Positions 1 to 64,000 of a stretch of DNA of 64,000 bases are shown piece by piece. Under the pieces are notes generated by a model, which was not told the origin of the DNA, ran no database searches, and saw only the letters and a program-made list of their open reading frames with translations. The translations under genes and the position numbers were made by a program. Positions within the stretch are counted from its first letter, which is position 1, and every line of letters starts with the position of its first letter. The stretch lies in the NCBI GenBank assembly GCA_017934545.1, contig JAGBJI010000004.1, forward strand, positions 1 to 64,000. The letters are read 5' to 3'. Source of the DNA: Bacteroidales bacterium (GTDB taxonomy: Bacteria; Bacteroidota; Bacteroidia; Bacteroidales; P3).

Positions 1-420
1 AAAGAATCCTTACACGCTACACTTTTGGTTTTTTTTCTTTCCGTCTTCTTTATTACAATGACCTTTCCTTCCCTCTACGGTCCTCTCCGCTTCCTCTTCA
101 GCGTTTCTTCCCGTTTTGGAGTTGCAAAATTACTACCTTTTAACATTCTGACCAAATATTTTATCAACTTTTTTTGCTCCTTTTTCTTATTTTGCTGATT
201 TTGAGAACGAAAAATTTTAATACAATCTGAATTTACAGTCGTAAAACGACAATAAAAACCTATTAAAATATGGTTTAAAACAAAGACAAGTGCCGTTTAT
301 TTATATAAAAACCCTATTTATATTAATAAAATCCGCACTTTGCAGAAAAAAAAACTATACCTTATATTATATATAGGGCAAAAGAAAAAGTCGGAAGTGA
401 GGACTAAAAACTTATAAAAT
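1..420. other. Gene-free left edge
   Basis: No convincing coding region is visible. The first 120 bases are strongly pyrimidine-rich on the + strand, so purine-rich if transcribed leftwards. A promoter-like TAATTTTG on the - strand at 125-132 would drive transcription out of the left edge, so the purine-rich stretch may be the leader of a gene or RNA beyond the window. An imperfect palindrome CCTTATATTATATATAGG lies at 360-377 and recurs before htpG. Confidence 0.5.
125..132 (-). promoter_or_regulatory. Putative -7 element reading out of the window
   Basis: The + strand CAAAATTA is TAATTTTG on the - strand, matching the Bacteroidota -7 consensus TAnnTTTG. No gene start is visible before the left edge. 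Confidence 0.4.
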
Positions 421-450
421 AAAAAAGGAGTGTACCGAACGGTACACTCC
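421..450 (-). terminator. Intrinsic terminator of the T9SS cargo gene
   Basis: A perfect 10-bp stem (GGAGTGTACC / GGTACACTCC, 427-436 and 441-450) with a 4-nt loop is followed on the - strand by six T. It lies about 45 nt past the stop codon of the leftmost gene. Confidence 0.85.
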
Positions 451-493
451 GATGACGAAATTTAATATTAAAACTTATTTTATGAAAGTTCTA

Positions 494-1606
494 TTATTTA
501 ACAACGACTTTGCTTGTCTGAACTTTGCCGTTTTGTCTAACTTTAACGAAGTAAGTTCCTTTTGCGAAATCGTTTACAGGTATTACAACTCCGTTAGCAA
601 CGGTATTGTTTGTATAAACAACCTGACCCAAAGTGTTAACCATTTCAACGTTTTCTATCAAAGACAAAGAAGAAACAACCACTCTGTCAGATGCAGGGTT
701 AGGATATACGTTTACTGCTGCTGCAGCAACTTCGTTCAAACCGTCTGCAGTTGTAGTAACTTCAGTGTAGAAACAATTTCCCAAGTGAACGTCAACGTTT
801 ACAGGCATAACGTGTACGGAATATGTAGTGTTTTCCTCAAGGTCATCGTCATAATACTCATTTTGAGTATAAGTTATTTCATCGTCAAATTCATCTTGTT
901 GAGGCTGAACAGGATTGTTTTGTCCGTAGGAATTGTAATACTTAATTATAGTGTTTAAAATGCTTTGAGAAGCTTCAACATTGTTTTGGTTGTAATCAGC
1001 CAATGAATCAGTATAATCTACGTTGATGAAGAATGCGTAAGTATTTTCATCAGGTTCTACTGTCAAACGGAAAGAGTTGCTTGTAATATTGCTTACAGAT
1101 GCAGTTACATTTGCAGTTTTTCCCAAATATTCTGCAGAAGTAAAGTTTTTAACTACCAATACAGTGTCTGCACCTTCGTTGATGATTGCAGGACATGCTA
1201 TTTCAAAATCGCTTTCTCCTTCAAGGTCAATATAAGTGGCTTTACCCGTAGTGTCAGGTCCGTACCATTTGATGTGGTCAGCCAAAGAATCACACATCAT
1301 TCCGACGGTTATTCCGCGGCTTTGGATATACTGCTCTACGTGGCCTGCAGGAGCACATATACTTCCGTACTTTACGGTTCCTTCTGCTGCTTCCATTTGA
1401 ACTGCAGCGATAACGCCGTATCCTGCATTATAAGAACTTTCAACCGTGATTGAAACTTCGTTTGCTTTAACTGAAACAGGTTTTACCTTTATCAGTTCTT
1501 TGCCAGTAGATTTTGCAAACATAGATTTCTGCTGAACTGCAGTTCTCTGTGCAAAAGCACCGAATGTCAACCCTAATGCAAGGGCGAATAATGTAAACTT
1601 TTTCAT
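494..1606 (-). CDS. Exported protein with T9SS type A C-terminal sorting domain
   Basis: A 370-residue protein. It starts with a classical signal peptide (MKKFTLFALALGLTFGAFAQ) and ends with about 75 residues typical of a T9SS type A sorting domain: VYPNPASD, then a GTYFVKV stretch and a final KVVVK. Known members of this family cross the outer membrane by T9SS and are released or anchored on the surface. The middle (about 45-290) is acidic, rich in Asp, Glu and Asn, and I recognise no enzyme domain; residues 220-265 are especially low in complexity. It is transcribed alone, with a promoter-like TACTTTTG at 1671-1678 and a strong terminator downstream. The export route is clear and the function unknown. 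Confidence 0.85.
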   Translation of the reverse strand: MKKFTLFALALGLTFGAFAQRTAVQQKSMFAKSTGKELIKVKPVSVKANEVSITVESSYNAGYGVIAAVQMEAAEGTVKYGSICAPAGHVEQYIQSRGITVGMMCDSLADHIKWYGPDTTGKATYIDLEGESDFEIACPAIINEGADTVLVVKNFTSAEYLGKTANVTASVSNITSNSFRLTVEPDENTYAFFINVDYTDSLADYNQNNVEASQSILNTIIKYYNSYGQNNPVQPQQDEFDDEITYTQNEYYDDDLEENTTYSVHVMPVNVDVHLGNCFYTEVTTTADGLNEVAAAAVNVYPNPASDRVVVSSLSLIENVEMVNTLGQVVYTNNTVANGVVIPVNDFAKGTYFVKVRQNGKVQTSKVVVK

Positions 1607-1670
1607 TACTTTTTAATTTTAAAATGTGTTAATAACTTTTAATAAACTTTAATTTTCATTTTCAAGTTTA

Positions 1671-1678
1671 CAAAAGTA
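1671..1678 (-). promoter_or_regulatory. Promoter -7 element (T9SS cargo gene)
   Basis: TACTTTTG on the - strand matches TAnnTTTG and lies 65 nt upstream of the start at 1606. No clear TTTG at -33. Confidence 0.5.
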
Positions 1679-1901
1679 CAATGTTTTTTTTATATAGGGA
1701 ACATTTTTTTGCTTTTTTTTTCAAGTTTTTGTCTAACATGTTGATTTTACGGAAAATAAAAAATCAATTTTTTAGTGCAAAATGCAATTTCCATTTAAGC
1801 AAAACGACAGTATACCTATATATAATATATAAAAAACGGTTTTAAAAAGGATTTTCAATATAAAAGAACAAGAAAAGAAAATATTGAAAAGCGAATTGAT
1901 T

Positions 1902-2026
1902 TTGTTGTTTTCAGGAAGCATTTTGTTTTGAACCGTCCAAAACGAAGTTTCAGACCGTCCGAAAGTATGTTTTGAACCGTCCGAAATGTGATTTCGGACG
2001 GTCTGAAAAAATTTGTTTTCAGGAAA
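1902..2026. repeat. 22-nt phased array F (ACCGTCC core)
   Basis: Four copies of ACCGTCC occur at 1932-1938, 1954-1960, 1976-1982 and, inverted, at 1996-2002. The first three are exactly 22 nt apart. TTTTCAGGA units sit one further period out on each side (A of CAG at 1913 and 2021, 22 nt from the nearest core centre). Copies three and four also form a perfect 12-bp hairpin with a GTG loop. The array lies in the 517-bp divergent gap between the T9SS cargo gene and dapD. Same architecture as the CATATG arrays, different core. Confidence 0.8.
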
Positions 2027-2123
2027 GAAAAAATTGTAATCAAAAAAGGGAAAAATAAAATGTAATAAAAGCGGCGGATTTTCCGTTTTTAACTTAATAA
2101 AAACACTGAAAAAAGATATTATT

Positions 2124-2927
2124 ATGTTGATAGACAGAAAACTTATAGAGGATGCGTGGCTTGACCGCACATTGTTGCAGGACAGAGCGGTAGTTAACGA
2201 CATCAACGACACGGTAACGCTGTTGAACCGCGGCGAAATACGCACGGCGGAGATGAAAGACGGACAGTGGGTGGTGAACAACTGGGTACAGAAAGCGATA
2301 ATACTTTATTTTGCCGTCAACAAAGTGAAAACGATTGAGGCAGGAGAGATTGAATATGCGGACAAAGTGCCGTTGAAAAAAGATTACATACAATGGGGAG
2401 TGCGTGCGGTGCCGGGTGCAATAGCACGCTACGGAGCGTATATAGCCAAAGGCGTGGTTTTGATGCCTTCGTTTGTCAACATAGGGGCATATGTGGACGA
2501 AGGAACGATGGTTGACACTTGGGCAACGGTAGGTTCGTGCGCCCAGATAGGCAAAAACGTCCATCTGGCAGGCGGCGTAGGCATAGGAGGCGTGCTTGAA
2601 CCGATAGGAGCATCGCCCGTAATAGTGGAGGACAACTGTTTCATAGGCTCAAGGTGCATAGTGGTGGAAGGAGCAAGAATATGTCAGGGTGCGGTATTGG
2701 GTGCAAACACGGTGATAACCGCTTCAACGAAAATAATTGACGTAACGCAGAGCGAACCTGTGGAATACAAGGGCATAGTGCCGCCGAACAGCGTGGTAAT
2801 ACCCGGAAGTTACACAAAAAAATTCGCCGCAGGCGATTACAACGTGAACTGTGCCTTAATCATAGGCAAGAGAAAAGAGTCTACGGACAAAAAAACATCG
2901 CTCAACGAAGCGTTGCGGATGTTTTAA
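2124..2927 (+). CDS. dapD: 2,3,4,5-tetrahydropyridine-2,6-dicarboxylate N-succinyltransferase
   Basis: A 267-residue protein of the DapD family. It transfers succinyl from succinyl-CoA to tetrahydrodipicolinate in the succinylase branch of lysine/diaminopimelate synthesis, in the cytoplasm. An N-terminal helical part is followed by a left-handed beta-helix of hexapeptide repeats (about residues 95-210, with VVLMPSFVNIGAYVDEG, VGSCAQIGKNVHLAGGVGIGG and GSRCIVVEGA) and a short C-terminal extension. Length is normal for the family. dapF of the same pathway is 13 kb away on the other strand, so the pathway genes are scattered. The gene ends 8 bp from the convergent gene at 2936, with no terminator visible between them. 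Confidence 0.95.
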   Translation: MLIDRKLIEDAWLDRTLLQDRAVVNDINDTVTLLNRGEIRTAEMKDGQWVVNNWVQKAIILYFAVNKVKTIEAGEIEYADKVPLKKDYIQWGVRAVPGAIARYGAYIAKGVVLMPSFVNIGAYVDEGTMVDTWATVGSCAQIGKNVHLAGGVGIGGVLEPIGASPVIVEDNCFIGSRCIVVEGARICQGAVLGANTVITASTKIIDVTQSEPVEYKGIVPPNSVVIPGSYTKKFAAGDYNVNCALIIGKRKESTDKKTSLNEALRMF

Positions 2928-2935
2928 AGAGTGAA

Positions 2936-4204
2936 TCAGGTTTTGTGTTTTTCTTTTTTAGCCGCAGGGAACAAGATATTGTTCAAAATAAGGCGGTAAC
3001 CGGGTGAATTAGGAAATAAATCCAAGTCGGTTTTGGGGTCGCCTACAAAGTGGCGGTAGTCTTCGGGGTCATGTCCGGAGAGGAACGACCATGTTCCCTT
3101 GCCGTATTCGCCGTGTATGTAGCGTACCTCGCCGAACGATTTGTTTTCGCCCATCACCAAGACGTTGGTTTTTAACAGCGACTTGCGGAAAGCCGTCGTC
3201 TGACCGTAGAACCCTTTGACTATACGGGTGTGGTTCTGCGTCAGCATGGTGGGTATCCAATCCCATTTGGCAGAAAAATCAAACAAGACGAAGACGTCGT
3301 TTTTTTCGTTGACATAGCGTTGACGTTCCTGCGACACGTCAATGTCGGAAATTCTGTATGCAGAGGGATTGGTTTCTATGGTAAAATTTTCAAATGCGAA
3401 ACAGTCGGCGTAATTCAATTTTTTTTGGGCGTCAAAGTCCATGGCGTCGCCGTCAAACATCTCGCGGCAGATGTCAACACCGTCCGCAGCCAAAGCAATG
3501 TCGTACGAATCGGTGGCACTGCACATGGCAAACATAAATCCTCCGCCGAGAACAAAGTTGCGTATTTGTTTTACTACCGCCAATTTCAGTTGCGACACTT
3601 TTTTGTAGCCAAGCGATGCAGCCAAATTCTCCTGGAATGCCACTTCTTCTTTGTACCACGCTGTTGTACGGTACGATGCCCAAAACTTTCCGTGCTGTCC
3701 CGTAAAATCTTCGTGATGCAGATGCAGCCAATCGTACAACGGCAGTTTTCCGTCCAGCACTTCTTGGTCGTAAACCACATCGTAAGGTATTTGGGCATAG
3801 GTCAGAACCAAGGTAACCGCATCGTCCCACGGCCGTTTGCTCTTTGGCGAGTATACGGCTATCTTCGGTGCTTTTTGCAATTGCACTATATCCATATTGA
3901 TTTCGGGGTCTGCGATTTCGGATTGTATGTTGGCGTATTGAATATCTGAAATTATTTCGTAGGTAACCCCACGTAAACGGCACAAACGCACGGTAGGTTC
4001 GTTTTCTTGCAGAGCAAAACTGCCTCCGCGGTAGTTTAACATCCAGTCAACGTCAATCTGCCGTTGCAATGCTTCGTATGCCACGCCGTAAGCTTTGAGA
4101 TGATTTTTTTGTTTGGCATCCATCGGTATTAAAACTACGGATGCAAAACACTCCGTCAACATTGCAATCAACGCAAAAGCGAAAATAAAAAAACGTTTTC
4201 CCAT
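2936..4204 (-). CDS. Exported protein of a Bacteroidota family often labelled 'asparagine synthetase B'
   Basis: A 422-residue protein with an N-terminal signal peptide (about 1-21) followed by the conserved opening LIPMDAKQKNHLKAYGVAY and LNYRGGSF. I recognise this as a Bacteroidota family commonly named asparagine synthetase B in databases. It has no N-terminal Cys nucleophile or ATP-pyrophosphatase domain, so the name looks unjustified. The central part (about 110-240: KIAVYSPKSK, HLHHEDFTGQHG, FVLGGGFMFAMCSATD) resembles a class I glutamine-amidotransferase-like or ThuA-like fold. It starts 2 bp after dnaB and is probably cotranscribed with it. Cellular role unknown. Confidence 0.75.
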   Translation of the reverse strand: MGKRFFIFAFALIAMLTECFASVVLIPMDAKQKNHLKAYGVAYEALQRQIDVDWMLNYRGGSFALQENEPTVRLCRLRGVTYEIISDIQYANIQSEIADPEINMDIVQLQKAPKIAVYSPKSKRPWDDAVTLVLTYAQIPYDVVYDQEVLDGKLPLYDWLHLHHEDFTGQHGKFWASYRTTAWYKEEVAFQENLAASLGYKKVSQLKLAVVKQIRNFVLGGGFMFAMCSATDSYDIALAADGVDICREMFDGDAMDFDAQKKLNYADCFAFENFTIETNPSAYRISDIDVSQERQRYVNEKNDVFVLFDFSAKWDWIPTMLTQNHTRIVKGFYGQTTAFRKSLLKTNVLVMGENKSFGEVRYIHGEYGKGTWSFLSGHDPEDYRHFVGDPKTDLDLFPNSPGYRLILNNILFPAAKKEKHKT

Positions 4205-4206
4205 TA

Positions 4207-5739
4207 TCAGAACGGCGTTTCGTCGGTTTCTACGGGCATAGTGCCGCCCTGCATTTGCGAAGTGTTCATCTTGGAGTCCATGACGATGGTCTGCGGCTGT
4301 GAATCAAAAGACGGATTGGACAAAACCGACGTCGGTACGGTGTTGTTCAGATTGTAAAACTTGACAAATCTGCCCTGAAAGCCCAAACGTGCCTTATTCA
4401 ACGCTCCCGCTCTGTTTTTGGCAACGTTGATGTAGGCTATACCGCGTGTGGAACCGTTGCCGTCTTCCATCTCTCCGTAATATTCGGGACGGTAAATAAA
4501 CATGACGATGTCAGCGTCCTGCTCTATTGCACCCGATTCACGCAAATCCGAAAGCATAGGCTCTTTGCTTCCCCCGCGTTTCTCAACGTCGCGGCTCAGC
4601 TGCGAAAGAGCCAAGACGGGAATGCCCAACTCTTTGGCCAAACCCTTTAATTGACGGGATATATATGATATTTCCTGTTCTCGGTTGTTATTCCGTGTAT
4701 CTCCGCCGCTCATCAACTGCAAGTAATCTATGAAAACCATGTCTATGTTGTGGCTTTTCTTCATCCGCTTGCACTTTGCTTTCAACTCCATGATGTTCAG
4801 ACCCGGGTTGTCGTCAATATACATCCGGCAATTGCCCAACTCCCTGGCTTTTTGCTTGACTATTTCCAAATCGCTTGTGGATAACTGGTCGCCGCGTTTG
4901 AGTTTTTGACCCTCAATCTCGGCTTCGGAAGATATAAGCCGCATCATAAGTTCGTTGGCGGTCATTTCCAAAGAAAAAACCGCTATACTCTTGCCGAACT
5001 GCATAGCCATATTGCGTGCAATATTGAGTGCAAAAGCCGTCTTTCCCATTGCAGGACGGGCGGCAAGGATTATCAGCGTACCGGGTTGAAACCCTCCCGT
5101 GATGTTGTCCAAATCGGGAAAACCGCTTTCCAACCCTATGGTGTGCGAATCTGATTGTTGGGCAGCGTCAATATCCCTTACGGCAACCTCACTCAACATG
5201 CTCATGCTCTTTTCCTGCGAATTGAAGTTAACATCGTTGATTGCCAAGAAATTCGTTTCGGTTTCGTCAAGCAATGTAAGTATGTCGGTCGTATCACTGT
5301 AAGCAAATTTAAGCGTTTGGGTAGACAGGCGGATAAGTTCACGCTGTATATACTTTTCGGCGAGCATTTTTACATATGTTTCCACATGTGCCGCCGACGC
5401 TATGCGTTCCATAAGCGAAGCAAGTTTATACGAACCCCCTACGGCGTCAAACATGCCCATCTTTTTGAGTTTTTCGCTCACTGTAAGCACGTCAACGTCG
5501 CTTCCCTCCGCATTCAACGAATATATGGCGTGGAAAATTTCTTTGTTTTCCTGTTTGTAAAAATATTCTTCGTGCAATCTGTCAATGGTGTTTATCAACG
5601 CATCGTCGTCAATAATCATCGCACCCAAGACACTCTCCTCTATGTCCACAATCTGCGGCGGAATTTGGTTGTTGTTCAACGCAAAAGCCTGCTCCTGTGT
5701 CATCCGTATCCGTCTGTTATTGCTTTGTAAATCCGGCAT
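4207..5739 (-). CDS. dnaB: Replicative DNA helicase DnaB
   Basis: A 510-residue hexameric 5'-3' helicase of the replication fork. The N-terminal DnaB domain (about 20-130, beginning PPQIVDIEESVLGAMIID) binds primase. The RecA-like C-terminal domain has the Walker A motif ARPAMGKTAFALN near residue 230, the Walker B segment DMVFIDYLQLM and the typical LSQLSRDVEKR and LSDLRESGAIEQDAD motifs. No intein is present. I use the ATG at 5739 (MPDLQ) rather than the in-frame TTG at 5760, because the TTG lies inside the predicted -7 element TATATTTG at 5758-5765; MTQEQ 12 codons further in is another possibility. The exported protein gene at 2936 follows directly. Confidence 0.95.
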   Translation of the reverse strand: MPDLQSNNRRIRMTQEQAFALNNNQIPPQIVDIEESVLGAMIIDDDALINTIDRLHEEYFYKQENKEIFHAIYSLNAEGSDVDVLTVSEKLKKMGMFDAVGGSYKLASLMERIASAAHVETYVKMLAEKYIQRELIRLSTQTLKFAYSDTTDILTLLDETETNFLAINDVNFNSQEKSMSMLSEVAVRDIDAAQQSDSHTIGLESGFPDLDNITGGFQPGTLIILAARPAMGKTAFALNIARNMAMQFGKSIAVFSLEMTANELMMRLISSEAEIEGQKLKRGDQLSTSDLEIVKQKARELGNCRMYIDDNPGLNIMELKAKCKRMKKSHNIDMVFIDYLQLMSGGDTRNNNREQEISYISRQLKGLAKELGIPVLALSQLSRDVEKRGGSKEPMLSDLRESGAIEQDADIVMFIYRPEYYGEMEDGNGSTRGIAYINVAKNRAGALNKARLGFQGRFVKFYNLNNTVPTSVLSNPSFDSQPQTIVMDSKMNTSQMQGGTMPVETDETPF

Positions 5740-5757
5740 AATACATAATTTATTTTG

Positions 5758-5765
5758 CAAATATA
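5758..5765 (-). promoter_or_regulatory. Promoter -7 element of dnaB
   Basis: TATATTTG on the - strand fits TAnnTTTG exactly. It would give a 5' leader of only about 12 nt before the ATG at 5739, which argues against the longer TTG-initiated frame. Confidence 0.55.
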
Positions 5766-5798
5766 CAAAATTTCTTTCACCTTGTATAAACTGAAAAA

Positions 5799-5927
5799 AT
5801 TGTTTTCAGAAAACAAAAACAAAAAAACATATGTATTTTTTCAAAAAAACATATGAATTTTGATTAAAAAACATATGTTTTTTGTTTCAAAAACATATGT
5901 TTTTTTTCTGCGGATTCTGAAAACAAT
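5799..5927. repeat. 22-nt phased array A (CATATG core)
   Basis: CATATG occurs at 5828, 5850, 5872 and 5894, exactly 22 nt apart, each flanked by A-tracts on the left and mostly T-tracts on the right. The array is bounded by a 13-bp inverted repeat ATTGTTTTCAGAA (5799-5811) / TTCTGAAAACAAT (5915-5927), whose CAG/CTG centres lie 21.5-22.5 nt from the outer CATATG centres. It sits in the 330-bp gap between divergent dnaB and htpG. The rest of that gap holds the palindrome CCTATATTGTATATAAGG at 5973-5990 and a possible htpG promoter (TTTG at 6038-6041, TATAATTTT at 6065-6073). Confidence 0.95.
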
Positions 5928-6090
5928 ATTTTTTACCATCGGTTTTCATCTGCAAATTCACGCAAAAATATACCTATATTGTATATAAGGAGTAGCGAAA
6001 ACTGTCATTATGTCATACAATCTATTATGGAACAATGTTTGTCACGCCGTTAACCGAATCTGAGTATAATTTTAAAAACATATAAACATA

Positions 6091-7989
6091 ATGAAAGGTA
6101 AAATTAATGTAAAAACAGAGAACATCTTCCCTGTTATAAAAAAGTTTCTTTATTCAGACCACGAAATATTTTTGCGTGAGATAGTTTCCAATGCCGTAGA
6201 CGCAACCCAAAAACTTAAAACCCTTTCGTCAATAGGCGAAGTAAAAGGCGATTTGGGCGATTTGACCATTGACGTAAAGATAGACAAAGACAAAAAAACG
6301 CTTCACGTAATTGACCGCGGTATAGGTATGACCAAGGACGAAGTGGAGAAATACATCACCCAGATAGCATTTTCGGGTGCTGAAGAGTTTTTGGAAAAAT
6401 TCAAAGGCAAGAGCGAAACGGACATAAACCAACTGATAGGCCATTTCGGATTGGGTTTCTTCTCGTCGTTTATGGTTTCAGACCAAGTGGAAATATTTAC
6501 CAAGTCGTTCAAAGAAGGCAAAGGCGTTCATTGGACGTGCGACGGCGATACGGAATACTCAATAGAAGATTTTGACAAAACAGAACGCGGAACGGAGATA
6601 GTAATGCACATAACCGAAGAATGCAAAGATTTCCTTGAAGAATACAAAATACTTGAGTTGTTGAGGAAATACTGCAAATTTATGCCCGTTGCAATCCGTT
6701 TCGGCAAAGAAAAGACTTGGGAAGACTCCCCTACCGAAAAAGACAAGGACGGTAACGCCAAACGTATTGAGGTAGAAAAAGACAGAATAATAAACAACAC
6801 CGAACCGTTGTGGAAAAAAACTCCGTCGGAACTTAAAGACGAAGATTACAAAAAGTTTTTCCGCGAGTTGTATCCTATGAATTTTGACGACCCGTTGTTC
6901 CATATACACTTGAACGTTGACTATCCGTTCAATTTAACGGGTATTTTGTATTTCCCTAAAGTTAAAAAGAATATTGACCCTACGCAAGACAAAATACAAT
7001 TGTATTGCAATCAGGTGTTCGTAACCGATTCGGTTGAGGGTGTTGTGCCGCAATACATGATGCTTTTGCGGGGTGTGATAGATTCGCCCGACATTCCTTT
7101 GAACGTATCGCGTTCTTATCTTCAAAGCGATAACAACGTAAAGAAAATATCTTCGCATATATCCAAAAAAGTTGCGGAAAAACTTGAGGAGATAAGCAAA
7201 AAACAACACGACGAATTCCTTGATAAGTGGAACGATTTGAAGGTTTTCATTGAATACGGCATGCTTTCGGACGAAAAATTTTACGAAAGAATGAAAAACA
7301 TCTACGTATTCAAAAACACGGAAGGTAAATTCTTTACTTTCGATGAATACAAAACCAAAATATCTCCTGTTCAAACGGACAAAGACAAGAACATTATAGT
7401 TTTGTATGCACAAAACACCGACGTACAATACAGTTATATCCAAGCAGCAAAAGAAAAAGGTTACGACGTTTTGTTGATGGACGGAATTTTGGACTCGCAT
7501 TTCATCAATATGTTGGAACAGAAGAACGAGAAAATACGCTTTGCACGTATAGATTCGGACGTTATAAACAAATTGATTCAAAAAGACGAAACCGTACCTT
7601 CAAAACTTAACGAGCAGGAAACTACAAAGGTCAAAGAAATGATGGAGAATTTGGTTGACAAAAAAACATTCACCGTCCTTACAGAGCCGCTTGACGAAAA
7701 CGCACAGCCCGTTACCGTGACCCAAAACGAGTTTATGCGTCGTATGAAAGACATGAGCGAGTTGGGAGGCGGCGGAATGTACGGTTTGTACGGCGAAATG
7801 CCAGACAGTTACAACCTTGTAATCAACACAAACCACCCCGCAATATACAACCTTGTGCAAAGCCAGGACGAAGAACACAAAACGCAGGTACTTTCCCAGC
7901 TTAAAGATTTGGCATTGCTATCTCAAGGATTGTTGAAAGGCGAAGCCCTTGACACGTTTATAAAACGTTCAACAAAGATAATAGAATGA
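6091..7989 (+). CDS. htpG: Molecular chaperone HtpG (Hsp90 family)
   Basis: A 632-residue cytosolic ATP-dependent Hsp90 chaperone. The N-terminal GHKL ATPase domain shows REIVSNAVDA (catalytic Glu and nucleotide-binding Asn, about 27-37), DRGIGM near 75 and the ATP-lid motif GHFGLGFFSSFM near 117-128. The middle domain contains the conserved catalytic-loop Arg in NVSRSYLQ, and a C-terminal dimerisation domain follows. Length is standard. The gene is monocistronic with a good terminator 25 nt after the stop. I see no CIRCE element or other recognisable heat-shock operator upstream; instead array A lies about 160 bp before the start. Confidence 0.97.
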   Translation: MKGKINVKTENIFPVIKKFLYSDHEIFLREIVSNAVDATQKLKTLSSIGEVKGDLGDLTIDVKIDKDKKTLHVIDRGIGMTKDEVEKYITQIAFSGAEEFLEKFKGKSETDINQLIGHFGLGFFSSFMVSDQVEIFTKSFKEGKGVHWTCDGDTEYSIEDFDKTERGTEIVMHITEECKDFLEEYKILELLRKYCKFMPVAIRFGKEKTWEDSPTEKDKDGNAKRIEVEKDRIINNTEPLWKKTPSELKDEDYKKFFRELYPMNFDDPLFHIHLNVDYPFNLTGILYFPKVKKNIDPTQDKIQLYCNQVFVTDSVEGVVPQYMMLLRGVIDSPDIPLNVSRSYLQSDNNVKKISSHISKKVAEKLEEISKKQHDEFLDKWNDLKVFIEYGMLSDEKFYERMKNIYVFKNTEGKFFTFDEYKTKISPVQTDKDKNIIVLYAQNTDVQYSYIQAAKEKGYDVLLMDGILDSHFINMLEQKNEKIRFARIDSDVINKLIQKDETVPSKLNEQETTKVKEMMENLVDKKTFTVLTEPLDENAQPVTVTQNEFMRRMKDMSELGGGGMYGLYGEMPDSYNLVINTNHPAIYNLVQSQDEEHKTQVLSQLKDLALLSQGLLKGEALDTFIKRSTKIIE

Positions 7990-8013
7990 ACTGCGTCATA
8001 ATGCTAAAAAACC

Positions 8014-8044
8014 AAAAGGCGGAGCAAATTTGCTCCGCCTTTTT
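8014..8044 (+). terminator. htpG terminator
   Basis: The stem AAAGGCGGAGCA / TGCTCCGCCTTT with a tiny AT loop is followed by a T-rich tail just downstream of htpG. The A-run on the left may also serve the convergent gene at 8087. Confidence 0.88.
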
Positions 8045-8086
8045 CATAAAATTATAAAACATTTTTAAATATTGAAAAGATTTCTT

Positions 8087-8899
8087 CTACCATCTATAGC
8101 CCACGGTAAGCAAAACGCTTATACGCGAATCAGCACTACGTTTGTACCAAACGCCGTGCGACATATAGTTCAAGGTCAAAGCATCGGAAAGCGATGATAA
8201 GTCTTCAGTACCGGATGTGCCGACTGAAAGAATATCCTGCAATTTGTCTGTCACATCGTCAGTTTTTTTCAGTATCACGGCATTGTAATAGCCCGTCAAA
8301 GTAGCAAAAATGCGGTTGTTAAAGTGATAGGTAAAGCCGACATTGCCCTGAATGCCCATGTCATAGTAGGATTGAAACGACACATCAGGCTCGTTATCTG
8401 CGTCTTTTCCCTTTATGTATTCATTGCTGTTGTTTGCCGACATGGTCATCTCCCAAAAGCCGCCCGCACCTATATTTAACGAAAACTTAGGAGCAAGATA
8501 TATTGCACCGTAAAGGCTGATAAACTCCGACAAACCGTTGGTGTTGACCGTTGCTATGGCGTTTAAATCCGTTGAAAACAAATCTACGGTGAATCCTTCG
8601 CGTTGCCATGTCAACACTTCCGACAATCCTATGGAAAATCTTTGGCTTAACTCTTTTTCAAAGCCCAAAGAAAGTCCTATGTTGTAGTTAAAATTTTTGT
8701 AAGCAAAGTTTTGCGAAACAACGGGCGAAGAACTTAAATCCCAAAAATTGAAATTGACAAAATCCACATCGCCTTTGGGAATATTCGCTCCCGCAGTTAT
8801 TCCCAACCTAAAGTCGCCCAACCAACTCCACAAGCCCGCTTTTGCATCGCAAATGCCCATTGTAGCCAAAACAACAAGTATTATTATGTATTTTTTCAT
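8087..8899 (-). CDS. Predicted outer-membrane beta-barrel protein
   Basis: A 270-residue protein with a signal peptide (MKKYIIILVVLATMGICDAKA). The body is made of alternating amphipathic strands typical of a small porin-like or OmpX/OprF-type barrel: FRLGITAGANIP, YNIGLSLGFEKEL, LAPKFSLNIGAGGFWEM, IQGNVGFTYHFNNRIFATLTGYY, ending in SRISVLLTVGYRW. The terminal aromatic residue is the usual signal for barrel insertion. No enzymatic motif is visible. Its promoter (-7 at 8965-8972) lies back to back with that of ispE. Function unknown. Confidence 0.75.
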   Translation of the reverse strand: MKKYIIILVVLATMGICDAKAGLWSWLGDFRLGITAGANIPKGDVDFVNFNFWDLSSSPVVSQNFAYKNFNYNIGLSLGFEKELSQRFSIGLSEVLTWQREGFTVDLFSTDLNAIATVNTNGLSEFISLYGAIYLAPKFSLNIGAGGFWEMTMSANNSNEYIKGKDADNEPDVSFQSYYDMGIQGNVGFTYHFNNRIFATLTGYYNAVILKKTDDVTDKLQDILSVGTSGTEDLSSLSDALTLNYMSHGVWYKRSADSRISVLLTVGYRW

Positions 8900-8960
8900 C
8901 GTTTTTTAATTGTTTAATATGTTATACGGCGGTTTTCAAAAAAAGTTTATACAATATAAT

Positions 8961-8993
8961 TTTGCAAAGATATAAAAAAAATAGTTAAATTTG
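8961..8993 (+). promoter_or_regulatory. ispE promoter (TTTG / TAAATTTG)
   Basis: TTTG at 8961-8964 and TAAATTTG at 8986-8993 are separated by 21 nt, close to the Bacteroidota -33/-7 arrangement. Transcription should begin near 9000, which excludes the in-frame TTG at 8991 as a start codon. Confidence 0.65.
8965..8972 (-). promoter_or_regulatory. Promoter -7 element of the barrel gene
   Basis: TATCTTTG on the - strand fits TAnnTTTG. It lies between the putative -33 and -7 elements of the divergent ispE promoter, so the two promoters should interfere. Confidence 0.5.
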
Positions 8994-9023
8994 CAACACA
9001 AACTACACAAACAGTTCAAACAA

Positions 9024-9854
9024 ATGATATACTTTCCCAATGCAAAAATAAACATAGGGCTGTTCGTAACCGAAAAACGCCCCGACGGTTTCCACAATAT
9101 TGAATCGGTTTTCTATCCTGTCAAACTCAACGATGCGTTGGAGATGAGAATAAGCCAAAAGAATGCAACACGTCTGTATTTGAGCGGGGAAAACATTGAA
9201 AACACCGTCACCGACGATGAAAACAACACAGTACTCAAGGCTTTTAACATGTTGAAAAACGATTTTCCGCAGATAAAACACGCAAACATCTGTCTTGACA
9301 AGCGTATTCCCGTCTTTGCAGGGCTTGGCGGAGGCAGTGCGGACGCAAGTTATGCCATAAAACTGACGGATTACATGTTCAACTTGCAACTTTCAAAGCA
9401 ACAGATGCTCGCCTACGCTGCAAAAATAGGCAGCGACTGCCCGTTTTTCATAGAAAACAAACCGCAATTCGTCTATTCACGCGGCGACAAAATGGAAAAA
9501 ATCAACTTAAACCTCAAAGGGTTGTATTTGGTCATGATTAAACCCGATATAAACATCTCCACAAAAGAGGCGTACGCCGACGTACACAAAACGCCCGCCC
9601 CTTTTGATTTGAGAAAATTGGATGTAAACGATATAAACCATTGGAAAGATTACGTAAGAAACGACTTTGAAGTGAAATTGTTTGAAAAATATCCGTTGCT
9701 TAAACAAATAAAAGACACCTTATATAATATAGGTGCGTTGTATACACAGATGAGCGGCTCGGGAAGCACGGTTTACGGCATTTTTTCTTCACCCGTTGAC
9801 CTTACGCAGTTGAAATTACCGCAAGATTGCTTCTCTCACCAAGAACAATTGTAA
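9024..9854 (+). CDS. ispE: 4-diphosphocytidyl-2-C-methyl-D-erythritol kinase
   Basis: A 276-residue GHMP-family kinase that phosphorylates CDP-methylerythritol in the non-mevalonate isoprenoid pathway. The N-terminal FPNAKINIGLFVTEKRPDGFH and the ATP-binding loop PVFAGLGGGSADAS (about 96-109) are diagnostic, and GSGSTVYGIF near the C-terminus is the last GHMP motif. I use ATG 9024 because the longer frame starting at 8991 begins within the promoter. The gene stands alone and ends at an intrinsic terminator. An internal palindrome (ACCTTATATAATATAGGT, about 9718-9735) resembles sequences seen in intergenic regions of this window. Confidence 0.95.
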   Translation: MIYFPNAKINIGLFVTEKRPDGFHNIESVFYPVKLNDALEMRISQKNATRLYLSGENIENTVTDDENNTVLKAFNMLKNDFPQIKHANICLDKRIPVFAGLGGGSADASYAIKLTDYMFNLQLSKQQMLAYAAKIGSDCPFFIENKPQFVYSRGDKMEKINLNLKGLYLVMIKPDINISTKEAYADVHKTPAPFDLRKLDVNDINHWKDYVRNDFEVKLFEKYPLLKQIKDTLYNIGALYTQMSGSGSTVYGIFSSPVDLTQLKLPQDCFSHQEQL

Positions 9855-9896
9855 TTCTTTTTAAATTCAGACCTATAATAACCGATTACTTTTAAT

Positions 9897-9930
9897 AAAT
9901 ACGCCGTTTTTTTTCGGCGTATTTATTTTT
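9897..9930 (+). terminator. ispE terminator
   Basis: The stem AAATACGCCG / CGGCGTATTT with an eight-T loop is followed by further T-rich sequence. It lies about 45 nt past the ispE stop. Confidence 0.85.
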
Positions 9931-10053
9931 TGTTTTCTCAAAAGAAAATAAAAAACATATGTATTTTTTCAAAAAAACATATGTATTTGAATCAAAAAAC
10001 ATATGTTTTTCGTTTCAAAAACATATGTTTTTTATTTTTCTTTTCTGAAAAGA
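9931..10053. repeat. 22-nt phased array B (CATATG core)
   Basis: CATATG occurs at 9956, 9978, 10000 and 10022, exactly 22 nt apart, in A-tract/T-tract context. TTTTCTGAAAA follows on the right (T of CTG at 10046, 21.5 nt from the last centre), with a degenerate TTTTCTCAAAA on the left (centre 9938). It occupies the gap between the convergent ends of ispE and the gene at 10083. Confidence 0.95.
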
Positions 10054-10082
10054 GATAAGAAAAAGACTGTAAAAAGACTGAT

Positions 10083-11210
10083 TTATTTGCCTTGTATAAA
10101 CTCAAAACGGCTGTCAAGCATCAATTCCTGCAAAGGTTTTTCCTCCGTTTTGGCTTCCTGTCGTTTTGGTTTGCCGTTAAGATAGCAACTTTTGGTATCA
10201 AAAAGTATTTTTTCTTCCGTCAAACTCTTGCCTTGCGTCCCTTCATAGTAAGAAACCTTTGAAAAACAATTCGCCAAAAAATATTTTTCTTTGTAAGGAC
10301 GGAAATTCAGCACTGTAACCGCCGATTGCAAACGGTAAGAAAAATCCTTGGTTACCACCGAGCCGCCCGCCTGCAACGAACGGGCTTCTATTTTTTCTAT
10401 TGCCAAGTTGTCTGCGTTGATGTAGTAGCGTATCTGTACCGGGTATCTGAAAAAACTCGTGTACGTACGTTCCTTTGCCGCAGTGTCAACGGGCGTTTGA
10501 ATGATTACATAACCCGTTTCAACGCTGTCGGTCTTTATTATTTTCATGGCAAACCTGTCGGTGCTGCGTTGCTTTTCCTTTCTGTACAAATTGCTGTAAT
10601 AAACCATCATAGTATAATAGGAAGTCAAGTCGTTGAACGAGAATTTGAAGGTGTTTTTCCCGTGGTTTTCCTCGTTCAAAGTATAGTTCGGATATTTAGG
10701 AACGAAGACAGGAAAGAACAATGCCGTGATTTTTCCCCACAAAGAGTTGTTATACACCAGCGAAACCACGTCTTTGTCCACGCTTTTCATGCCGTAAAAG
10801 TCTATATCGTTCAAATAATCTTCGGTATAGTAGTTTTGTTTGACTTTTTTCAACGCTTCAATCAACAAAGTCTTCGCTCCCATGGCATGAACGTTCACTG
10901 TATCCAAGTCAGTCTGCAAGGCTTTGAGTTTAACCTGCTTTTTAACGTCTTTAACGGCTATGGTCTTCATCTGATAGGATATGTGCATGATGTACAACGT
11001 GTCTTTGTCCGAGCGGTAGGTCAACGCCACTCTGCCCGAGTCGTCACTCATCACACCAGAAACCGAATTGGGCGAAAGACTTACTGATGCAAAAGCAACG
11101 GGTTGCTTGGTTTTGTCATCAACAAGCACTGTAGTCAGTTTTTTCTGGCACACAGCCTGTGAAAACAGGCAGATAACCAAAATTATTGCGGTAAATAAAT
11201 TCCTAATCAT
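10083..11210 (-). CDS. Exported protein with carboxypeptidase-regulatory-like N-terminal domain
   Basis: A 375-residue protein. A signal peptide (about 1-21) is followed by a CarboxypepD_reg-like beta-sandwich (about 22-110: TTVLVDDKTKQPVAFASVSL, GVMSDDSGRVALTY, DTLYIMHISYQ), a domain often found at the N-terminus of Bacteroidota surface and TonB-dependent proteins. The remaining 260 residues have mixed alpha/beta character with no TonB plug or barrel, so this is a stand-alone exported protein. Bacteroidota genomes carry many such genes, commonly called carboxypeptidase-like regulatory domain proteins. Function unknown. Confidence 0.7.
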   Translation of the reverse strand: MIRNLFTAIILVICLFSQAVCQKKLTTVLVDDKTKQPVAFASVSLSPNSVSGVMSDDSGRVALTYRSDKDTLYIMHISYQMKTIAVKDVKKQVKLKALQTDLDTVNVHAMGAKTLLIEALKKVKQNYYTEDYLNDIDFYGMKSVDKDVVSLVYNNSLWGKITALFFPVFVPKYPNYTLNEENHGKNTFKFSFNDLTSYYTMMVYYSNLYRKEKQRSTDRFAMKIIKTDSVETGYVIIQTPVDTAAKERTYTSFFRYPVQIRYYINADNLAIEKIEARSLQAGGSVVTKDFSYRLQSAVTVLNFRPYKEKYFLANCFSKVSYYEGTQGKSLTEEKILFDTKSCYLNGKPKRQEAKTEEKPLQELMLDSRFEFIQGK

Positions 11211-11221
11211 AATAATTTTTA

Positions 11222-11229
11222 TATTTTTG
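11222..11229 (+). promoter_or_regulatory. Putative -7 element of the beta-helix lipoprotein gene
   Basis: TATTTTTG fits TAnnTTTG and lies 47 nt upstream of the ATG at 11276. A - strand element at 11248-11255 faces it, so the two predicted transcripts would start within a few bases of each other and overlap. Confidence 0.4.
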
Positions 11230-11247
11230 CCGTTTATTAACAGGTTG

Positions 11248-11255
11248 CAAAATTA
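11248..11255 (-). promoter_or_regulatory. Putative -7 element of the carboxypeptidase-regulatory-like gene
   Basis: TAATTTTG on the - strand lies 38 nt upstream of the start at 11210 and faces the + strand promoter at 11222-11229. Confidence 0.5.
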
Positions 11256-11275
11256 TAAAAAAATCACTTAAGACA

Positions 11276-12775
11276 ATGAAAAAATATATTTATGCCGCAC
11301 TTTTACAGGCAATAATACTGTCTATAAGCATGTCATCGTGCATAAACGAAGAAAAATATTCGTCATCTTCCAAGATAAACCTTCAGTTTTCGTCCGACAC
11401 CGTCAGTTTTGACACGCTGTTCACCACAGTGGGCAGCATAACCAAGCAAATACGCGTGTTCAACCCCGAAAACGAAGCCGTAAAACTTGATTACATCACC
11501 CTTGCTGGCGGAACCAACTCGTATTTCCGGCTCAACGTTGACGGCGATACGTCACTGACTGCCAAAAACGTGGTCATCGGAGCCAAAGACAGCATATTTA
11601 TCTTTATCAGAGCGGAACTTGACGTTAACAATCAGTCCAATCCGTTGCTTATAGAGGACTCTATCATCTTTGTTTTCAACCAAAAACAACAGTCAGTAGT
11701 GCTTAACGCCTACGGACAGGACGCATATTTCCATAAAAACAACACTCTGTTCCCCATAGGCAGCGATTCATTGGTGTGCAGTCTTGCACATCAGGGCGGG
11801 GAAAGTGCAGGCGTGACGCTCAACGGCAATACTGTCAGATGGAAATCTGACAAGCCTCACGTAATTGTAGGCAACTGCGTAGTTCAGCGGGGATATACTC
11901 TGCAAATTGACGAAAACACCAAGATTCATATGTGCAACGGAGCGTCTTTAGTGGTGGACAGCAACGCTACGTTGGACGCCCAAGGCACTGTAACCTCGCC
12001 CGTTGTCTTCCAACCGCTGCGTACCCAAGACCGTTACGCAGATATTCCCGGTCAATGGGGAATGCTCTGGTTTATGCCGGGCAGTAAGGACAACAAACTG
12101 TACAATGCCGTCATCAAAAACGCAACTATCGGTATGCTTGCCGACACCTGCGTGAACAACAACCATACCGTTGAGTTGAAAAACACGGTTATCGCCAACT
12201 GTTCGTCAATCGGTCTGTACGCAAGGGGTGCTGACATATACGCAGAGAACACCGTGGTTTGCAATACGGGGTCACACGCCGTTGCACTGACACTCGGCGG
12301 AAGTTATGAGTTCATCGGCTGCAGTATTGTGTCGTATTGGAACTACAACACCAAACGTTCCGACGCCGCACTGTTGATTAACGACTATTACACGGACATT
12401 AACGACAATATTCAGTTGCGTTTGCTGCAAAAATGCGACTTCCACAACACCGTCGTTTACGGTTCTTTGGACAACGAAACCGAGTTGGATATATTGGAAG
12501 AGATTGATAACTGTCTGATGTTTGACCATTGTCTGCTGCGGACAGAGGTTTTGAACGACGCAAAATACAAATCGCTGCATAATTGTCAGTTCAATAAAGA
12601 CCCGATGTTTGCAGATATTCTGACCAACGACTTGTTTCCGTCGGACAATTCACCGCTTATAGGTAACGGCAACGGGACATACAACAGCATAGTGCCGTAC
12701 GATATATACGGAACGCTGCGTTTAGACCCTCCGTGCATAGGTGCAATAGAAAACCGCACCCACAGCACTAAATAA
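11276..12775 (+). CDS. Lipoprotein with predicted right-handed beta-helix
   Basis: A 499-residue protein with a lipoprotein signal peptide ending in the lipobox-like SMSSC (Cys22). Residues about 30-160 look like an immunoglobulin-like domain (DTVSFDTLFTTVGSITKQI, a pattern common in Bacteroidota lipoproteins). Residues about 190-460 show the repetitive short-strand pattern of a parallel beta-helix (HMCNGASLVVDSNATLDAQG, NTVIANCSSIGLYARGADIY, GSYEFIGCSIV). Such folds are frequent in polysaccharide-binding or -cleaving proteins, but I see no catalytic signature. It lies opposite the regulatory-domain protein and is convergent with the type B T9SS gene. Confidence 0.7.
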   Translation: MKKYIYAALLQAIILSISMSSCINEEKYSSSSKINLQFSSDTVSFDTLFTTVGSITKQIRVFNPENEAVKLDYITLAGGTNSYFRLNVDGDTSLTAKNVVIGAKDSIFIFIRAELDVNNQSNPLLIEDSIIFVFNQKQQSVVLNAYGQDAYFHKNNTLFPIGSDSLVCSLAHQGGESAGVTLNGNTVRWKSDKPHVIVGNCVVQRGYTLQIDENTKIHMCNGASLVVDSNATLDAQGTVTSPVVFQPLRTQDRYADIPGQWGMLWFMPGSKDNKLYNAVIKNATIGMLADTCVNNNHTVELKNTVIANCSSIGLYARGADIYAENTVVCNTGSHAVALTLGGSYEFIGCSIVSYWNYNTKRSDAALLINDYYTDINDNIQLRLLQKCDFHNTVVYGSLDNETELDILEEIDNCLMFDHCLLRTEVLNDAKYKSLHNCQFNKDPMFADILTNDLFPSDNSPLIGNGNGTYNSIVPYDIYGTLRLDPPCIGAIENRTHSTK

Positions 12776-12808
12776 TAGGTAATTTCTTTAATAAAAAGCG
12801 GCGGAGTT

Positions 12809-14980
12809 TTAGCGGAAAAGCATCACGGAACCGTGTCGTTCGTAAAGTTTTTCGCCGGTATAACGGTACTTGTAATACAACCTGTAGGCATATACACCCT
12901 CGGGACAAGGTTCTGAATTGAACGTTCCGTCCCACCCCTGCGAAAAAACGTCGGTACTGAAGACCAATCTGCCCCATCGGTTGTATATTTCAAAGTATTC
13001 CAAGATAAAATCTTCGGGTGCGTCAATCTTGTAAAGGAATTTATCGTTCGGCTGACGGCCGGGTGTGAACGCATCGGGCAGCCATACGTTCAAATGTTTG
13101 TAAACTGTCAAGTCTAAACGCACTATTGAATCGCAACCGTCAACGGATTCAAGGTTCTGAACGTAGATTCCCTGCTGACTTTCCTCAAAATTGTAACCTT
13201 TGTATATCATTCCGTCCTCAACGGACGCAGTTATGGTGTAATCGTACGACGGCAGCTTGCTGATATACAACGTATAAACCGTGTCGGCGGACTCCAAACG
13301 GTATTCACCGGGGTATTTATACTCTTTGCCTCGGAAAGTTACGGGAAAATCTTCGGGACATACGTCCATGTATACGGTGTCTTCCACGTAGATAACGGAC
13401 AACTGGACGGTATCATACTGCACACAATATTTATAAAGTGCTATTTCGTCCAATGCAAAAGTGCTGCTTTGTTCTTCGGGATTGATGAGTATCAACTCAA
13501 ATTTGACCTGTTGTTTGTTTTGGTCGTTGTCCCACTGCTGCTTGTAACGCCTCCAAACGCATTCCAAGTTGGAAACCATAAAAATAGGCGACACATATTG
13601 GTTGTCAATACGTATTCTGAACTTTGCCAACAGTGAACTGTCCACCGCAGGTATAGGAGTTTCGTTGGCACAAACGAAACTTGCAAGGTAATGGTCGCCT
13701 GGGTCTACGTCAATGTATTGCCTGAACACACTGAAAGCCGGTCCCTGCATCGGAGCTCCTATCATAAACAACGCATTTTCGCCGCCCGTGTTGGTGCAAG
13801 GGGCGAATTTGTCGTAAATATTGCTCGCTTTGTCGGTAACGGAATACCAATTGTATTTCTCAAAAGAGTGCTGTCCTGCAAAAAACAAGTCCGATTCAAA
13901 GCCCGTATCTCCCAAATCAAAGTCGCCGTTGTACACCATATTGAAATTGTCAAGGGTTCTGGTTTGCAAAATAACCTCCTTGGTTTCGTTAGGTTGCACT
14001 GTTACCTGAATTTCTCTGCCCGTTTGCTCGGTTGACCAAAGGAATATATCGGCATTGTCGTCGCTTTTCAAGGTAAAAGTATAGGGTTCCAAGGAATAAA
14101 TGACCGTTGTAGTGTCAACGTTTATGTGTGCTTCACAGACCAAAGGTGCTTTTACACGCAAGCGTACGGTGTCTTTGGAGTTGCATTCCACTTTTTTCAA
14201 CATCATATCGTCCAAAACAAAGTCGTTTTGTCCCACAAGTTTGTTGAAATCCACGAGTTTTATCTCCATGGTTTTCTCTTTTTTGCTCTCCCAAAGCACA
14301 TTGAATTCGTGCCATTCGCAGTCGTTGTAGAATAATTGCTTGGATGTTACGAATTTTCCGTTAATGTAAATAAAAATATTAGGCGGCATCATCTTGGGAG
14401 TTTCTGGTTTTTCGGGGTCTTCGGTTAAATCCAACTCTTCCAATGCCTTTGCTTTGAACGAAAAAATATATTCCGTGTTGGGCTGAACGCTCAATGAATA
14501 CTTCCAAAACGCTTGTGCATCAATATTTGTGCCGTCTATCAACATAAATTTGCCGCCGTTTTGGCAATCATCCCACACGTCTTTGAGTTGGGACGCATCT
14601 TCGGTTATGGTATAATGACCGTACATGAGCAAAGTCCACTCTTCAAGGTCTTCTTCGTAGATGTAATCACTTTCAAAACCGACATTACCCTGTTCAAAAT
14701 CGCCGTTTTCTATAAGATTTTCTTCGGAAAAACGCCGTGCTTGGACTGATACGTACTTTGTAGTGTTGGGCAGCAACTCCACTTCTATGGTTTTGCCCGT
14801 CTGACCCGTAGACCAAAGATAGTAATCTGCCTCCATGTCAGCCGTAAGAGTGTAAGTAACGGGTTCGGAAGATATGTTTACCAACTCTTTGTCAACTGAT
14901 ACCGTCACATTGCAACCGTCTTGCTGGGCGTAAAGTATAAACGGCAACAGGATAAACAAAATATGTATAAAGTTTTTCAT
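12809..14980 (-). CDS. Large surface protein with gliding-motility-type (T9SS type B) C-terminal domain
   Basis: A 723-residue protein. A signal peptide (about 1-18) precedes two similar modules: residues about 20-285 and 290-560 both start with a short strand-rich segment containing YTLTADMEADYYLWSTGQTG or YTFTLKSDDNADIFLWSTEQ, followed by a jelly-roll-like region opening NGDFEQGNVGFESD or NGDFDLGDTGFESD. A further segment (about 565-635) contains GIYVQNLESVDGCDSIVRLD. The C-terminus (about 638-723: VWLPDAFTPG, YFEIYNRWGRLVFSTD, GWDGTFN, CPEGVYAYRLYYK) is the gliding-motility-associated type B T9SS domain. It precedes nothing obviously functional; the exported protein at 15009 lies just upstream. 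Structural or adhesive role inferred. Confidence 0.85.
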   Translation of the reverse strand: MKNFIHILFILLPFILYAQQDGCNVTVSVDKELVNISSEPVTYTLTADMEADYYLWSTGQTGKTIEVELLPNTTKYVSVQARRFSEENLIENGDFEQGNVGFESDYIYEEDLEEWTLLMYGHYTITEDASQLKDVWDDCQNGGKFMLIDGTNIDAQAFWKYSLSVQPNTEYIFSFKAKALEELDLTEDPEKPETPKMMPPNIFIYINGKFVTSKQLFYNDCEWHEFNVLWESKKEKTMEIKLVDFNKLVGQNDFVLDDMMLKKVECNSKDTVRLRVKAPLVCEAHINVDTTTVIYSLEPYTFTLKSDDNADIFLWSTEQTGREIQVTVQPNETKEVILQTRTLDNFNMVYNGDFDLGDTGFESDLFFAGQHSFEKYNWYSVTDKASNIYDKFAPCTNTGGENALFMIGAPMQGPAFSVFRQYIDVDPGDHYLASFVCANETPIPAVDSSLLAKFRIRIDNQYVSPIFMVSNLECVWRRYKQQWDNDQNKQQVKFELILINPEEQSSTFALDEIALYKYCVQYDTVQLSVIYVEDTVYMDVCPEDFPVTFRGKEYKYPGEYRLESADTVYTLYISKLPSYDYTITASVEDGMIYKGYNFEESQQGIYVQNLESVDGCDSIVRLDLTVYKHLNVWLPDAFTPGRQPNDKFLYKIDAPEDFILEYFEIYNRWGRLVFSTDVFSQGWDGTFNSEPCPEGVYAYRLYYKYRYTGEKLYERHGSVMLFR

Positions 14981-15008
14981 AATAATTTGTGTTTATTCAA
15001 CTTAATGT

Positions 15009-15995
15009 TCAATGTTTAACGGGGAACAATCCTCTTATTTTGGTTTCGTCGGGCGTGTAAGCGTCGTTTTTCTCGGCTTTATTGCGCGGAAGAACGTTGT
15101 ATTTCAACTTTTTCCATCTGCCGTTATCAAAATAAAGTCCCGTAACTTCCCCGCTGGGAACATAATATTGGGTCAATCCGTCCATTCCGTAGACCGTCGG
15201 CTCCAACTCATCAAAGAAAATCATGCGTTGTTTCTCCGTTTTTGCGGCTTCTTTCTCAAAAGGTTGGGCTTTATGCAACAATGTACTTTTGGCCTTTTGG
15301 TTGGTAGATATTTCATAATATTGGTCGTCGTATTTAAGAGTGAATTCTGCGTCGGTGGAATACTCAAAAATATAACGCATTCGCTGTTTGTCTTTGTAAA
15401 ACACCTGTTGACCGAAGACAGGTTTAGCATTTTGGCGGAAAGATATAGGTTCTATGATTTTTTTCTGTGAATAAATATCGTTGCCGTTCCATCCCAAAAG
15501 TATATAATAGGTCTTTCCTTCATGTTTGTTGGCAATCAAATCGTAGTAAACCGCTCCGTACCACGTGCTGTCGTTGAGTTTTTCCTCTTCGGGCGATATT
15601 GCATCGCGGCTTTTGTCAAATAAACGGCTGAGTTCATACTCTCCCGTAACATTATTCTTTGATTGGACAAAGCCGTAATTCTCCCATTCGCCGCTTTGGT
15701 TGACTATTGCCCATGTAAATATACGGAAACTTTTGTCAGGTGCGGTCAATATACTTATTTTATCCAATGCAGGAAAAGAGTAAGCAAAACTTTTCTCAAA
15801 CAAAAGAGCGTCTTCCAACTCGGAAATAAACTTTTCGTTGGCGGCAAAACGCTCGTTGTCCTTATCGGCGGAGAACATTTCTTCCATCAAAGGCTTTAAT
15901 TGCATCTCAAAACCGACCATATTGTAACTCTTTTGGGCTTTTAATCCGAAAGAAAACAACAATGCAACAAATATTACAAGACCGTATTTTTTCAT
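15009..15995 (-). CDS. Conserved exported protein, function unknown
   Basis: A 328-residue protein with a clear signal peptide (MKKYGLVIFVALLFSFGLKA). The remainder is soluble, with features such as SFRIFTWAIVNQSGEWENYGF, TWYGAVYYDLI and KTYYILLGWNGND, a pattern I associate with a widespread Bacteroidota hypothetical family, without a known activity. It begins 4 bp after the stop of dapF and ends 28 bp before the type B T9SS gene, so the three may form a transcript dapF - this gene - T9SS protein. Confidence 0.65.
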   Translation of the reverse strand: MKKYGLVIFVALLFSFGLKAQKSYNMVGFEMQLKPLMEEMFSADKDNERFAANEKFISELEDALLFEKSFAYSFPALDKISILTAPDKSFRIFTWAIVNQSGEWENYGFVQSKNNVTGEYELSRLFDKSRDAISPEEEKLNDSTWYGAVYYDLIANKHEGKTYYILLGWNGNDIYSQKKIIEPISFRQNAKPVFGQQVFYKDKQRMRYIFEYSTDAEFTLKYDDQYYEISTNQKAKSTLLHKAQPFEKEAAKTEKQRMIFFDELEPTVYGMDGLTQYYVPSGEVTGLYFDNGRWKKLKYNVLPRNKAEKNDAYTPDETKIRGLFPVKH

Positions 15996-15999
15996 AAGT

Positions 16000-16791
16000 C
16001 TATATCTCCGTTATACCTTCAAACACTTTAACCGCAGGACCTGTCAATAAAACGTTCTCAAATTTCTCCCCTTTCCTGCTGCACTCCACATTCAATGTAC
16101 TGAAACGCGTTTTGACTTCCGTTTTATACTTTCCGTCTTCTTTGAAATGCGTTAAAACATAAGCCAATGCCGTTGCCGTTATGCCCGTTCCGCATGCCAA
16201 AGTTTCGTCTTCCACTCCCCGCTCGTAAGTACGCACCTTTAACGTATTTTCTTTCTCAATTGAATAAAAATTAACGTTGGTTCCTTGGTGCAAAGCAAAC
16301 CTTTTGTCGTTGCGGAGTTTTCTTCCCGCTTTGACTACGTCTATTTTTTCAACGTCTTCCACCTGTTGAACGAAATGCGAAGTCCCCGTATCAATCCAAA
16401 CTCCGTCTTTGTGCAATTCAAAAGACTTGGTGTCCGTCATTTTCAAGCTGACAAGCGTCGGGTCAATCACATGGGCAAAGTGCAATCCGTCAGCCGCAGC
16501 GAAAGACATGACTGCATTTTTCACTATTTGCTGATTGTGAGCAAACATTGCTATACATCTTCCGCCGTTACCGCAGAACATTCCCGTAGAACCGTCAGGA
16601 TTGAAAAACAACATCTCAAAATCAGCCATCGTTGCAGGTTTTAACACCAATATTCCGTCCGCTCCTATTCCGAAATGGCGGTCACACAACCTAAAAACTG
16701 CCTCCTCGGTCAGATTAACCGCCGCCTTGCGGGCGTCAAAAATGATAAAATCGTTGCCTGCTCCTTGATATTTGTAAAAAGTGTACTCCAT
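16000..16791 (-). CDS. dapF: Diaminopimelate epimerase
   Basis: A 263-residue cofactor-independent epimerase converting LL- to meso-diaminopimelate for lysine and peptidoglycan. Both catalytic cysteines are present: Cys73 in MFCGNGGRC and Cys200 in ETLACGTG, and the N-terminal YQGAGNDFIIFD is typical. Length is normal. The first gene of a probable three-gene transcript on the - strand; upstream lies the short array J. Confidence 0.95.
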   Translation of the reverse strand: MEYTFYKYQGAGNDFIIFDARKAAVNLTEEAVFRLCDRHFGIGADGILVLKPATMADFEMLFFNPDGSTGMFCGNGGRCIAMFAHNQQIVKNAVMSFAAADGLHFAHVIDPTLVSLKMTDTKSFELHKDGVWIDTGTSHFVQQVEDVEKIDVVKAGRKLRNDKRFALHQGTNVNFYSIEKENTLKVRTYERGVEDETLACGTGITATALAYVLTHFKEDGKYKTEVKTRFSTLNVECSRKGEKFENVLLTGPAVKVFEGITEI

Positions 16792-16844
16792 AAAAACAAT
16801 GCAGTCTATAATTTTTAAACGTTAACGGCTGTCAAAATATTTTA

Positions 16845-16935
16845 ATGTGACGCCTTGTAAAATTCTTTTCTGAATCTAATTTTTTCTTTTCTGAAAACAA
16901 TTTTTTCTTTTCTGAAAAGAGTTTTAATAAAATGA
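16845..16935. repeat. 21-nt phased array J (three TTTTCTGAA units)
   Basis: TTTTCTGAA-type palindromes are centred at 16871, 16892 and 16913, exactly 21 nt apart, separated by A/T-rich spacers. There are no inner units of another core. This is the same motif that brackets the CATATG arrays. The flanks are only weakly inverted-repeat. It lies between dapF and the small membrane protein gene. Confidence 0.7.
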
Positions 16936-16948
16936 CGTTGTAATAATG

Positions 16949-17233
16949 TTATTTGTTTTCCTGTGTTGTTTGTTCTTTGGTTTCTTTGTCTTTATACGCC
17001 TGCAATTCCCTGCTGATTCTGTCCAAAGACGATTTGTTGCGGTACAAATCGTTGGAAATTGTTATGGTTTCGTACAATACAAATATACATGCAGCCACCA
17101 TAACCACAAGTCCCAAAGTGAAAGTCAGAGGCGTTTGGTCCGTAAAGTTGGATAACTGTACCAACATCATAACTATTATCAGCAAACACGCCAACAATAT
17201 CATAAAAAAGTTCTTCAAGGTAATCTTATTCAT
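16949..17233 (-). CDS. Small membrane protein
   Basis: A 94-residue protein with two predicted transmembrane helices (about 8-28 and 36-58) and a charged C-terminal tail with coiled-coil character (RISRELQAYKDKETKEQTTQENK). No family recognised. It lies 83 bp downstream of the acyl-CoA synthetase gene on the same strand, with a 13-bp inverted repeat between them. Confidence 0.55.
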   Translation of the reverse strand: MNKITLKNFFMILLACLLIIVMMLVQLSNFTDQTPLTFTLGLVVMVAACIFVLYETITISNDLYRNKSSLDRISRELQAYKDKETKEQTTQENK

Positions 17234-17250
17234 AGTTTTGTTTGTTTTAA

Positions 17251-17295
17251 AATTTGCACTGACTTGAGTACACTTTACTTTCGTCAGTGCAAATT
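17251..17295. repeat. Perfect 13-bp inverted repeat
   Basis: AATTTGCACTGAC (17251-17263) and GTCAGTGCAAATT (17283-17295) are perfect inverted copies 19 nt apart, between the acyl-CoA synthetase stop and the small membrane protein start. There is only a short T-run after the stem on the - strand, so it could be a weak terminator or a dimeric regulator site. Confidence 0.6.
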
Positions 17296-17316
17296 ATGTA
17301 TAAACTTTCGGTTTTA

Positions 17317-19380
17317 TTACTTTTCTATTCTTATTCTTGCATCAACGGCAACGATTTCCGTCATACTGCCAAGCAAAGGATTTAAATCCATTTCCGCAAT
17401 TTCGGGTGCTGCCTGTACCAACGCACTTACTCTTGCTATTTGGTCGGCATAAAGGTCTTCGTTAACGCCCTCTTGTCCTCGTACTCCTTGGATAATTTTG
17501 TATCCTTTAAGAGAACGTATCATTTCTTTGGCTTCTTTCAATCCTATAGGTGCCAAATTGGAGCGTACATCCTTCAATACCTCTATGAAAATTCCGCCTA
17601 AACCGCACAAAACCTGATGTCCGAACATCGGAGTGCGAATACTGCCTATGTAAACCTCCGTTCCGTCGTACATATGGTAACATTGAACGGCGTAAGTGTC
17701 TTTTATCTTTATCAAACGCTGGAATTCTTTGCGGACATTCTCCTCTCCTTTGACGTTAAGCGACACTCCGCCCACGTCACTCTTATGTACAGGGCCTACA
17801 ACTTTCATTACAACGGGATAACCTACCTTGTTGGCAAAGTCAACCACCTGCTGCTCGTTGTCAGAAGAGATGTCAACGGTGTGATGTATACCTGCGGCGT
17901 CAAACAATTCGTTGATAATTTTAACGTCTATATATCCGTTGTCGCACTTATCTATTATTGAACGGATTTTTGCAGTGTCTATTTTCACCAAATCTTCTTC
18001 CGTTGCAGGCTCCGGCGTAGATACTATTCTGCCTACTGCATTGCCGAAAACGGTTTCGTCAGGGAAATAAGTGTTTCCTTTGTTTACGAAATCCTTTACT
18101 TCATCTCCTGCAACCAAAGTGGAAGGCAGGATTGGGAATATAGGTTTCTTTGCGGTTTTAAGTTTTTCGGACAAAACGTTGTATGCTTCGTATATAGGCA
18201 AAAGACCCGGTGTGCCGAAGATTACGCACATGGCGTCAATATTATCCAATTTTTTGTCAACCGTTTCTATAATCTCGCCCAACTGTTCAGGTGTTCCCGT
18301 TGCCAAAAAGTCAATAGGATTTGCCACAGACGAACCCGGGAACAGTTTTGTAAGCAATTCGTCCGCTACTTCGCCTTCTATCTTCGGTATATTCAGTCCG
18401 CACTTGCTCAAAGCGTCGGTCAACATTACCGCAGGGCCGCCTGCATGGGTTATGATGGCAATATTTTTGCCTTCAAAGCGCGGGTAAGTAAATATATTGG
18501 CTACGGTAACCAATTCTTCCCTGCCGTAACAACGTACTATACCTGCTTTGCGGAACAAAGCGTCCACTGCAACGTCGTCCGTTGCCAATGCACCCGTGTG
18601 CGATGACGCTGCACGGCTTCCCGCTGCTGAATAGCCTGCCTTTACCGCCGCTATTTTGCAACCTTTTGCTATTAATGATTTGGCATGTTTCAACAGTTTT
18701 TCGGGGTTTTTGATGTTTTCAATGTAAAGCATTATGACCTTACTTGATTTTTGTGCATCAAAGACCTCATCATGATACTCCAAAATATCTTCAATACCCA
18801 ATTGTGCAGAATTGCCTACCGCCCAGCAATGGTTGAAGTGCAATCCCTGCTGTTTGCCTATATCCATGATAAAACATCCTGTCGCACCCGAACCCGTTAT
18901 AAAGTCAACGCCTCTTGGCGAAGGTTCGCTGAACGGCTGTGAAAATATGGCATGATGGTACGGAGTGAAGATTCCCGTACAGTTAGGTCCTATCAAACAA
19001 CCGCCGTTTTTCTCTATGATGCTGACAATACGTTTTTCCAACTCTTTGCCTTCGTGCGATTCTTCGCCGAAACCTGCACTTATGATTACGAAAGCCTTGC
19101 ATCCTTTGTCTTCTGCAAGCACTTTAACGCTTGCCTCTGCGAATTTGCTGGCAATAGCCATAACCGCAAAATCAACTTGGGGCAAATCGTTAACGTTTCT
19201 GTAACATTTCACTCCCTGAACTTCGTCTGCTTTTGGGTTTACGCAGTAAAGTTCGCCTTTGAATCCGCCTTGTTTTATATTTCTGACCAACGCTCCGCCG
19301 GGTTTGGTCACATCGTCGCTTGCTCCTACCACCACTATACTGCGTGGATTTACAAGTTCTTTAGTTACTTTTGTTGCCAT
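17317..19380 (-). CDS. ADP-forming acetate/acyl-CoA synthetase, fused alpha-beta
   Basis: A 687-residue fusion of the two subunits of ADP-forming acetyl-CoA synthetase. Acyl-CoA + ADP + Pi is converted to acid + ATP + CoA, an energy-conserving step of anaerobes. An N-terminal CoA-binding Rossmann domain (about 5-135, VNPRSIVVVGASDD) is followed by the succinyl-CoA ligase-like domains (about 145-450), with the probable phospho-His in AASSHTGALATDD, and a C-terminal ATP-grasp domain (about 465-687, GYPVVMKVVGP, HKSDVGGVSLNV). The true substrate (acetate, branched-chain or aryl acids) cannot be read from sequence. Transcribed alone or with the small gene downstream. Confidence 0.88.
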   Translation of the reverse strand: MATKVTKELVNPRSIVVVGASDDVTKPGGALVRNIKQGGFKGELYCVNPKADEVQGVKCYRNVNDLPQVDFAVMAIASKFAEASVKVLAEDKGCKAFVIISAGFGEESHEGKELEKRIVSIIEKNGGCLIGPNCTGIFTPYHHAIFSQPFSEPSPRGVDFITGSGATGCFIMDIGKQQGLHFNHCWAVGNSAQLGIEDILEYHDEVFDAQKSSKVIMLYIENIKNPEKLLKHAKSLIAKGCKIAAVKAGYSAAGSRAASSHTGALATDDVAVDALFRKAGIVRCYGREELVTVANIFTYPRFEGKNIAIITHAGGPAVMLTDALSKCGLNIPKIEGEVADELLTKLFPGSSVANPIDFLATGTPEQLGEIIETVDKKLDNIDAMCVIFGTPGLLPIYEAYNVLSEKLKTAKKPIFPILPSTLVAGDEVKDFVNKGNTYFPDETVFGNAVGRIVSTPEPATEEDLVKIDTAKIRSIIDKCDNGYIDVKIINELFDAAGIHHTVDISSDNEQQVVDFANKVGYPVVMKVVGPVHKSDVGGVSLNVKGEENVRKEFQRLIKIKDTYAVQCYHMYDGTEVYIGSIRTPMFGHQVLCGLGGIFIEVLKDVRSNLAPIGLKEAKEMIRSLKGYKIIQGVRGQEGVNEDLYADQIARVSALVQAAPEIAEMDLNPLLGSMTEIVAVDARIRIEK

Positions 19381-19460
19381 TGTATTTAATTTATATTATT
19401 TTGTTTACTTTTATTTGTCGCTACATTGTTTGACATATACATATATATATTTATAACATG

Positions 19461-19468
19461 CAAAGATA
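19461..19468 (-). promoter_or_regulatory. Promoter -7 element of the acyl-CoA synthetase
   Basis: TATCTTTG on the - strand matches TAnnTTTG and lies 80 nt upstream of the start at 19380. Confidence 0.5.
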
Positions 19469-19515
19469 ATCAATTATTTTGAATAAACAATATTTTATAT
19501 TGTAATTCTGCAATT

Positions 19516-21390
19516 TCACCGTTTTATTTTAAACATTTCAAACTGCAATTGCAAATCATTTTTTACATATCCGTCGTTGTTGGTACGTACTCTTATCTGC
19601 TTAATTTCAGACAAAACCGCACATTTGTTGTCAAACAAAACCAATGGATTGACCCACAACCCCTGCGTTGCGGCAAAAGGTTGGTAACGGTATGTGTAAA
19701 CCGTGCCGTCCAACGCCTTGTAATCTATAAAAAATGCCGCATCTTTCAACAAAACCGCCTTCACGCCGCCCTTAAATGTATGCTTTGCAAAGATTTTTGC
19801 ACGCACTGCCGCATTGCTGTCATAAGGAACTTCCGTCCATTCGTTCAACCGTGCAGCCAAAACGCCCGATTGTTTCAGCAAAACAAAACCCTGCTTTGAC
19901 GGATTGTGTTTTAAAAGCATGCAATTGCCTGCCGTATCCGCTATGTCGTAGTTTGAAAGCAACGCCTGCACAACCAACGGTTCATCGTTTAGGAAATATC
20001 TGCCGTCAATGGTCTTTTCGGGTTCGTTTTTCTGCAAATGCCAAATGACAAACTCCGCTGCACTAACGCCTTTGTAGTTTTCGGCAGCCAGCGACGACGT
20101 CCAAGCCGAAGTGGAAGCCCCCAACTCAATGGTTTTTCTCGGTTTCCAATTCAAATTGTTAGCTTTGGCGTAAAGATGTTCCCACGGATAACAGTCCACA
20201 GAGGATTTGCCCACAGTGTTTACTAAACGTGCGGGAAGCACATCAGCCTTTAACGATTGAGAGTTAAGCGTTTGGTAGTATTGTTTGGTCTTATTGTAAT
20301 GAAAATAATAATCCGTAAAATATTCAACCGAGCGGAAATCGGGTTTTAAATGCGAAAAATAATCCAAATTCCGTGCATTGAAAACAACACAACCCACACT
20401 CACTATGCCCAAAACCGCACCCAATGTCTTTAATCTGCCGCCCAAAACCACTGCAACAGCCCAATAAGTCAGTAAAAAGTAGACAATCTGTTGGTAATGC
20501 CATATATCTTCGCGTATAAATGCGTGTTTGAAAACGCTGAAAAACGGAATCAACATTATCAAAAAGAACACCTGCAATTTCACGTTGCGTTTTAAAAACG
20601 GATATGCCGCCCATGCAGCCAACCCGATTGCCACTGCCGCCCAAGTGTTTTGAGGATAAAGGGCAAGCGTTGAGCCGTATCCCAAAACCAAATGCAGAGT
20701 TCCGTTTATGTAATTCATAAAAGGCAAAAAACCTTTGAACACCAAGCAACCTACTGCCGAAAAAGGCAAAACAATATACATCAATTGCAACGCCGATTGC
20801 CGCCAATTGCGGTACATATATAAGTATCCCATCCACGAAAAACCTATAACGGCGAACGAACTTATGCCTATGGAAGACTTAATGCAAAACCCTGTTGCAG
20901 CCAAAGCGGAAGACAAGACCAAAAACCGAGCCTTCTTTTGCCGCAAATACGCCATACAGAGCAATGCACAGGTAAACAAAATCAGATAATCCACCGTTAT
21001 ATAAAATGAAGCAACATGTGCCAAGAGGAAAGTTGCCGCCTTATTGACTTTGTTTTGCCGTGCAGTAAGAAAAAAGCAAAGCAAGAACGAAAGTTTTATC
21101 ACAGTGTAAAACACTAAATAGACAATTAAGTTGAACGATTGCACGGTCGGGGTTTTCAAAACGAACAACGGTCCCAAAGGATAGACAAAATCAAGCAAAG
21201 CATTGTAGTTTTCGGCAAAAAGCATGTTATATCCCCAAACATACGATGCGTCCAAACCCACTCCGTAATCGGGGTCGGGGTTTTTGAACGTAAAAACAAA
21301 GATTGCAATTATGCAAAGTATTAAAAACAAAGCATAATGACCGTTGATAAATTCAGATACGGCTGTAATCTTTTTGTTATTGCGTTTCAT
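19516..21390 (-). CDS. Polytopic membrane protein, possible GT-C-like
   Basis: A 624-residue protein with about nine or ten hydrophobic helices in the first 360 residues and a large soluble C-terminal part (about 365-624). The first extracytoplasmic loop has acidic residues (PDPDYGVGLDASYVWGYN), as GT-C glycosyltransferases do, but I cannot confirm that family. The C-terminal part has strand-rich character near the end (KAVLLKDAAFFIDYKALDG). Transcribed alone, with a -7 element at 21424-21431. Best described as an uncharacterised envelope protein. Confidence 0.55.
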   Translation of the reverse strand: MKRNNKKITAVSEFINGHYALFLILCIIAIFVFTFKNPDPDYGVGLDASYVWGYNMLFAENYNALLDFVYPLGPLFVLKTPTVQSFNLIVYLVFYTVIKLSFLLCFFLTARQNKVNKAATFLLAHVASFYITVDYLILFTCALLCMAYLRQKKARFLVLSSALAATGFCIKSSIGISSFAVIGFSWMGYLYMYRNWRQSALQLMYIVLPFSAVGCLVFKGFLPFMNYINGTLHLVLGYGSTLALYPQNTWAAVAIGLAAWAAYPFLKRNVKLQVFFLIMLIPFFSVFKHAFIREDIWHYQQIVYFLLTYWAVAVVLGGRLKTLGAVLGIVSVGCVVFNARNLDYFSHLKPDFRSVEYFTDYYFHYNKTKQYYQTLNSQSLKADVLPARLVNTVGKSSVDCYPWEHLYAKANNLNWKPRKTIELGASTSAWTSSLAAENYKGVSAAEFVIWHLQKNEPEKTIDGRYFLNDEPLVVQALLSNYDIADTAGNCMLLKHNPSKQGFVLLKQSGVLAARLNEWTEVPYDSNAAVRAKIFAKHTFKGGVKAVLLKDAAFFIDYKALDGTVYTYRYQPFAATQGLWVNPLVLFDNKCAVLSEIKQIRVRTNNDGYVKNDLQLQFEMFKIKR

Positions 21391-21423
21391 AGGCTTGCCG
21401 TTTGCTTAACAATGATGTACATG

Positions 21424-21431
21424 CAAAATTA
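21424..21431 (-). promoter_or_regulatory. Promoter -7 element of the polytopic membrane protein
   Basis: TAATTTTG on the - strand lies 34 nt upstream of the start at 21390. Confidence 0.5.
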
Positions 21432-21499
21432 ATAAATTATTTAATATCAATCTCTTTTTTGAAAAAAGAAAAACGTATCACCTCATCTTTCAAGATTGA

Positions 21500-21620
21500 T
21501 TTGTGAAAAGAAAAATAAAAAACATATGTATTTTTCAAAAAAAACATATGAATTTTAATTAAAAAACATATGTTTTTTGTTTCAAAAACATATGTTTTTT
21601 TTAATTGCATTCAGAAATAA
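21500..21620. repeat. 22-nt phased array C (CATATG core)
   Basis: CATATG occurs at 21523, 21545, 21567 and 21589, exactly 22 nt apart. A degenerate TGTGAAAA (centre 21504) and ATTCAGAAA (centre 21613) lie 21.5 nt beyond the outer cores. It lies between two co-directional - strand genes. Confidence 0.95.
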
Positions 21621-21636
21621 ATATTGTCGTTGACTT

Positions 21637-22869
21637 TTAAGATGTTTTCTTTCTTACTTTCATCATACGGTAGCGGTATGTAAAGAACGTAGTCACCCAA
21701 TACACTCCGACCAATATCCAAAGGCTTACATGCTCCTTGCTTATCTCTATAAGCGTTGCACCCATCGTTCCCATACGGACGAATCCGTTGGCTGCAAAAG
21801 TTGCAGGGAACAGGTAGGAAAAGTCACGCCAAAAATGAGGCATGGATTCTCTTGGCCACGGCAATCCCGTCATAAGCAATATAGGTATTGACATGAAAAT
21901 GAAGAACGGTATGGCGTTTTCCCTGTGATAAAAAAACGTTGAACACGTCATGCCCAACAATATGGATGCAAGCAGGAACGGAACTATGAACAACAGCACT
22001 TCTATCGGGGAAGAATACAGTTGGGGTATGTTGAAATAGTGAGGCACCACTATCAAAACATAAATACTTATAGGAATATAAGTAATGAACACTGCCAACA
22101 TTCGTCCGAATATGATTCTGAACAGTCCGCGGTAGTGAATATTGTTAGGCGTGATGTTTCGGTTCTTCGTTCTCTCCGAATTTTTTCCCGCCAATATACC
22201 TATTCCTAATAATATTGTCTGTTGCAAAAGTATGATACAGATGATTGGAAATATAAACGAAGGGTATCCTCCGGGGTTGTAAAGCAATTGTTCCTGCGGT
22301 ATAAAAGGACGGATTGATGACATAGCCTCGTTGTATGTCGCTCCGCGGGCTATAAGGTTCTTTGCTTCTATGCCGTAACCCATCGTACGGCTTACATACG
22401 ATGTTGCAGTAGCTAAATTGCGGTACCAAAAAAACGATGTAACGTCACAAAAAACATTTACCGTTGCCTGTCTGCCCGTGTTTATCTGCGAAGAAAACTC
22501 CTGCGGTATGTTGACAATGCCGTGAACCTTGCCTTGCTTCTGCAATTGCTTGGCTTCGTTCATTGACATGCACTGATATACCACCTGCACTTCGGGCGTT
22601 GCATTAAGCATACGTATGTATTGGCGTGACAAAGAGGAGTGGTTGTTGTCCACAACGGCTATGGGCGAATCTCGCAACATCTCTTTGTTGTACACATATC
22701 CGCACACCAACGGATAAACCAACGTTGCAATAAAGAAAATTATAAGAGTTCCTTTGTCCGTAAAGATGTTGTAAAGCTCTTTGCGGAGAATGTAAAACAT
22801 GTCAACCCATGCTTTGCGGTTCTCTTCTAAATCATATCTTATTCGTTTATTAATATTCATCGGCTTCAA
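21637..22869 (-). CDS. ABC-2 type transporter permease
   Basis: A 410-residue integral membrane subunit with the ABC-2 layout: one N-terminal helix (about 38-56, GTLIIFFIATLVYPLVCGYVY), a large extracytoplasmic domain (about 65-215, SPIAVVDNNHSSLSRQYIRM), then five helices towards the C-terminus. It resembles the YhhJ/YbhR permease class found with HlyD and TolC proteins. The last gene of a four-gene operon with the sister permease 22 bp upstream. No ATP-binding subunit is encoded in the window, so it must come from elsewhere or the pair works differently. Confidence 0.85.
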   Translation of the reverse strand: MKPMNINKRIRYDLEENRKAWVDMFYILRKELYNIFTDKGTLIIFFIATLVYPLVCGYVYNKEMLRDSPIAVVDNNHSSLSRQYIRMLNATPEVQVVYQCMSMNEAKQLQKQGKVHGIVNIPQEFSSQINTGRQATVNVFCDVTSFFWYRNLATATSYVSRTMGYGIEAKNLIARGATYNEAMSSIRPFIPQEQLLYNPGGYPSFIFPIICIILLQQTILLGIGILAGKNSERTKNRNITPNNIHYRGLFRIIFGRMLAVFITYIPISIYVLIVVPHYFNIPQLYSSPIEVLLFIVPFLLASILLGMTCSTFFYHRENAIPFFIFMSIPILLMTGLPWPRESMPHFWRDFSYLFPATFAANGFVRMGTMGATLIEISKEHVSLWILVGVYWVTTFFTYRYRMMKVRKKTS

Positions 22870-22891
22870 ACTGTTTTAACTCCCGTTTGTG

Positions 22892-24061
22892 TCAATCCCT
22901 TTCAAAATCCAACTTGATTGCAGTGCGTTTGATGTTCCACAAAACCAAGAAAGGTGCGAAGTTGAACATCAGCAAGAATAAAAACGGCCAAAGGGTTTGC
23001 ATAAACGGCAGTCCGTTTATCTGAACATTGCTGTATATCATGTAGTATTGGCGTATCGGATAGAGATATGTGTAAGGTTTAACGGCCGCAAGCATGGCTA
23101 AATGCGGGTAAGTAAACCCTGCAAGAGTAAACCCTATCACACCGTAAAACGCAGATATACTCAACGCAGTACGCAACGACGGCAGTATTCCCACAATCAG
23201 TATTCCCATAGCCTGATAAGCAACTACCGTCATCACCGCTCCCAAATACAAAAGAGCGGGATTGCCCTTGGAAGGAAAGCCCATAAGTTTTTCCATCACT
23301 ATTTCACTGACAATAACCATCAATGAAAACAACACGGTATAAGGAATAAGTTTGCCAGCAACTGCAACGGCTATATTGCGGTTAGAAGTTACAAGCCAAC
23401 GGCGTGATGACCCCACTTTGAATTCAATACCTATCACGTACACTGTACATATCAATGCCATAAGGAATATTATTCCCGGCATAATAACCGAAGACAGATA
23501 AAAAGAATAATTCAACTGTGCGTTGCCTATTATATGTGTGTCGTTTTTTACGGGGTTGACCTGTGCCATTGCCGAATTGTAATTTTCTCCTTTGGCCAAC
23601 CGCACTTTCAAATCAACACCCGCCGCAATTGTAGACAAGGTTGTGTTGATTTCTTTCATAATCAACGACCCTGCAAGGTAGTGTACGTACTCTGTATGGA
23701 AGTTTACCGCCGGGTTTTTGTGATTGTATACGTCTTTTTCAAAGTTACGCGGAATTATAACGAAAGCATATATCTCGCCTTTACGCATCTTGGTCTTGCA
23801 ACTTTCGTACGAAGTCAGTTTATACTTCACATCACAAGTCTGTCCTGCGGAAAGATTTCTTATAATAAGGCGTGACATTGCCGAATTGTCAAAATCCACC
23901 ACCGCAATAGGCAAAGATGACGGCATTCCTTGGTTAAGAAATGTTGCGAAAAAGAGAATCACCACGCTCGGAATGATAATTGTCATCATCAGATACACAG
24001 GACGCTCTGTCATTCTGTGCAATTCTCTTTTCAATACAGGTATTACACCTTTTTCTGTCAT
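22892..24061 (-). CDS. ABC-2 type transporter permease
   Basis: A 389-residue paralogue of the next permease: an N-terminal helix (about 20-42), an extracytoplasmic domain with the same opening SLPIAVVDFDNSAMSRLIIRN, and five to six C-terminal helices. The two probably form a heterodimer. It lies between the HlyD-type adaptor (20 bp upstream) and the second permease (22 bp downstream) in the operon. Substrate unknown; homologous systems export drugs or lipids. Confidence 0.85.
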   Translation of the reverse strand: MTEKGVIPVLKRELHRMTERPVYLMMTIIIPSVVILFFATFLNQGMPSSLPIAVVDFDNSAMSRLIIRNLSAGQTCDVKYKLTSYESCKTKMRKGEIYAFVIIPRNFEKDVYNHKNPAVNFHTEYVHYLAGSLIMKEINTTLSTIAAGVDLKVRLAKGENYNSAMAQVNPVKNDTHIIGNAQLNYSFYLSSVIMPGIIFLMALICTVYVIGIEFKVGSSRRWLVTSNRNIAVAVAGKLIPYTVLFSLMVIVSEIVMEKLMGFPSKGNPALLYLGAVMTVVAYQAMGILIVGILPSLRTALSISAFYGVIGFTLAGFTYPHLAMLAAVKPYTYLYPIRQYYMIYSNVQINGLPFMQTLWPFLFLLMFNFAPFLVLWNIKRTAIKLDFERD

Positions 24062-24081
24062 GGATTGATAGGCTTATGGTT

Positions 24082-25083
24082 TTACTTTTTCAGTTTAGTC
24101 CAATTGACTATCACGCTCATTCCCGGACGGAAACCGCTGACTTTATCAACGGGTACTGCTTTTACCTCAAATGTCTTGGTGTCATATTCGTCCGTAAGTT
24201 TGGTAGCCTTCCATGTAGCGTAAGAACCCAGCACTTTGATATAGTTTACTTTCAGTTTTACTTCTTTGTTTCCTAATGCAGGGACAGTAGCCGTAAGAAT
24301 GTCGCCCATCGAAATCTTGCTCAACAATTCTTCCCTTACGTTGAACGTAACCCAAATATCACTCAAATCCACTATGGTCATAACCGGCGACCCCGTTCCT
24401 ATCAATTCCCCCACTTTTGGGAATATCTCGCTGATTTCTCCGTTAATCGGAGCCGTCAAACGGGTTTCGTCCATATAAGAGTTTACCTCCATAACGGCAC
24501 CTTTGGCTTGGTTGACCTTGGCCTGTGCGGCTTGCTTGTCTTCAGCCTGCGCTCCGTTAAGAGCCATGTCATATTGGCTTTTGGCGGCTTTTTGTTGTGC
24601 AACGGCAGCTTTGTATTGGGCTTCCGTTTCATCAAACTTCTGGGCTGCTATAACGCCTTTTTCATACAGGTTTTTCATTCTTTGGTAACTCTTGGTGGCA
24701 TATTCGGCAGCCGCTTTAGCCCTTTCATACTGTTCTTTTGCCGCTTCAATGGTTTCGCTGCGTGTTCCCTTGGCAGCCTTATTGCTTACCGCCTGTGCAG
24801 CATCCTGAACGCTTTTGGCCTGAACGGCTTTGGCGTTTATCTCGGGCGAATCTATTATCACCAAAACATCGCCTTTTTTAACCGAAGAGCCTTCCTTGAC
24901 GTTCAACTCCAATATTCTGCCCGCCAATTTGCCCGAAACCCTCACTTCGTTGGCTTCCACTTCGCCTTGAAGTATCATCTCGCTTGGCGAAAGTATAAAA
25001 TATCCTATTATACCGATGATTGCAATAAATGAAATCAGAATAACAAACGACATCACAAGCGTTTTGTTCTCTTTTGTCTTCAT
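24082..25083 (-). CDS. HlyD-family periplasmic adaptor (membrane fusion protein)
   Basis: A 333-residue protein with one N-terminal membrane anchor (about 9-31). A split lipoyl domain follows (EVEANEVRVSGKLAGRI, then TAPINGEISEIFPKVGELI), separated by a long alpha-helical hairpin rich in Ala, Lys and Gln (about 75-200), and then a beta-barrel part. It bridges the inner-membrane permeases and the TolC-like channel. The second gene of the four-gene export operon. Confidence 0.9.
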   Translation of the reverse strand: MKTKENKTLVMSFVILISFIAIIGIIGYFILSPSEMILQGEVEANEVRVSGKLAGRILELNVKEGSSVKKGDVLVIIDSPEINAKAVQAKSVQDAAQAVSNKAAKGTRSETIEAAKEQYERAKAAAEYATKSYQRMKNLYEKGVIAAQKFDETEAQYKAAVAQQKAAKSQYDMALNGAQAEDKQAAQAKVNQAKGAVMEVNSYMDETRLTAPINGEISEIFPKVGELIGTGSPVMTIVDLSDIWVTFNVREELLSKISMGDILTATVPALGNKEVKLKVNYIKVLGSYATWKATKLTDEYDTKTFEVKAVPVDKVSGFRPGMSVIVNWTKLKK

Positions 25084-25116
25084 ACTGTCAGTTCTTTTAT
25101 TTAATGTACGATAATA

Positions 25117-26616
25117 TTATTTGCTTTGTCCGTTGTCCGAAGACTTAACTTGTATTTTGCCTAATGATTGGTTAAGATACAATTCATTCAACATCATATT
25201 TATTTTAGCGTCTATCACATCGCTTTTGGCACTTACCCACGAAGTTTGGGCTGCCATAAGGTCGCTTGTTGATATTACGCCCTCTTCAAAACCCGATTGT
25301 GCCTGACGCATATTCTCTTCGGCATGCAGCAAATTGTTTGCAGCCATAGTGTTTTGCTTTACCGCTTCGGTCAAAGAGTTTCTTTTCATATTGGCCTGCA
25401 ACTGCATCTTCTCCAAACTCTCTTCTTTGGTAAGTTCGGCTATACGCAGATTGTGTTTGGCAGCCCTTAACGTATGCAACCTGTCGCCGAAATGGAACAC
25501 AGGCACCGACACGCCGACGGAGAATGTCAACATACCCGAAAACGATTTGTCAAAACCATTGAAAAGGTTAGGATTGGACACAACGTAGTTGCCCGAGGCT
25601 ATAACATTTGGCATAAACCTTGAGCGTGCAATGTCAACCTGCGACTGTGCAATCTTAACGTTCCAATCCAACATCTGTGCTTCGGGACGCAAAGCCACGT
25701 CACGTTTGAAATCAGGGTCTAAATCTATGTTTTGATTATCGGTTTGGATTTCGCCGTCCAACACATAATCCTGCTCAAAATCCATTCCGCATATCTGATT
25801 AAGATACATCTTTGAAAGGCTTAAACCGTTTTCGGCTTTGGTCAAACTCATCTCGCTTTCGTTAAGTTTAACCTGAACGTTCAACAAGTCGCTTTTGGTA
25901 GCCACGCCCTCATCGTACATTATCTTTACATTGTTATACGTGGTTTGCAACAGAGAATTATATTCTTTGGCCAACTCCACTTTCTTTTGCAACGAAACCA
26001 CACGCCAATACGCCTCGTCAACCTGAATCATAATATTGATGTCGTTGTTGTCCTTGGCTATCCGTGCTATGTTTTCCGCTGACTGTGCCATACGGTAAAG
26101 CGACAAAATCTTTCCTCCCATGAATATCGGCTGGGTGAAACCTACGCCTGCGGCAAACACATGTTCCATGTCAAAGGTCAAAGACTCTTTGGGCAGGTAT
26201 GCAACATGTTTGGGAACGAATTCGCTCGGATTTGTCGTCGGCTGACCCTGAGAATTGACAGGTACACGTGTATCGCCGTAAGGTACGGTAACTATATCGT
26301 CAACGGTATAGGCAAACTTGCCGTCGGACGATATTGAACCGACGGGCAGAAGTGCATCTTCACTCAAAACGCTTATGTTTTTGGAATTATACATATATGC
26401 TCCCGCCGCATTGAACGAGGGTAAAAACTGTGTAAAGGCAGCCTTACGCATTTCCTGTGCCGCCAAAAGTGATTCCTGCGATATAACCGAGCCTTTGTTA
26501 TGCTGCAATGCCATCGCACGGCAAGAATCCAACGAAAGCATTTGGGCGTTTGCCGAAGTAAAGCAACACACAAGCAAAAGTCCTGCGGCAATATGTTTCA
26601 ATCTGTTGTTTCCCAT
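25117..26616 (-). CDS. TolC-family outer-membrane efflux protein
   Basis: A 499-residue protein with a signal peptide (about 1-24) and two repeats of the outer-membrane efflux domain: long helices with LSLDSCRAMALQHNKGSVIS at the N-terminus and NMRQAQSGFEEGVISTSDLMAAQ near the C-terminus. It forms the outer-membrane tunnel. First gene of the operon TolC - HlyD - permease - permease, with a well-formed promoter at 26665-26695. Confidence 0.9.
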   Translation of the reverse strand: MGNNRLKHIAAGLLLVCCFTSANAQMLSLDSCRAMALQHNKGSVISQESLLAAQEMRKAAFTQFLPSFNAAGAYMYNSKNISVLSEDALLPVGSISSDGKFAYTVDDIVTVPYGDTRVPVNSQGQPTTNPSEFVPKHVAYLPKESLTFDMEHVFAAGVGFTQPIFMGGKILSLYRMAQSAENIARIAKDNNDINIMIQVDEAYWRVVSLQKKVELAKEYNSLLQTTYNNVKIMYDEGVATKSDLLNVQVKLNESEMSLTKAENGLSLSKMYLNQICGMDFEQDYVLDGEIQTDNQNIDLDPDFKRDVALRPEAQMLDWNVKIAQSQVDIARSRFMPNVIASGNYVVSNPNLFNGFDKSFSGMLTFSVGVSVPVFHFGDRLHTLRAAKHNLRIAELTKEESLEKMQLQANMKRNSLTEAVKQNTMAANNLLHAEENMRQAQSGFEEGVISTSDLMAAQTSWVSAKSDVIDAKINMMLNELYLNQSLGKIQVKSSDNGQSK

Positions 26617-26664
26617 TTGTTTTACTGTATAAAATCAACGTAAAAAAAAGCACAATCTAATTTG

Positions 26665-26695
26665 CAAAATTAATGCAATATTTGCAGTTGGCAAA
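26665..26695 (-). promoter_or_regulatory. Promoter of the TolC-HlyD-ABC operon
   Basis: On the - strand TTTG (complement of 26692-26695) is separated by exactly 19 nt from TAATTTTG (26665-26672), an excellent Bacteroidota -33/-7 pair, 49 nt before the start codon. Confidence 0.7.
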
Positions 26696-26770
26696 AAATA
26701 ACAACCTTTTTATGACATAAAAAATAGATTTAACGGAAAAAAGTTAATTTTTGCTTCAGAGTGCAAAATT

Positions 26771-26893
26771 TTCTTTTCAGAAAAGAAAAATAAAAAACAT
26801 ATGTATTTTTATAAAAAAACATATGAATTTTAATCAAAAAACATATGTTTTTCGTTTAAAAAACATATGTTTTTTTTCTTTACGTTCTGCAAA
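26771..26893. repeat. 22-nt phased array D (CATATG core)
   Basis: CATATG occurs at 26798, 26820, 26842 and 26864, exactly 22 nt apart. The left bracket TTTTCAGAAAA is centred at 26779 and a degenerate right bracket (TTCTGCAAA) at 26888, each 21.5 nt from the adjacent core. It accounts for most of the 322-bp gap between the MATE gene end and the TolC operon promoter. Confidence 0.95.
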
Positions 26894-26938
26894 AAGCGGA
26901 TGAAAATGTATATAAATAAAGGTATAAGGCGGCTTTTG

Positions 26939-28273
26939 TCAGGTGTAGATTTGTTTTCTTGACATCAACATCATGCAAACGCTCCGTCCTGTAAGGTACA
27001 AAATGAATCCCGTCCACAATGCCGTGTTCGTTTTGCCGAATGCAAAATAGGAAAAGAAAAACAACGCCGTTGAAATGAAAATGGCGTTACGCATAATCTT
27101 GCTTTGGGTCATTCCGACAAGGATGCCGTCGTACAAAAAGGCAAGAAATCCCGTCAAAGGTATCAACACAAGCCACAGACGGTAATCTTTGCTTGCCTCA
27201 ATTACGTCCTCATGGTCGGTAAGCAGGGATATAATCCATTGGCCTGCAAATCCGTAAAGCAGCGAACACAAAACAGCCAGCCCTACTCCCCAAAGAATGA
27301 CACGGTGTATAACCTGTTGCAAGCCCGTTCTGTTTTTGGCTCCGTAATATTTACCGCAAAGACTTTCGCATGCGTATGCAAACCCGTCCATAAAGTAAGA
27401 AAACAAACTGAACAGTTGCATAACCAACGTGTTTACCGCCAACGTCGGATAAGGTTGCGACGAGGAGGCAACGGTAAAATAAGTTGTCACCGCAATAATG
27501 CAAACCGTTCTTAAGAATATATCCCCGTTGACCTTAAAGAACAGTTTCATCTTGTCCAACCGCAACGCACGTTTGAAAGACAGAGTATATCTTTTTCTGT
27601 ATTTTGCAACGAATACGCCCGAAATAAGCAACAAGCCCGAATATTGTGCAATGACCGTCGCCAACGCAACACCCTCAACCGTCATGTGCATAAAGGCAAC
27701 GAAAATCACGTCAAAGACTATGTTGACTGCATCAATCAATATGGCAGTGTACATAGGCGTTCTGCTGTCCTGCATTCCTATGAACCAGCCTTTTAGAGCG
27801 TACATTCCGAGTACTGCAGGTGCCGCCCAGATGCGTACATAAAAATAACGCAATGCCAAATCCATTACGTTGTTTTTATTTTCTATCATCTGCCGTGCCA
27901 ATGCGGCTATCGGCATTTGCAGCACTACTATCACAAAGGCAACACTGAAGGCAATAACCAATGCACGCGTAAGTATATCCGCCTGTTCCCTTTTGTCGTC
28001 TGCACCGTATGCTTGGGCAGTGAAGCCCGTAGTCCCCATACGGAGAAATCCGAAGCCCCAATAAAGAAAATTGAATATCATACTTCCTACCGCCACTGCC
28101 CCGATATAATCGTTGAGTTGTCCGTTGTAAGCAATATGGCCTACAATGGCGGTATCCACCATTCCCAAGAAAGGAATGGTTATATTGGTAATAATATTCG
28201 GGATTGTCAAACGCAGTATCTGTTTGTTCAATCCCGAATCCGATAAATGTCTTTTATGCTTTGCCGCCCGCAC
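26939..28273 (-). CDS. MATE-family multidrug efflux transporter (DinF-like)
   Basis: A 444-residue polytopic protein with 12 predicted helices. N-terminal residues 16-45 (LNKQILRLTIPNIITNITIP followed by GMVDTAIVGHI) are typical of the DinF branch of MATE transporters, which export cationic compounds in exchange for Na+ or H+. The start overlaps the end of the upstream gene by 20 bp; the next Met would remove the first helix, so the overlap is probably real. Last gene of a three-gene operon. Confidence 0.9.
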   Translation of the reverse strand: MRAAKHKRHLSDSGLNKQILRLTIPNIITNITIPFLGMVDTAIVGHIAYNGQLNDYIGAVAVGSMIFNFLYWGFGFLRMGTTGFTAQAYGADDKREQADILTRALVIAFSVAFVIVVLQMPIAALARQMIENKNNVMDLALRYFYVRIWAAPAVLGMYALKGWFIGMQDSRTPMYTAILIDAVNIVFDVIFVAFMHMTVEGVALATVIAQYSGLLLISGVFVAKYRKRYTLSFKRALRLDKMKLFFKVNGDIFLRTVCIIAVTTYFTVASSSQPYPTLAVNTLVMQLFSLFSYFMDGFAYACESLCGKYYGAKNRTGLQQVIHRVILWGVGLAVLCSLLYGFAGQWIISLLTDHEDVIEASKDYRLWLVLIPLTGFLAFLYDGILVGMTQSKIMRNAIFISTALFFFSYFAFGKTNTALWTGFILYLTGRSVCMMLMSRKQIYT

Positions 28274-28991
28274 TCTTAAACAAATTCTTCCAATAATTCA
28301 TATGCCACAGTGCATGAATTATTGCCACTACGGTCATTGACACACCGAAATCAACATGAAGTTGCATCAATGTCATGTAGTTCATGTTCCAACCGTACAT
28401 CTTGGCCAAAACGACATACAGACCTATCAAACAAGACACCAAACAAGTAAGAGCCAACACCACGTTCCACACTCTGCGGTGGTTAACCTTCTTTATCTTC
28501 TTGGCTTTTACCAATGCTGCACTGCAAAAATACAACGCAAGCGTTGCAATCAACACCTGCCAAAAATGATAAGGGAATTCACGCTGCGGTTTAGGTTCCG
28601 CAGTTTCCTGCGTTGCCGTCTGCTCGGTTTGGGTTACGGTTTGGGTAGCCTGTGTTACGGTTTCGTTGGGTTCAGGCAAATCAATTGCGGTTTTTTCTGT
28701 ATAAACATCCTGCTTTTTTGCCTGTACAGTGCTTTGATTGGCGTTTTCGGTGTTTTGTTTTGTAGTTACGGTTTGCTGCGGTTGTGGTTTATCTTCCTGT
28801 TTGGCTTGTTTAGCGGGTTTGGACAACACTGCATTGTCGCAAATGCCGTCCCCGTTTTCATCAACGAACAATCCGCACTGTCCCGTGCAGTCCGTAACGC
28901 CGCCGAAAGGGCAATTCTCCGGGTGTTGTTGCTGTGCCGCAGCAACAAAGGCAAACAAAAAACCAACGGCTAATAAAAAAATTTTTTTCAT
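28254..28991 (-). CDS. Cys-motif exported membrane protein with cytochrome-b-like (DUF4405-like) region
   Basis: A 245-residue protein. A signal peptide (about 1-19) is followed by a compact Cys-rich segment at about 24-53 with spacing CP-GG-(4)-CTG-CG-F-DEN-DG-CD, a Gln/Thr-rich linker (about 55-135), then four helices (about 145-235) with His residues placed as in haem-binding DUF4405-type domains (NHRRVWN, QLHVDFG, IHALWHMNYW). The same Cys motif starts the next upstream gene, 7 bp away. I infer a membrane redox or metal-handling role; haem ligation is not proven. Confidence 0.65.
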   Translation of the reverse strand: MKKIFLLAVGFLFAFVAAAQQQHPENCPFGGVTDCTGQCGLFVDENGDGICDNAVLSKPAKQAKQEDKPQPQQTVTTKQNTENANQSTVQAKKQDVYTEKTAIDLPEPNETVTQATQTVTQTEQTATQETAEPKPQREFPYHFWQVLIATLALYFCSAALVKAKKIKKVNHRRVWNVVLALTCLVSCLIGLYVVLAKMYGWNMNYMTLMQLHVDFGVSMTVVAIIHALWHMNYWKNLFKSAGGKA

Positions 28992-28998
28992 TCAAAGA

Positions 28999-29583
28999 TT
29001 ATTTTTTGTCTTTGCAACAATCTTTCTTCTCTTTTGTGCATTGACCTTGTTGTTTTGAGCATTGCTTTGCCTCTTTTTTGCATTGTTTCTTTCCGTCAGC
29101 ACAATGCTTTTGTTCAACCGACGTTTTATCTTTGCAGCATGCTTTTTCAACAGGAGCGTTGTCGCATTCTTTCATATCTTTTTTGCAAGTCTTTGCATCT
29201 TTTTTACAACATGTTTTTTCTGTTGCCGCTTGTTTGTCCTTGCAACAAGATTTTCCTTCCGCTTTTGCTTTACATCCGTCGGCTGAATGCTTACATTTGT
29301 GTTCTTGTTGTGCATTTTCACCTTTTTGACGGTTCTGTCGTTTTTCTTCTTTTATCTTTTTATCCCTTGCTTGGTCCTGTTGAAGATTTTTATTTTCGGT
29401 AAGTTTGCTGTAATCGCAGTATCCGTCTTTGTTTTCATCGGTAAAACGTCCGCATATTCCCGTACAGTTCTCCTGTCCTCCCCTCGGACAATTCTCCGTT
29501 TTCTGTTGAGCGGACAACGAAACTGAAATCATCGCCGCAATAACTAATGCTAAAATTTTTCCTTTCATGTTCATATCTGTCAT
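28999..29583 (-). CDS. Exported Cys/Lys-rich protein, possible metal-binding
   Basis: A 194-residue protein with a signal peptide (about 6-26), then the same motif as the downstream gene (NCPRGGQENCTGICGRF, TDENKDGYCD), and a highly charged tail (about 65-194) packed with Lys, Glu and Cys, including repeated CCKDK/CCKKD pairs. I count 20 Cys. Such composition suggests metal binding or storage in the envelope, but it matches no metallothionein family I know. First gene of the operon with the DUF4405-like and MATE genes. The start could also be one of two closely following Met codons (29574, 29568). Confidence 0.6.
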   Translation of the reverse strand: MTDMNMKGKILALVIAAMISVSLSAQQKTENCPRGGQENCTGICGRFTDENKDGYCDYSKLTENKNLQQDQARDKKIKEEKRQNRQKGENAQQEHKCKHSADGCKAKAEGKSCCKDKQAATEKTCCKKDAKTCKKDMKECDNAPVEKACCKDKTSVEQKHCADGKKQCKKEAKQCSKQQGQCTKEKKDCCKDKK

Positions 29584-29601
29584 TATTTATAAGTTACGTT
29601 G

Positions 29602-29609
29602 CAAAATTA
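29602..29609 (-). promoter_or_regulatory. Promoter -7 element of the Cys-rich/MATE operon
   Basis: TAATTTTG on the - strand lies 19 nt upstream of the first possible ATG, giving a short leader. Confidence 0.5.
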
Positions 29610-29643
29610 AGCATTTTTGTCATATTGATAATAAAAAATAAAG

Positions 29644-29651
29644 TAAATTTG
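29644..29651 (+). promoter_or_regulatory. Promoter -7 element of the comF-like gene
   Basis: TAAATTTG lies 26 nt upstream of the ATG at 29677; a possible TTTG at 29616-29619 is 24 nt further up. Confidence 0.5.
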
Positions 29652-29676
29652 CAATTATTTTGCAAAAAACGCTGAC

Positions 29677-30363
29677 ATGAACACCGTCTTTTATATTATA
29701 AAATCCGTGTTTTTTACTTTGTTTCCGCGTACATGTATATTCTGCAACAAGATATTGGACGTTGACGAACACCGTATATGCAAACGCTGCAACAAACTCT
29801 ATCCTTACCCCGTCATAGACAAGCCCGGCGTGTTTTTTGCACCGCTCTATCCCTACACTTCCCGCATCTGCATCATGGGACGGTATACTTACATCAAAAA
29901 AGCCTTGCTTGAATTCAAGTTCCGTGAGAACATAGCCAAAGGAAACATATTGGGAAAAATGTTAAGTGATAAGTTGATGCTTACCGATTGGGCAAAAGAC
30001 ATTGATATTATCGTACCCGTTCCGCTTCATAAGAAACAATTGAAGAAACGGACCTACAACCAATGCCGTATAATTGCGGACATAATCGGCAAAAAACTCA
30101 ACAAACCGGTGATTGAACATAACCTTTACAAAGTAAATATTACTAAAAACCAACACAGGATAGGTTATAGTTCGCGTTTGGATAATCCCGAGAACAATTA
30201 TAACGTAAAAAACACGGCTTTGTTCGCAGATAAGAAAATTCTTTTGGTCGATGACGTCATCACAACCTGCACTACGTTGACCGAATGTTGCAAAGCATTA
30301 AAACAATGCCCGAATATAGAAATATCCATATGTGCATTGGCTTCCAACCGACGTCACATATAG
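29677..30363 (+). CDS. ComF-family phosphoribosyltransferase-like protein
   Basis: A 228-residue protein. An N-terminal CX2C/CX2C zinc-ribbon-like part (CIFCNKI, ICKRCNKLY, about residues 20-43) is followed by a phosphoribosyltransferase fold with the PRPP-binding loop KILLVDDVITTCTT near 188-201 and the motif PVPLHKKQLKKRTYNQ. ComF proteins take part in DNA uptake by naturally competent bacteria, but this family is present widely in non-competent species, so competence is not implied. Transcribed alone. Confidence 0.88.
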   Translation: MNTVFYIIKSVFFTLFPRTCIFCNKILDVDEHRICKRCNKLYPYPVIDKPGVFFAPLYPYTSRICIMGRYTYIKKALLEFKFRENIAKGNILGKMLSDKLMLTDWAKDIDIIVPVPLHKKQLKKRTYNQCRIIADIIGKKLNKPVIEHNLYKVNITKNQHRIGYSSRLDNPENNYNVKNTALFADKKILLVDDVITTCTTLTECCKALKQCPNIEISICALASNRRHI

Positions 30364-30373
30364 ATATTTATTT

Positions 30374-30805
30374 TTACAGATTGTCTATTTCGGAAAACGC
30401 TTTGCGGTATTCCTGCGGCACTTGCTTGGATTGTTTTGTGGTCGTATCCATTGCGGACAACACACTGTAGCATGTGGTTTTCACTTTGCCCGAATGTTTG
30501 TCTATTATACGCTGGAACATCTTCACGCTTTTTTCGCCGAAGGACAATGTTTTGCTTTGGACTAATATTTCGTCATTGCCTTCTACGGGAGAAAGGAAAT
30601 CAAATTCAGTATGTACCAACACCAAATCTATTTCCGCCAAATTTATTTTCCTTTTTAACGCATCTTGGAAATAATTTACACGCCCTACATCAAAATAATG
30701 GCATTGGAAACCGTTGTTTACATGGTTTAAAGCGTCAAGGTCGGCAAACCGAATTTGTATTTCAATGGAATGATTGAAGTTTTCAGTATCAAAATTGTAT
30801 TTCAT
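30374..30805 (-). CDS. Acyl-CoA thioesterase (hot-dog, 4HBT family)
   Basis: A 143-residue single hot-dog domain: FNHSIEIQIRFADLDALNHV is the typical opening with the catalytic Asp region (DLDALNHVNN), followed by NYFQDAL and a strand-rich second half. It hydrolyses acyl-CoA thioesters; the exact substrate is unknown. The stop lies 11 bp from that of the convergent comF-like gene, and the promoter is divergent from tadA. Confidence 0.88.
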   Translation of the reverse strand: MKYNFDTENFNHSIEIQIRFADLDALNHVNNGFQCHYFDVGRVNYFQDALKRKINLAEIDLVLVHTEFDFLSPVEGNDEILVQSKTLSFGEKSVKMFQRIIDKHSGKVKTTCYSVLSAMDTTTKQSKQVPQEYRKAFSEIDNL

Positions 30806-30825
30806 AGTGTTTTGTTTTGCGGCTG

Positions 30826-30833
30826 CAAAATTA
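30826..30833 (-). promoter_or_regulatory. Promoter -7 element of the thioesterase
   Basis: TAATTTTG on the - strand, 21 nt upstream of the start at 30805; the complement of CAAA at 30856-30859 could be the -33 TTTG (22-nt spacing). Confidence 0.5.
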
Positions 30834-30874
30834 CAAAAACAACATCAAACACAGGCAAAACAGCAAAAAATTAT

Positions 30875-30882
30875 TATATTTG
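30875..30882 (+). promoter_or_regulatory. Promoter -7 element of tadA
   Basis: TATATTTG fits TAnnTTTG and lies 22 nt upstream of ATG 30904. It makes the in-frame upstream start at 30817 unlikely. Confidence 0.5.
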
Positions 30883-30903
30883 CAACAAAAATTCCGCACG
30901 ATT

Positions 30904-31347
30904 ATGACTGTAATCAACTTTGATGACGAATATTTTATGCGGCAGGCACTGATTGAAGCCGCAAAAGCCAAAGAAGAAAACGAAATACCTATAGGCTGCG
31001 TGATTGTAAGCAACAATAAAATCATTGCAAGGGGACATAACATGAGTGAAATGTTGAACGACTGCACTTCGCACGCAGAAATGATAGCCATAACCGCAGC
31101 CGAAGAGTTCACAAACTCAAAATATTTACAGGATTGCAAACTTTACGTCACCGTAGAGCCGTGTTTGATGTGTGCAGGGGCTATTATGTGGTCGCAGATT
31201 GCGGAAATAATCTACGGGACACGCGATTTAAAACGGGGATATTCCGTTTTCTGCAATCCTTTTGCGAAAAAAATAAAAATAAAAGGCGGAATATTGGAAC
31301 AGGAATGCCGTCAACTGATGCAAGATTTCTTCAAAGACAAACGTTAA
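30904..31347 (+). CDS. tadA: tRNA-specific adenosine deaminase / nucleoside deaminase
   Basis: A 147-residue zinc deaminase. The zinc ligands are visible as His57-Ala-Glu59 (HAEMIAI) and Cys87/Cys90 (PCLMCAGA), the exact TadA pattern. It converts adenosine-34 to inosine in tRNA-Arg(ACG). Start chosen at 30904 because the preceding 29 codons overlap the predicted promoter and have no family match. Ends at a bidirectional terminator shared with pyrI. Confidence 0.9.
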   Translation: MTVINFDDEYFMRQALIEAAKAKEENEIPIGCVIVSNNKIIARGHNMSEMLNDCTSHAEMIAITAAEEFTNSKYLQDCKLYVTVEPCLMCAGAIMWSQIAEIIYGTRDLKRGYSVFCNPFAKKIKIKGGILEQECRQLMQDFFKDKR

Positions 31348-31371
31348 AAACGCTTCGTTAATTTAAAAACA

Positions 31372-31411
31372 AATAAGGGGAAAATTCCGTGTTGGAAATT
31401 TTCCCCTTATT
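31372..31411. terminator. Bidirectional terminator between tadA and pyrI
   Basis: Arms AATAAGGGGAAAATTCC (31372-31388) and GGAAATTTTCCCCTTATT (31394-31411) pair with one bulged base; A/T runs on both sides serve both convergent transcripts. Confidence 0.85.
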
Positions 31412-31431
31412 ATAATAAAGGTATAAATCAA

Positions 31432-31890
31432 TTATTCATTGAAAATAATTTCTTCCATTGTTTTTTCGCAGTAATGGCATTGTATGCTTATAGGGTCGGT
31501 ATTCACAACGTCAAAATTAGTTTCTATTTCCTCTACATTGGTAATGCAGTTAGGGTTGATGCACTTCACAATCTTGGTTATATGCTTCGGAAGTACCAAA
31601 TTCTTCTTTTCCGTAACTTCATAATCCTTAATAACAATGATGGTTGCGGTAGGAGCAATGATTGCTATCTTATCCGTTTCGTCTTGAGTGAAATATTTGT
31701 TTTTTATTTTCAATATTCCCTTCTTTCCGTACTTCTTACTGCAAAGATTAGTTCCGATTAGCACTTCGTCTTCGTAAGTATCCAATCCCAATATTTTAAC
31801 AATCTTAAAGACTCTGTCGGCAGGAATATGGTCTATAACCGTACCGTTGTCTATTTTTTCAACTACAAGTTCTTTATTATTTGTTGTCAT
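31432..31890 (-). CDS. pyrI: Aspartate carbamoyltransferase regulatory subunit
   Basis: A 152-residue regulatory chain. The N-terminal allosteric nucleotide-binding domain (about 8-100) begins VEKIDNGTVIDHIPA, and the C-terminal zinc domain has the four Cys ligands as CX4C (CINPNC) and CX2C (CHYC), as in E. coli PyrI. It confers CTP/ATP control on PyrB. Follows pyrB after 22 bp in the same operon. Confidence 0.95.
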   Translation of the reverse strand: MTTNNKELVVEKIDNGTVIDHIPADRVFKIVKILGLDTYEDEVLIGTNLCSKKYGKKGILKIKNKYFTQDETDKIAIIAPTATIIVIKDYEVTEKKNLVLPKHITKIVKCINPNCITNVEEIETNFDVVNTDPISIQCHYCEKTMEEIIFNE

Positions 31891-31912
31891 GACTTTATCT
31901 CCTTATTCTTTA

Positions 31913-32842
31913 TTATTTTACTTTATCTGCATAACCCAATATAGAAGCAATCAACGCCTGACGGACATACATTCCGTTTTGTGCCTGTTGAAAATAGTAA
32001 GCATAAGGCGTCTTGTCAACATCCATGGTTATCTCGTTAACTCTCGGCAACGGGTGCAAAACTTTCATGTTTTCTTTGCATCCTTTCAATGTTGCGGCGG
32101 TCATTATGTAGGCATTCTTAACTTTTTCGTATTCCAATTGGTCCGGAAATCTTTCTTTTTGAATTCTGGTCATGTAGATTATGTCCGCAAAAGGAACAAC
32201 ATCCTCCAATTTGTCGTATTCGTAATATTTCAAACCGGCATTACCTGCATAATCTTTAACATGTTGAGGCATTGCCAACGATTCAGGGGAAACAAAATGG
32301 AATTCTGCGTTAAAATTGCTCATCGCCTGTACAAGCGAGTGAACGGTACGGCCGTATTTCAAATCGCCGACCATCGCTATTTTCAAGTTTTCCAACGTTC
32401 CCTGTGTTTTGCGTATGGAATACAAATCCAACATACACTGTGTAGGGTGTTGGTTTGCACCGTCGCCTGCGTTAATCAACGGAACGGGCGACACTTCGCT
32501 CGCATAACGCGACGCACCGTCCTTGTGGTGACGCATCACAATGATGTCCGCATAGGACGAAACCATCTTTATGGTGTCGTGCAAACTCTCCCCTTTTTGC
32601 AACGACGTTGCCGAAGGATTGGAAAAACCTATAACCCTTGCACCCAAACGGTTTGCCGCCGTTTCAAAACTCAAACGCGTACGGGTTGAAGGCTCAAAAA
32701 ACAACGAGCCTACGACTTTGTCGTTCAAAATAGGCTGATTGGGGTTCTTTTCAAACTTTTCAGCCAAATCCAAAACGGTAAGGTAATCTTCCTTAGTGTA
32801 GTCCGTAATGGAGATTAAGTTTTTGCCTTTAAGATTTGTCAT
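31913..32842 (-). CDS. pyrB: Aspartate carbamoyltransferase catalytic subunit
   Basis: A 309-residue enzyme that condenses carbamoyl phosphate and aspartate in the first committed step of pyrimidine synthesis. The carbamoyl-phosphate loop STRTRLSFE is near residues 53-61, HPTQ near 132-135 (NQHPTQCMLDL), and the aspartate loop contains RIQKERF. Length and both domains are complete. pyrBI is preceded by a -7 element at 32884-32891 that overlaps the T-run of an upstream hairpin. Confidence 0.96.
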   Translation of the reverse strand: MTNLKGKNLISITDYTKEDYLTVLDLAEKFEKNPNQPILNDKVVGSLFFEPSTRTRLSFETAANRLGARVIGFSNPSATSLQKGESLHDTIKMVSSYADIIVMRHHKDGASRYASEVSPVPLINAGDGANQHPTQCMLDLYSIRKTQGTLENLKIAMVGDLKYGRTVHSLVQAMSNFNAEFHFVSPESLAMPQHVKDYAGNAGLKYYEYDKLEDVVPFADIIYMTRIQKERFPDQLEYEKVKNAYIMTAATLKGCKENMKVLHPLPRVNEITMDVDKTPYAYYFQQAQNGMYVRQALIASILGYADKVK

Positions 32843-32883
32843 GATTCTGTATATTTTTTATCCGTATATTGTTACTTTAAATT

Positions 32884-32891
32884 CAAAATTA
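32884..32891 (-). promoter_or_regulatory. Promoter -7 element of pyrBI
   Basis: TAATTTTG on the - strand, 42 nt upstream of pyrB. It follows immediately the T-run of the hairpin at 32890-32925, so termination of upstream RNA and initiation of pyrBI share the same bases. Confidence 0.5.
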
Positions 32892-32925
32892 AAAAAAAAC
32901 GGTCTTTCGTAAAAAAGAACCGTTT
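32890..32925 (-). terminator. Intrinsic terminator upstream of pyrBI
   Basis: On the - strand arms AAACGGTTCTTT and AAAGACCGTTT pair with one bulge and are followed by nine T. It would end the candidate small RNA starting near 33014, or the TPR lipoprotein transcript. Confidence 0.7.
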
Positions 32926-33014
32926 CTAATTATAAAAACCTTTATAATTGTGAATATCATATTGTTTTTCACATTTTGCACCGTAATATAATATGTTACC
33001 CTGCCTTGTCATAG
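32890..33014 (-). ncRNA. Candidate small RNA or pyrBI leader
   Basis: A -7 element (TAATTTTG, - strand 33021-33028) predicts transcription from about 33014. The transcript would run about 125 nt to a strong terminator at 32890-32925 without a long reading frame. It can form several hairpins, among them AATTATAA...TTATAATT (perfect 8-bp stem) and GTGAA...TTCAC. It matches no RNA family I can recognise. The alternative is an attenuated leader of pyrBI. Confidence 0.4.
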
Positions 33015-33020
33015 CGTTTA

Positions 33021-33028
33021 CAAAATTA
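33021..33028 (-). promoter_or_regulatory. Putative -7 element of the candidate small RNA
   Basis: TAATTTTG on the - strand lies in the gap just after the TPR lipoprotein stop. Confidence 0.45.
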
Positions 33029-33091
33029 GGAAATTTTTTCATTCAACACATTACTATATCAAAAAAAGTTATCAACAAAATAAACTCCATG

Positions 33092-34072
33092 TTATATTCC
33101 CTGCTGTTTTTTCAAACTGTCGGCACGTGCAAAATCTTCTTTGGCCTGCTGCATTTGACCTAATTTTTCGTATGTTTTGCCTCTGTTGTACCACGCCTGA
33201 TAGAAGTTGCTGTCGGCTTTGATGGCCTTTGTAAAACAGTCCAAGGCCGTATTGTAATCCTGTTTGTACTGATAGTTTATCCAACCCACGTTATGGATAA
33301 CATCGGCGTAGTCAGGCTTGATTTCAAGTATACGTTGGTACAAATCCAAAGCTTGCTGCTGGGCGTCATGGTCTTGGTAAAACAAAGCCAAGGCATACAT
33401 GGCGTTAACGTTTTTAGGGTTTATCTTTATAGTACTCTTCAAATAATCCACCGCCAAGCCGTCGCCTTTGATTGCATACAGCAATCCCAACTCCTCAAAC
33501 GGCTGTTCGTAGTCGCTTTTCAACTCTATGGCTTTTTTGTAACTCTTTACGGCCCTGTTAGTATCGCCTGTTTCTTTAAAAACCCAACCTTGTAAAAAGA
33601 AAGCTTTTGCATTCAGTTTATCCAATTGCAGAACGTTTTCAACATCTTTCATACAACGGTCGTAATCTTTCAGATACAGACTCAATTCAGCCGATTTCAA
33701 ACGGGCTTCAACAGACTTCGGATTTTTGTCAATTGCACTTTGCAACGAATTGAACGCCAACGTAGTTTCGCCGCGTGCAAAAAATACGTCCGCCTGTGCT
33801 ATATAATATTCAACCTTTGAGGGATTGAGCATTGCTGCCTTCTGAAAATTCAACAGGGCTTCTTTCGTATTGCCCATGTCACTAAACACTTTTCCGCGTT
33901 GGTAATACAAATCGGCATCTTTGGGTGAGTGCTTGATTTTGGCATCAAGCAAAGATATTTTTTCTTCATTTGAAAGTTTGTCAAAGTTTTCTTCACTTTG
34001 CTTTTCCGAACAGGAAATAAAAGTCATTAATGCAAAGAAAATAAAGAGTATTTTTGTGATTTTGCCGGACAT
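33092..34072 (-). CDS. Tetratricopeptide-repeat lipoprotein
   Basis: A 326-residue protein with a lipoprotein signal (FALMTFISCSEKQ, lipid-attached Cys about 20) and a series of eight or so 34-residue TPR units (e.g. ADLYYQRGKVFSDMGNTKEA, AKAFFLQGWVFKETGDTNRA, ADVIHNVGWINYQYKQDYNT, YQAWYNRGKTYEKLGQMQQA). TPR lipoproteins act as scaffolds in the envelope; partners are not apparent. I place the start at the ATG 34072; the longer frame to 34204 reads through the tRNA gene. Confidence 0.85.
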   Translation of the reverse strand: MSGKITKILFIFFALMTFISCSEKQSEENFDKLSNEEKISLLDAKIKHSPKDADLYYQRGKVFSDMGNTKEALLNFQKAAMLNPSKVEYYIAQADVFFARGETTLAFNSLQSAIDKNPKSVEARLKSAELSLYLKDYDRCMKDVENVLQLDKLNAKAFFLQGWVFKETGDTNRAVKSYKKAIELKSDYEQPFEELGLLYAIKGDGLAVDYLKSTIKINPKNVNAMYALALFYQDHDAQQQALDLYQRILEIKPDYADVIHNVGWINYQYKQDYNTALDCFTKAIKADSNFYQAWYNRGKTYEKLGQMQQAKEDFARADSLKKQQGI

Positions 34073-34092
34073 TTGCTTTAGAAAATTTAAAG

Positions 34093-34164
34093 TCGGGGTG
34101 ATTGGATTCGAACCAACGACCACTTCGTCCCGAACGAAGTACGCTACCTCTGCGCTACACCCCG
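34093..34164 (-). tRNA. tRNA-Pro (anticodon CGG)
   Basis: A full cloverleaf on the - strand: acceptor CGGGGTG / CACCCCG, D arm GCGC-AGAGGTA-GCGT, anticodon arm CTTCG-TTCGGGA-CGAAG with CGG at 34-36, T arm GTTGG-TTCGAAT-CCAAT, discriminator A. The CCA end is not encoded. It reads proline codon CCG. A -7 element TATCTTTG lies directly upstream at 34175-34182. Confidence 0.95.
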
Positions 34165-34174
34165 AAAATTTTTG

Positions 34175-34182
34175 CAAAGATA
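34175..34182 (-). promoter_or_regulatory. Promoter -7 element of tRNA-Pro
   Basis: TATCTTTG on the - strand, 11 nt from the first tRNA base, so the tRNA would have only a few nucleotides of leader. Confidence 0.6.
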
Positions 34183-34301
34183 CAACATTATTTAAATTCT
34201 GCAAAATGTATACGCAATATTTTTGCTTTCCTTTGCCCTATTCAATAACAATCAAACGGTTGCAAAAGCTTATCCTGCGTTACTAAACACATATTCTTCC
34301 G

Positions 34302-34453
34302 CCGCCCTATGTCGTTTAAATTCCGCCCTATGTCAAAACGCCGCCGCCCTTTCAGAAAGTAATCACGAAAAAATGTGGTTTTTTACCCTAAAAAATCACA
34401 TTTTTTCACTCAAAAAACCTATTTTTTTTGACATTACTTTCAGAAAGGGCGGC
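34302..34453. repeat. 21-22-nt phased array I (CCGCCCT and A-core-T units)
   Basis: A 21-nt inverted repeat (34343-34363 and 34433-34453; arms begin GCCGCCCTTTCAGAAAG, with one central mismatch) encloses three A-core-T units: AAAATGTGGTTTT, AAAATCACATTTT and AAAACCTATTTT, centred near 34376, 34398 and 34420. The outer CAG centres are at 34354 and 34442, all in a 22-nt register. To the left CCGCCCTATGTC is repeated at 34302 and 34323 and continues as CCGCCCT at 34344, 21 nt apart, so the register extends beyond the inverted repeat. It lies in the 346-bp gap between the tRNA and the RND operon; nothing else is seen there except the terminator at 34483-34506. Confidence 0.8.
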
Positions 34454-34482
34454 AGCATAATATAAAAAAGCAAAAACAAAGA

Positions 34483-34506
34483 GGCAATCGGCCAAAACCG
34501 ATTGCC
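34483..34506 (-). terminator. Terminator of the RND efflux operon
   Basis: A 9-bp stem GGCAATCGG / CCGATTGCC with a 6-nt loop is followed by a T-rich run on the - strand, 45 nt after the PG0541-type gene. Confidence 0.8.
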
Positions 34507-34550
34507 CCGAAAAAAACAACAATTTATGAAAACGAATTTTTATTCTTTAT

Positions 34551-34841
34551 TTACACGTCAACAACATCCCAAAAGAATACCCTTAATCCCTGTTCGGGGG
34601 CGCTGTTATCCAATGCCTGTATTCTTTTTTTCAGTATCGGTGCTATGTTGTCGTCAACCACACACAGTGTTGCCATGTTTTTGCTCGGCCAAGCGTGCGA
34701 ACCCAAATGCGGTTCGCCGTCCTTGCTTCCTCTTCCCTTAACATCTTCCCACTTTGTGTAACCTCTGACGCTCAATTGGTGAAGCACCTGTTCCACTTCC
34801 TCAACAAAGGCCTGATTGTATGCTATAAATGCCGCTTTCAT
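34551..34841 (-). CDS. PG0541-family transporter-associated protein
   Basis: A 96-residue soluble protein resembling the PG0541 family that accompanies RND pumps in Bacteroidota (AYNQAFVEEVEQVLHQL, GYTKWEDVKGRGSKDGEPHLG, ATLCVVDDNIAPILKKRI). The fold looks like a small alpha/beta PII- or NikR-like domain. Its start overlaps the stop of the RND pump gene by one base, implying translational coupling. Its function is not established; a regulatory or assembly role is inferred from constant linkage. Confidence 0.8.
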   Translation of the reverse strand: MKAAFIAYNQAFVEEVEQVLHQLSVRGYTKWEDVKGRGSKDGEPHLGSHAWPSKNMATLCVVDDNIAPILKKRIQALDNSAPEQGLRVFFWDVVDV

Positions 34842-37800
34842 TATAAATTCTCCTTTCTTAATTGACGTTTGAAACTCTTTCTCTCCCTTTTCAACTTACT
34901 TGCTGCAAATGAACCGTATATGGTAGGTATAAGCACCAAAGTAACAAGCGTAGATACGGTCAGACCGAATACAATCACAACGCCCATAGGCTGCCACATC
35001 TCACTGCCCTCACCTATTCCGATAGCCATAGGCAACATACCCAAAACAGTTGTTGCAGTTGTCATCAAAACAGGACGCAAACGTGATTTACCTCCTAATA
35101 CTATGGAATTGACAATACTCATTCCTCTTTCACGGTTCAAATTGATGTAGTCAACAAGCACGATACCGTTCTTAACAACTATACCTATCAACATTATGGC
35201 ACCGATTAAGGACATCATGTTAAGCGTTCCGCCCGTTATCCATATACCCAAGAACATTCCTGTCAATGCAAACGGTATGGAGAACATGATGATGAACGGC
35301 GAACGGAAACTTTCAAACTGTCCGGCCATAACAGAGTATACCAAGATGATGATAATAATACCCAACAATCCTATATCACCGAAAGTATCCTGCTGGTCTT
35401 CAACGCTACCTCCGATTTCAATACCGATATTTGACGGTATAGGCAATTCATCGGTGATTTTGTCAATTGCAGCTCTTGCTTTGTCAATGGTTGTTCCCGA
35501 AAGCGTAGCCGTAACTTTTACTATACGTTCACGGTCTTGACGTTCAATCTGAGGAGGAGCGAAAGTTTCAACAACCTTGGCTACTTCCGCCAATTTAATA
35601 GGTTTTCCTGCCGAAGAATAAAGAGTAATGTTTTCTATATCTTCTATACTTTGGCGGAATTGTTCGGCATAACGCACCTTTATATTGTACTCTTCACCGT
35701 CTTCACGGAACAACGAAGCCGTCATACCGTTCATACGGTTGCGGACAAAGGTGGAAGCCGTTGCCACACTCAAGCCGTTTTCTGCCAATTTTTCCCTATC
35801 AAAGTCAATATTTATCTGCGGTGTATAGTCTTTACGCGAAATGGTTATGTCTTTCAGTCCCTCTACCTTACTCATCTTTTCTTTGTATTGGTTAGCAAGT
35901 TTAGTTGTCGTTTCAAAATCATAACCGAAGATATGTACTTCAACCGTTGAACCTCCCGTCATACCGCCTTGCTGTCCGCCGGCAGTCACCGTAGACTTGG
36001 ATATTTCAGGGTATGTTGCCAACTCTTCACGCAACAAGTCGGATATTTCGTAAATATCCCTCTTTCTATCGGCAATGTCAACGAATTTCATACGAAACGA
36101 AATGTAGTTGTCGCCCGATGTCTGCATCAAAGACCACGAATTGCTTTCGTCGTCCGACGGTGTACCGACCGTATAAGTCATATTCTTCAATTCAGGGAAT
36201 TTTTCCCTTGCGTATTTGTAGAATCTTTCGGCAATAACTTTACTTCTTTCCACGCTCGCACCCGCAGGCAACTCAATACTTCCTGAAATCTGTGCGTTGT
36301 CAGAACGAGGTATAAAGTCAGTTCCTATAAATTTCAACAGCAACAGCGAACCGAAGAAAATTATTATTGCTGCTATTATTGTAGTCGGCTTGTGGTTTAC
36401 GCACCAAGACAGAATCTTTTCGTATCCGTTGTCCACTCTATCCAAAAATCTTTGGATAGAGTTGCCTATACGTTTGATAACGGTTACTTTTTCCTCTTTA
36501 ACGGCGTATTTGTTTACCACTTTACGTTTGTAGATTATAGAGCAAAGCATCGGCGTAAGGGTCAATGCACATATGATTGACACAACCATAATAATACACA
36601 TCATCCATCCCAATTGCTTAAACATGATTCCCGCCATACCGCTTAACATTGTGAACGGGAAGAACACTGCAATAAGGGTCAAAGTAGAAGCAACAACGGC
36701 CGTTGCCACCTCATTGGTTCCGTAGATTGCCGCTTCACGAGGTCTTGCTCCGCGTTCAATGTGTTTGGTTACGTTTTCCATTACCACTATGGCGTCGTCC
36801 ACAACCATACCTATTGATATACTCAAGGCAGACATGGTGATAATGTTCAGCGTATTGCCCGTTGCGAACAGATAAATAAACGCTCCGATTAAGGAAACAG
36901 GAATAGTAATGATAACAATAAGTGCAGCCCGCCATTGTCCCAAGAAGAACATAATTACGACAATGACAAATACGAATGCCAAAATGATGGTTTCTTTCAA
37001 AGAGTTCACCGAGTTGATGATGTTATCCGTTGAATTCATTATCTCCGTTATCTGAATATCCGGAGGCAAATTCTTCTTTATTGTCGGCATCTTCTCGTTT
37101 ATCTTCTTTACAACCTCAACGGAGTTTGCTCCGTTCTGTTTGGAAACAACTACCATTGCACCCTGCTTTCCGTTGATGTAACTCTCCTGCACTTTTTCCT
37201 GCAAAGAGTCACGTACGGTTGCAATGTCACGCATGTATATCGGACCTCCGTTGTAATTAGCAACAACTATATCGTTCAAAGGTTCGCTTTCCTTGTATTC
37301 TCCTTCAATACGGAGAGTATAACTTTCGTTTCCGATGTAATATTTTCCAGCAGGCATGTTCAGGTTTTCCGCTGCAATGCGGTTACCTATAGTTTCAACG
37401 GTCAAGTTGTAGGCTTCCATCTTTTGAGGGTCTACCAAAGCCGTGATTTCTCTTTGCGGAGCACCGCTGATAGCCACACTGCCGACACCTTCTATACGTT
37501 GCAAAGGATTGGACATATTATCGTCCAAAATTTTATACAACGCAGCCAAAGATTCTTTAGCATCAACGGAATAAATCACCACAGGCATCATGTCCGTTGA
37601 CAATTTAAAAATCATAGGCGAAGAACAACCGTCGGGAAGTGCCATCTTGACCAGCTCAAGTTTGTCACGCATGTCATTAACTGCCGCATCCAAGTCAGTA
37701 CCCCAGTTAACCTCAACGGTAACTATAGCAACGTTGTCTTTGGATGTAGAAGTTAGTTTCTTCAAATCATTAACGGTGGAAAGCGAAGACTCCAATATTT

Positions 37801-37993
37801 TGGTGACGTTATTTTCTACGTCCTCCGCACTTGCATTGGGATAGGTAACAAATACCATTGCCATATTCATATCAAAATCCGGCAACAGGTCTATGCTTAA
37901 TTTACTATAGGAAAAGATACCCATTATCATCACTGCTATAAAAGCAATGGATACTAACACGGGACGCTTTACCGAAGACTCATAAACACTCAT
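34841..37993 (-). CDS. RND-family efflux pump permease (AcrB/MexB-like)
   Basis: A 1050-residue inner-membrane proton-driven pump: an N-terminal helix, two large periplasmic loops (about 35-330 and 560-860) and two sets of TM helices. The proton-relay Asp pair is seen in ALSISIGMVVDDAIVVMENV. The opening VYESSVKRPVLVSIAFIAVMI and the internal symmetry are typical of the HAE1 family. Encoded in TetR - TolC - adaptor - pump - PG0541 order. Confidence 0.95.
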   Translation of the reverse strand: MSVYESSVKRPVLVSIAFIAVMIMGIFSYSKLSIDLLPDFDMNMAMVFVTYPNASAEDVENNVTKILESSLSTVNDLKKLTSTSKDNVAIVTVEVNWGTDLDAAVNDMRDKLELVKMALPDGCSSPMIFKLSTDMMPVVIYSVDAKESLAALYKILDDNMSNPLQRIEGVGSVAISGAPQREITALVDPQKMEAYNLTVETIGNRIAAENLNMPAGKYYIGNESYTLRIEGEYKESEPLNDIVVANYNGGPIYMRDIATVRDSLQEKVQESYINGKQGAMVVVSKQNGANSVEVVKKINEKMPTIKKNLPPDIQITEIMNSTDNIINSVNSLKETIILAFVFVIVVIMFFLGQWRAALIVIITIPVSLIGAFIYLFATGNTLNIITMSALSISIGMVVDDAIVVMENVTKHIERGARPREAAIYGTNEVATAVVASTLTLIAVFFPFTMLSGMAGIMFKQLGWMMCIIMVVSIICALTLTPMLCSIIYKRKVVNKYAVKEEKVTVIKRIGNSIQRFLDRVDNGYEKILSWCVNHKPTTIIAAIIIFFGSLLLLKFIGTDFIPRSDNAQISGSIELPAGASVERSKVIAERFYKYAREKFPELKNMTYTVGTPSDDESNSWSLMQTSGDNYISFRMKFVDIADRKRDIYEISDLLREELATYPEISKSTVTAGGQQGGMTGGSTVEVHIFGYDFETTTKLANQYKEKMSKVEGLKDITISRKDYTPQINIDFDREKLAENGLSVATASTFVRNRMNGMTASLFREDGEEYNIKVRYAEQFRQSIEDIENITLYSSAGKPIKLAEVAKVVETFAPPQIERQDRERIVKVTATLSGTTIDKARAAIDKITDELPIPSNIGIEIGGSVEDQQDTFGDIGLLGIIIIILVYSVMAGQFESFRSPFIIMFSIPFALTGMFLGIWITGGTLNMMSLIGAIMLIGIVVKNGIVLVDYINLNRERGMSIVNSIVLGGKSRLRPVLMTTATTVLGMLPMAIGIGEGSEMWQPMGVVIVFGLTVSTLVTLVLIPTIYGSFAASKLKRERKSFKRQLRKENL

Positions 37994-38036
37994 AACTTTC
38001 AGATGTTTTTACATTATTATACATAAAGAAAACATT

Positions 38037-39059
38037 TTATTTAACAACGGTAACTTTAGCACCTTGTTTCAATTTGGTATAGTCTGAAACGACAACTTTT
38101 TCTCCTGCAGTCAAGCCGTCCAATACTGCATATTTGTCATTGAAACGTCTGCCTACGGTAATCGGACGGTATTCTACCGTGTTGTCATCTTTAACTACGT
38201 AAGCATATTTATCGTTTGTTCCGTTCTGTTTAACAACTGCTTTGTCGGAAATAAGAACGGTGTTGGCACGGCCTAAATTCAATTCGGCACGTCCGAACAT
38301 TCCGGGACGGAGTTTTTGATTTGCGTTGGTGAATTGTGCTTCTACGTAGAAGGTTCTTGAAGTTGCATCAATAGTCGGCGAAATCAAAGTAATCTTTCCT
38401 GCAAATTCTTCGTCGCCGAATACTTCCACTTTAGCCTTTACGCTCATTCCTATTTTAACTTTTGAATAGAAACTTTCGTTTATAGAGAATTTCAACTTAA
38501 CAGGTGATATCTGCATAACCTGAAGTATAGGTGACGAACCTGCAACGTCGCCGTTGTCAAAGTTTCTCATGGTTACAACTCCGCTTATAGGGGAAACCAA
38601 AGTTATGTTCTCTTTTAAGTTGGCGATATTTTTCTTTGCAACGTCGTATTGTGTCTGCAATTGGTCAACCTGTTGTTTGCTTGCACCGCCCGATTGATAC
38701 AATGCTTTGACACGTGCCAATTCCACACCCAAATTATCTAACTGTGTCTGTGCCGTAGCTACGTTTGTGTTTTCCATACGCACCAATGTCTGACCTTTAG
38801 CTACACGGTCGCCCACTTCAACGAATATTTTTTCTATTCGCGTTCCGCCTGCGGAAGATATATAGTTCTTGTACATAGGCTCTATAGTGGAGGTAAAATC
38901 GTATATCTGGTCTATCTCCTGCTGCGATACCTGTTCAACCTGTACTTTTACGGCTTCGTCTTTTGCAGTTGCTGCATCTTTGTTGTCCTTTGTGCAGGAA
39001 ACGAAAGCGAATGTAAACAATCCTGCAGCCAACAATATTTTTGAAAATCTTTTATTCAT
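38037..39059 (-). CDS. RND efflux periplasmic adaptor (AcrA-like lipoprotein)
   Basis: A 340-residue membrane fusion protein with a lipoprotein signal (AAGLFTFAFVSCTKD, Cys22), a lipoyl domain interrupted by a short alpha-hairpin (about 75-160), the LVSPISGVVTMRNFDNGD segment and the beta-barrel/membrane-proximal part (TFYVEAQFTNANQKLRPGMF). It connects the pump with the TolC-like channel. It is followed after 43 bp by the pump gene. Confidence 0.93.
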   Translation of the reverse strand: MNKRFSKILLAAGLFTFAFVSCTKDNKDAATAKDEAVKVQVEQVSQQEIDQIYDFTSTIEPMYKNYISSAGGTRIEKIFVEVGDRVAKGQTLVRMENTNVATAQTQLDNLGVELARVKALYQSGGASKQQVDQLQTQYDVAKKNIANLKENITLVSPISGVVTMRNFDNGDVAGSSPILQVMQISPVKLKFSINESFYSKVKIGMSVKAKVEVFGDEEFAGKITLISPTIDATSRTFYVEAQFTNANQKLRPGMFGRAELNLGRANTVLISDKAVVKQNGTNDKYAYVVKDDNTVEYRPITVGRRFNDKYAVLDGLTAGEKVVVSDYTKLKQGAKVTVVK

Positions 39060-39146
39060 TTTATTTATTCCTTTATTATCCTGTTATTAATATATGTACT
39101 TATTGTAATACGGTTAAATCTTTATTTAATCAAATTCATTGAGCAT

Positions 39147-40508
39147 TTATCTGCCCATAACCTTTTCGTAATTAGCCTGTGCGGACAGATAATCGTAAAG
39201 AGCCTGCTGATAATTCAAACGGCTTTGCGTAAGAGCCAACTCGCTGTCGTTAAGTTCCAAAATAGTTCCGCTGCCTGTATTGTAACGAACCTTTGCTATT
39301 TCGTATCCTCTCTCCGCTTGGGCGATGGCTTCCTTGTTTACAACCAATTGTTCTTTGGCTGCATTCATACTCTTTATTGCACTTTGCAACTGAATATCCA
39401 TTCCCGTTGCAGCGTAATCTCTTTGCATCTGCAATTCTTTTATTGCTATCTCCACTTGTTTGGCTTGGTTTATCACCGTATTGCCGTTAAATATAGGAAT
39501 ATTCAACGTCAAACCGACCAAAGCGGAAGAAACCCACTTGTAATCTTTGAATTTAAAATCTTCGGCCTGCGTTTGGTAAACATATTGTCCGAAAGCGGCA
39601 AGGGACGGAAGGTGTTGGTATTTGACCATCTTCAAGTTGTGTTGCAACGATGCTATATTTAAATCCAATTGTCTTAACTCCGTATTGTCGGTCAATGCAC
39701 GGTCGGATTGGAACATATCCAACAAAGAAACATTGTTTTCATAATCCTGCAACGTTTCCGTAACTTCTATTTCCTGCGATTCGGGCAATGACAACAACAT
39801 TTTCAATTGCAAAGTTGCCAAATCCACACCGTTTTTGGCGTTTATATAAGTTGGGTTTAAGTTGTTCACCTGTACCTGAGCCCGTAAATAATCGTACTCG
39901 CTTGACACTCCGTGTTCGTAAGCGGCTTGTGTGGATTTCAAAACTTCCTTTGCGTTTGCAATACTCTGTGCCAACACTTTCAAAGAAGCATTTGCCAACA
40001 AAACATTGTAATATGCGTCTTTGACTTGTTTGGTCATATCAAGGTTGGACGAGCGTGCCTGTTCAATTATCAAATCCATCTCCGTCTGTTTGGCTTTTAT
40101 GGATTCCCACAAAGAGAAATTGACTATCGGCATTTGTGCCGACACCGTACCCGAATACGAATTCTTGTAACCTATCTCCATGTATGACGCTCCGCCCATC
40201 ATTGCCGACATGCTGGCAGGCATAAACATCACACTTTTCATAATGTTGTTGGTATACTGACCCGTTGCCGAAACGCCGGGCAGTAAGTTTCCGAGAGTTT
40301 CTTTCTTTGAGTAATCAACTCTTTTTATTTCCAATTCCGCAATCTTAAGCGTCGGGTTGTGGTCCTTGGCAATGTCAAGAGCGGTCTGCAAATTCAAACG
40401 CAAAACTCCCTGCGTTGCATTGCCGCCGTCCTGTGCCTTAACACCCCAAGCACTTATCATGCCCAAAGAAAGAAATAAGCAACTGATGATTTTGGTTCTT
40501 CTGTTCAT
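39147..40508 (-). CDS. TolC-family outer-membrane channel
   Basis: A 453-residue protein with a signal peptide (about 1-25) and two outer-membrane efflux domains (LNLQTALDIAKDHNPTLKIA; AERGYEIAKVRYNTGSGTIL and a C-terminal ALYDYLSAQANYEKVMGR). The outer-membrane component of the tripartite RND system. It lies 38 bp downstream of the TetR gene and 87 bp upstream of the adaptor. Confidence 0.92.
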   Translation of the reverse strand: MNRRTKIISCLFLSLGMISAWGVKAQDGGNATQGVLRLNLQTALDIAKDHNPTLKIAELEIKRVDYSKKETLGNLLPGVSATGQYTNNIMKSVMFMPASMSAMMGGASYMEIGYKNSYSGTVSAQMPIVNFSLWESIKAKQTEMDLIIEQARSSNLDMTKQVKDAYYNVLLANASLKVLAQSIANAKEVLKSTQAAYEHGVSSEYDYLRAQVQVNNLNPTYINAKNGVDLATLQLKMLLSLPESQEIEVTETLQDYENNVSLLDMFQSDRALTDNTELRQLDLNIASLQHNLKMVKYQHLPSLAAFGQYVYQTQAEDFKFKDYKWVSSALVGLTLNIPIFNGNTVINQAKQVEIAIKELQMQRDYAATGMDIQLQSAIKSMNAAKEQLVVNKEAIAQAERGYEIAKVRYNTGSGTILELNDSELALTQSRLNYQQALYDYLSAQANYEKVMGR

Positions 40509-40546
40509 TTCCTTTATTTATATTATATATTTTAACTGTTTATTGT

Positions 40547-41176
40547 TCAACGTTCAATTTTATCTTTCAACACCGTATAATAATATGTATCGCAGATTTC
40601 AACACCTTTGAACGTAGAAACGCCTCTTATTATTGTAAAAAGATGTGCTGCAAAGAGTTTCATCACGTCAAATTCCTTACCCATGAAAGTGAACGTTCTT
40701 TGCCTCGGGTCTTTTTCCCCGCTTGCCAAAAGTGCCAACAAAAATTCAGGTTCAACTTCAGGGAAAATCAAACCTTCTTTCTGTGCATTCTCGTACGACT
40801 TGAGCATAACGTTTTTCATAAAACGGGCATGCATAGCCATCAATCCTACGGCTATTTCGGGGTATTGCTTTTTCAGATGCAAAAGCCGTGCAATGCTTAT
40901 CTGATTCGTATCGTCAATTATTGCATAGCTTATTTTCAATATCTGAACCAAAGGATTTTTTTCGCCGCTCCAAACCGCCAAAAGTTTTTCTTGGTTCTTG
41001 GATTGGTAATGATGGAGCGTTTGTTTTATCATTTCGTCTTTGGAAGGGAAGATTTCATAGAGTGTACGTTTGCTTATACCGAGATTTTCGGCGATATTGT
41101 CCACCTTAATATCCCTGCAATCCTTTTGAACGAACTGCTGCATAAACTCCTGCATTATTTTCTCTTTGTATTCCAT
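40547..41176 (-). CDS. TetR/AcrR-family regulator
   Basis: A 209-residue regulator. The N-terminal helix-turn-helix (about 10-50) has the family pattern DNIAENLGISKRTLYEIFPS, and an alpha-helical ligand-binding domain follows. As the first gene of the efflux operon it presumably represses it and responds to a pump substrate. The inverted repeat TTGAATGC-N16-GCATTCAA at 41202-41233 in its leader is a plausible operator. Confidence 0.9.
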   Translation of the reverse strand: MEYKEKIMQEFMQQFVQKDCRDIKVDNIAENLGISKRTLYEIFPSKDEMIKQTLHHYQSKNQEKLLAVWSGEKNPLVQILKISYAIIDDTNQISIARLLHLKKQYPEIAVGLMAMHARFMKNVMLKSYENAQKEGLIFPEVEPEFLLALLASGEKDPRQRTFTFMGKEFDVMKLFAAHLFTIIRGVSTFKGVEICDTYYYTVLKDKIER

Positions 41177-41201
41177 TGCTCCGCAACTTTTATCTTACAG
41201 A

Positions 41202-41253
41202 TTGAATGCCTTTGATTTACGCTTTGCATTCAACTCTTTCCGGGTTTTACCCG
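41202..41253. promoter_or_regulatory. Putative operator region of the TetR-efflux operon
   Basis: Two inverted repeats lie between the -7 element and the TetR start: TTGAATGC (41202-41209) with GCATTCAA (41226-41233), and CGGGT-TTT-ACCCG (41241-41253). Positions fit autorepression, but neither is a known TetR site. Confidence 0.4.
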
Positions 41254-41274
41254 TTTTCAATGTTTTTCGGATTG

Positions 41275-41282
41275 CAAAATTA
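41275..41282 (-). promoter_or_regulatory. Promoter -7 element of the TetR-efflux operon
   Basis: TAATTTTG on the - strand, 99 nt upstream of the TetR start; the leader holds the putative operators. Confidence 0.5.
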
Positions 41283-41423
41283 CAGAAAACTTTTGAAACG
41301 AAAAAAGTTTTTTAAGTTTTTATTTCACTTTTCTTTTAAAATAAATCTGAATTAATTGATACTCACAGTAAAACACACAGAACAAATTTTAGAACAAAAA
41401 ACAACGCAACAAAGATTAAAAAA

Positions 41424-41550
41424 TCCGTTTTCAGAACCTAAAATAAAAAAAACATATGTTTTTGAAGAAAAAAACATATGAATTTTGATTAAAAAACATA
41501 TGTTTTTAAAACAAAAAACATATGTTTTTTTTCCGTGCTTTCTGAAAGTA
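41424..41550. repeat. 22-nt phased array E (CATATG core)
   Basis: CATATG occurs at 41453, 41475, 41497 and 41519, exactly 22 nt apart; CAG is centred at 41433 and CTG at 41543, 21.5-22.5 nt beyond. It lies in the 619-bp divergent gap between the TetR gene and the small membrane protein. The rest of the gap holds the TetR promoter side and, to the right, the AT-rich repeats at 41648-41698. Confidence 0.95.
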
Positions 41551-41647
41551 ATGTTTTTCAACGTTATATAACGGCCGTAAAAACTCTTTTTATAATCCGT
41601 CAAACAAACACAAAACACATTGAAATATAGAGTCTTATCAATAAAGT

Positions 41648-41698
41648 GTAAAATATTTTATTAAAAATGTAAAATATATTTTACTAATTGTAAAAATT
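41648..41698. promoter_or_regulatory. Three 21-nt spaced GTAAAATA repeats (putative operator)
   Basis: GTAAAATAT starts at 41648 and 41669 and GTAAAAAT at 41690, 21 nt apart. The middle copy extends to the perfect palindrome GTAAAATATATTTTAC. They end right at the -7 element of the membrane protein/XRE operon, so autoregulation by the XRE protein is plausible. Confidence 0.5.
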
Positions 41699-41702
41699 AT
41701 TA

Positions 41703-41710
41703 TAATTTTG
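41703..41710 (+). promoter_or_regulatory. Promoter -7 element of the membrane protein/XRE operon
   Basis: TAATTTTG fits TAnnTTTG, 86 nt upstream of ATG 41796. Confidence 0.5.
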
Positions 41711-41795
41711 CAAAGTCAAATTAAGACTGAAAAACAAATTAAAATCTATCAAAACAAAAAAACCTCGCAATGTACAGGCAATTGCATAAAGAGAA

Positions 41796-42299
41796 ATGAA
41801 CAGAACATATTTATTCAATCACAAATGGATGAAAGCGGGATGGATATTAATCGGAATATCCGCCGTTTGGACGCTGTTGATAGTGGTTTTCGGCGAAGAA
41901 CGGTTTGATTTTAACATCAAAATGTTCGCCTTGATAGGACAAAAATCATTTTTCCCGCTTGCAGACGGAGCTTCAACCGCCCAAAGAGGTTATTTGGAAT
42001 GGACGCAAACGTCAATGATTACAACAGTGTTGCCTGTCATGTTTTTCATCGGTGCATTGTTTGCCGCTTTTTCAAAAGAAAAACAGGAAGACGAAGCAAT
42101 AGTTCAAATCAGGGCTAACAGTTTTGTGTGGAGTATGCTTGTCAGTTACGTTATTCTTATTTTGCTTCACTTGTTTGTATACGGCGGTGTATTTTTCTAT
42201 GTATACCTTTACGGCAGTTACCTGTTTTTAGTGCTTTATTTGATAAAGTTCCGCCTTGCAGTCAATAAATATTATAAGGAGAACTGCAATGAAGAATAG
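41796..42299 (+). CDS. Small membrane protein paired with XRE regulator
   Basis: A 167-residue protein with four predicted transmembrane helices (about 14-32, 66-86, 103-125, 131-150) and a basic tail. No family recognised with confidence. Its stop overlaps the start of the XRE-type regulator, a pairing often seen in membrane-protein/repressor cassettes of unknown purpose. Confidence 0.6.
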   Translation: MNRTYLFNHKWMKAGWILIGISAVWTLLIVVFGEERFDFNIKMFALIGQKSFFPLADGASTAQRGYLEWTQTSMITTVLPVMFFIGALFAAFSKEKQEDEAIVQIRANSFVWSMLVSYVILILLHLFVYGGVFFYVYLYGSYLFLVLYLIKFRLAVNKYYKENCNEE

Positions 42300-42498
42300 T
42301 TTACGTATAGAGAGGGCCGTACTGAATATATCGCAACAGGAATTAGCGGACAAAATAGGCGTAACGCGTGCAACCGTCAACGCCATAGAGAACGGAAAAT
42401 ATGCCCCGAGCGGACTTGTATTGTTGAAAATTGCAAGTATCTGCAACAAACATGCTGATGAAATCTTTCAATTGGAAGAAAAAGATTGGAACAATTAA
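42289..42498 (+). CDS. XRE-family helix-turn-helix regulator
   Basis: A 69-residue DNA-binding protein (HTH_3): LRIERAVLNISQQELADKIG, then VTRATVNAIENGKYAPS. It is nearly all HTH domain, like YozG/YvaO-type short regulators. Start ATG 42289 is preceded by a good ribosome binding site (AAGGAGA about 42277-42283) and overlaps the upstream gene by 11 bp. Possible target: the 21-nt repeats upstream of its own operon. Confidence 0.9.
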   Translation: MKNSLRIERAVLNISQQELADKIGVTRATVNAIENGKYAPSGLVLLKIASICNKHADEIFQLEEKDWNN

Positions 42499-42521
42499 GC
42501 GTTAAACGCATTAAAAAATGA

Positions 42522-42560
42522 AAAAAGCCGTATGAAAACATCAAAATCATACGGCTTTTT
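42522..42560. terminator. Bidirectional terminator (XRE gene / hydG)
   Basis: AAAAAGCCGTATGA and TCATACGGCTTTTT pair with a 13-nt loop; A- and T-runs on both sides serve both convergent genes. Confidence 0.85.
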
Positions 42561-42575
42561 ACTCAATTCACGCGT

Positions 42576-43982
42576 TTAAAAATAAATATCACGCTGTCCG
42601 TTTTCTATTTCAACGAGATTTTTTTCTATCTTCGGTATCAGCTGGCGTTGGTCGTACTCTTCCAACATACGTTTTATCAACGCCGTTCCCTTACGCTTGG
42701 TGTCTTCCCCGGCAAAATCTTCCAAGTATTCCTTAAAGGTGAACAGTGCATTGGGCAGGCAATATTGTTTAATCAAACCCGGTTTAGCCAAATCCATGAA
42801 ATCTCCGCCTACTCTACCCTTTCGGTAACAACCCGTGCAGAACGACGGTACGTAGCCTTCGTCTATAAACGAATTGATAACCTCTTCCATCTCACGGTGG
42901 TCGCCTAGTTCAAATTGGGAACCTGTTCCCTTTCCATCTTCTGCATATGCACCCGGATTGGTTCTGCTTCCTGCGGAAATTTGCGATATTCCGTAATTGA
43001 TAAGTACGTTTCGCATTGCGGAATTTTCACGGGTTGAAAGTATCATTCCCGTATACGGCAAAGCAATGCGTATTACGGCTGTCAGTTTTTTAAAATCGCC
43101 GTCGTTCACAGGGCAAGGCACGTTCTGGGCATCGGGAGCCCCTTGTGCAGGTTCCAAACGCGGTATGCTGACGGTATGAGGTCCGCAGCCGAAACATTCT
43201 TCCAAATGGTTGGCATGTTCAATCATTGCCATAACTTCAAACCTGTAATCCGTAAGACCTAACAACGCTCCGATACCCACATCGTTTATTCCGCCCTCTT
43301 GGGCGCGGTCCATAACGGTGAGGCGGTACTCATAATCGGCTTTAGGAGTTCCTGCCGGGTGGAAACGTTTGTACTCAACAGGGTCGTAAGTTTCCTGAAA
43401 GCAAACGTAGGTTCCTATCTTTTGTTCGTGCAACCGTCTAAAATCTTCAACTTCCATCGGTGCCAACTCTATGTTTATTCTCCGTATGTAGTCTTTTCCT
43501 CCCCTTTCTTTGACACCGTAAACCGTACGTATAGCCTCGCACATATACGAAGTGTCGTTTTTGTGGTTTTCACCGCATATCAAAAGCACCCTTTTGTGAC
43601 CCTGACGCAACAAAGCACGCGTTTCGTCCGCTATCTCGTCCATTGTAAGTATTTTTCTCTTCAACTGATGGTTGTCCTTGCGGAAAGAACAATACGTACA
43701 GTTGTTACAACATACATTTCCCGTATAAATAGGAGCGAAAAGCACCAAACGCTTGCCGTATATCTCCTCTTTAACCGTGTGGGCGGTCTGCATAATTTTT
43801 TCAATCTGCTTTTCGTCTTCCGTACACAACAACGCAGCAACGTCGGTCAACGACAAACCTTTCAATTTTAAGGCTTTGTTCAATATTTCATCCAATTCAT
43901 TTTCCTGCGGTGCTTTTCTGTCCAACAGATTATACAATTTATCCCTGTCAATAAAGACTTTGTTTCTCTTTTCCAAGTTCAT
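42576..43982 (-). CDS. hydG: [FeFe] hydrogenase H-cluster maturase HydG
   Basis: A 468-residue radical SAM enzyme that cleaves tyrosine to supply CO and cyanide for the H-cluster of [FeFe] hydrogenase. The radical SAM cluster is Cys91-X3-Cys95-X2-Cys98 (VCCNNCTYC), and the HydG-specific C-terminal auxiliary cluster is Cys382-X2-Cys385-X22-Cys408, which separates it from the tyrosine lyase ThiH. Hydrogenase, HydE and HydF are not in this window. It is 32 bp downstream of the TM1266-type gene. Confidence 0.95.
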   Translation of the reverse strand: MNLEKRNKVFIDRDKLYNLLDRKAPQENELDEILNKALKLKGLSLTDVAALLCTEDEKQIEKIMQTAHTVKEEIYGKRLVLFAPIYTGNVCCNNCTYCSFRKDNHQLKRKILTMDEIADETRALLRQGHKRVLLICGENHKNDTSYMCEAIRTVYGVKERGGKDYIRRINIELAPMEVEDFRRLHEQKIGTYVCFQETYDPVEYKRFHPAGTPKADYEYRLTVMDRAQEGGINDVGIGALLGLTDYRFEVMAMIEHANHLEECFGCGPHTVSIPRLEPAQGAPDAQNVPCPVNDGDFKKLTAVIRIALPYTGMILSTRENSAMRNVLINYGISQISAGSRTNPGAYAEDGKGTGSQFELGDHREMEEVINSFIDEGYVPSFCTGCYRKGRVGGDFMDLAKPGLIKQYCLPNALFTFKEYLEDFAGEDTKRKGTALIKRMLEEYDQRQLIPKIEKNLVEIENGQRDIYF

Positions 43983-44014
43983 ATCGGTTTAATATTAATT
44001 TGTTCCTTACTTTT

Positions 44015-44269
44015 TTACTCACAATGCACTTTGGTCAACAAACATTTGACCTCTACGTTTTGCAATCTGCCCAATTTACCTGTAAGAGAATTGATTTCGT
44101 CTGCGGATTGTTCTATGATAATATTAATAATGTATATACCCTTTTCCCTTAAGGGCAATCCGCTGCGTGAAAGTATATGCGGGGAATATGATGACAACAA
44201 AGCATTGACCTGCTTTGCCGCCGCAATGTCGTACAATACTATATTAACAATACCTATTCTCTTCTCCAT
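44015..44269 (-). CDS. TM1266-family iron-only hydrogenase system putative regulator
   Basis: An 84-residue single-domain protein (RIGIVNIVLYDIAAAKQVNALL, PHILSRSGLPLREKGIYIINI, EINSLTGKLGRLQNVEVKCL), resembling the ACT/NikR C-terminal-like TM1266 family regularly found beside HydE/HydF/HydG. It has no DNA-binding domain, so direct DNA regulation is doubtful. First gene of the two-gene hydG operon. Confidence 0.85.
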   Translation of the reverse strand: MEKRIGIVNIVLYDIAAAKQVNALLSSYSPHILSRSGLPLREKGIYIINIIIEQSADEINSLTGKLGRLQNVEVKCLLTKVHCE

Positions 44270-44344
44270 CAGTCATTTTTTTTGTTTGCAAACAAGGTTC
44301 TAATGCCTTCGGTTTGCTTTTCTTTTGAATCAGATTGTATTTCT

Positions 44345-44379
44345 TTTGTCACACTGTCCGAATGAAACCTTTGTCACAC
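44345..44379. promoter_or_regulatory. Direct repeat TTTGTCACAC before the hydG operon
   Basis: TTTGTCACAC is present at 44345-44354 and 44370-44379, 25 nt apart, downstream of the predicted start of transcription. Could bind a regulator of hydrogenase maturation; not a match to a site I know. Confidence 0.35.
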
Positions 44380-44398
44380 GGCAATGTATTTGTCTGTG

Positions 44399-44406
44399 CA
44401 AATATA
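44399..44406 (-). promoter_or_regulatory. Promoter -7 element of the TM1266-hydG operon
   Basis: TATATTTG on the - strand, 130 nt upstream of the first start codon. Confidence 0.45.
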
Positions 44407-44478
44407 TAACAATTTTTTATTCTGATTATAAGACAATAAGACAAAATATTTATGTTTGCAAAATTCCGCCCTACTGTT

Positions 44479-47313
44479 TTATAAATCTATACTGAACAAA
44501 AACGAAGCGAAAGTATTATCATTATCAGGGCAATAGCCTATACGGAAGCCTACATTGACGGGAATGGTTATACCGAAGAAATGAACCTTTGCTTCAACGT
44601 CGGTTCCGTAAGATGAATAGAATTCCTTGTCAAAGCTTCCCAAGTGATAGAAAGGCCGTGCCGTGACCCGTTTTATATAAAACACGCCCGTCACTCCGTT
44701 GTCCGGGTACAACAATGGGAAACAATACTGCATCAACAAGCCCGCATAATATTTCGGATACATATTGTAAACCCCTCTTACGAAGTTTACTTCGTTCGGA
44801 AAATAGTAAACATCGGGCGTATTCTTCTGAAAACTTCCCGTAAGTACCAACGAATGATTGCGGGCAACGGAAGGTACGAACACCTGTGTCTGCACTGCAA
44901 AAATATTTGCTACCCACGATGTAAGGGTATGCGTATATTTCACCGTAGTTATATGCCCAGTTCTCGGATAAAGGTCATTGGCTGCCATAGCCGAATAGTT
45001 TGACACGCTGATTGTATATCCCAATGCGTTGAAAACATCAAGCCGTATCTTGCTTTTATCATTTATAATGCTGTGAAGCGAATAACTGAATTTCAAATTT
45101 ATGGAATTTCTGTAGTTTCTGTTGGTCCACGAAAACGGAAGCGATATATCATAGCCTGCAGATATCTCATCCCAATCTACGTATCTGACTTGATTGGAGT
45201 CTAAATCCTTCCGCAAGGAACGGGGTCTGTACGAAGTATACAATTCCATTATAGGATAAAGACCGGAATAAGAATAACGCATGTATATTTCGTCTTTGTC
45301 GTGCAGATTGTGCTTATATCCGAACTCCAAAACAGAAGATGACAACAAATTTTGCGAAAATGCACTCACTCCTATCCCCACTTCTTTGGACTGAACGTTC
45401 AAAAACAACGGCGCCCACGAATGAAAATCAAACAAATGTGACGTTTTGCTGTATTTACGGCTCGGATAAACAGTGCCAAAATTGATTACAGAGTCGCAAA
45501 GCATGAATTGCTCCTGTTGGCGGTTGAACGCAGTGAAATACAAATCCTCCGACTTGCTGTCTATATTGAATTTGCGTTCTTTATACGGCAACGAAACAAT
45601 TTTATATCCGTTTGCAGTGTAATTGCTTAAGGTTATAAGCGAATCATATATACAATAATTGTCTATACCGTACCGACTGTCAGTATGAATCTTCACATCC
45701 GAATAATCATCAAGGTTTATGCTCAACAATTGATACTTATTGCTTACGTCCTTTATAAAAAACAAACGGTTGTTACATATTTTCAAATATTTAATGTTAT
45801 CGTACGACGGAGGGCAAACATATTGCGTATCGTGTGTGGTGACGTCCAACCGCAACACACGCTTACCCTGCGACGACGATTCTATGACGTACATATACGG
45901 AGAGTCCGCCTGCCACACAGGATAGGAATATGTCAGGTTTTTATCGTTGGAAATAATCCGCACATATGACGAATTATTTTTTTTCAATATGTTTCTGTTC
46001 TTAAAATATGTAGTATCCGGGGCAATGAAAGCCAGGTTTTGATTGTCCGTAGAGTCGGTATAAATGGCCGCAATCAGAGAATCTTCGGGATAATATATAG
46101 GTGTAAAAAATGTACTCTTGGATGTAACGTTGCGGAATTTGTTTGTATTGAGGTTATACTCCATTATATCGGCATTGGCTTCGTGTTGCCATCTGATATT
46201 GGGCGAATATTGCGAATACAAAATATTGCCGTCGCGGTATTGAAAGTAAGAATGCATAAGGTAAGGCATTCTTAAAATAATTTCTTCCTTATCGTTTGTG
46301 ATTTTAACCAATGTCTGCACTTCGTAAGCCGAAGAACGCAACGCCAAAACCGTGGAATCGTTTATCTGAACGGGATTTTTGTAGTTTACATAATCCTTTG
46401 AATCTATTTCGCCCCACTGTTTAACGGGATTATTGTCCTTGTTTTTCAAATATTCTATGTCTTGGTCTACCCATATACGCTCCAAAGTGTCTATAACTCC
46501 GTTGTACATGTTGTTAAAGTTAAGGTTTTGCCGTTCTTTGTCAGTTCTTCCCCAAAGGGAAAACTTCCACCACGACGTTCCTATGTGATGCAGGCAATCT
46601 CCCCATATATCCCTGCCGTACATTCTGCGGCCGTAAGAAATCAAAAAATAGCCCAAATTGTAATTATCGGGAACAAAATCCTTCATACTGCCGAGCAACA
46701 TCTTATCTGATGTATATCTGCCTTTGTCCAACACCTGTGCTTTAAGATACATGTTGTATTCGGGTTCCTGCCCTCTGCCTGCGGGGGCAAGCGATGTTTC
46801 GGCTACGACCGCATCGCCTTCAAAAAACCAATCGGGTACGAATATTCCTGCAACGGCACCCAATATATGCTCTCCGAAAACCGAACCCAATATCTTTGTA
46901 ATGCCCGTATTGACAGCCTGCATCTGACAGGTGTGGCGGTATTCATGCAATGCCAACTGCCAAGCATAAGGAAAAGCATACGAACCGGGCGGCGTGGTAG
47001 TCCAAAACTCCATTCTCTTGGGAGCCCACACGCTCAAACCGTTGCTTATTGCACTTTGTGTATGTATCAATATAGGTACGCGCGGGGACGAAGTCTTCAA
47101 ACTTTTGTTTGCAACCGTAACCACGGTGTCCATAACGGCGGCAAGCCGTTGGGCATTACGCTCATAATAATCGGGATATACTATATGAAACTTTTCGGTC
47201 TTGATTTGACGGTAATTGATACGCGAGTCGTTATCGCCGCTTATGTGATACTGACCGTAAAGAGCCGTCGCAACCGCCGTCAACAAGACAAAAAAAACTA
47301 TGCTTCTGAACAT
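44479..47313 (-). CDS. Predicted surface metallopeptidase with beta-propeller and C-terminal barrel-like region
   Basis: A 944-residue protein with a signal peptide (about 1-20). The N-terminal domain has a zinc-peptidase signature HEYRH (His123, Glu124, His127) and, 38 residues later, FFEGDAVVAET with Glu165 as a likely third ligand, as in gluzincins of the peptidase MA type. The middle (about 310-620) has repeated strand/Asp-rich blocks (NLAFIAPDTTY, DSPYMYVIESSSQGKRVLRL) like a TolB-type beta-propeller. The last third (about 650-944) is rich in amphipathic strands, suggesting an outer-membrane barrel. All catalytic residues are present; substrate unknown. Confidence 0.7.
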   Translation of the reverse strand: MFRSIVFFVLLTAVATALYGQYHISGDNDSRINYRQIKTEKFHIVYPDYYERNAQRLAAVMDTVVTVANKSLKTSSPRVPILIHTQSAISNGLSVWAPKRMEFWTTTPPGSYAFPYAWQLALHEYRHTCQMQAVNTGITKILGSVFGEHILGAVAGIFVPDWFFEGDAVVAETSLAPAGRGQEPEYNMYLKAQVLDKGRYTSDKMLLGSMKDFVPDNYNLGYFLISYGRRMYGRDIWGDCLHHIGTSWWKFSLWGRTDKERQNLNFNNMYNGVIDTLERIWVDQDIEYLKNKDNNPVKQWGEIDSKDYVNYKNPVQINDSTVLALRSSAYEVQTLVKITNDKEEIILRMPYLMHSYFQYRDGNILYSQYSPNIRWQHEANADIMEYNLNTNKFRNVTSKSTFFTPIYYPEDSLIAAIYTDSTDNQNLAFIAPDTTYFKNRNILKKNNSSYVRIISNDKNLTYSYPVWQADSPYMYVIESSSQGKRVLRLDVTTHDTQYVCPPSYDNIKYLKICNNRLFFIKDVSNKYQLLSINLDDYSDVKIHTDSRYGIDNYCIYDSLITLSNYTANGYKIVSLPYKERKFNIDSKSEDLYFTAFNRQQEQFMLCDSVINFGTVYPSRKYSKTSHLFDFHSWAPLFLNVQSKEVGIGVSAFSQNLLSSSVLEFGYKHNLHDKDEIYMRYSYSGLYPIMELYTSYRPRSLRKDLDSNQVRYVDWDEISAGYDISLPFSWTNRNYRNSINLKFSYSLHSIINDKSKIRLDVFNALGYTISVSNYSAMAANDLYPRTGHITTVKYTHTLTSWVANIFAVQTQVFVPSVARNHSLVLTGSFQKNTPDVYYFPNEVNFVRGVYNMYPKYYAGLLMQYCFPLLYPDNGVTGVFYIKRVTARPFYHLGSFDKEFYSSYGTDVEAKVHFFGITIPVNVGFRIGYCPDNDNTFASFLFSIDL

Positions 47314-47321
47314 ACAAATTT

Positions 47322-47397
47322 AAAGTGTCGTTTTAAAAAATTCTTTTCAGAAAACAATTTTTTCTTTTCAGAAAAGAATTTTTTAAAACGACGCTTT
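47322..47397. repeat. 21-nt phased array K (two CAG units in a 22-bp inverted repeat)
   Basis: Inverted repeats at 47322-47343 and 47376-47397 (arms start AAAGTGTCGTTTTAAAAAAT, 21 of 22 matching) enclose two TTTTCAGAAAA palindromes centred at 47349 and 47370, 21 nt apart. This is the shortest member of the phased-array family, between pepD and the metallopeptidase gene. Confidence 0.8.
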
Positions 47398-47418
47398 ATT
47401 TTCGGTTATTGTAAATTG

Positions 47419-48873
47419 TTATTTAACAGGAACATTCTTAAGAGTGGCAAGCAAGAATTTCCAGAATTTTTCAACCGATGCTATGTTTACTCTTTCGTCA
47501 GGTGAGTGCGGGTGTTCAATGGTAGGTCCGAACGAAATCATATCCAAGTTAGGATAAATACCGCCCAAAATGCCGCATTCCAATCCTGCGTGGATTGCCA
47601 TCACCTTGGCTTCGTTGCCGAACATTTCTTTGTATTGCTCTTTCATCTCTTTCAAAATAGGAGATGCCATATTAGGAGCCCAACCCGAGTATGCACCAGT
47701 AAATTCTATTCTGCCTTCCGCCAATTCAACCGCACTTTGCATCATCATGGCGAAATCCTGCTTTTGCGTATCAACGCTTGAACGTATCAAACAACAAATT
47801 TTAACTTCCTTTCCGTCCGATTTAACGATTGCAAGATTTGAAGAAGTTTCAACCAAACCTTTCATGCTGTCGCTCATACGGTAAATTGCATTAGGCAAAG
47901 CATAAACGCAGTTTACTATTCTCTTTGAGCAACATTCTTTCATCATCTCTTTAACTCCGCTAACTGCACTTACTTCAATTGCAATTTCGTCTTCAACGGC
48001 TGCAAGTTCTTTTTTGATTGTTGCCGTCAAATCTTTAACTTTGGCAATTGCTTTATCTGCCTCGGCTTTTGGACAAGCCAATACGGCATGTGCTTCTCTC
48101 GGTATGGCGTTACGCATATTGCCGCCCTCAACCGAGCATAATCTTACGTTAAATTCTTCCAAATTCTTTATAATACGGAACAATACTTTGTTGGCATTGC
48201 CTCTTTGAAGAATTATATCCATACCGCTGTGTCCGCCTTTCAGACCCTTTACTTCCAAATTGCAGCATGTCCAATCTTCAGGTACGGCTTCTGTTCCGTA
48301 GGATATAGTGCTTGTAGCGTCAACTCCGCCTGCACAACCCACATAAAGTTCACCTTCGGTTTCGGAGTCAAGGTTCAACAAAATATCTCCTTTCAATACT
48401 CCAGCTTTAAGGTTGAATGCACCCGTCATACCCGTTTCTTCGTCTATTGTAAGCAAGGCTTCAATCGGACCGTGTGCTATACTGTCGTCAGCCAATACTG
48501 CCAATGCAGCCGACGCTCCTATACCGTTGTCCGCTCCGAGCGTAGTTCCTTTGGCTCTTACCCATTCTCCGTCAATCCAAGGTTGGATAGGGTCATTGAC
48601 GAAATCGTGTTTAACGTCGTTATTCTTCTGCGGAACCATGTCTATATGGGCTTGAAGTATTATACCTTTGCGGTTTTCCATTCCTTTGGTCGCAGGTTTG
48701 GACAATATAACGTTGCCTATCTCGTCGGTTTTGCAGTCTATATTGTGTTGTTTTGCAAATTCAACGATTGCTGCACGTATTTTCTCTTCATGTTTTGAAG
48801 GGCGGGGATTGGCACAAAACATATCAAAGTTCTGCCACAACCCTTTAGGTTCTAAATTTGATATTTCCGTCAT
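47419..48873 (-). CDS. pepD: Aminoacyl-histidine dipeptidase (M20 family)
   Basis: A 484-residue di-zinc dipeptidase that hydrolyses Xaa-His and other dipeptides. Metal-binding motifs of M20: HIDMV (His and Asp), TTLGADNGIGASAALAVLAD, and DEETGMTGAF with the general-base Glu; the lid domain lies at about 205-385 and a C-terminal His appears in SFGPTIEHPHSP. Length matches PepD. Upstream is a divergent arginine deiminase gene, consistent with peptide and amino-acid fermentation. Confidence 0.93.
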   Translation of the reverse strand: MTEISNLEPKGLWQNFDMFCANPRPSKHEEKIRAAIVEFAKQHNIDCKTDEIGNVILSKPATKGMENRKGIILQAHIDMVPQKNNDVKHDFVNDPIQPWIDGEWVRAKGTTLGADNGIGASAALAVLADDSIAHGPIEALLTIDEETGMTGAFNLKAGVLKGDILLNLDSETEGELYVGCAGGVDATSTISYGTEAVPEDWTCCNLEVKGLKGGHSGMDIILQRGNANKVLFRIIKNLEEFNVRLCSVEGGNMRNAIPREAHAVLACPKAEADKAIAKVKDLTATIKKELAAVEDEIAIEVSAVSGVKEMMKECCSKRIVNCVYALPNAIYRMSDSMKGLVETSSNLAIVKSDGKEVKICCLIRSSVDTQKQDFAMMMQSAVELAEGRIEFTGAYSGWAPNMASPILKEMKEQYKEMFGNEAKVMAIHAGLECGILGGIYPNLDMISFGPTIEHPHSPDERVNIASVEKFWKFLLATLKNVPVK

Positions 48874-49055
48874 AGTATTTTATTGTTTTAATTTTGTTGT
48901 TTGCGTATCCTTATATTATAAATAGGTATCATAAAAACGCAAAATTAAGACTTTTTATTGTAAAACGCCTCTTTGATGACGAAAATTCTTATCCAACGCA
49001 CATTTATCAGTCTTTTTCATTTTATCCGAAAGAAATTGAATTTTGCAGGATTTTC

Positions 49056-49086
49056 TTTGTCGGTAGGAAAATTTATACTAAATTTG
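49056..49086 (+). promoter_or_regulatory. Promoter of arginine deiminase (TTTG-N19-TAAATTTG)
   Basis: TTTG 49056-49059 and TAAATTTG 49079-49086 are spaced 19 nt, an excellent Bacteroidota promoter. It lies inside the longest open frame, which fixes the true start downstream at 49108. Confidence 0.72.
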
Positions 49087-49107
49087 CATTTTCTAACTTT
49101 GAAATTT

Positions 49108-50346
49108 ATGAGTAAGATAGAAGTTTATTCGGAAATAGGACAGCTGGAAGGTGTAATACTGCATACACCGGGCAAAGAGATAGAACAAATGACCCCTGCT
49201 ACTATCGGTCATGCTCTTTACAGCGATATACTCAATTTAAACATAGCACAAAAAGAATACTCTTACTTTAAAGGAGTGTTGGATTCGTGGTGCAAAACCT
49301 ACGAAGTAACGGATTTACTTGCCCAAGTGCTTCAAAACGAATCCGTAAAACAAGACTTATTGTCCCGTATTTTAGAAAGGGAAAACAAAAACTTCCTTTA
49401 CCTTGAATTGGTTGAACAACCCTCGGACTTGCTTGCAGTATATCTTATTGAAGGTTATCCTTACAAAGAAGGCAAACACCCGGTTGAATACAAAGAAAAG
49501 AGATTTGTATTGGAACCGTTGTACAATCTGTTCTTCACAAGGGACGCTTCGTCAAGCATATACAACCAAGTACTGATACATTCCATGAAAACATCGGTAA
49601 GGGATAGGGAAAGTTTTATAATGGAATGTATTTTCCGCAATATATTTTCCGCAGAGATAATAAACCCGAAGCTGATTTCTTCCGATGCAACGACCGAAGG
49701 CGGCGATTATCTTATAGCCAAAGAAGATGTATTGTTCATCGGCAACGGTCTTCGGACAAACAACAAGGGAATAGAGTTTATGACAAATTGGTACGCTGCG
49801 AGAAAAGAAAAACAAAAAATACTTGTACAACAATTACCTCAAGTCAGAGATTCGTTCATTCATTTGGATATGGTCTTCAATTTCCTTAATAAAGACAAAT
49901 GTATAGTTTACGAACCGCTTATTTGCAAAAATAACACGGGTTATAACACCACTTTGATTGACATAGACCACGGAAAAATAACTTATAAAGAGTTTCCGTC
50001 GTTTTTATCTGCGACAAAAGCCTTGGGATTTGACTTGCAACCGATAGCATGCGGCGGAGAAGACCTTTGGAATCAGGAACGCGAACAGTGGCACAGCGGT
50101 GCAAATTTTTTCTGTATGGGAGAAGGAAAGGTAATAGGCTATGCGAGAAACACACATACTATAGATAATTTAGCCAAACACGGATTTGAAATCATTAATG
50201 CAGAAGACGTCGTAAACAAAAAGACGGATTTGAGAACCAAAGACAAATTTGCCGTCACCGTTCAGGCAAGCGAACTTCCTAGAGGGTGCGGCGGTGCAAG
50301 GTGTATGACTATGCCTGTATTGAGAAAGGCTGTTAATTGGAAATAA
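49108..50346 (+). CDS. arcA: Arginine deiminase
   Basis: A 412-residue guanidine-modifying enzyme converting arginine to citrulline and ammonia. Family motifs are intact: FTRD (143-146), EGGD (197-200), HLDMVF (His252, Asp254), and the nucleophile Cys399 in GGARCMTMP. Start ATG 49108 (MSKIEVYSEIG) matches the normal N-terminus LEGVILHTPGKEIEQMTP and follows the promoter at 49056-49086; the open frame extends further to 48973, but that part has no family match. Carbamate kinase and ornithine transcarbamylase are not adjacent. Separated by 24 bp from the DUF2723 gene and possibly cotranscribed with it. Confidence 0.9.
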   Translation: MSKIEVYSEIGQLEGVILHTPGKEIEQMTPATIGHALYSDILNLNIAQKEYSYFKGVLDSWCKTYEVTDLLAQVLQNESVKQDLLSRILERENKNFLYLELVEQPSDLLAVYLIEGYPYKEGKHPVEYKEKRFVLEPLYNLFFTRDASSSIYNQVLIHSMKTSVRDRESFIMECIFRNIFSAEIINPKLISSDATTEGGDYLIAKEDVLFIGNGLRTNNKGIEFMTNWYAARKEKQKILVQQLPQVRDSFIHLDMVFNFLNKDKCIVYEPLICKNNTGYNTTLIDIDHGKITYKEFPSFLSATKALGFDLQPIACGGEDLWNQEREQWHSGANFFCMGEGKVIGYARNTHTIDNLAKHGFEIINAEDVVNKKTDLRTKDKFAVTVQASELPRGCGGARCMTMPVLRKAVNWK

Positions 50347-50370
50347 TAATATAAAAAACACGGTTGTTTT

Positions 50371-53300
50371 ATGAAAAAATACAAATTACTCAACAATTGC
50401 ATAGGATGGGCGGTGTTCGTAATAGCAAGCATTGTTTATCTTATGACCGCAGAACCTACTGCTTCGTGGTGGGATTGCGGAGAATACATTGCTACAACGG
50501 CTAAACTTCAGGTGGGACATCCGCCCGGAGCTCCTACATTTCAGATTATAGGAAGACTGTTTGCCCTTTTGGCAGGGGGAAACACCGCAAAAATAGCCCT
50601 GATGGTTAACTCCATGAGTGCATTGTGCAGCGGTTTTACCATATTATTCCTGTTTTGGAGCATAACCATGCTGGCTAAAAAACTTATCCCGCAAAACGAA
50701 CGCGACAATATGTCGGTTGCACAAATGACGGCAGTGTTCGGCAGCGGTGTAATAGGTGCTTTGGCTTATACATTTTCGGATACGTTTTGGTTTTCGGCAG
50801 TTGAAGGCGAAGTATATGCCATGTCAAGTTGCTTTACCGCCATCGTATTTTGGGCAATACTCAAGTGGGACGAACAAAGCGACGACGTACACAATTTACG
50901 TTGGATAGTTTTGATAGCATTTCTTATCGGCGTTGCCATAGGAATACACTTGCTGAACATTTTGACTATTCCTGCCATTACCTATATTATATATTTCAAA
51001 AAATATCCTAAAACCACAAAAAAAGGATTTATAATTGCAGGACTTATATCCGTATTTGCCGTTGCTGTGGTAATGTATTTCATCATTCCGCAAATAGTAA
51101 ATCTTGCGTCAAAATTTGAAGTATTCTTCGTAAACGGCATAGGACTGCCGTTCAACAGCGGTACAATAATATATTTTGTATTGTTGTTCGGATTGCTTAT
51201 CTACGGATTGTATTGGTCTGACAAAAAACTAAAACCAGTTGTCAACACTACCATATTGTCCGTACTGTTCCTTATATTAGGATATTCAACTTTTGCAACA
51301 TTGATAATAAGAGCCAATGCCAATACTCCTATCAATGAGAACGCACCTAAAGATGCCGTATCGCTTTTGACATATCTCAACCGTGAACAATACGGAGATA
51401 CGCCGTTGTTGTACGGCCCGTACTATACAGCCCAACTTAAACGCAATGCCGACGGCTCCGTAGACTACGACCATTCGGTTAAATACGTAAGGGATAAGCA
51501 AACGAAGAAATACAAAAAAATCCGGCGGACAACTTTTCCTAATTGGGAAGACAACGGTTGCACCGTATTTCCGAGAATGTATTCAACCGACGATTCAAGA
51601 CGCCATATCATTTTCTACAAGATGTGGACGCACAAAGGCGAAAACGACTATTCCAAACCTTCGTTCGGAGATAATTTGGCTTATTTCTTCAGATACCAAG
51701 TCAATTTCATGTATTGGCGTTACTTTATGTGGAACTTTGCCGGCAGACAGAACGATATTCAATCCTATGGTTTAAACTACGCCAATCCTCCTGCAGAAGT
51801 GTCAAACGGAACCAAAGATTTAATCCACGGAAACTGGATTAGCGGTATTAAATTCTTGGACGAAGCCCGTTTGGGTCCGCAAAAAAATCTTCCGTCCGAC
51901 CTTCAGAACAATAAAGGTAGAAACACTCTTTACTTTTTGCCTTTGTTGCTCGGTATAGCGGGATTGATTTACCACATAAAAAAAGACGGAAAAAATGCTT
52001 TTGTAGTTTTCTTGTTGTTCTTTATGACGGGACTTGCCATAGTTCTGTACCTAAACCAACCACCTTGCCAACCGAGAGAACGTGATTATGCTTACGCAGG
52101 TTCGTTCTATGCGTTTGCTATTTGGATTGGTCTTGGTGTGTTTGCACTTTGCGATTGGTTGAAAAACATAAAGATACCCGAAAACGTCAGAAACTTCTCC
52201 GTTGCAGGTATATGCTTGCTTGCCGTTCCCGTATTGATGGCCTGCCAAGAGTGGGACGACCACGACAGAAGCGGACGTTTCATGGCAAGGGATTTTGCCC
52301 GCAATTACCTTGAATCATGTCTGCCTAATTCCATTTTGATTACCTTCGGTGACAACGACACCTTCCCTCTTTGGTACGACCAAGAGGTTGAAGGAATACG
52401 TACAGACGTAAGAGTGTTGAACTACACCCTTTCGGGAATGGGTTGGTATGTGGAACAACTGTACAACAAACTGTACAACTCGGACAAGATTGCCTTTACG
52501 CTGGATAAAAGTTTCTACACTTTGGGACAGGATTTGTCAATGGCAAGATACTCTTCGGACACTATGGAACTTGCCGACGCATTGAAAAACATAAACAAAG
52601 TTGCTCCGACAGAAGCTCCGTTCAATGTTATGAAGCATTTTGAGGATTACGACTTTGTTGCCGTAGTTCCTACCAACAACTTTAAGATTACCTTTGACAA
52701 AGCCAAAGCCGCTGCACAGGGAATCTATCCTAAAGAGTTGGTTGACGGCGAAAAAGGCGAATTTGTTTTCTCCGTACCCGTACAACAGATGGACGCAGAG
52801 GGATATTACAAGTTTGCACAACTGCCGCGTTCGGAACTTATGCTTTTGGACATCTTGGCTACCAACCGCTTTGAACGCCCTATATACGTAGTCAACCCTT
52901 ATTTGTTAAGGGATGCAATACCTGATATAATGAATTATGTAATCCAGGAGGGGCTTGTATACCGTATAGTTCCTTATCCTGTACGCAGAACAGTCTTTTC
53001 CGAAAATTCGTACGACTTGTATGCAAACAAATTCACTTGGGGCAATGTTAACAAACAGGGAGTATACCTTGAAAACGCCGTAACGGTAAGCAACGCCATG
53101 TCGTCGGCACAACAGCATGCTCTTTTCGCACAAACATTGGTTCAAAAGGGCGAAAGTCAAAAAGCCGTTCAAATCCTTGACCGTGCAGTCAAAGAATTTC
53201 CGTCTTCAAAACTGCCTTACGACAGCCGTGCTGCCATAATAGGACAGGTTTATTGTCAGGCGGGACAAATGCAAAAAGGCCATGATATATTCAAACAGAT

Positions 53301-53814
53301 TGTTGATTACTACAAATCGTACATCAGATATTATGACCAATTCAAAGGCAAGAAAGCACGCTGCGTTGAGGGTGACAAAAATCTTTCGCAGGTAATCCTT
53401 GTACAACTTTACAACGATTTGAAGCAATACAATTTCACCGACTTAACCAAAGAAATTGAAGACATGCCGCAATTGCAGCCTTATTTGGCATCGCTGTCGT
53501 TTTCAAACCAATTCGGACAAATGATAACCGACATAAACAATGCCGTACGTTCGCTTTCGGAAGAAAACGCAAGCCAACAGGCCGTTGAAACTCTTATGGC
53601 TGCCTTGGAGCAATTGGAAAACGTGGGTGAAAGTATCCAGGATTCGGAAGTTAAAGCCAAAATCGTGGAAGTTACGCAGTTCATTCACGCAACTGCATTG
53701 AGAAACAACATTCAGCCGTTGATAGAAAAAATCAACCAAAGTAATGTTTTAAACTCATATGTTGCACAAGGACAAGGTCAAACCGTATCTCCTAACTTCA
53801 GTTTGATGAGATAA
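50371..53814 (+). CDS. DUF2723 membrane protein, possible GT-C glycosyltransferase (TMEM260-like)
   Basis: A 1147-residue protein. It begins with the DUF2723 signature (LTAEPTASWWDCGEYIATT without the first residue here: MTAEPTASWWDCGEYIATT), then GHPPGAPTFQIIGRLFA, with acidic residues in the first periplasmic loop, about 12 transmembrane helices up to residue 640, and a soluble C-terminal half with TPR-like pairs (LFAQTLVQKGESQKAVQILD). Members are common in Bacteroidota; the eukaryotic homologue TMEM260 is a protein O-mannosyltransferase, so a role in protein glycosylation is possible but inferred. Ends at a clear terminator. Confidence 0.82.
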   Translation: MKKYKLLNNCIGWAVFVIASIVYLMTAEPTASWWDCGEYIATTAKLQVGHPPGAPTFQIIGRLFALLAGGNTAKIALMVNSMSALCSGFTILFLFWSITMLAKKLIPQNERDNMSVAQMTAVFGSGVIGALAYTFSDTFWFSAVEGEVYAMSSCFTAIVFWAILKWDEQSDDVHNLRWIVLIAFLIGVAIGIHLLNILTIPAITYIIYFKKYPKTTKKGFIIAGLISVFAVAVVMYFIIPQIVNLASKFEVFFVNGIGLPFNSGTIIYFVLLFGLLIYGLYWSDKKLKPVVNTTILSVLFLILGYSTFATLIIRANANTPINENAPKDAVSLLTYLNREQYGDTPLLYGPYYTAQLKRNADGSVDYDHSVKYVRDKQTKKYKKIRRTTFPNWEDNGCTVFPRMYSTDDSRRHIIFYKMWTHKGENDYSKPSFGDNLAYFFRYQVNFMYWRYFMWNFAGRQNDIQSYGLNYANPPAEVSNGTKDLIHGNWISGIKFLDEARLGPQKNLPSDLQNNKGRNTLYFLPLLLGIAGLIYHIKKDGKNAFVVFLLFFMTGLAIVLYLNQPPCQPRERDYAYAGSFYAFAIWIGLGVFALCDWLKNIKIPENVRNFSVAGICLLAVPVLMACQEWDDHDRSGRFMARDFARNYLESCLPNSILITFGDNDTFPLWYDQEVEGIRTDVRVLNYTLSGMGWYVEQLYNKLYNSDKIAFTLDKSFYTLGQDLSMARYSSDTMELADALKNINKVAPTEAPFNVMKHFEDYDFVAVVPTNNFKITFDKAKAAAQGIYPKELVDGEKGEFVFSVPVQQMDAEGYYKFAQLPRSELMLLDILATNRFERPIYVVNPYLLRDAIPDIMNYVIQEGLVYRIVPYPVRRTVFSENSYDLYANKFTWGNVNKQGVYLENAVTVSNAMSSAQQHALFAQTLVQKGESQKAVQILDRAVKEFPSSKLPYDSRAAIIGQVYCQAGQMQKGHDIFKQIVDYYKSYIRYYDQFKGKKARCVEGDKNLSQVILVQLYNDLKQYNFTDLTKEIEDMPQLQPYLASLSFSNQFGQMITDINNAVRSLSEENASQQAVETLMAALEQLENVGESIQDSEVKAKIVEVTQFIHATALRNNIQPLIEKINQSNVLNSYVAQGQGQTVSPNFSLMR

Positions 53815-53848
53815 AAAAGTAAAATTTATAAATGCTTAAATTTTGTCG

Positions 53849-53879
53849 CTGCCGTTGCGTTTATGCAACGGCAGTTTTT
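53849..53879 (+). terminator. Terminator of the arcA-DUF2723 unit
   Basis: A perfect 10-bp stem CTGCCGTTGC / GCAACGGCAG with a 6-nt loop and a T5 tail, 35 nt past the stop. Confidence 0.88.
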
Positions 53880-53952
53880 GTTTGTATATACCGGTATTAC
53901 GCACAGAAAAATTTACCCATCATTGAGTATTGCCGCACATAAAAAACGTATC

Positions 53953-53960
53953 TAATTTTG
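53953..53960 (+). promoter_or_regulatory. Promoter -7 element of the large T9SS protein
   Basis: TAATTTTG fits TAnnTTTG, 59 nt upstream of ATG 54019. Confidence 0.5.
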
Positions 53961-54018
53961 CAAACCGGATTTTTTAACAAAAAACTATACAAACAAACAC
54001 AAAACAACAAAAGTAAAA

Positions 54019-57000
54019 ATGAAAAAAATAATTGTATGTTTTGCCTTGCTCACAGCGGCATTGGTAACATCGGCACAAAATGACAACACATGCGAAAAAC
54101 CTATGGGTTTGCAGGTAACGGAGATTTATCCTGACGGAGCGAAACTCCAATGGCACGAATCCGAAAGTTCAGGCTATTATTACGTATACTACAAAAAACA
54201 AAACGCATCGCAATACGACTCGGTCTTGGTGACTGACACCGTATTTGAAATGGAGCAAATGCTGGATTCTTCGTCCGTATACAGTATATACGTCCGCACT
54301 TTCTGCGACGAGGACGACTTTTCGGACAAAAGCAATGAAGTCACGGTCAACACGGATTGCAGCAATTTGAGTGTATTCCCTTACAAAGAAGACTTTGAAC
54401 AGTACGGAAGCAACGTTGACTTTCCGCCTTGTTGGATTATATCCAAAGGTGACGAGTGGGGACCGTATATTACGGGCAATATGGTCAGCGGAAGCTTTGT
54501 TTTGATGATGCCCGAAAGCGGCGACATGCAGGTTTTCGCTCTTCCGAGGGTGGATAGCGGCATTGATGTCACATCACTCAAAGTTTCTTTCAACTACAAA
54601 AGCAAATGGGTAGGCATGCCGTTGGCTGTAGGCGTAATGTCAGACCCATACGACGTAAACACATTTGTTCTTGTTGACACCGTATCGGCATGGGAAAGCC
54701 TTGTATACAAAAAATACACCGTAACATTTGATACATATGAGGATTCGGGCAAATACGTTGCCTTTTATTTAGGATATCCTTACGTAACGGGCGTATCGTA
54801 CCCGTCTTGCTTTATTGACGATGTGGAACTTGACTTGGCTGTAAGCGACAGTGCATGTTCATTGCCTCCGTCTTTTGTAACGGTAAGCGAAATAACGCAG
54901 GACAATGCCTTAGTCAATTGGAAAGAAAACACGCCTGCACAAAGTTGGTACGTATATTTCAAACCGAAAAACGCAACCGTATACGACTCCGTATTGGTTG
55001 AAGACAGCACAAAATATGATTTCCAATACCAATTGGACGAAAACACCGAATACTCTTTGTATGTGAGGGCTTATTGTTCGGAAGATTTGTCGGCATGTTC
55101 CGACACCGTAAGTTTCAAAACTCTTTGCTACGATATTGAAGAGCTGCCTTACAAAGAAAATTTCAACTCTTATGCCGTCAACACCTACCCTTCCTGTTGG
55201 TTCATCGCAAGTGAATATCACAGCTATTCGTACGGCGATTTTCCGTCCGTAGTTGCCGACATTCATGCAGCCAAAGACAAGTGTCTTTCCTTACGCAGTG
55301 ATTACCAAACGCCGTGCATTGCAGTTTTTACACGGCTTTCTGACGATATAGACATAACCTCGCTTACTCTTTGCTTTGATTATCTGTCTGTCAGCACATC
55401 ACAGTCCATGACGGTGGGAATCATGGATTCACCTTTTGACACCTCTTCGTTTTGGGCTGCCGACACGGTAAAAAGCATCAACGTAAACACATGGGAAAAC
55501 AAAAAAGTAAAATTCACCGATTACCAAGGACAGGGACGCTATATAGCTTTGTTTTTGGACAAAACCAATTCTTATACAGTCAATGCCGAAGTGCGTGCGG
55601 ACGATATAGTTTTGGATTCCGCAGAAGACGAAGAGCCTTGTGCCAAAGCACCGTCTTCGCTGTCCGTCAGCAATATAACATCCTCTTCAGCATGGGTTAC
55701 ATGGGACGAAGACGACGAAATCAATATTGACTCTTGGTATTTGTATTACAAAAAATCATCGTCCGTTGTTTATGACTCCGTTCAATGCGATTCAAACAAA
55801 TATTTCTTCAACCAAACGCTTTTGTCTTCCGAAAGTTACGATGTCTACGTGGTTGCCGTGTGCGACGAAGAAACGTTTTCCGACCCTTCAACGCTTTTGA
55901 CCTTTTCTACCAAGTGTCAAGGTATAGATTCACTGCCTTACAGTGAGAATTTCAACACATGGGAATACAATGAATTTTCACCGTGTTGGTTCCGCACAAC
56001 CGACACCGAGATTATAGGACCCGAAATGCCTTACCCTACAATACTTGTCAACGGCTACAACCAATCCAATTGGCTGGCTTTTATGACTTCGGGGCAGGAA
56101 AAAAACATTGCCGTCATGCCTGCTTTGTCGCAAACGTTGGGTGATATAACCAACATCAAAATAAAATTCAGATACAACGACTTTTATTCGGGCCAACTTA
56201 TCGTAGGCATAATGCAAGACCCTGAAGACGAAAGTACTTTCACTGCCGTTGACACCGTCACATCAACAGGTTCATGGGACGAAAAACAAGTTGAGTTCAG
56301 CTCATGTCTGTCTTCTGGACGTCATATTGCCTTTTATGCAGGTTGGCCTTACAACAACGGCAATGATGTGATGTTGGGCATTGACGAAATAGTGGTTGAC
56401 TATATCCAAACGCCTGCCCAACCGTGCCAAGACGTGCAAACCGTTATCAATGCCCAGATAACCGAGGGTGAAACCTATACGTTGAACGGTTTTAACGAAA
56501 GTGAAGAAGGTGTATACACATTGAATCTTCAGACTTACGACGGTTGCGACTCCACGGTTACACTTCACCTTACCGTTATTGCCCTGCCCGAACCGTGTGA
56601 AGACGTACAAACCGAACTGCATGCCCAGATAACCGAAGGCGAAACCTATGCGTTGAACGGTTTTAACGAAAGCAAGGAGGGTGTATATACTTTGAATCTT
56701 CAGACTTACGACGGTTGCGACTCTACGGTTACGCTTTATTTGACCGTAATGTCAAACTCATTGACCGATGCTCAAACATCAAGCAATGAAATAAGCCTTT
56801 ACCCTAACCCCGTAACCGATGTATTGCAACTGCATGCCGACGCCAAAACGCAGATTAAGAAAATAACCGTAATCAACTGCGAAGGCAAAACTATGGACAT
56901 TGCCCTTGACAAAACCGATGCCCGCAGAGTTCAAATCAATGCTTCACACTTGGCAAAAGGACAATATTATATAATCATTGAAACCGAAAAACAAACAATA

Positions 57001-57024
57001 ACCAAACCGTTTATCAAACAATAA
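54019..57024 (+). CDS. Large surface protein with FN3/jelly-roll repeats and T9SS type A sorting domain
   Basis: A 1001-residue protein. A signal peptide (about 1-19) is followed by three repeats of an FN3-like domain (starting about 27, 284 and 546, each with WYVYFKPKNA- or YYVYYKKQNA-like strands and a C-terminal Cys) plus a cleaved-adhesin-like jelly roll (LPYKEDFEQYG, LPYKENFNSYA, LPYSENFNTWE openings; FPPCW, YPSCW, FSPCW). Then come two near-identical 57-residue repeats (about 802-910) and the C-terminal sorting domain (about 925-1001: LYPNPVTDVLQLH, KGQYYIIIETEKQ). Such proteins are usually adhesins or proteases of the surface; no protease motif is visible. Monocistronic. Confidence 0.85.
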   Translation: MKKIIVCFALLTAALVTSAQNDNTCEKPMGLQVTEIYPDGAKLQWHESESSGYYYVYYKKQNASQYDSVLVTDTVFEMEQMLDSSSVYSIYVRTFCDEDDFSDKSNEVTVNTDCSNLSVFPYKEDFEQYGSNVDFPPCWIISKGDEWGPYITGNMVSGSFVLMMPESGDMQVFALPRVDSGIDVTSLKVSFNYKSKWVGMPLAVGVMSDPYDVNTFVLVDTVSAWESLVYKKYTVTFDTYEDSGKYVAFYLGYPYVTGVSYPSCFIDDVELDLAVSDSACSLPPSFVTVSEITQDNALVNWKENTPAQSWYVYFKPKNATVYDSVLVEDSTKYDFQYQLDENTEYSLYVRAYCSEDLSACSDTVSFKTLCYDIEELPYKENFNSYAVNTYPSCWFIASEYHSYSYGDFPSVVADIHAAKDKCLSLRSDYQTPCIAVFTRLSDDIDITSLTLCFDYLSVSTSQSMTVGIMDSPFDTSSFWAADTVKSINVNTWENKKVKFTDYQGQGRYIALFLDKTNSYTVNAEVRADDIVLDSAEDEEPCAKAPSSLSVSNITSSSAWVTWDEDDEINIDSWYLYYKKSSSVVYDSVQCDSNKYFFNQTLLSSESYDVYVVAVCDEETFSDPSTLLTFSTKCQGIDSLPYSENFNTWEYNEFSPCWFRTTDTEIIGPEMPYPTILVNGYNQSNWLAFMTSGQEKNIAVMPALSQTLGDITNIKIKFRYNDFYSGQLIVGIMQDPEDESTFTAVDTVTSTGSWDEKQVEFSSCLSSGRHIAFYAGWPYNNGNDVMLGIDEIVVDYIQTPAQPCQDVQTVINAQITEGETYTLNGFNESEEGVYTLNLQTYDGCDSTVTLHLTVIALPEPCEDVQTELHAQITEGETYALNGFNESKEGVYTLNLQTYDGCDSTVTLYLTVMSNSLTDAQTSSNEISLYPNPVTDVLQLHADAKTQIKKITVINCEGKTMDIALDKTDARRVQINASHLAKGQYYIIIETEKQTITKPFIKQ
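56422..56763 (+). repeat. Tandem 171-bp (57-residue) coding repeat
   Basis: Two near-identical segments start at 56422 and 56593 (exactly 171 bp apart), each with PC-DVQT, AQITEGETY-LNGFNES, and GVYTLNLQTYDGCDSTVTL. High nucleotide identity indicates a recent duplication. A related segment is found in the type B T9SS protein at 12809-14980. Confidence 0.85.
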
Positions 57025-57043
57025 AAACCTGAAAAACGGATTG

Positions 57044-57080
57044 AAACGGCGTTTAAGCAATGCTTAACGCCGTTTTGTTT
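57044..57080 (+). terminator. Terminator of the large T9SS gene
   Basis: AAACGGCGTTTAAGCA and TGCTTAACGCCGTTT pair with one bulge; a T-rich tail follows. The array G starts immediately after. Confidence 0.8.
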
Positions 57081-57188
57081 TTGCCGTTTCAGAAAAGAGT
57101 TTCAAAAAAAGTGGTTTTTTGACTTAAAAAACCACTTTTTTTGGGTGAAAAAACCTGCTTTTTTCCGTTCTCTTTTCTGAATCGGCAA
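57081..57188. repeat. 22-nt phased array G (CCACTT/CCTGC core)
   Basis: Inverted repeats TTGCCGTTTCAGAAAAGAG (57081-57099) and CTCTTTTCTGAATCGGCAA (57170-57188), 18 of 19 matching, enclose AAAAGTGGTTTT, AAAACCACTTTT and AAAACCTGCTTTT units centred near 57112, 57133 and 57156. CAG/CTG centres at 57091 and 57178 keep the 21-22-nt register. It lies in the 354-bp gap before ppdK, which otherwise holds a terminator and the ppdK -7 element. Confidence 0.85.
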
Positions 57189-57315
57189 AATCGTTACAGC
57201 GTACGGCAAAAATAAAACCTGAAAACAATTTTTTTGCAACAGGGTTTCAACACCGTTTTTTGTACAAAAACACAACTTTATCCGATTTTTATACTGTTTT
57301 TTCCGCAAAAATCCG

Positions 57316-57323
57316 TAACTTTG
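57316..57323 (+). promoter_or_regulatory. Promoter -7 element of ppdK
   Basis: TAACTTTG fits TAnnTTTG, 56 nt upstream of ATG 57379. Confidence 0.55.
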
Positions 57324-57378
57324 CACTCTTGTTTTATGCAAGGATATATTTAATAATTTTTTATTTACATTTTTAATT

Positions 57379-60090
57379 ATGGCTAAAAAATATGTTTATA
57401 CCTTCGGAAACAGAGAAGCCGAAGGTGATGCATCAATGAAAAATCTCTTAGGCGGAAAAGGTGCTAATCTTGCACAGATGTGTCTTTTGAAATTGCCGGT
57501 TCCTGCCGGATTGACAATCACTACGGAATGTTGTACTGACTACTACCAAAACAATTGCTCACTTCCGAACGGACTTATGGAGGACGTTTGGGCTAAAATG
57601 ACTGAAATAGGAAACATAATGGGTGCAGTATACGGCGACGAAAACAATCCGTTGTTAGTTTCCTGCCGCAGCGGTGCAAGAATTTCAATGCCGGGAATGA
57701 TGGATACGGTTTTGAACATAGGTTTAAGCTCAAAAACCATACCCGGATTAATCAAACAAACCGATAACGAAAGATTTGTATACGATTCATACCGACGTTT
57801 GATTATGATGTATGCCGACGTGGTTATGGAAAAAGCCGAAGGCAAACAACCTGCAGACGGTGTGGGAATAAGAAAATTGCTTGACAATTACCTTGACAAT
57901 TACAAAAAAGAACACAACTATAAATCCGATACCGACCTTACGGCCGAAGATTTGAAATTTTTGGCACAGGAATTCAAACAAATCATAAAAGACAAACTTC
58001 AAACCGAATTCCCTGACGACGCAAAACTTCAATTGGAAGGCGGAATCAAAGCCGTGTTCAAATCATGGATGGGTGAAAAAGCCGTATCATACAGAAGAAT
58101 AGAAAAAATACCCGAAGATTGGGGAACAGCCGTTAACGTTCAGGCGATGGTATTCGGAAATATGGGCGAAGATAGTGCAACGGGTGTTGCTTTTACGCGT
58201 GACCCGGCTACGGGAGATAACAAATTTTACGGTGAATGGTTGATAAACGCACAGGGAGAAGACGTTGTAGCTGGTATACGTACGCCTAATCCTTTGAACG
58301 ACGCTACAAAGAACGCTCACAACAAACATTTGCCGTCCTTGCAGGAGAGCATGCCTGAGGTATACAAAGAATTGTATCAGGTAAGAAACAATTTGGAAGC
58401 CTATTACCACGACATGCTTGACATTGAGTTCACCATTCAGCACAAAAAACTTTACATGCTTCAGTGCCGTGTGGGAAAAAGAACGGGTACTGCCGCAGTT
58501 AAGATGGCCGTTGACATGCTTAACGAAGGTCTTATTGACGAAAAAACCGCTATATGCCGCGTTAACACCAACCAACTTGACGAATTGTTGCACCCTGTTC
58601 TTGACGCAAAAGACGAGGAAATGAAAACCGTTATCGGCAACGGTCTGCCTGCAGGTCCTGGAGGAGTATGCGGAAAGATTGCAATGACTTCCCGTGAAGC
58701 TATGCGGTTGAATGAACTCGGCGAAACCGCCATTTTGGTACGTGAAGAAACCAACCCTGAAGACGTAGAGGGAATGCGTGCCGCCGGAGGTATACTTACC
58801 GCACGCGGAGGTATGACTTCGCACGCCGCTCTTGTGGCAAGAGGATGGGGCAAATGCTGCATTGTCGGCAGCGAAGACTTGTCTATCATCTCCGACAAGG
58901 TGGTTAAAATAGGCGAAAAGATACTTAAAGAAGGCGATACCATCTCTTTGAACGGTTCAAAAGGCCATGTATACGAAGGAAGCATACGTATGGTGTCCCC
59001 TACCGACTCTCCTTTGTTCAGGGAATTCATGGCTCTTGTTGACAAAGTCAGCACTATAGGCGTGGAAACTAACGCCGACAACCCTACGGACACAAAACAA
59101 GCGTTGGATTTCGGAGCCCAGGGCATCGGATTGTTCAGAATAGAGCATATGTTCTACGGTAAAGACAGCGAAATACCTCTTGCAATAATGAGAAAGATAA
59201 TCCTGTCCGACACGACCGAATCCCGCAAGTTGTATCTTAACGCTTTGCTTCCGTACATGAAAGATTCAGTCAAATCAACGTTGAAAATCATGGACGGCAA
59301 ACCTGTTACGATACGTTTGATGGACCCTCCTTTGCACGAGTTTGCCCCTAAAGACGAACACCAACAAAAGATAATAGCGAGGGATTTGGGTATTACACTG
59401 AAAGAATTGCAGGACAGAATAATATGTTTGCAGGAAGTCAATCCTATGATGGGTATACGCGGTGTGCGTTTAGGCATATTGTACCCTGAAATAAGCCGTC
59501 TGCAGTTCAAAGCTCTGTTTGAAGCCGAAGCCGAAGTAAGAAAAGAAGGATTCAATCCGCATTTGGAGATAATGATACCTCTTACCATCTCCGTTGAAGA
59601 GTTGAAACACCAAAAAGCATTGTGCGACGAGATACATGCAGAGGTTGAAAAAGCCATGAATGCCAAGATTGAATACAAGTTCGGCACCATGATAGAGGTT
59701 CCGCGTGCCACTATGGCAGCGGGAGAGATAGCCAAGATGACGGATTTCTTCTCTTTCGGAACCAACGATTTGACCCAGATGACGTTCGGCTTCTCAAGGG
59801 ACGACGTAAATCTTATCTTAAACACTTATACCGAACAAAAAATTCTTCCTAACGACCCGTTCCAAACCATAGACAAAGAAGGTGTGGGACTGTTAGTAAA
59901 ACATGCTATCAAGCACGGAAGAAAAACCAACCCTAACTTGCGTATCGGTGTTTGCGGAGAACACGGCGGCGACGGCGAAAGCGTGAAATTTTTCTACAAC
60001 AGCGGCGTTGACTACGTATCATGTTCACCGTTCAGAGTACCTTTGGCTAAACTTGCCGCAGCACAAGCTGCAATTGAGGCACGCAGATAA
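57379..60090 (+). CDS. ppdK: Pyruvate, phosphate dikinase
   Basis: A 903-residue enzyme interconverting pyruvate + ATP + Pi and PEP + AMP + PPi, central to PPi-linked glycolysis in anaerobes. The N-terminal ATP-grasp domain (about 1-340: LLGGKGANLAQM, SCRSGARISMPGMMDTVLN), the phospho-His swivelling domain (catalytic His in ARGGMTSHAALVARGWGK), and the C-terminal PEP/pyruvate TIM barrel (QGIGLFRIEHMF, SFGTNDLTQMTFG, GVCGEHGGD with the catalytic Cys) are complete. Length is typical. Monocistronic with a strong terminator. Confidence 0.97.
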   Translation: MAKKYVYTFGNREAEGDASMKNLLGGKGANLAQMCLLKLPVPAGLTITTECCTDYYQNNCSLPNGLMEDVWAKMTEIGNIMGAVYGDENNPLLVSCRSGARISMPGMMDTVLNIGLSSKTIPGLIKQTDNERFVYDSYRRLIMMYADVVMEKAEGKQPADGVGIRKLLDNYLDNYKKEHNYKSDTDLTAEDLKFLAQEFKQIIKDKLQTEFPDDAKLQLEGGIKAVFKSWMGEKAVSYRRIEKIPEDWGTAVNVQAMVFGNMGEDSATGVAFTRDPATGDNKFYGEWLINAQGEDVVAGIRTPNPLNDATKNAHNKHLPSLQESMPEVYKELYQVRNNLEAYYHDMLDIEFTIQHKKLYMLQCRVGKRTGTAAVKMAVDMLNEGLIDEKTAICRVNTNQLDELLHPVLDAKDEEMKTVIGNGLPAGPGGVCGKIAMTSREAMRLNELGETAILVREETNPEDVEGMRAAGGILTARGGMTSHAALVARGWGKCCIVGSEDLSIISDKVVKIGEKILKEGDTISLNGSKGHVYEGSIRMVSPTDSPLFREFMALVDKVSTIGVETNADNPTDTKQALDFGAQGIGLFRIEHMFYGKDSEIPLAIMRKIILSDTTESRKLYLNALLPYMKDSVKSTLKIMDGKPVTIRLMDPPLHEFAPKDEHQQKIIARDLGITLKELQDRIICLQEVNPMMGIRGVRLGILYPEISRLQFKALFEAEAEVRKEGFNPHLEIMIPLTISVEELKHQKALCDEIHAEVEKAMNAKIEYKFGTMIEVPRATMAAGEIAKMTDFFSFGTNDLTQMTFGFSRDDVNLILNTYTEQKILPNDPFQTIDKEGVGLLVKHAIKHGRKTNPNLRIGVCGEHGGDGESVKFFYNSGVDYVSCSPFRVPLAKLAAAQAAIEARR

Positions 60091-60113
60091 TATTTTAAAT
60101 CAAAACAAACGAG

Positions 60114-60155
60114 AACGAGCGGAAAACTCTAAAAGTTTTCCGCTCGTTTTATTTT
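60114..60155 (+). terminator. ppdK terminator
   Basis: A perfect 15-bp stem AACGAGCGGAAAACT / AGTTTTCCGCTCGTT with a 5-nt loop is followed by a T-rich tail, 24 nt past ppdK. Confidence 0.9.
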
Positions 60156-60167
60156 TATCAGTTATAC

Positions 60168-60200
60168 AAAAAAAAGAACCTCTTTACAAAAAAGAGGTTC
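60168..60200 (-). terminator. Terminator of the small anchored protein gene
   Basis: GAACCTCTTT and AAAGAGGTTC (60176-60185, 60191-60200) form a stem; on the - strand it is followed by eight T. It lies head to tail with the ppdK terminator. Confidence 0.85.
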
Positions 60201-60237
60201 CCGCTATGAAATTCACGTTTTATAAATTTATTATCAA

Positions 60238-60483
60238 CTAATCTTCCTGCTCTTTGTTTTTCTTCAACTTGTATCCCAATGCAGCTCCGCCCAATCCTAA
60301 CATCAACAAAGTAGCCGTTCCCACAGGGCCTTTTTCTACTCTGTGTATGGACTGCTGTGCCTGACTGCTCGGTTTTTTTGACGGTTTAGGAGGTGTCTGT
60401 GCGTTTACACAAACAGAACCAGCCATCAGTATACTTATTGCCAAAATTTTTACAATCGTCTTTTTCATTGCCTTAATCATCAT
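60238..60483 (-). CDS. Small exported protein with C-terminal membrane anchor
   Basis: An 81-residue protein. A signal peptide (about 6-29, ending VCVNA) is followed by a Pro/Ser/Lys/Gln-rich segment (30-52), a hydrophobic Gly-rich helix (about 53-71, GPVGTATLLMLGLGGAALGY) and a basic end (KLKKNKEQED). This layout - signal peptide, short spacer, Gly-rich helix, basic tail - resembles PEP-CTERM-like sorting tags, but I cannot assign it to a named one. Start could be the second Met (MKKTIVK). Preceded by a -7 element at 60536-60543. Confidence 0.6.
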   Translation of the reverse strand: MMIKAMKKTIVKILAISILMAGSVCVNAQTPPKPSKKPSSQAQQSIHRVEKGPVGTATLLMLGLGGAALGYKLKKNKEQED

Positions 60484-60535
60484 TTTATATTTTTATACAT
60501 TTCTGTCTACTCTCCGTTGTCGGATTTTCAGTTTG

Positions 60536-60543
60536 CAAAATTA
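60536..60543 (-). promoter_or_regulatory. Promoter -7 element of the small anchored protein
   Basis: TAATTTTG on the - strand, 53 nt upstream of the start at 60483. Confidence 0.5.
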
Positions 60544-60614
60544 CAACTTTTTTTTATACTGTCAACCTTTTTTGTTTCTTTTTTCTTAAAAAAATTTATT
60601 TAAGTAAGAAAACG

Positions 60615-60752
60615 TTTTTGCCGAACGCCGCTTTAACTATGAAAAAACCACTTTTTTTTGACCGAAAAAACCTGCTTTTTTGAGTTAAAAAACCACTTTT
60701 TTATTTTGAAAAAAAGTGGTTTTTATGTCAGTGAATTCTGAATCGGCAAAAA
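60615..60752. repeat. 22-nt phased array H (CCACTT/CCTGC core)
   Basis: Inverted TTTTTGCCGA (60615-60624) / TCGGCAAAAA (60743-60752) encloses AAAACCACTTTT, AAAACCTGCTTTT, AAAACCACTTTT and the inverted AAAAGTGGTTTT, with cores starting near 60647, 60670, 60692 and 60716 (22-24 nt spacing). A right bracket TTCTGAATCGGCAA is identical to that of array G. The left CAG bracket is degenerate. It lies between two co-directional - strand genes. Confidence 0.8.
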
Positions 60753-60762
60753 TGTTTTCTGA

Positions 60763-61839
60763 TTATCTTATTCTTATTCTCGGGTCTAAAATACCGTAAA
60801 GTATATCCGTCACCACGTTGATAACAACCAACAACACACAGACCACAAGCAACGACCCCATAACCACGGGAAAATCGTATTTTTCCAAACTGTCAACAAT
60901 CACGGAGCCTACCCCTTTCCAATCAAAGATATATTCCACAAAGACAGCACCCGCTATCAACGATGCCAACCAACCGCTCACCGCCGTTATCACGGGATTG
61001 AGTGCATTTTTTAAGGCATGACGCCATATTATCTGTGCGGTTGTCAGTCCTTTAGCCCTTGCCGTACGGATGTAATCCTGCGAATAAATCTCGGTCAGAG
61101 TGCTTTTGGTCAACTCGGTTATTACCGCCAACGGACGTATTCCCAATGTCAAGGCAGGCAAAATAAGATTTTTCAACTGCAAGTATTCACCCTGCCCCAT
61201 GTCGTCAACGGCGTACAACGACCCGAACATATTCAGTCCCGTGTATTTGCTCAAAACAAAAGCAAAAAGCCACGCTATGATTATCGCAGAAAAAAAAGAA
61301 GGAAGCGACATTCCTATAGACGTAACCACCTGTATAAGTCTGTCAACCCAAGTGTTAGCATACAACGACGATATGCTGCCGAGCAACACTCCCAAAACAA
61401 AAGCAAAGAGCATGGCGGCAAGAGCCAAGATAATGGTATTGGGAAACGATTCTTTCAAAATATCGGAAACATTCCTGCGGCTTTGGTACGAACGCCGCAG
61501 ATAAGGTTTTTTCAGAATTATGCGGTCGTTTCCCGCCTTGACAAGCACGGTAAACGAGGTGTATTTCTCTGTATCAAGAAAAAAATTGCCCGAAGTGTCA
61601 ACGGAATGGAACGATACAGGCAACAAATCATTGACATAATTCAAATATTGTATATGCAAAGGTTTGTCCAAACCCAAATCCTTGTGTATAACCCGCACGC
61701 TTTCTTCGTCAGCTCTTTGACCTAACATCATTCTTGCGGGGTCGCCGGGCAGAATATTGAAAAGAAAAAAGACCAAAGTAACAACGCCCGCTATTACACG
61801 CAGACCATAACCCGTCTTTTTTAATATATATGTCAGCAT
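60763..61839 (-). CDS. ABC transporter permease, DppB/OppB type
   Basis: A 358-residue inner-membrane permease of the oligopeptide/nickel transporter class: the N-terminal signature KKTGYGLRVIAGVVTLVFFL, FNILPGDPARMMLGQRAD, and the EAA loop around TEIYSQDYIRTARAKGLTTA with a following ALKNALNPVI. There is a larger-than-usual periplasmic insert (about 75-130) after the first helix. No partner permease, binding protein or ATPase is encoded nearby. The start ATG 61839 is 5 bp after the stop of the BT_3928-like gene; the longer frame starts inside that gene. Confidence 0.88.
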   Translation of the reverse strand: MLTYILKKTGYGLRVIAGVVTLVFFLFNILPGDPARMMLGQRADEESVRVIHKDLGLDKPLHIQYLNYVNDLLPVSFHSVDTSGNFFLDTEKYTSFTVLVKAGNDRIILKKPYLRRSYQSRRNVSDILKESFPNTIILALAAMLFAFVLGVLLGSISSLYANTWVDRLIQVVTSIGMSLPSFFSAIIIAWLFAFVLSKYTGLNMFGSLYAVDDMGQGEYLQLKNLILPALTLGIRPLAVITELTKSTLTEIYSQDYIRTARAKGLTTAQIIWRHALKNALNPVITAVSGWLASLIAGAVFVEYIFDWKGVGSVIVDSLEKYDFPVVMGSLLVVCVLLVVINVVTDILYGILDPRIRIR

Positions 61840-61843
61840 ATGG

Positions 61844-62971
61844 TTACTTCGGCAGATTACGCCACGAATATTTATCCGCAACAACCGTATTTTTTATATG
61901 TACAACGGCAGGATTGGTCCGTGCCATAGCCTTCAATGCCTTGTCATCAGAGGAATACATCATATAGTCCGTAAGGTTGTATTTTTCCATGAACTCTATC
62001 CACGTATCAGGCGACGATGCAGTCAAAAGAACCACCTTACTGCCGGCTTCGTTTTGCTTTTTGGCGAATTTTGATATGCGTTGCATGCCTTTAGGCGAAG
62101 CTTGGTTCAAATCAACTACGACTATCATATATGTATCGTGCGTAGTATCGGAAAGGATTTCTAAACTTTCGTCGTTATCCGAGCCGAACGCCGTCATGGA
62201 AAAACCGTCCGCATTGACGGTATTAGGATTTATGAACCGCGATTGAACAAAGGTCCAATGCATTTGAAAGTTTGTGTCGCTCTGGTATTCTTTCATCAAC
62301 TCGTCCATAGAAAACTCCCGCTGCTCTTGTGTACTGTTGTTTTTGTAAAGTGCATACGATACCACAGGACCTTGTTCCGACGGTGTAGGTGCCATCTTGT
62401 TGCCCGTTTTCCAAGGACGGAAATCAATACACGGCTCATACAATATATTGCGTATGCTGAACACGGTGATAAGTACTGCAAAAACTGCCAGCGTTATATA
62501 ATTGGACGGTTTTTTGAACTGTTGCGGCAGTTTATTGTCAGTAATGAATATACCCACAAGCAAAACGTCCAAAATAATATTCTTTATAAATGTCTGCCAA
62601 TTTGAAAGTTTTACCGCATCTCCGAAACATCCGCAGTCGGAAACATTGTTGGTCAGTGCGTCTATAAGAGTTACGACGGTAAAGAACAACATAAACACCG
62701 CAGCAACCCATTTGTTGACTTTGTTGTATATATGCAGCAAAACCGAAACACCAATCATAAACTCCGCACAGCACAATATCACCGCCAATATTAAAGGCAA
62801 TGACGGCAACAAAGAAAGCAAGCCGTCAAAACCGAAAACGTTCATATACTCTTCTGTTTTGAACGCCGTACCCATAGGGTCTACCGCCTTAACAAAGCCT
62901 GAAAATATGAACACTCCGCCGAATATGAATCTAAAAATATAATTCAGTATTTTTTTTACACTGTCTGTCAT
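61844..62971 (-). CDS. BT_3928-like DoxX/MauE-type membrane protein
   Basis: A 375-residue protein. The N-terminal half has a DoxX/MauE-like four-helix core (FRFIFGGVFIFSGFVKAVDP, CCAEFMIGVSVLLHIY, and the redox-type Cys pair in DCGCFGDAVKLS), followed by a further helix and a C-terminal thioredoxin-like soluble domain (about 225-375: MIVVVDLNQASPKGMQRISKF, KVVLLTASSPDTW). I recall this architecture as the BT_3928 family. It may deal with thiol redox in the envelope, which is inferred. Start ATG 62971; the ORF-extending TTG at 62977 is less likely. Second gene of DUF1599 - this gene - DppB-like operon. Confidence 0.8.
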   Translation of the reverse strand: MTDSVKKILNYIFRFIFGGVFIFSGFVKAVDPMGTAFKTEEYMNVFGFDGLLSLLPSLPLILAVILCCAEFMIGVSVLLHIYNKVNKWVAAVFMLFFTVVTLIDALTNNVSDCGCFGDAVKLSNWQTFIKNIILDVLLVGIFITDNKLPQQFKKPSNYITLAVFAVLITVFSIRNILYEPCIDFRPWKTGNKMAPTPSEQGPVVSYALYKNNSTQEQREFSMDELMKEYQSDTNFQMHWTFVQSRFINPNTVNADGFSMTAFGSDNDESLEILSDTTHDTYMIVVVDLNQASPKGMQRISKFAKKQNEAGSKVVLLTASSPDTWIEFMEKYNLTDYMMYSSDDKALKAMARTNPAVVHIKNTVVADKYSWRNLPK

Positions 62972-62996
62972 AATCAAATGTATAATTTATTTTGTT

Positions 62997-63554
62997 CTAA
63001 TCCCCGTTTTTTGCATTTTCTTCGTCGGTGCGTATCAAGCAAAATACGGCGTAATTGATTATATCCGTATAACTGCCTTCCACACCTTCGCTTACAAGCG
63101 TTTTTCCGCTGTTGTCTTCAATTTGTTTCAACCTTAATATCTTTTGAAGTATGATATCGGTCATGCTGCTTATACGCATACTCCGCCAAGCTTCGCCGTA
63201 GTCGTGGTTTTTCCTGAACATAAGCTCTTTTGTCTTCAACGCATACTTGTCATACAACTGTTCGGCCTGAAGAAACGGAATCTCATCGGCGTTATCCGTA
63301 CCTAACTCACATTGTATTAAGGCTATAATACCGTAATTCACTATTGCAATAAATTCGTCCGAGGTATTGTCACCCACAAGATTGACTCCGCTCTGTTGAA
63401 TGCTGCGTATACGGTTGGCTTTTATGAATATCTGGTCTGTCAACGACGGCAGACGCAATATTCTCCACGACGTACCGTAATCTTTCATCTTCTTGATATA
63501 CAAATCACGGGCTTTTTTGATAATATTGTCGTATTGAATTGATGTATTTGTCAT
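62997..63554 (-). CDS. DUF1599 protein (nucleotide-modification-associated domain)
   Basis: A 185-residue cytosolic protein with two tandem copies of the DUF1599 motif: ARDLYIKKMKDYGTSWRILR with SLTDQIFIKANRIRSIQ, and KELMFRKNHDYGEAWRSMR with SMTDIILQKILRLKQIE. The family is linked with nucleotide metabolism in phages and Bacteroidota. Its Asp/His-rich motifs suggest a metal-dependent activity, but none is established. Divergent from folP, as in other Bacteroidota. Confidence 0.85.
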   Translation of the reverse strand: MTNTSIQYDNIIKKARDLYIKKMKDYGTSWRILRLPSLTDQIFIKANRIRSIQQSGVNLVGDNTSDEFIAIVNYGIIALIQCELGTDNADEIPFLQAEQLYDKYALKTKELMFRKNHDYGEAWRSMRISSMTDIILQKILRLKQIEDNSGKTLVSEGVEGSYTDIINYAVFCLIRTDEENAKNGD

Positions 63555-63562
63555 AAAATATT

Positions 63563-63570
63563 TATCTTTG
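63563..63570 (+). promoter_or_regulatory. Promoter -7 element of folP
   Basis: TATCTTTG fits TAnnTTTG, 34 nt upstream of ATG 63605, in the short divergent gap with DUF1599. Confidence 0.55.
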
Positions 63571-63604
63571 CAAATTATTGTTTATACTTAAAACACAAAT
63601 CACT

Positions 63605-64000
63605 ATGATTTCAAGTGACAAAAATAATAATTTTTTACAAAACAAGACGGTAAATATCGGAGGAAATTTACTTTTGATTGAAAAACCTCTGATAATGGGT
63701 ATATTAAACATCACCGAAGATTCATTTTTTGACGGCGGAAAATACAACACATTTGACTCGGCAATGCAAAGAGCGGAGCAAATCATCAATGAAGGAGCGG
63801 ACATTATAGATATAGGTGCATGCTCTACGCGTCCGGGGGCAAAACTTATTGACAAAAAAGAAGAGATAAGTAAATTGGTTCCCGTTGTCAAGGCAATCCG
63901 CAAACAATATCCTGCCGCCGTGATAAGCGTAGACACGGTTTGGGGCGATGCAGTAAGGGCAGTCAAAGACGCAGGGGCTGACATTGTCAATGATATTTCG
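63605..64000 (+). CDS. folP: Dihydropteroate synthase (5' part, runs off the window)
   Basis: The first 132 codons of a folate-synthesis enzyme that joins p-aminobenzoate to dihydropterin pyrophosphate. The family start KPLIMGILNITEDSFFDGG and the pterin-binding motif IIDIGACSTRPGA are clear, with ISVDTVWGDAVRAVKDAGAD and IVNDIS at the cut end. The open frame continues to the last base without a stop. The common P in the TPDSF motif is E here (TEDSF), and the GGESTRPG motif is GACSTRPG; both variants occur in Bacteroidota as far as I recall. Confidence 0.9.
   Translation, partial: MISSDKNNNFLQNKTVNIGGNLLLIEKPLIMGILNITEDSFFDGGKYNTFDSAMQRAEQIINEGADIIDIGACSTRPGAKLIDKKEEISKLVPVVKAIRKQYPAAVISVDTVWGDAVRAVKDAGADIVNDIS

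Follow-up and report, generated by a model that had tools for sequence, protein, structure and literature searches.

Intergenic rows of palindromes in a two-turn register recur across a Bacteroidales genome and are candidate chromosome anchors or insulators

The genome studied here carries, between its genes, rows of palindromes of about 17 bp with 4–5 bp before the next unit, and at the DNA level the units of a row are independent of each other. The rows recur through the genome, keep evenly apart also where neighbours belong to different classes, cluster regionally by class and, where a congener has an array at the same position, differ from it in core. We read them, with a probability of about one half, as rows of independent dimer-binding DNA sites of several specificities that anchor or insulate the chromosome at intervals; that proteins bind, that they do so as cooperative dimers and that the bound rows have such an effect is what we infer. 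A row layout that is kept while its motifs are swapped hints at an undescribed way to mark or organise a bacterial chromosome. The earlier note on this DNA knew of no family with this layout, and we found none described in the open-access literature; against Rfam the window gave no array match, with a tRNA as the only hit at its gathering score. Whatever the role, a layout decoupled from its core is unusual and provides a search rule, namely ~17-bp palindromes every 22 bp.

Table 1. Palindrome rows of the window and a neighbouring hairpin (positions in nt)
Position	Class	Inner units	Outer units or flanks	Gap and surroundings
1902..2026	P	four TTTYRRACSGTYYRAAA units, cores near 1934, 1956, 1978, 1998 (1998 in opposite orientation)	TTTTCAG-type on both sides	divergent
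5799..5927	Y	four CATATG units at 22 nt (5830, 5852, 5874, 5896)	TTTTCAGAAAA (5807), TTCTGAAA (5918)	divergent, DnaB-like gene / htpG
9894-9927		separate terminator-like hairpin		same convergent gap as 9931..10053
9931..10053	Y	four CATATG units (9958-10024)	9938, 10045	convergent
16845..16935	o	three TTTTCTGAAAA-type units at 21 nt (16870, 16891, 16912)		
21500..21620	Y	four CATATG units (21525-21592)	21613	co-directional
26771..26893	Y	four CATATG units (26800-26866)	26778	co-directional
34302..34453	A2	AAAAAATGTGGTTTTTT, AAAAAATCACATTTTTT, AAAAAACCTATTTTTTT at 34376, 34398, 34420	inverted GCCGCCCTTTCAGAAAG-type arms	
41424..41550	Y	four CATATG units (41455-41522)	41432, 41542	TetR-like gene on one side, + strand ORF on the other
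47322..47397	o	AAAGTGTCGTTTT - TTTTCAGAAAA - TTTTCAGAAAA - AAAACGACGCTTT, steps 20.5-21.5 nt		
57081..57188	A1	cores AGTGG, CCACT, CCTGC (57112, 57134, 57156) between A6 and T6 tracts	57090, 57177	co-directional
60615..60752	A1	four A/T-tract units (60650, 60672, 60694, 60716; 60716 in opposite orientation)		

The 11 arrays that the earlier note had listed in the window, the whole stretch of 64,000 nt under analysis, are all present at the positions it gave (Table 1), but they reach beyond these limits, as conservation on either side fades outward in steps of 21 nt over about 2–4 weaker units, most clearly in class A2. Its description of the inner units as A-tract, core and T-tract is correct as a feature and not general, since the array at 1902 is built as T-tract, core and A-tract and those at 16845 and 47322 are made up of outer-type units. 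The outer units (TTTTC[A/T]GAAAA) do lie in register with the inner ones, and arrays do occur in divergent, convergent and co-directional gaps. A unit scanner with unit patterns composed after inspection of these 11 arrays recovered all of them and no twelfth at a score of at least 2.3 in the 64 kb, leaving one weaker candidate at 63628 (score at least 2.0). A sequence-free detector of palindrome chains (arm 8, at least 6 matches, centres 20–23 nt apart) gave 15 chains of at least three units, corresponding to 10 of the 11 arrays and five other places, compared with 0–2 in each of ten shuffles (nine in sum); with at least four units it gave 7 chains, all of them arrays, and the ten shuffles summed to one.

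Using the unit scanner on one third of the genome (G000), amounting to 777.5 kb, we detected 121 arrays or one per 6.4 kb, belonging to the classes Y (44), A2 (33), A1 (18), o (16) and P (10); the array at 26771..26893 had been the query by which the genome-wide class was found. Contig C3 (137.5 kb) alone contains 20 arrays and three Markov-1 shuffles of it contain none. The family is indeed recurrent and, as proposed before, comes with several exchangeable cores. The proposed conservation of a 21–22 nt spacing also holds genome-wide, with CATATG units 22 nt apart in 126 of 130 cases (23 nt in three, 21 nt in one) and the TTTTCWGAAAA units of class o 21 nt apart in 26 of 26 cases once a single distance of at least 60 nt is left out. 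In class P the centres are 21, 22 and 23 nt apart in 9, 16 and 2 cases. Contigs C4 and C7, considered as strain variation, were identical over the 20 kb compared and represent an assembly duplicate.

For the chromosomal placement genes were called as longest ORFs, and called ORFs below 700 nt with more than 40 nt of array overlap were removed before gaps were counted. An array is present in 117 of the 298 eligible gaps (39%). Array positions are more even than expected by chance (CV 0.534 versus 0.869 for random gaps, with none of 5000 simulations as even), which was robust to five gap cut-offs with 0 of 3000 simulations each, and only 4 of 116 intervals are shorter than 2 kb where 22% were expected. 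Neighbours of unlike class also avoid each other, with 3 of 51 intervals shorter than 2 kb, and the classes cluster regionally, with 50 of 116 neighbours alike against 28.6 expected. Arrays fill 34 of 75 divergent, 18 of 58 convergent and 65 of 165 co-directional gaps, without a significant difference (p 0.25; divergent versus the rest p 0.22). In co-directional gaps 50 of 66 arrays are closer to the 3' end of the upstream gene than to the start of the downstream gene, a bias that is also expected from purifying selection on insertions. Even spacing, avoidance across classes and the lack of a clear gap preference make a nucleoid-structuring or boundary element the best-fitting of the earlier guesses, and the overall interpretation given then is partly supported.

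The anchor or insulator reading would work as follows. Each array would offer 3–5 strong and several weaker sites for a symmetric, probably dimeric DNA-binding protein, and as the sites are palindromes of ~17 bp with 4–5 bp between them, neighbouring dimers would face the same side of the helix at a distance of two turns, where they could touch and bend or wrap the DNA cooperatively. The different cores would reflect different specificities, either of paralogous proteins or of one fast-changing protein. Intergenic rows every ~6 kb might then act as spaced anchors or insulators that pin or wrap the DNA, separate domains of supercoiling or transcription, or hold loops, rather than controlling one promoter or the end of one transcript. 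Such anchors would give bacteria an equivalent of insulator or boundary elements, dense, regular and with several specificities per genome, and domain formation would become testable from sequence. Sites of CdbA from Myxococcus are likewise spread over the chromosome, with 569 ChIP peaks, only modest effects on transcription and bending of DNA, and they show one direct-repeat motif and ~35% intergenic peaks (PMC7156744); the arrays differ in being intergenic rows of palindromes with exchangeable cores.

A search for the binder identified none among 37 paralog families in the sample, few of which were annotated, including one HTH_3 family. This family, found by a blind paralog search in the third of the genome sampled, consists of three HigA-like proteins with genes downstream of arrays; we dropped them as candidate binders because they had no homolog in the fetched relative loci (E 1e-3) and because adjacency to an array is common, with one present in 39% of the eligible gaps. 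Their position would also suit ordinary operators, meaning that the arrays are rows of sites for repressors of the neighbouring genes, as would the highest array share in divergent gaps, which is not significant (p 0.22). The phage lambda operators are 17-bp palindromes two turns apart, and the arrays resemble such rows. We nevertheless regard operators as improbable, considering how many copies there are, the unrelated genes that neighbour those of the window, the even spacing and the location of co-directional arrays near the end of the upstream gene. In contrast to lambda operators and stoperators the arrays are chromosomal, reach hundreds of copies by extrapolation from the sample and show several specificities per genome. 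Stoperators are numerous repressor sites across one mycobacteriophage genome with an asymmetric recognition sequence (PMC9283540), whereas the array units are palindromic and a repressor is only putative.

A further explanation, which we consider quite unlikely, is that of gyrase or curved-DNA elements, in which A/T tracts phased at ~11 bp would wrap gyrase or HU and provide supercoiling at intervals. Bends predicted with wedge parameters amount to 112 degrees for class Y and 120–123 for the A classes, where shuffled copies give 37–45 and 110 other gaps give 60, and the genome encodes HU and HU-HIG proteins. For E. coli gyrase an extensive degenerate motif with periodic areas has been described, and its cleavage sites are over-represented in BIME-2 (PMC6379681). 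Class o, however, bends by 19 degrees, less than its own shuffled copies (35), and class P by 74, although all classes share one spacing pattern, and the units in two congeners (G013 and G007) are free of A tracts. The curvature prediction suggested earlier gives high values for the CATATG and A/T classes and low ones for the TTTTCWGAAAA class, and as class o is straight we rejected intrinsic curvature as what the classes have in common.

As RNA, every one of the 11 window arrays folds better than the mean of its own shuffles (z −2.65 to −11.38, one being trimmed to 134 nt), which together with the 3'-end bias would speak for RNA or cruciform hairpins, acting as bidirectional terminators or REP-like stem-loops. 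In the congener G009 alone the first and third cores are also often complementary (9 of 17, with 2 of 17 identical), an excess that a hairpin would favour; the corresponding numbers are 6 of 49 versus 3 in G000 and 7 of 36 versus 10 in G001. Yet none of 102 three-unit arrays showed spacer complementarity, and left and right arms were no closer within an array than between arrays (20 tests, smallest p 0.08; Y 44, A2 32, A1 17, o 16, P 10), leaving no arm or spacer complementarity within an element beyond the class consensus. Chimeras fold equally well or, for class Y, better: among the arrays taken in (Y 43 of 44, A2 31 of 33, A1 12 of 18, o 16 of 16, P 8 of 10) the real ones beat the chimera mean with 30-nt flanks in 1/43 (Y), 10/31 (A2), 6/12 (A1), 7/16 (o) and 3/8 (P) and with 70-nt flanks in 2/43, 14/31, 4/12, 6/16 and 4/8 cases, respectively. 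Chimeras may be helped here by the presence of class Y blocks in either orientation. As two halves taken from the same array pair no better than two taken from separate arrays, hairpins are not the kept trait, and the spacer and core complementarity, arm and chimera results rule out a long hairpin or terminator in that role; the former doubt that the CATATG spacers covary as a long hairpin was justified. No terminator-like call fell inside the two arrays scanned, the one call lying beside the 9931 array, and the preference for convergent gaps expected of intrinsic terminators is absent (18/58), so neither gap types nor chimera folding give a sign of the simple terminator class considered in the earlier note. 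Altogether we hold the hairpin explanation to be very improbable.

As short interspersed intergenic palindromes in rows the arrays resemble the REP/BIME of E. coli and its relatives, which PMC12306157 and PMC2817692 describe as extragenic, usually in more than 100 copies, regularly spaced and of alternating orientation; a GTAG/CGTC tag is a further feature. REPs are defined there as stem-loop formers, whereas in the arrays stem-loop pairing is not kept, the two-turn register is fixed and the cores vary by locus and species. REP/BIME with RAYT differ in addition, as the Y1 (RAYT) transposase PF01797 was present in none of 14 genus genomes while 5 of 14 control genomes were positive.

The main rival, possible although we think it doubtful, is that the arrays are selfish, non-autonomous mobile or copy-spread elements with units serving as recombinase or transposase sites, where even spacing would result from target immunity and purifying selection and the regional clusters of classes from local hopping. 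The ends of Mu, Tn7 and IS21 do carry multiple recombinase or transposase sites. Three observations fit this rival and count against the anchor reading. Copy number is patchy, which would be odd for an essential architectural element: an A/T-row pattern, the only unit type counted genus-wide, gave 360 overlapping matches in G000 (reversed control 24), 138 in G001, 66 in G009 (control 2), 0–6 in each of eleven further congeners and a single match among 106 genomes that do not belong to the genus. As the unit patterns were written on G000, relatives are under-counted. Among the 40 of 257 class Y candidates that were scored, the best copies are 88–97% identical over ~100 bp including the spacers, as expected of recent copying. 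Finally, some orthologous gaps are empty and tight, with the gap of the 47322..47397 array measuring 105 bp with array in G000 and −17 to 30 bp without one in G013, G006, G002 and G007; in G001 it holds an array of another type and in G009 it has 99 bp and no array.

On the other side, no target duplication stands out at offsets of 5–89 bases and five lengths in classes Y (44), A2 (32), A1 (17) and o (16), class P being left out, and conservation fades outward without sharp ends. Neither a Y1 transposase nor an rve integrase over the cut-off was found in the 14 genus genomes (G004 has three weak rve matches), arms are not matched within an element, and orthologous gaps share arrays that differ in core. 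In G001 an array is present in 3 of 3 array-bearing orthologous gaps versus 2 of 36 others, with differing cores, and shared array gaps amount to 0 of 2 in G009 and 0 of 1 each in G013, G006, G002 and G007, all the same gap; this table covers few array gaps, one comparison array being that at C10:232 kb, and many G001 and G009 loci were fetched because they bear arrays. A gap in G009 (L128:15472-15575) that by eye holds a degenerate o-type array was entered as none. MITEs are small and intergenic with symmetric outer arms, like the arrays, which differ by the lack of target duplications, sharp ends and arms matched within the element, and MITE insertion was rejected as no target duplication stands out in these four classes. 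In viral contigs three scans picked up 16, 5 and 6 loci, by eye none of them array-like and some with other tandem repeats, and a phage origin was rejected. The earlier guess of a non-autonomous mobile element is thus weakened by the missing duplications, sharp ends and Y1 or rve enzymes over cut-off, and supported by empty gaps and patchiness. Selfish arrays would represent a kind of element that keeps a geometric register and not its sequence.

Returning to the anchor reading, an extension that we regard as unlikely is a class-coded marking of the chromosome, where several proteins, each with its own palindromic core, would polymerise on the evenly spaced rows and same-class rows would hold a region together or apart, while species would swap the code of protein and cores and keep the 22-bp architecture and some positions. 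A wide distribution of the arrays was rejected, as among the matches listed the A/T pattern occurs in other lineages too, but in 15 such genomes, picked for having a match, there are only 1–2 per genome, with a reversed control of 0 in 11 and 1–3 in four. The source bacterium is a relative of ruminant-gut strains. Congeners share the layout of a ~17-bp palindrome followed by 5 bp, and their cores are unrelated: in G013 25 of 25 unit pairs are 22 nt apart with a pattern admitting only 21 or 22, and without that limit rows appear in steps of 22 or 44 nt, in G007 4 of 13 loci have rows of 2–4 units that are always 22 nt apart, and G004 carries two class P rows.

The 11 arrays of the window were read directly in the sequence and agree with the description in the earlier note: rows of short palindromic units between genes. 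The inner units measure about 17 nt and are separated by 4–5 nt. In class A (A1 and A2) each stretch of roughly six A, a core of 4–5 bases and roughly six T is separated from the next by a variable pentamer. Core and orientation differ from unit to unit, and the commonest core combination appears only twice among 49 distinct three-unit arrays of this genome; the cores are exchangeable, as had been proposed. Beyond the inner block follow weaker units whose conservation fades across about two to four units, and the inner CATATG block can lie either way round with respect to its arms.

Using pattern searches we found that the arrays also recur beyond the window, which is a portion of contig C3 and also encodes type IX secretion tail domains, a trait that gives the genome a Bacteroidales-like look: every class is repeated across the 2.38 Mb genome (G000). 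A triple-CATATG pattern gave 215 matches (each four-unit array counted twice), TTTTCWGAAAA pairs 52 and a pattern of three A/T-tract units 360 overlapping matches, against 24 for the reversed control. Places resembling the array at 1902 number 20, one of them doubled through a duplicate: contigs C4 and C7 (loci L183 and L184) share an identical 20-kb stretch at an offset of 7440, an assembly duplicate that may be the source of the 8.1% contamination estimate. In a 777.5 kb sample (C3, C10:1-240k, C1:1-180k, C5:100-220k and C11:1-100k) a unit scanner detected 121 arrays, namely 44 Y (CATATG), 33 A2, 18 A1, 16 o (TTTTCWGAAAA) and 10 P (the type at 1902), and none in three shuffled versions of C3. 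At a score of at least 2.0, 51 of the 57 arrays in C3 and C10 lie fully inside gaps and six overlap called ORFs.

The arrays show strong predicted RNA folding, and the hairpin reading therefore needed testing. None of 102 three-unit arrays from three species has complementary spacers, in line with the lack of long-hairpin covariation noted before for the CATATG arrays. Complementary first and third cores occur in 22 of the 102 and identical ones in 15, with 65 showing neither relation; G009, a congener, leans towards pairing when taken alone (9, 2 and 6). In 20 class-by-block tests the left and right arms within an array resemble each other no better than arms taken from separate arrays (smallest p 0.08), and chimeras with one half exchanged for that of another array keep roughly the same stability. 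For Y it even improved, the real array being more stable than the chimera mean in only 1 of 43 (30-nt flank), although Y blocks in both orientations may favour chimeras in this test. Foldability is therefore a consequence of the shared symmetric consensus, and each unit seems to evolve on its own, in the manner expected of DNA sites.

All gap orientations are used, as stated earlier: among gaps with room or an array, 34/75 divergent, 18/58 convergent and 65/165 co-directional ones carry arrays (difference p 0.25). In co-directional gaps the array is closer to the end of the upstream gene in 50 of 66. The median interval between arrays is 5.6 kb, and interval lengths vary with a CV of 0.534, compared with 0.869 under random choice among gaps (0/5000 trials as even); over five gap cut-offs the random CV was 0.710–0.880, with 0/3000 trials as even at each. 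The distance is also kept between neighbours of different class (3/51 less than 2 kb from each other; like-class 1/65); the classes thus act as a single system. Neighbours are of the same class in 50/116 cases vs 28.6 expected (0/10,000 permutations as many), or 37.0 with permutation inside segments (p 0.0013).

For congeners we compared gaps bounded by the same gene pair in both genomes. G001 has an array in 3/3 gaps with and 2/36 gaps without a G000 array (p 0.001), G009 in 0/2 and 2/31 (both pooled, p 0.005), and the one G000 array gap with a counterpart in G013, G006, G002 and G007 has no array in any of the four. At the gaps shared with G001 the cores are TCAGA/TAGG/TCACA in G000 vs three times CAG, TAG/TAG/TCAGA vs CTA/CTG/CCC with CTA common to both, and an o-type array vs a CGCCG-type one. 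Thus arrays are gained or lost, and cores differ where the position is kept.

The triple-CATATG pattern is found in 0/60 relatives. A/T rows match in G001 (138), G009 (66), G002 (6), G006 (4), G013 (2) and, outside the genus, a single species (1), with no match in the remaining 113 of 120 genomes. G009 has 34 TTTTCWGAAAA pairs, mostly with a different spacer. The same layout with an unrelated core occurs in G013 (CAATAATGSCATTATTG, 25 pairs at 22 nt with a pattern admitting 21 or 22; absent from the other 13 genus genomes searched) and in G007 (TGCAARTCSGAYTTGCA, 4/13 sampled loci). Class P rows occur twice in G004, and P-like ones in G009. Small samples of G012, G008, G011 and G002 gave 0–1 chains vs 0–1.3 in shuffles, and the only chain in eight samples from the family's other genera is a direct repeat. 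Three AAAGTATATAC-type palindromes 23 nt apart at L179:19440 (G009) are possibly a further class. At L147:18058-18185 in G024, from another genus of the family, lies a row of seven AATTTCATTATAACCTGTAAT-type direct repeats, each about 21 nt long and without clear palindromy. Near 4357 of L240, from the Bacillota MAG SUG1229, there is a row of about six A/T-tract units that differ in core and are spaced at about 22 nt; that genome matches the three-unit A/T pattern once, equal to the reversed control.

A search of the open-access literature found no description of such rows. The layout of the arrays and its recurrence are shown by these data, as is the fact that the units are independent of one another. 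From the two-turn register, the independence of the units, the even spacing across classes and the indifference to gene direction we infer that a dimeric protein binds the arrays and that the rows would serve as spaced chromosome anchors or insulators. The strongest rival, a selfish element immune to insertion close to itself, seems less likely to us. Neither a Y1 transposase nor an rve integrase above cut-off was detected in 14 genus genomes, and target duplications were looked for at arrays of classes Y, A1, A2 and o and not found. Three sub-threshold rve-like matches in long open frames, the sole ones at E 0.001 in these genomes, are located on contigs C75, C7 and C26 of G004.

As for partners of the arrays, 607 ORFs from the sample were searched for paralogs and ten of the proteins annotated, which yielded three HigA-like HTH_3, three HU-HIG and two HU proteins, none tied to arrays. 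HU-HIG proteins are possible nucleoid proteins for the arrays; the three and the two HU genes come from the sampled third of the genome. The HTH_3 paralogs resemble HigA, and the small ORF C10:109247-109574 before the one at L119 is a candidate HigB-type toxin.

Coordinates of the HigA-like and HU-HIG genes
Feature	Position	Remark
HigA-like HTH_3 paralog	L119:9558-9977	array upstream
HigA-like HTH_3 paralog	L208:8823-9245	array upstream
HigA-like HTH_3 paralog	L113:12505-12996	array upstream
HU-HIG protein	L120:12608-13042	
HU-HIG protein	L114:4687-5088	
HU-HIG protein	L211:6407-6841
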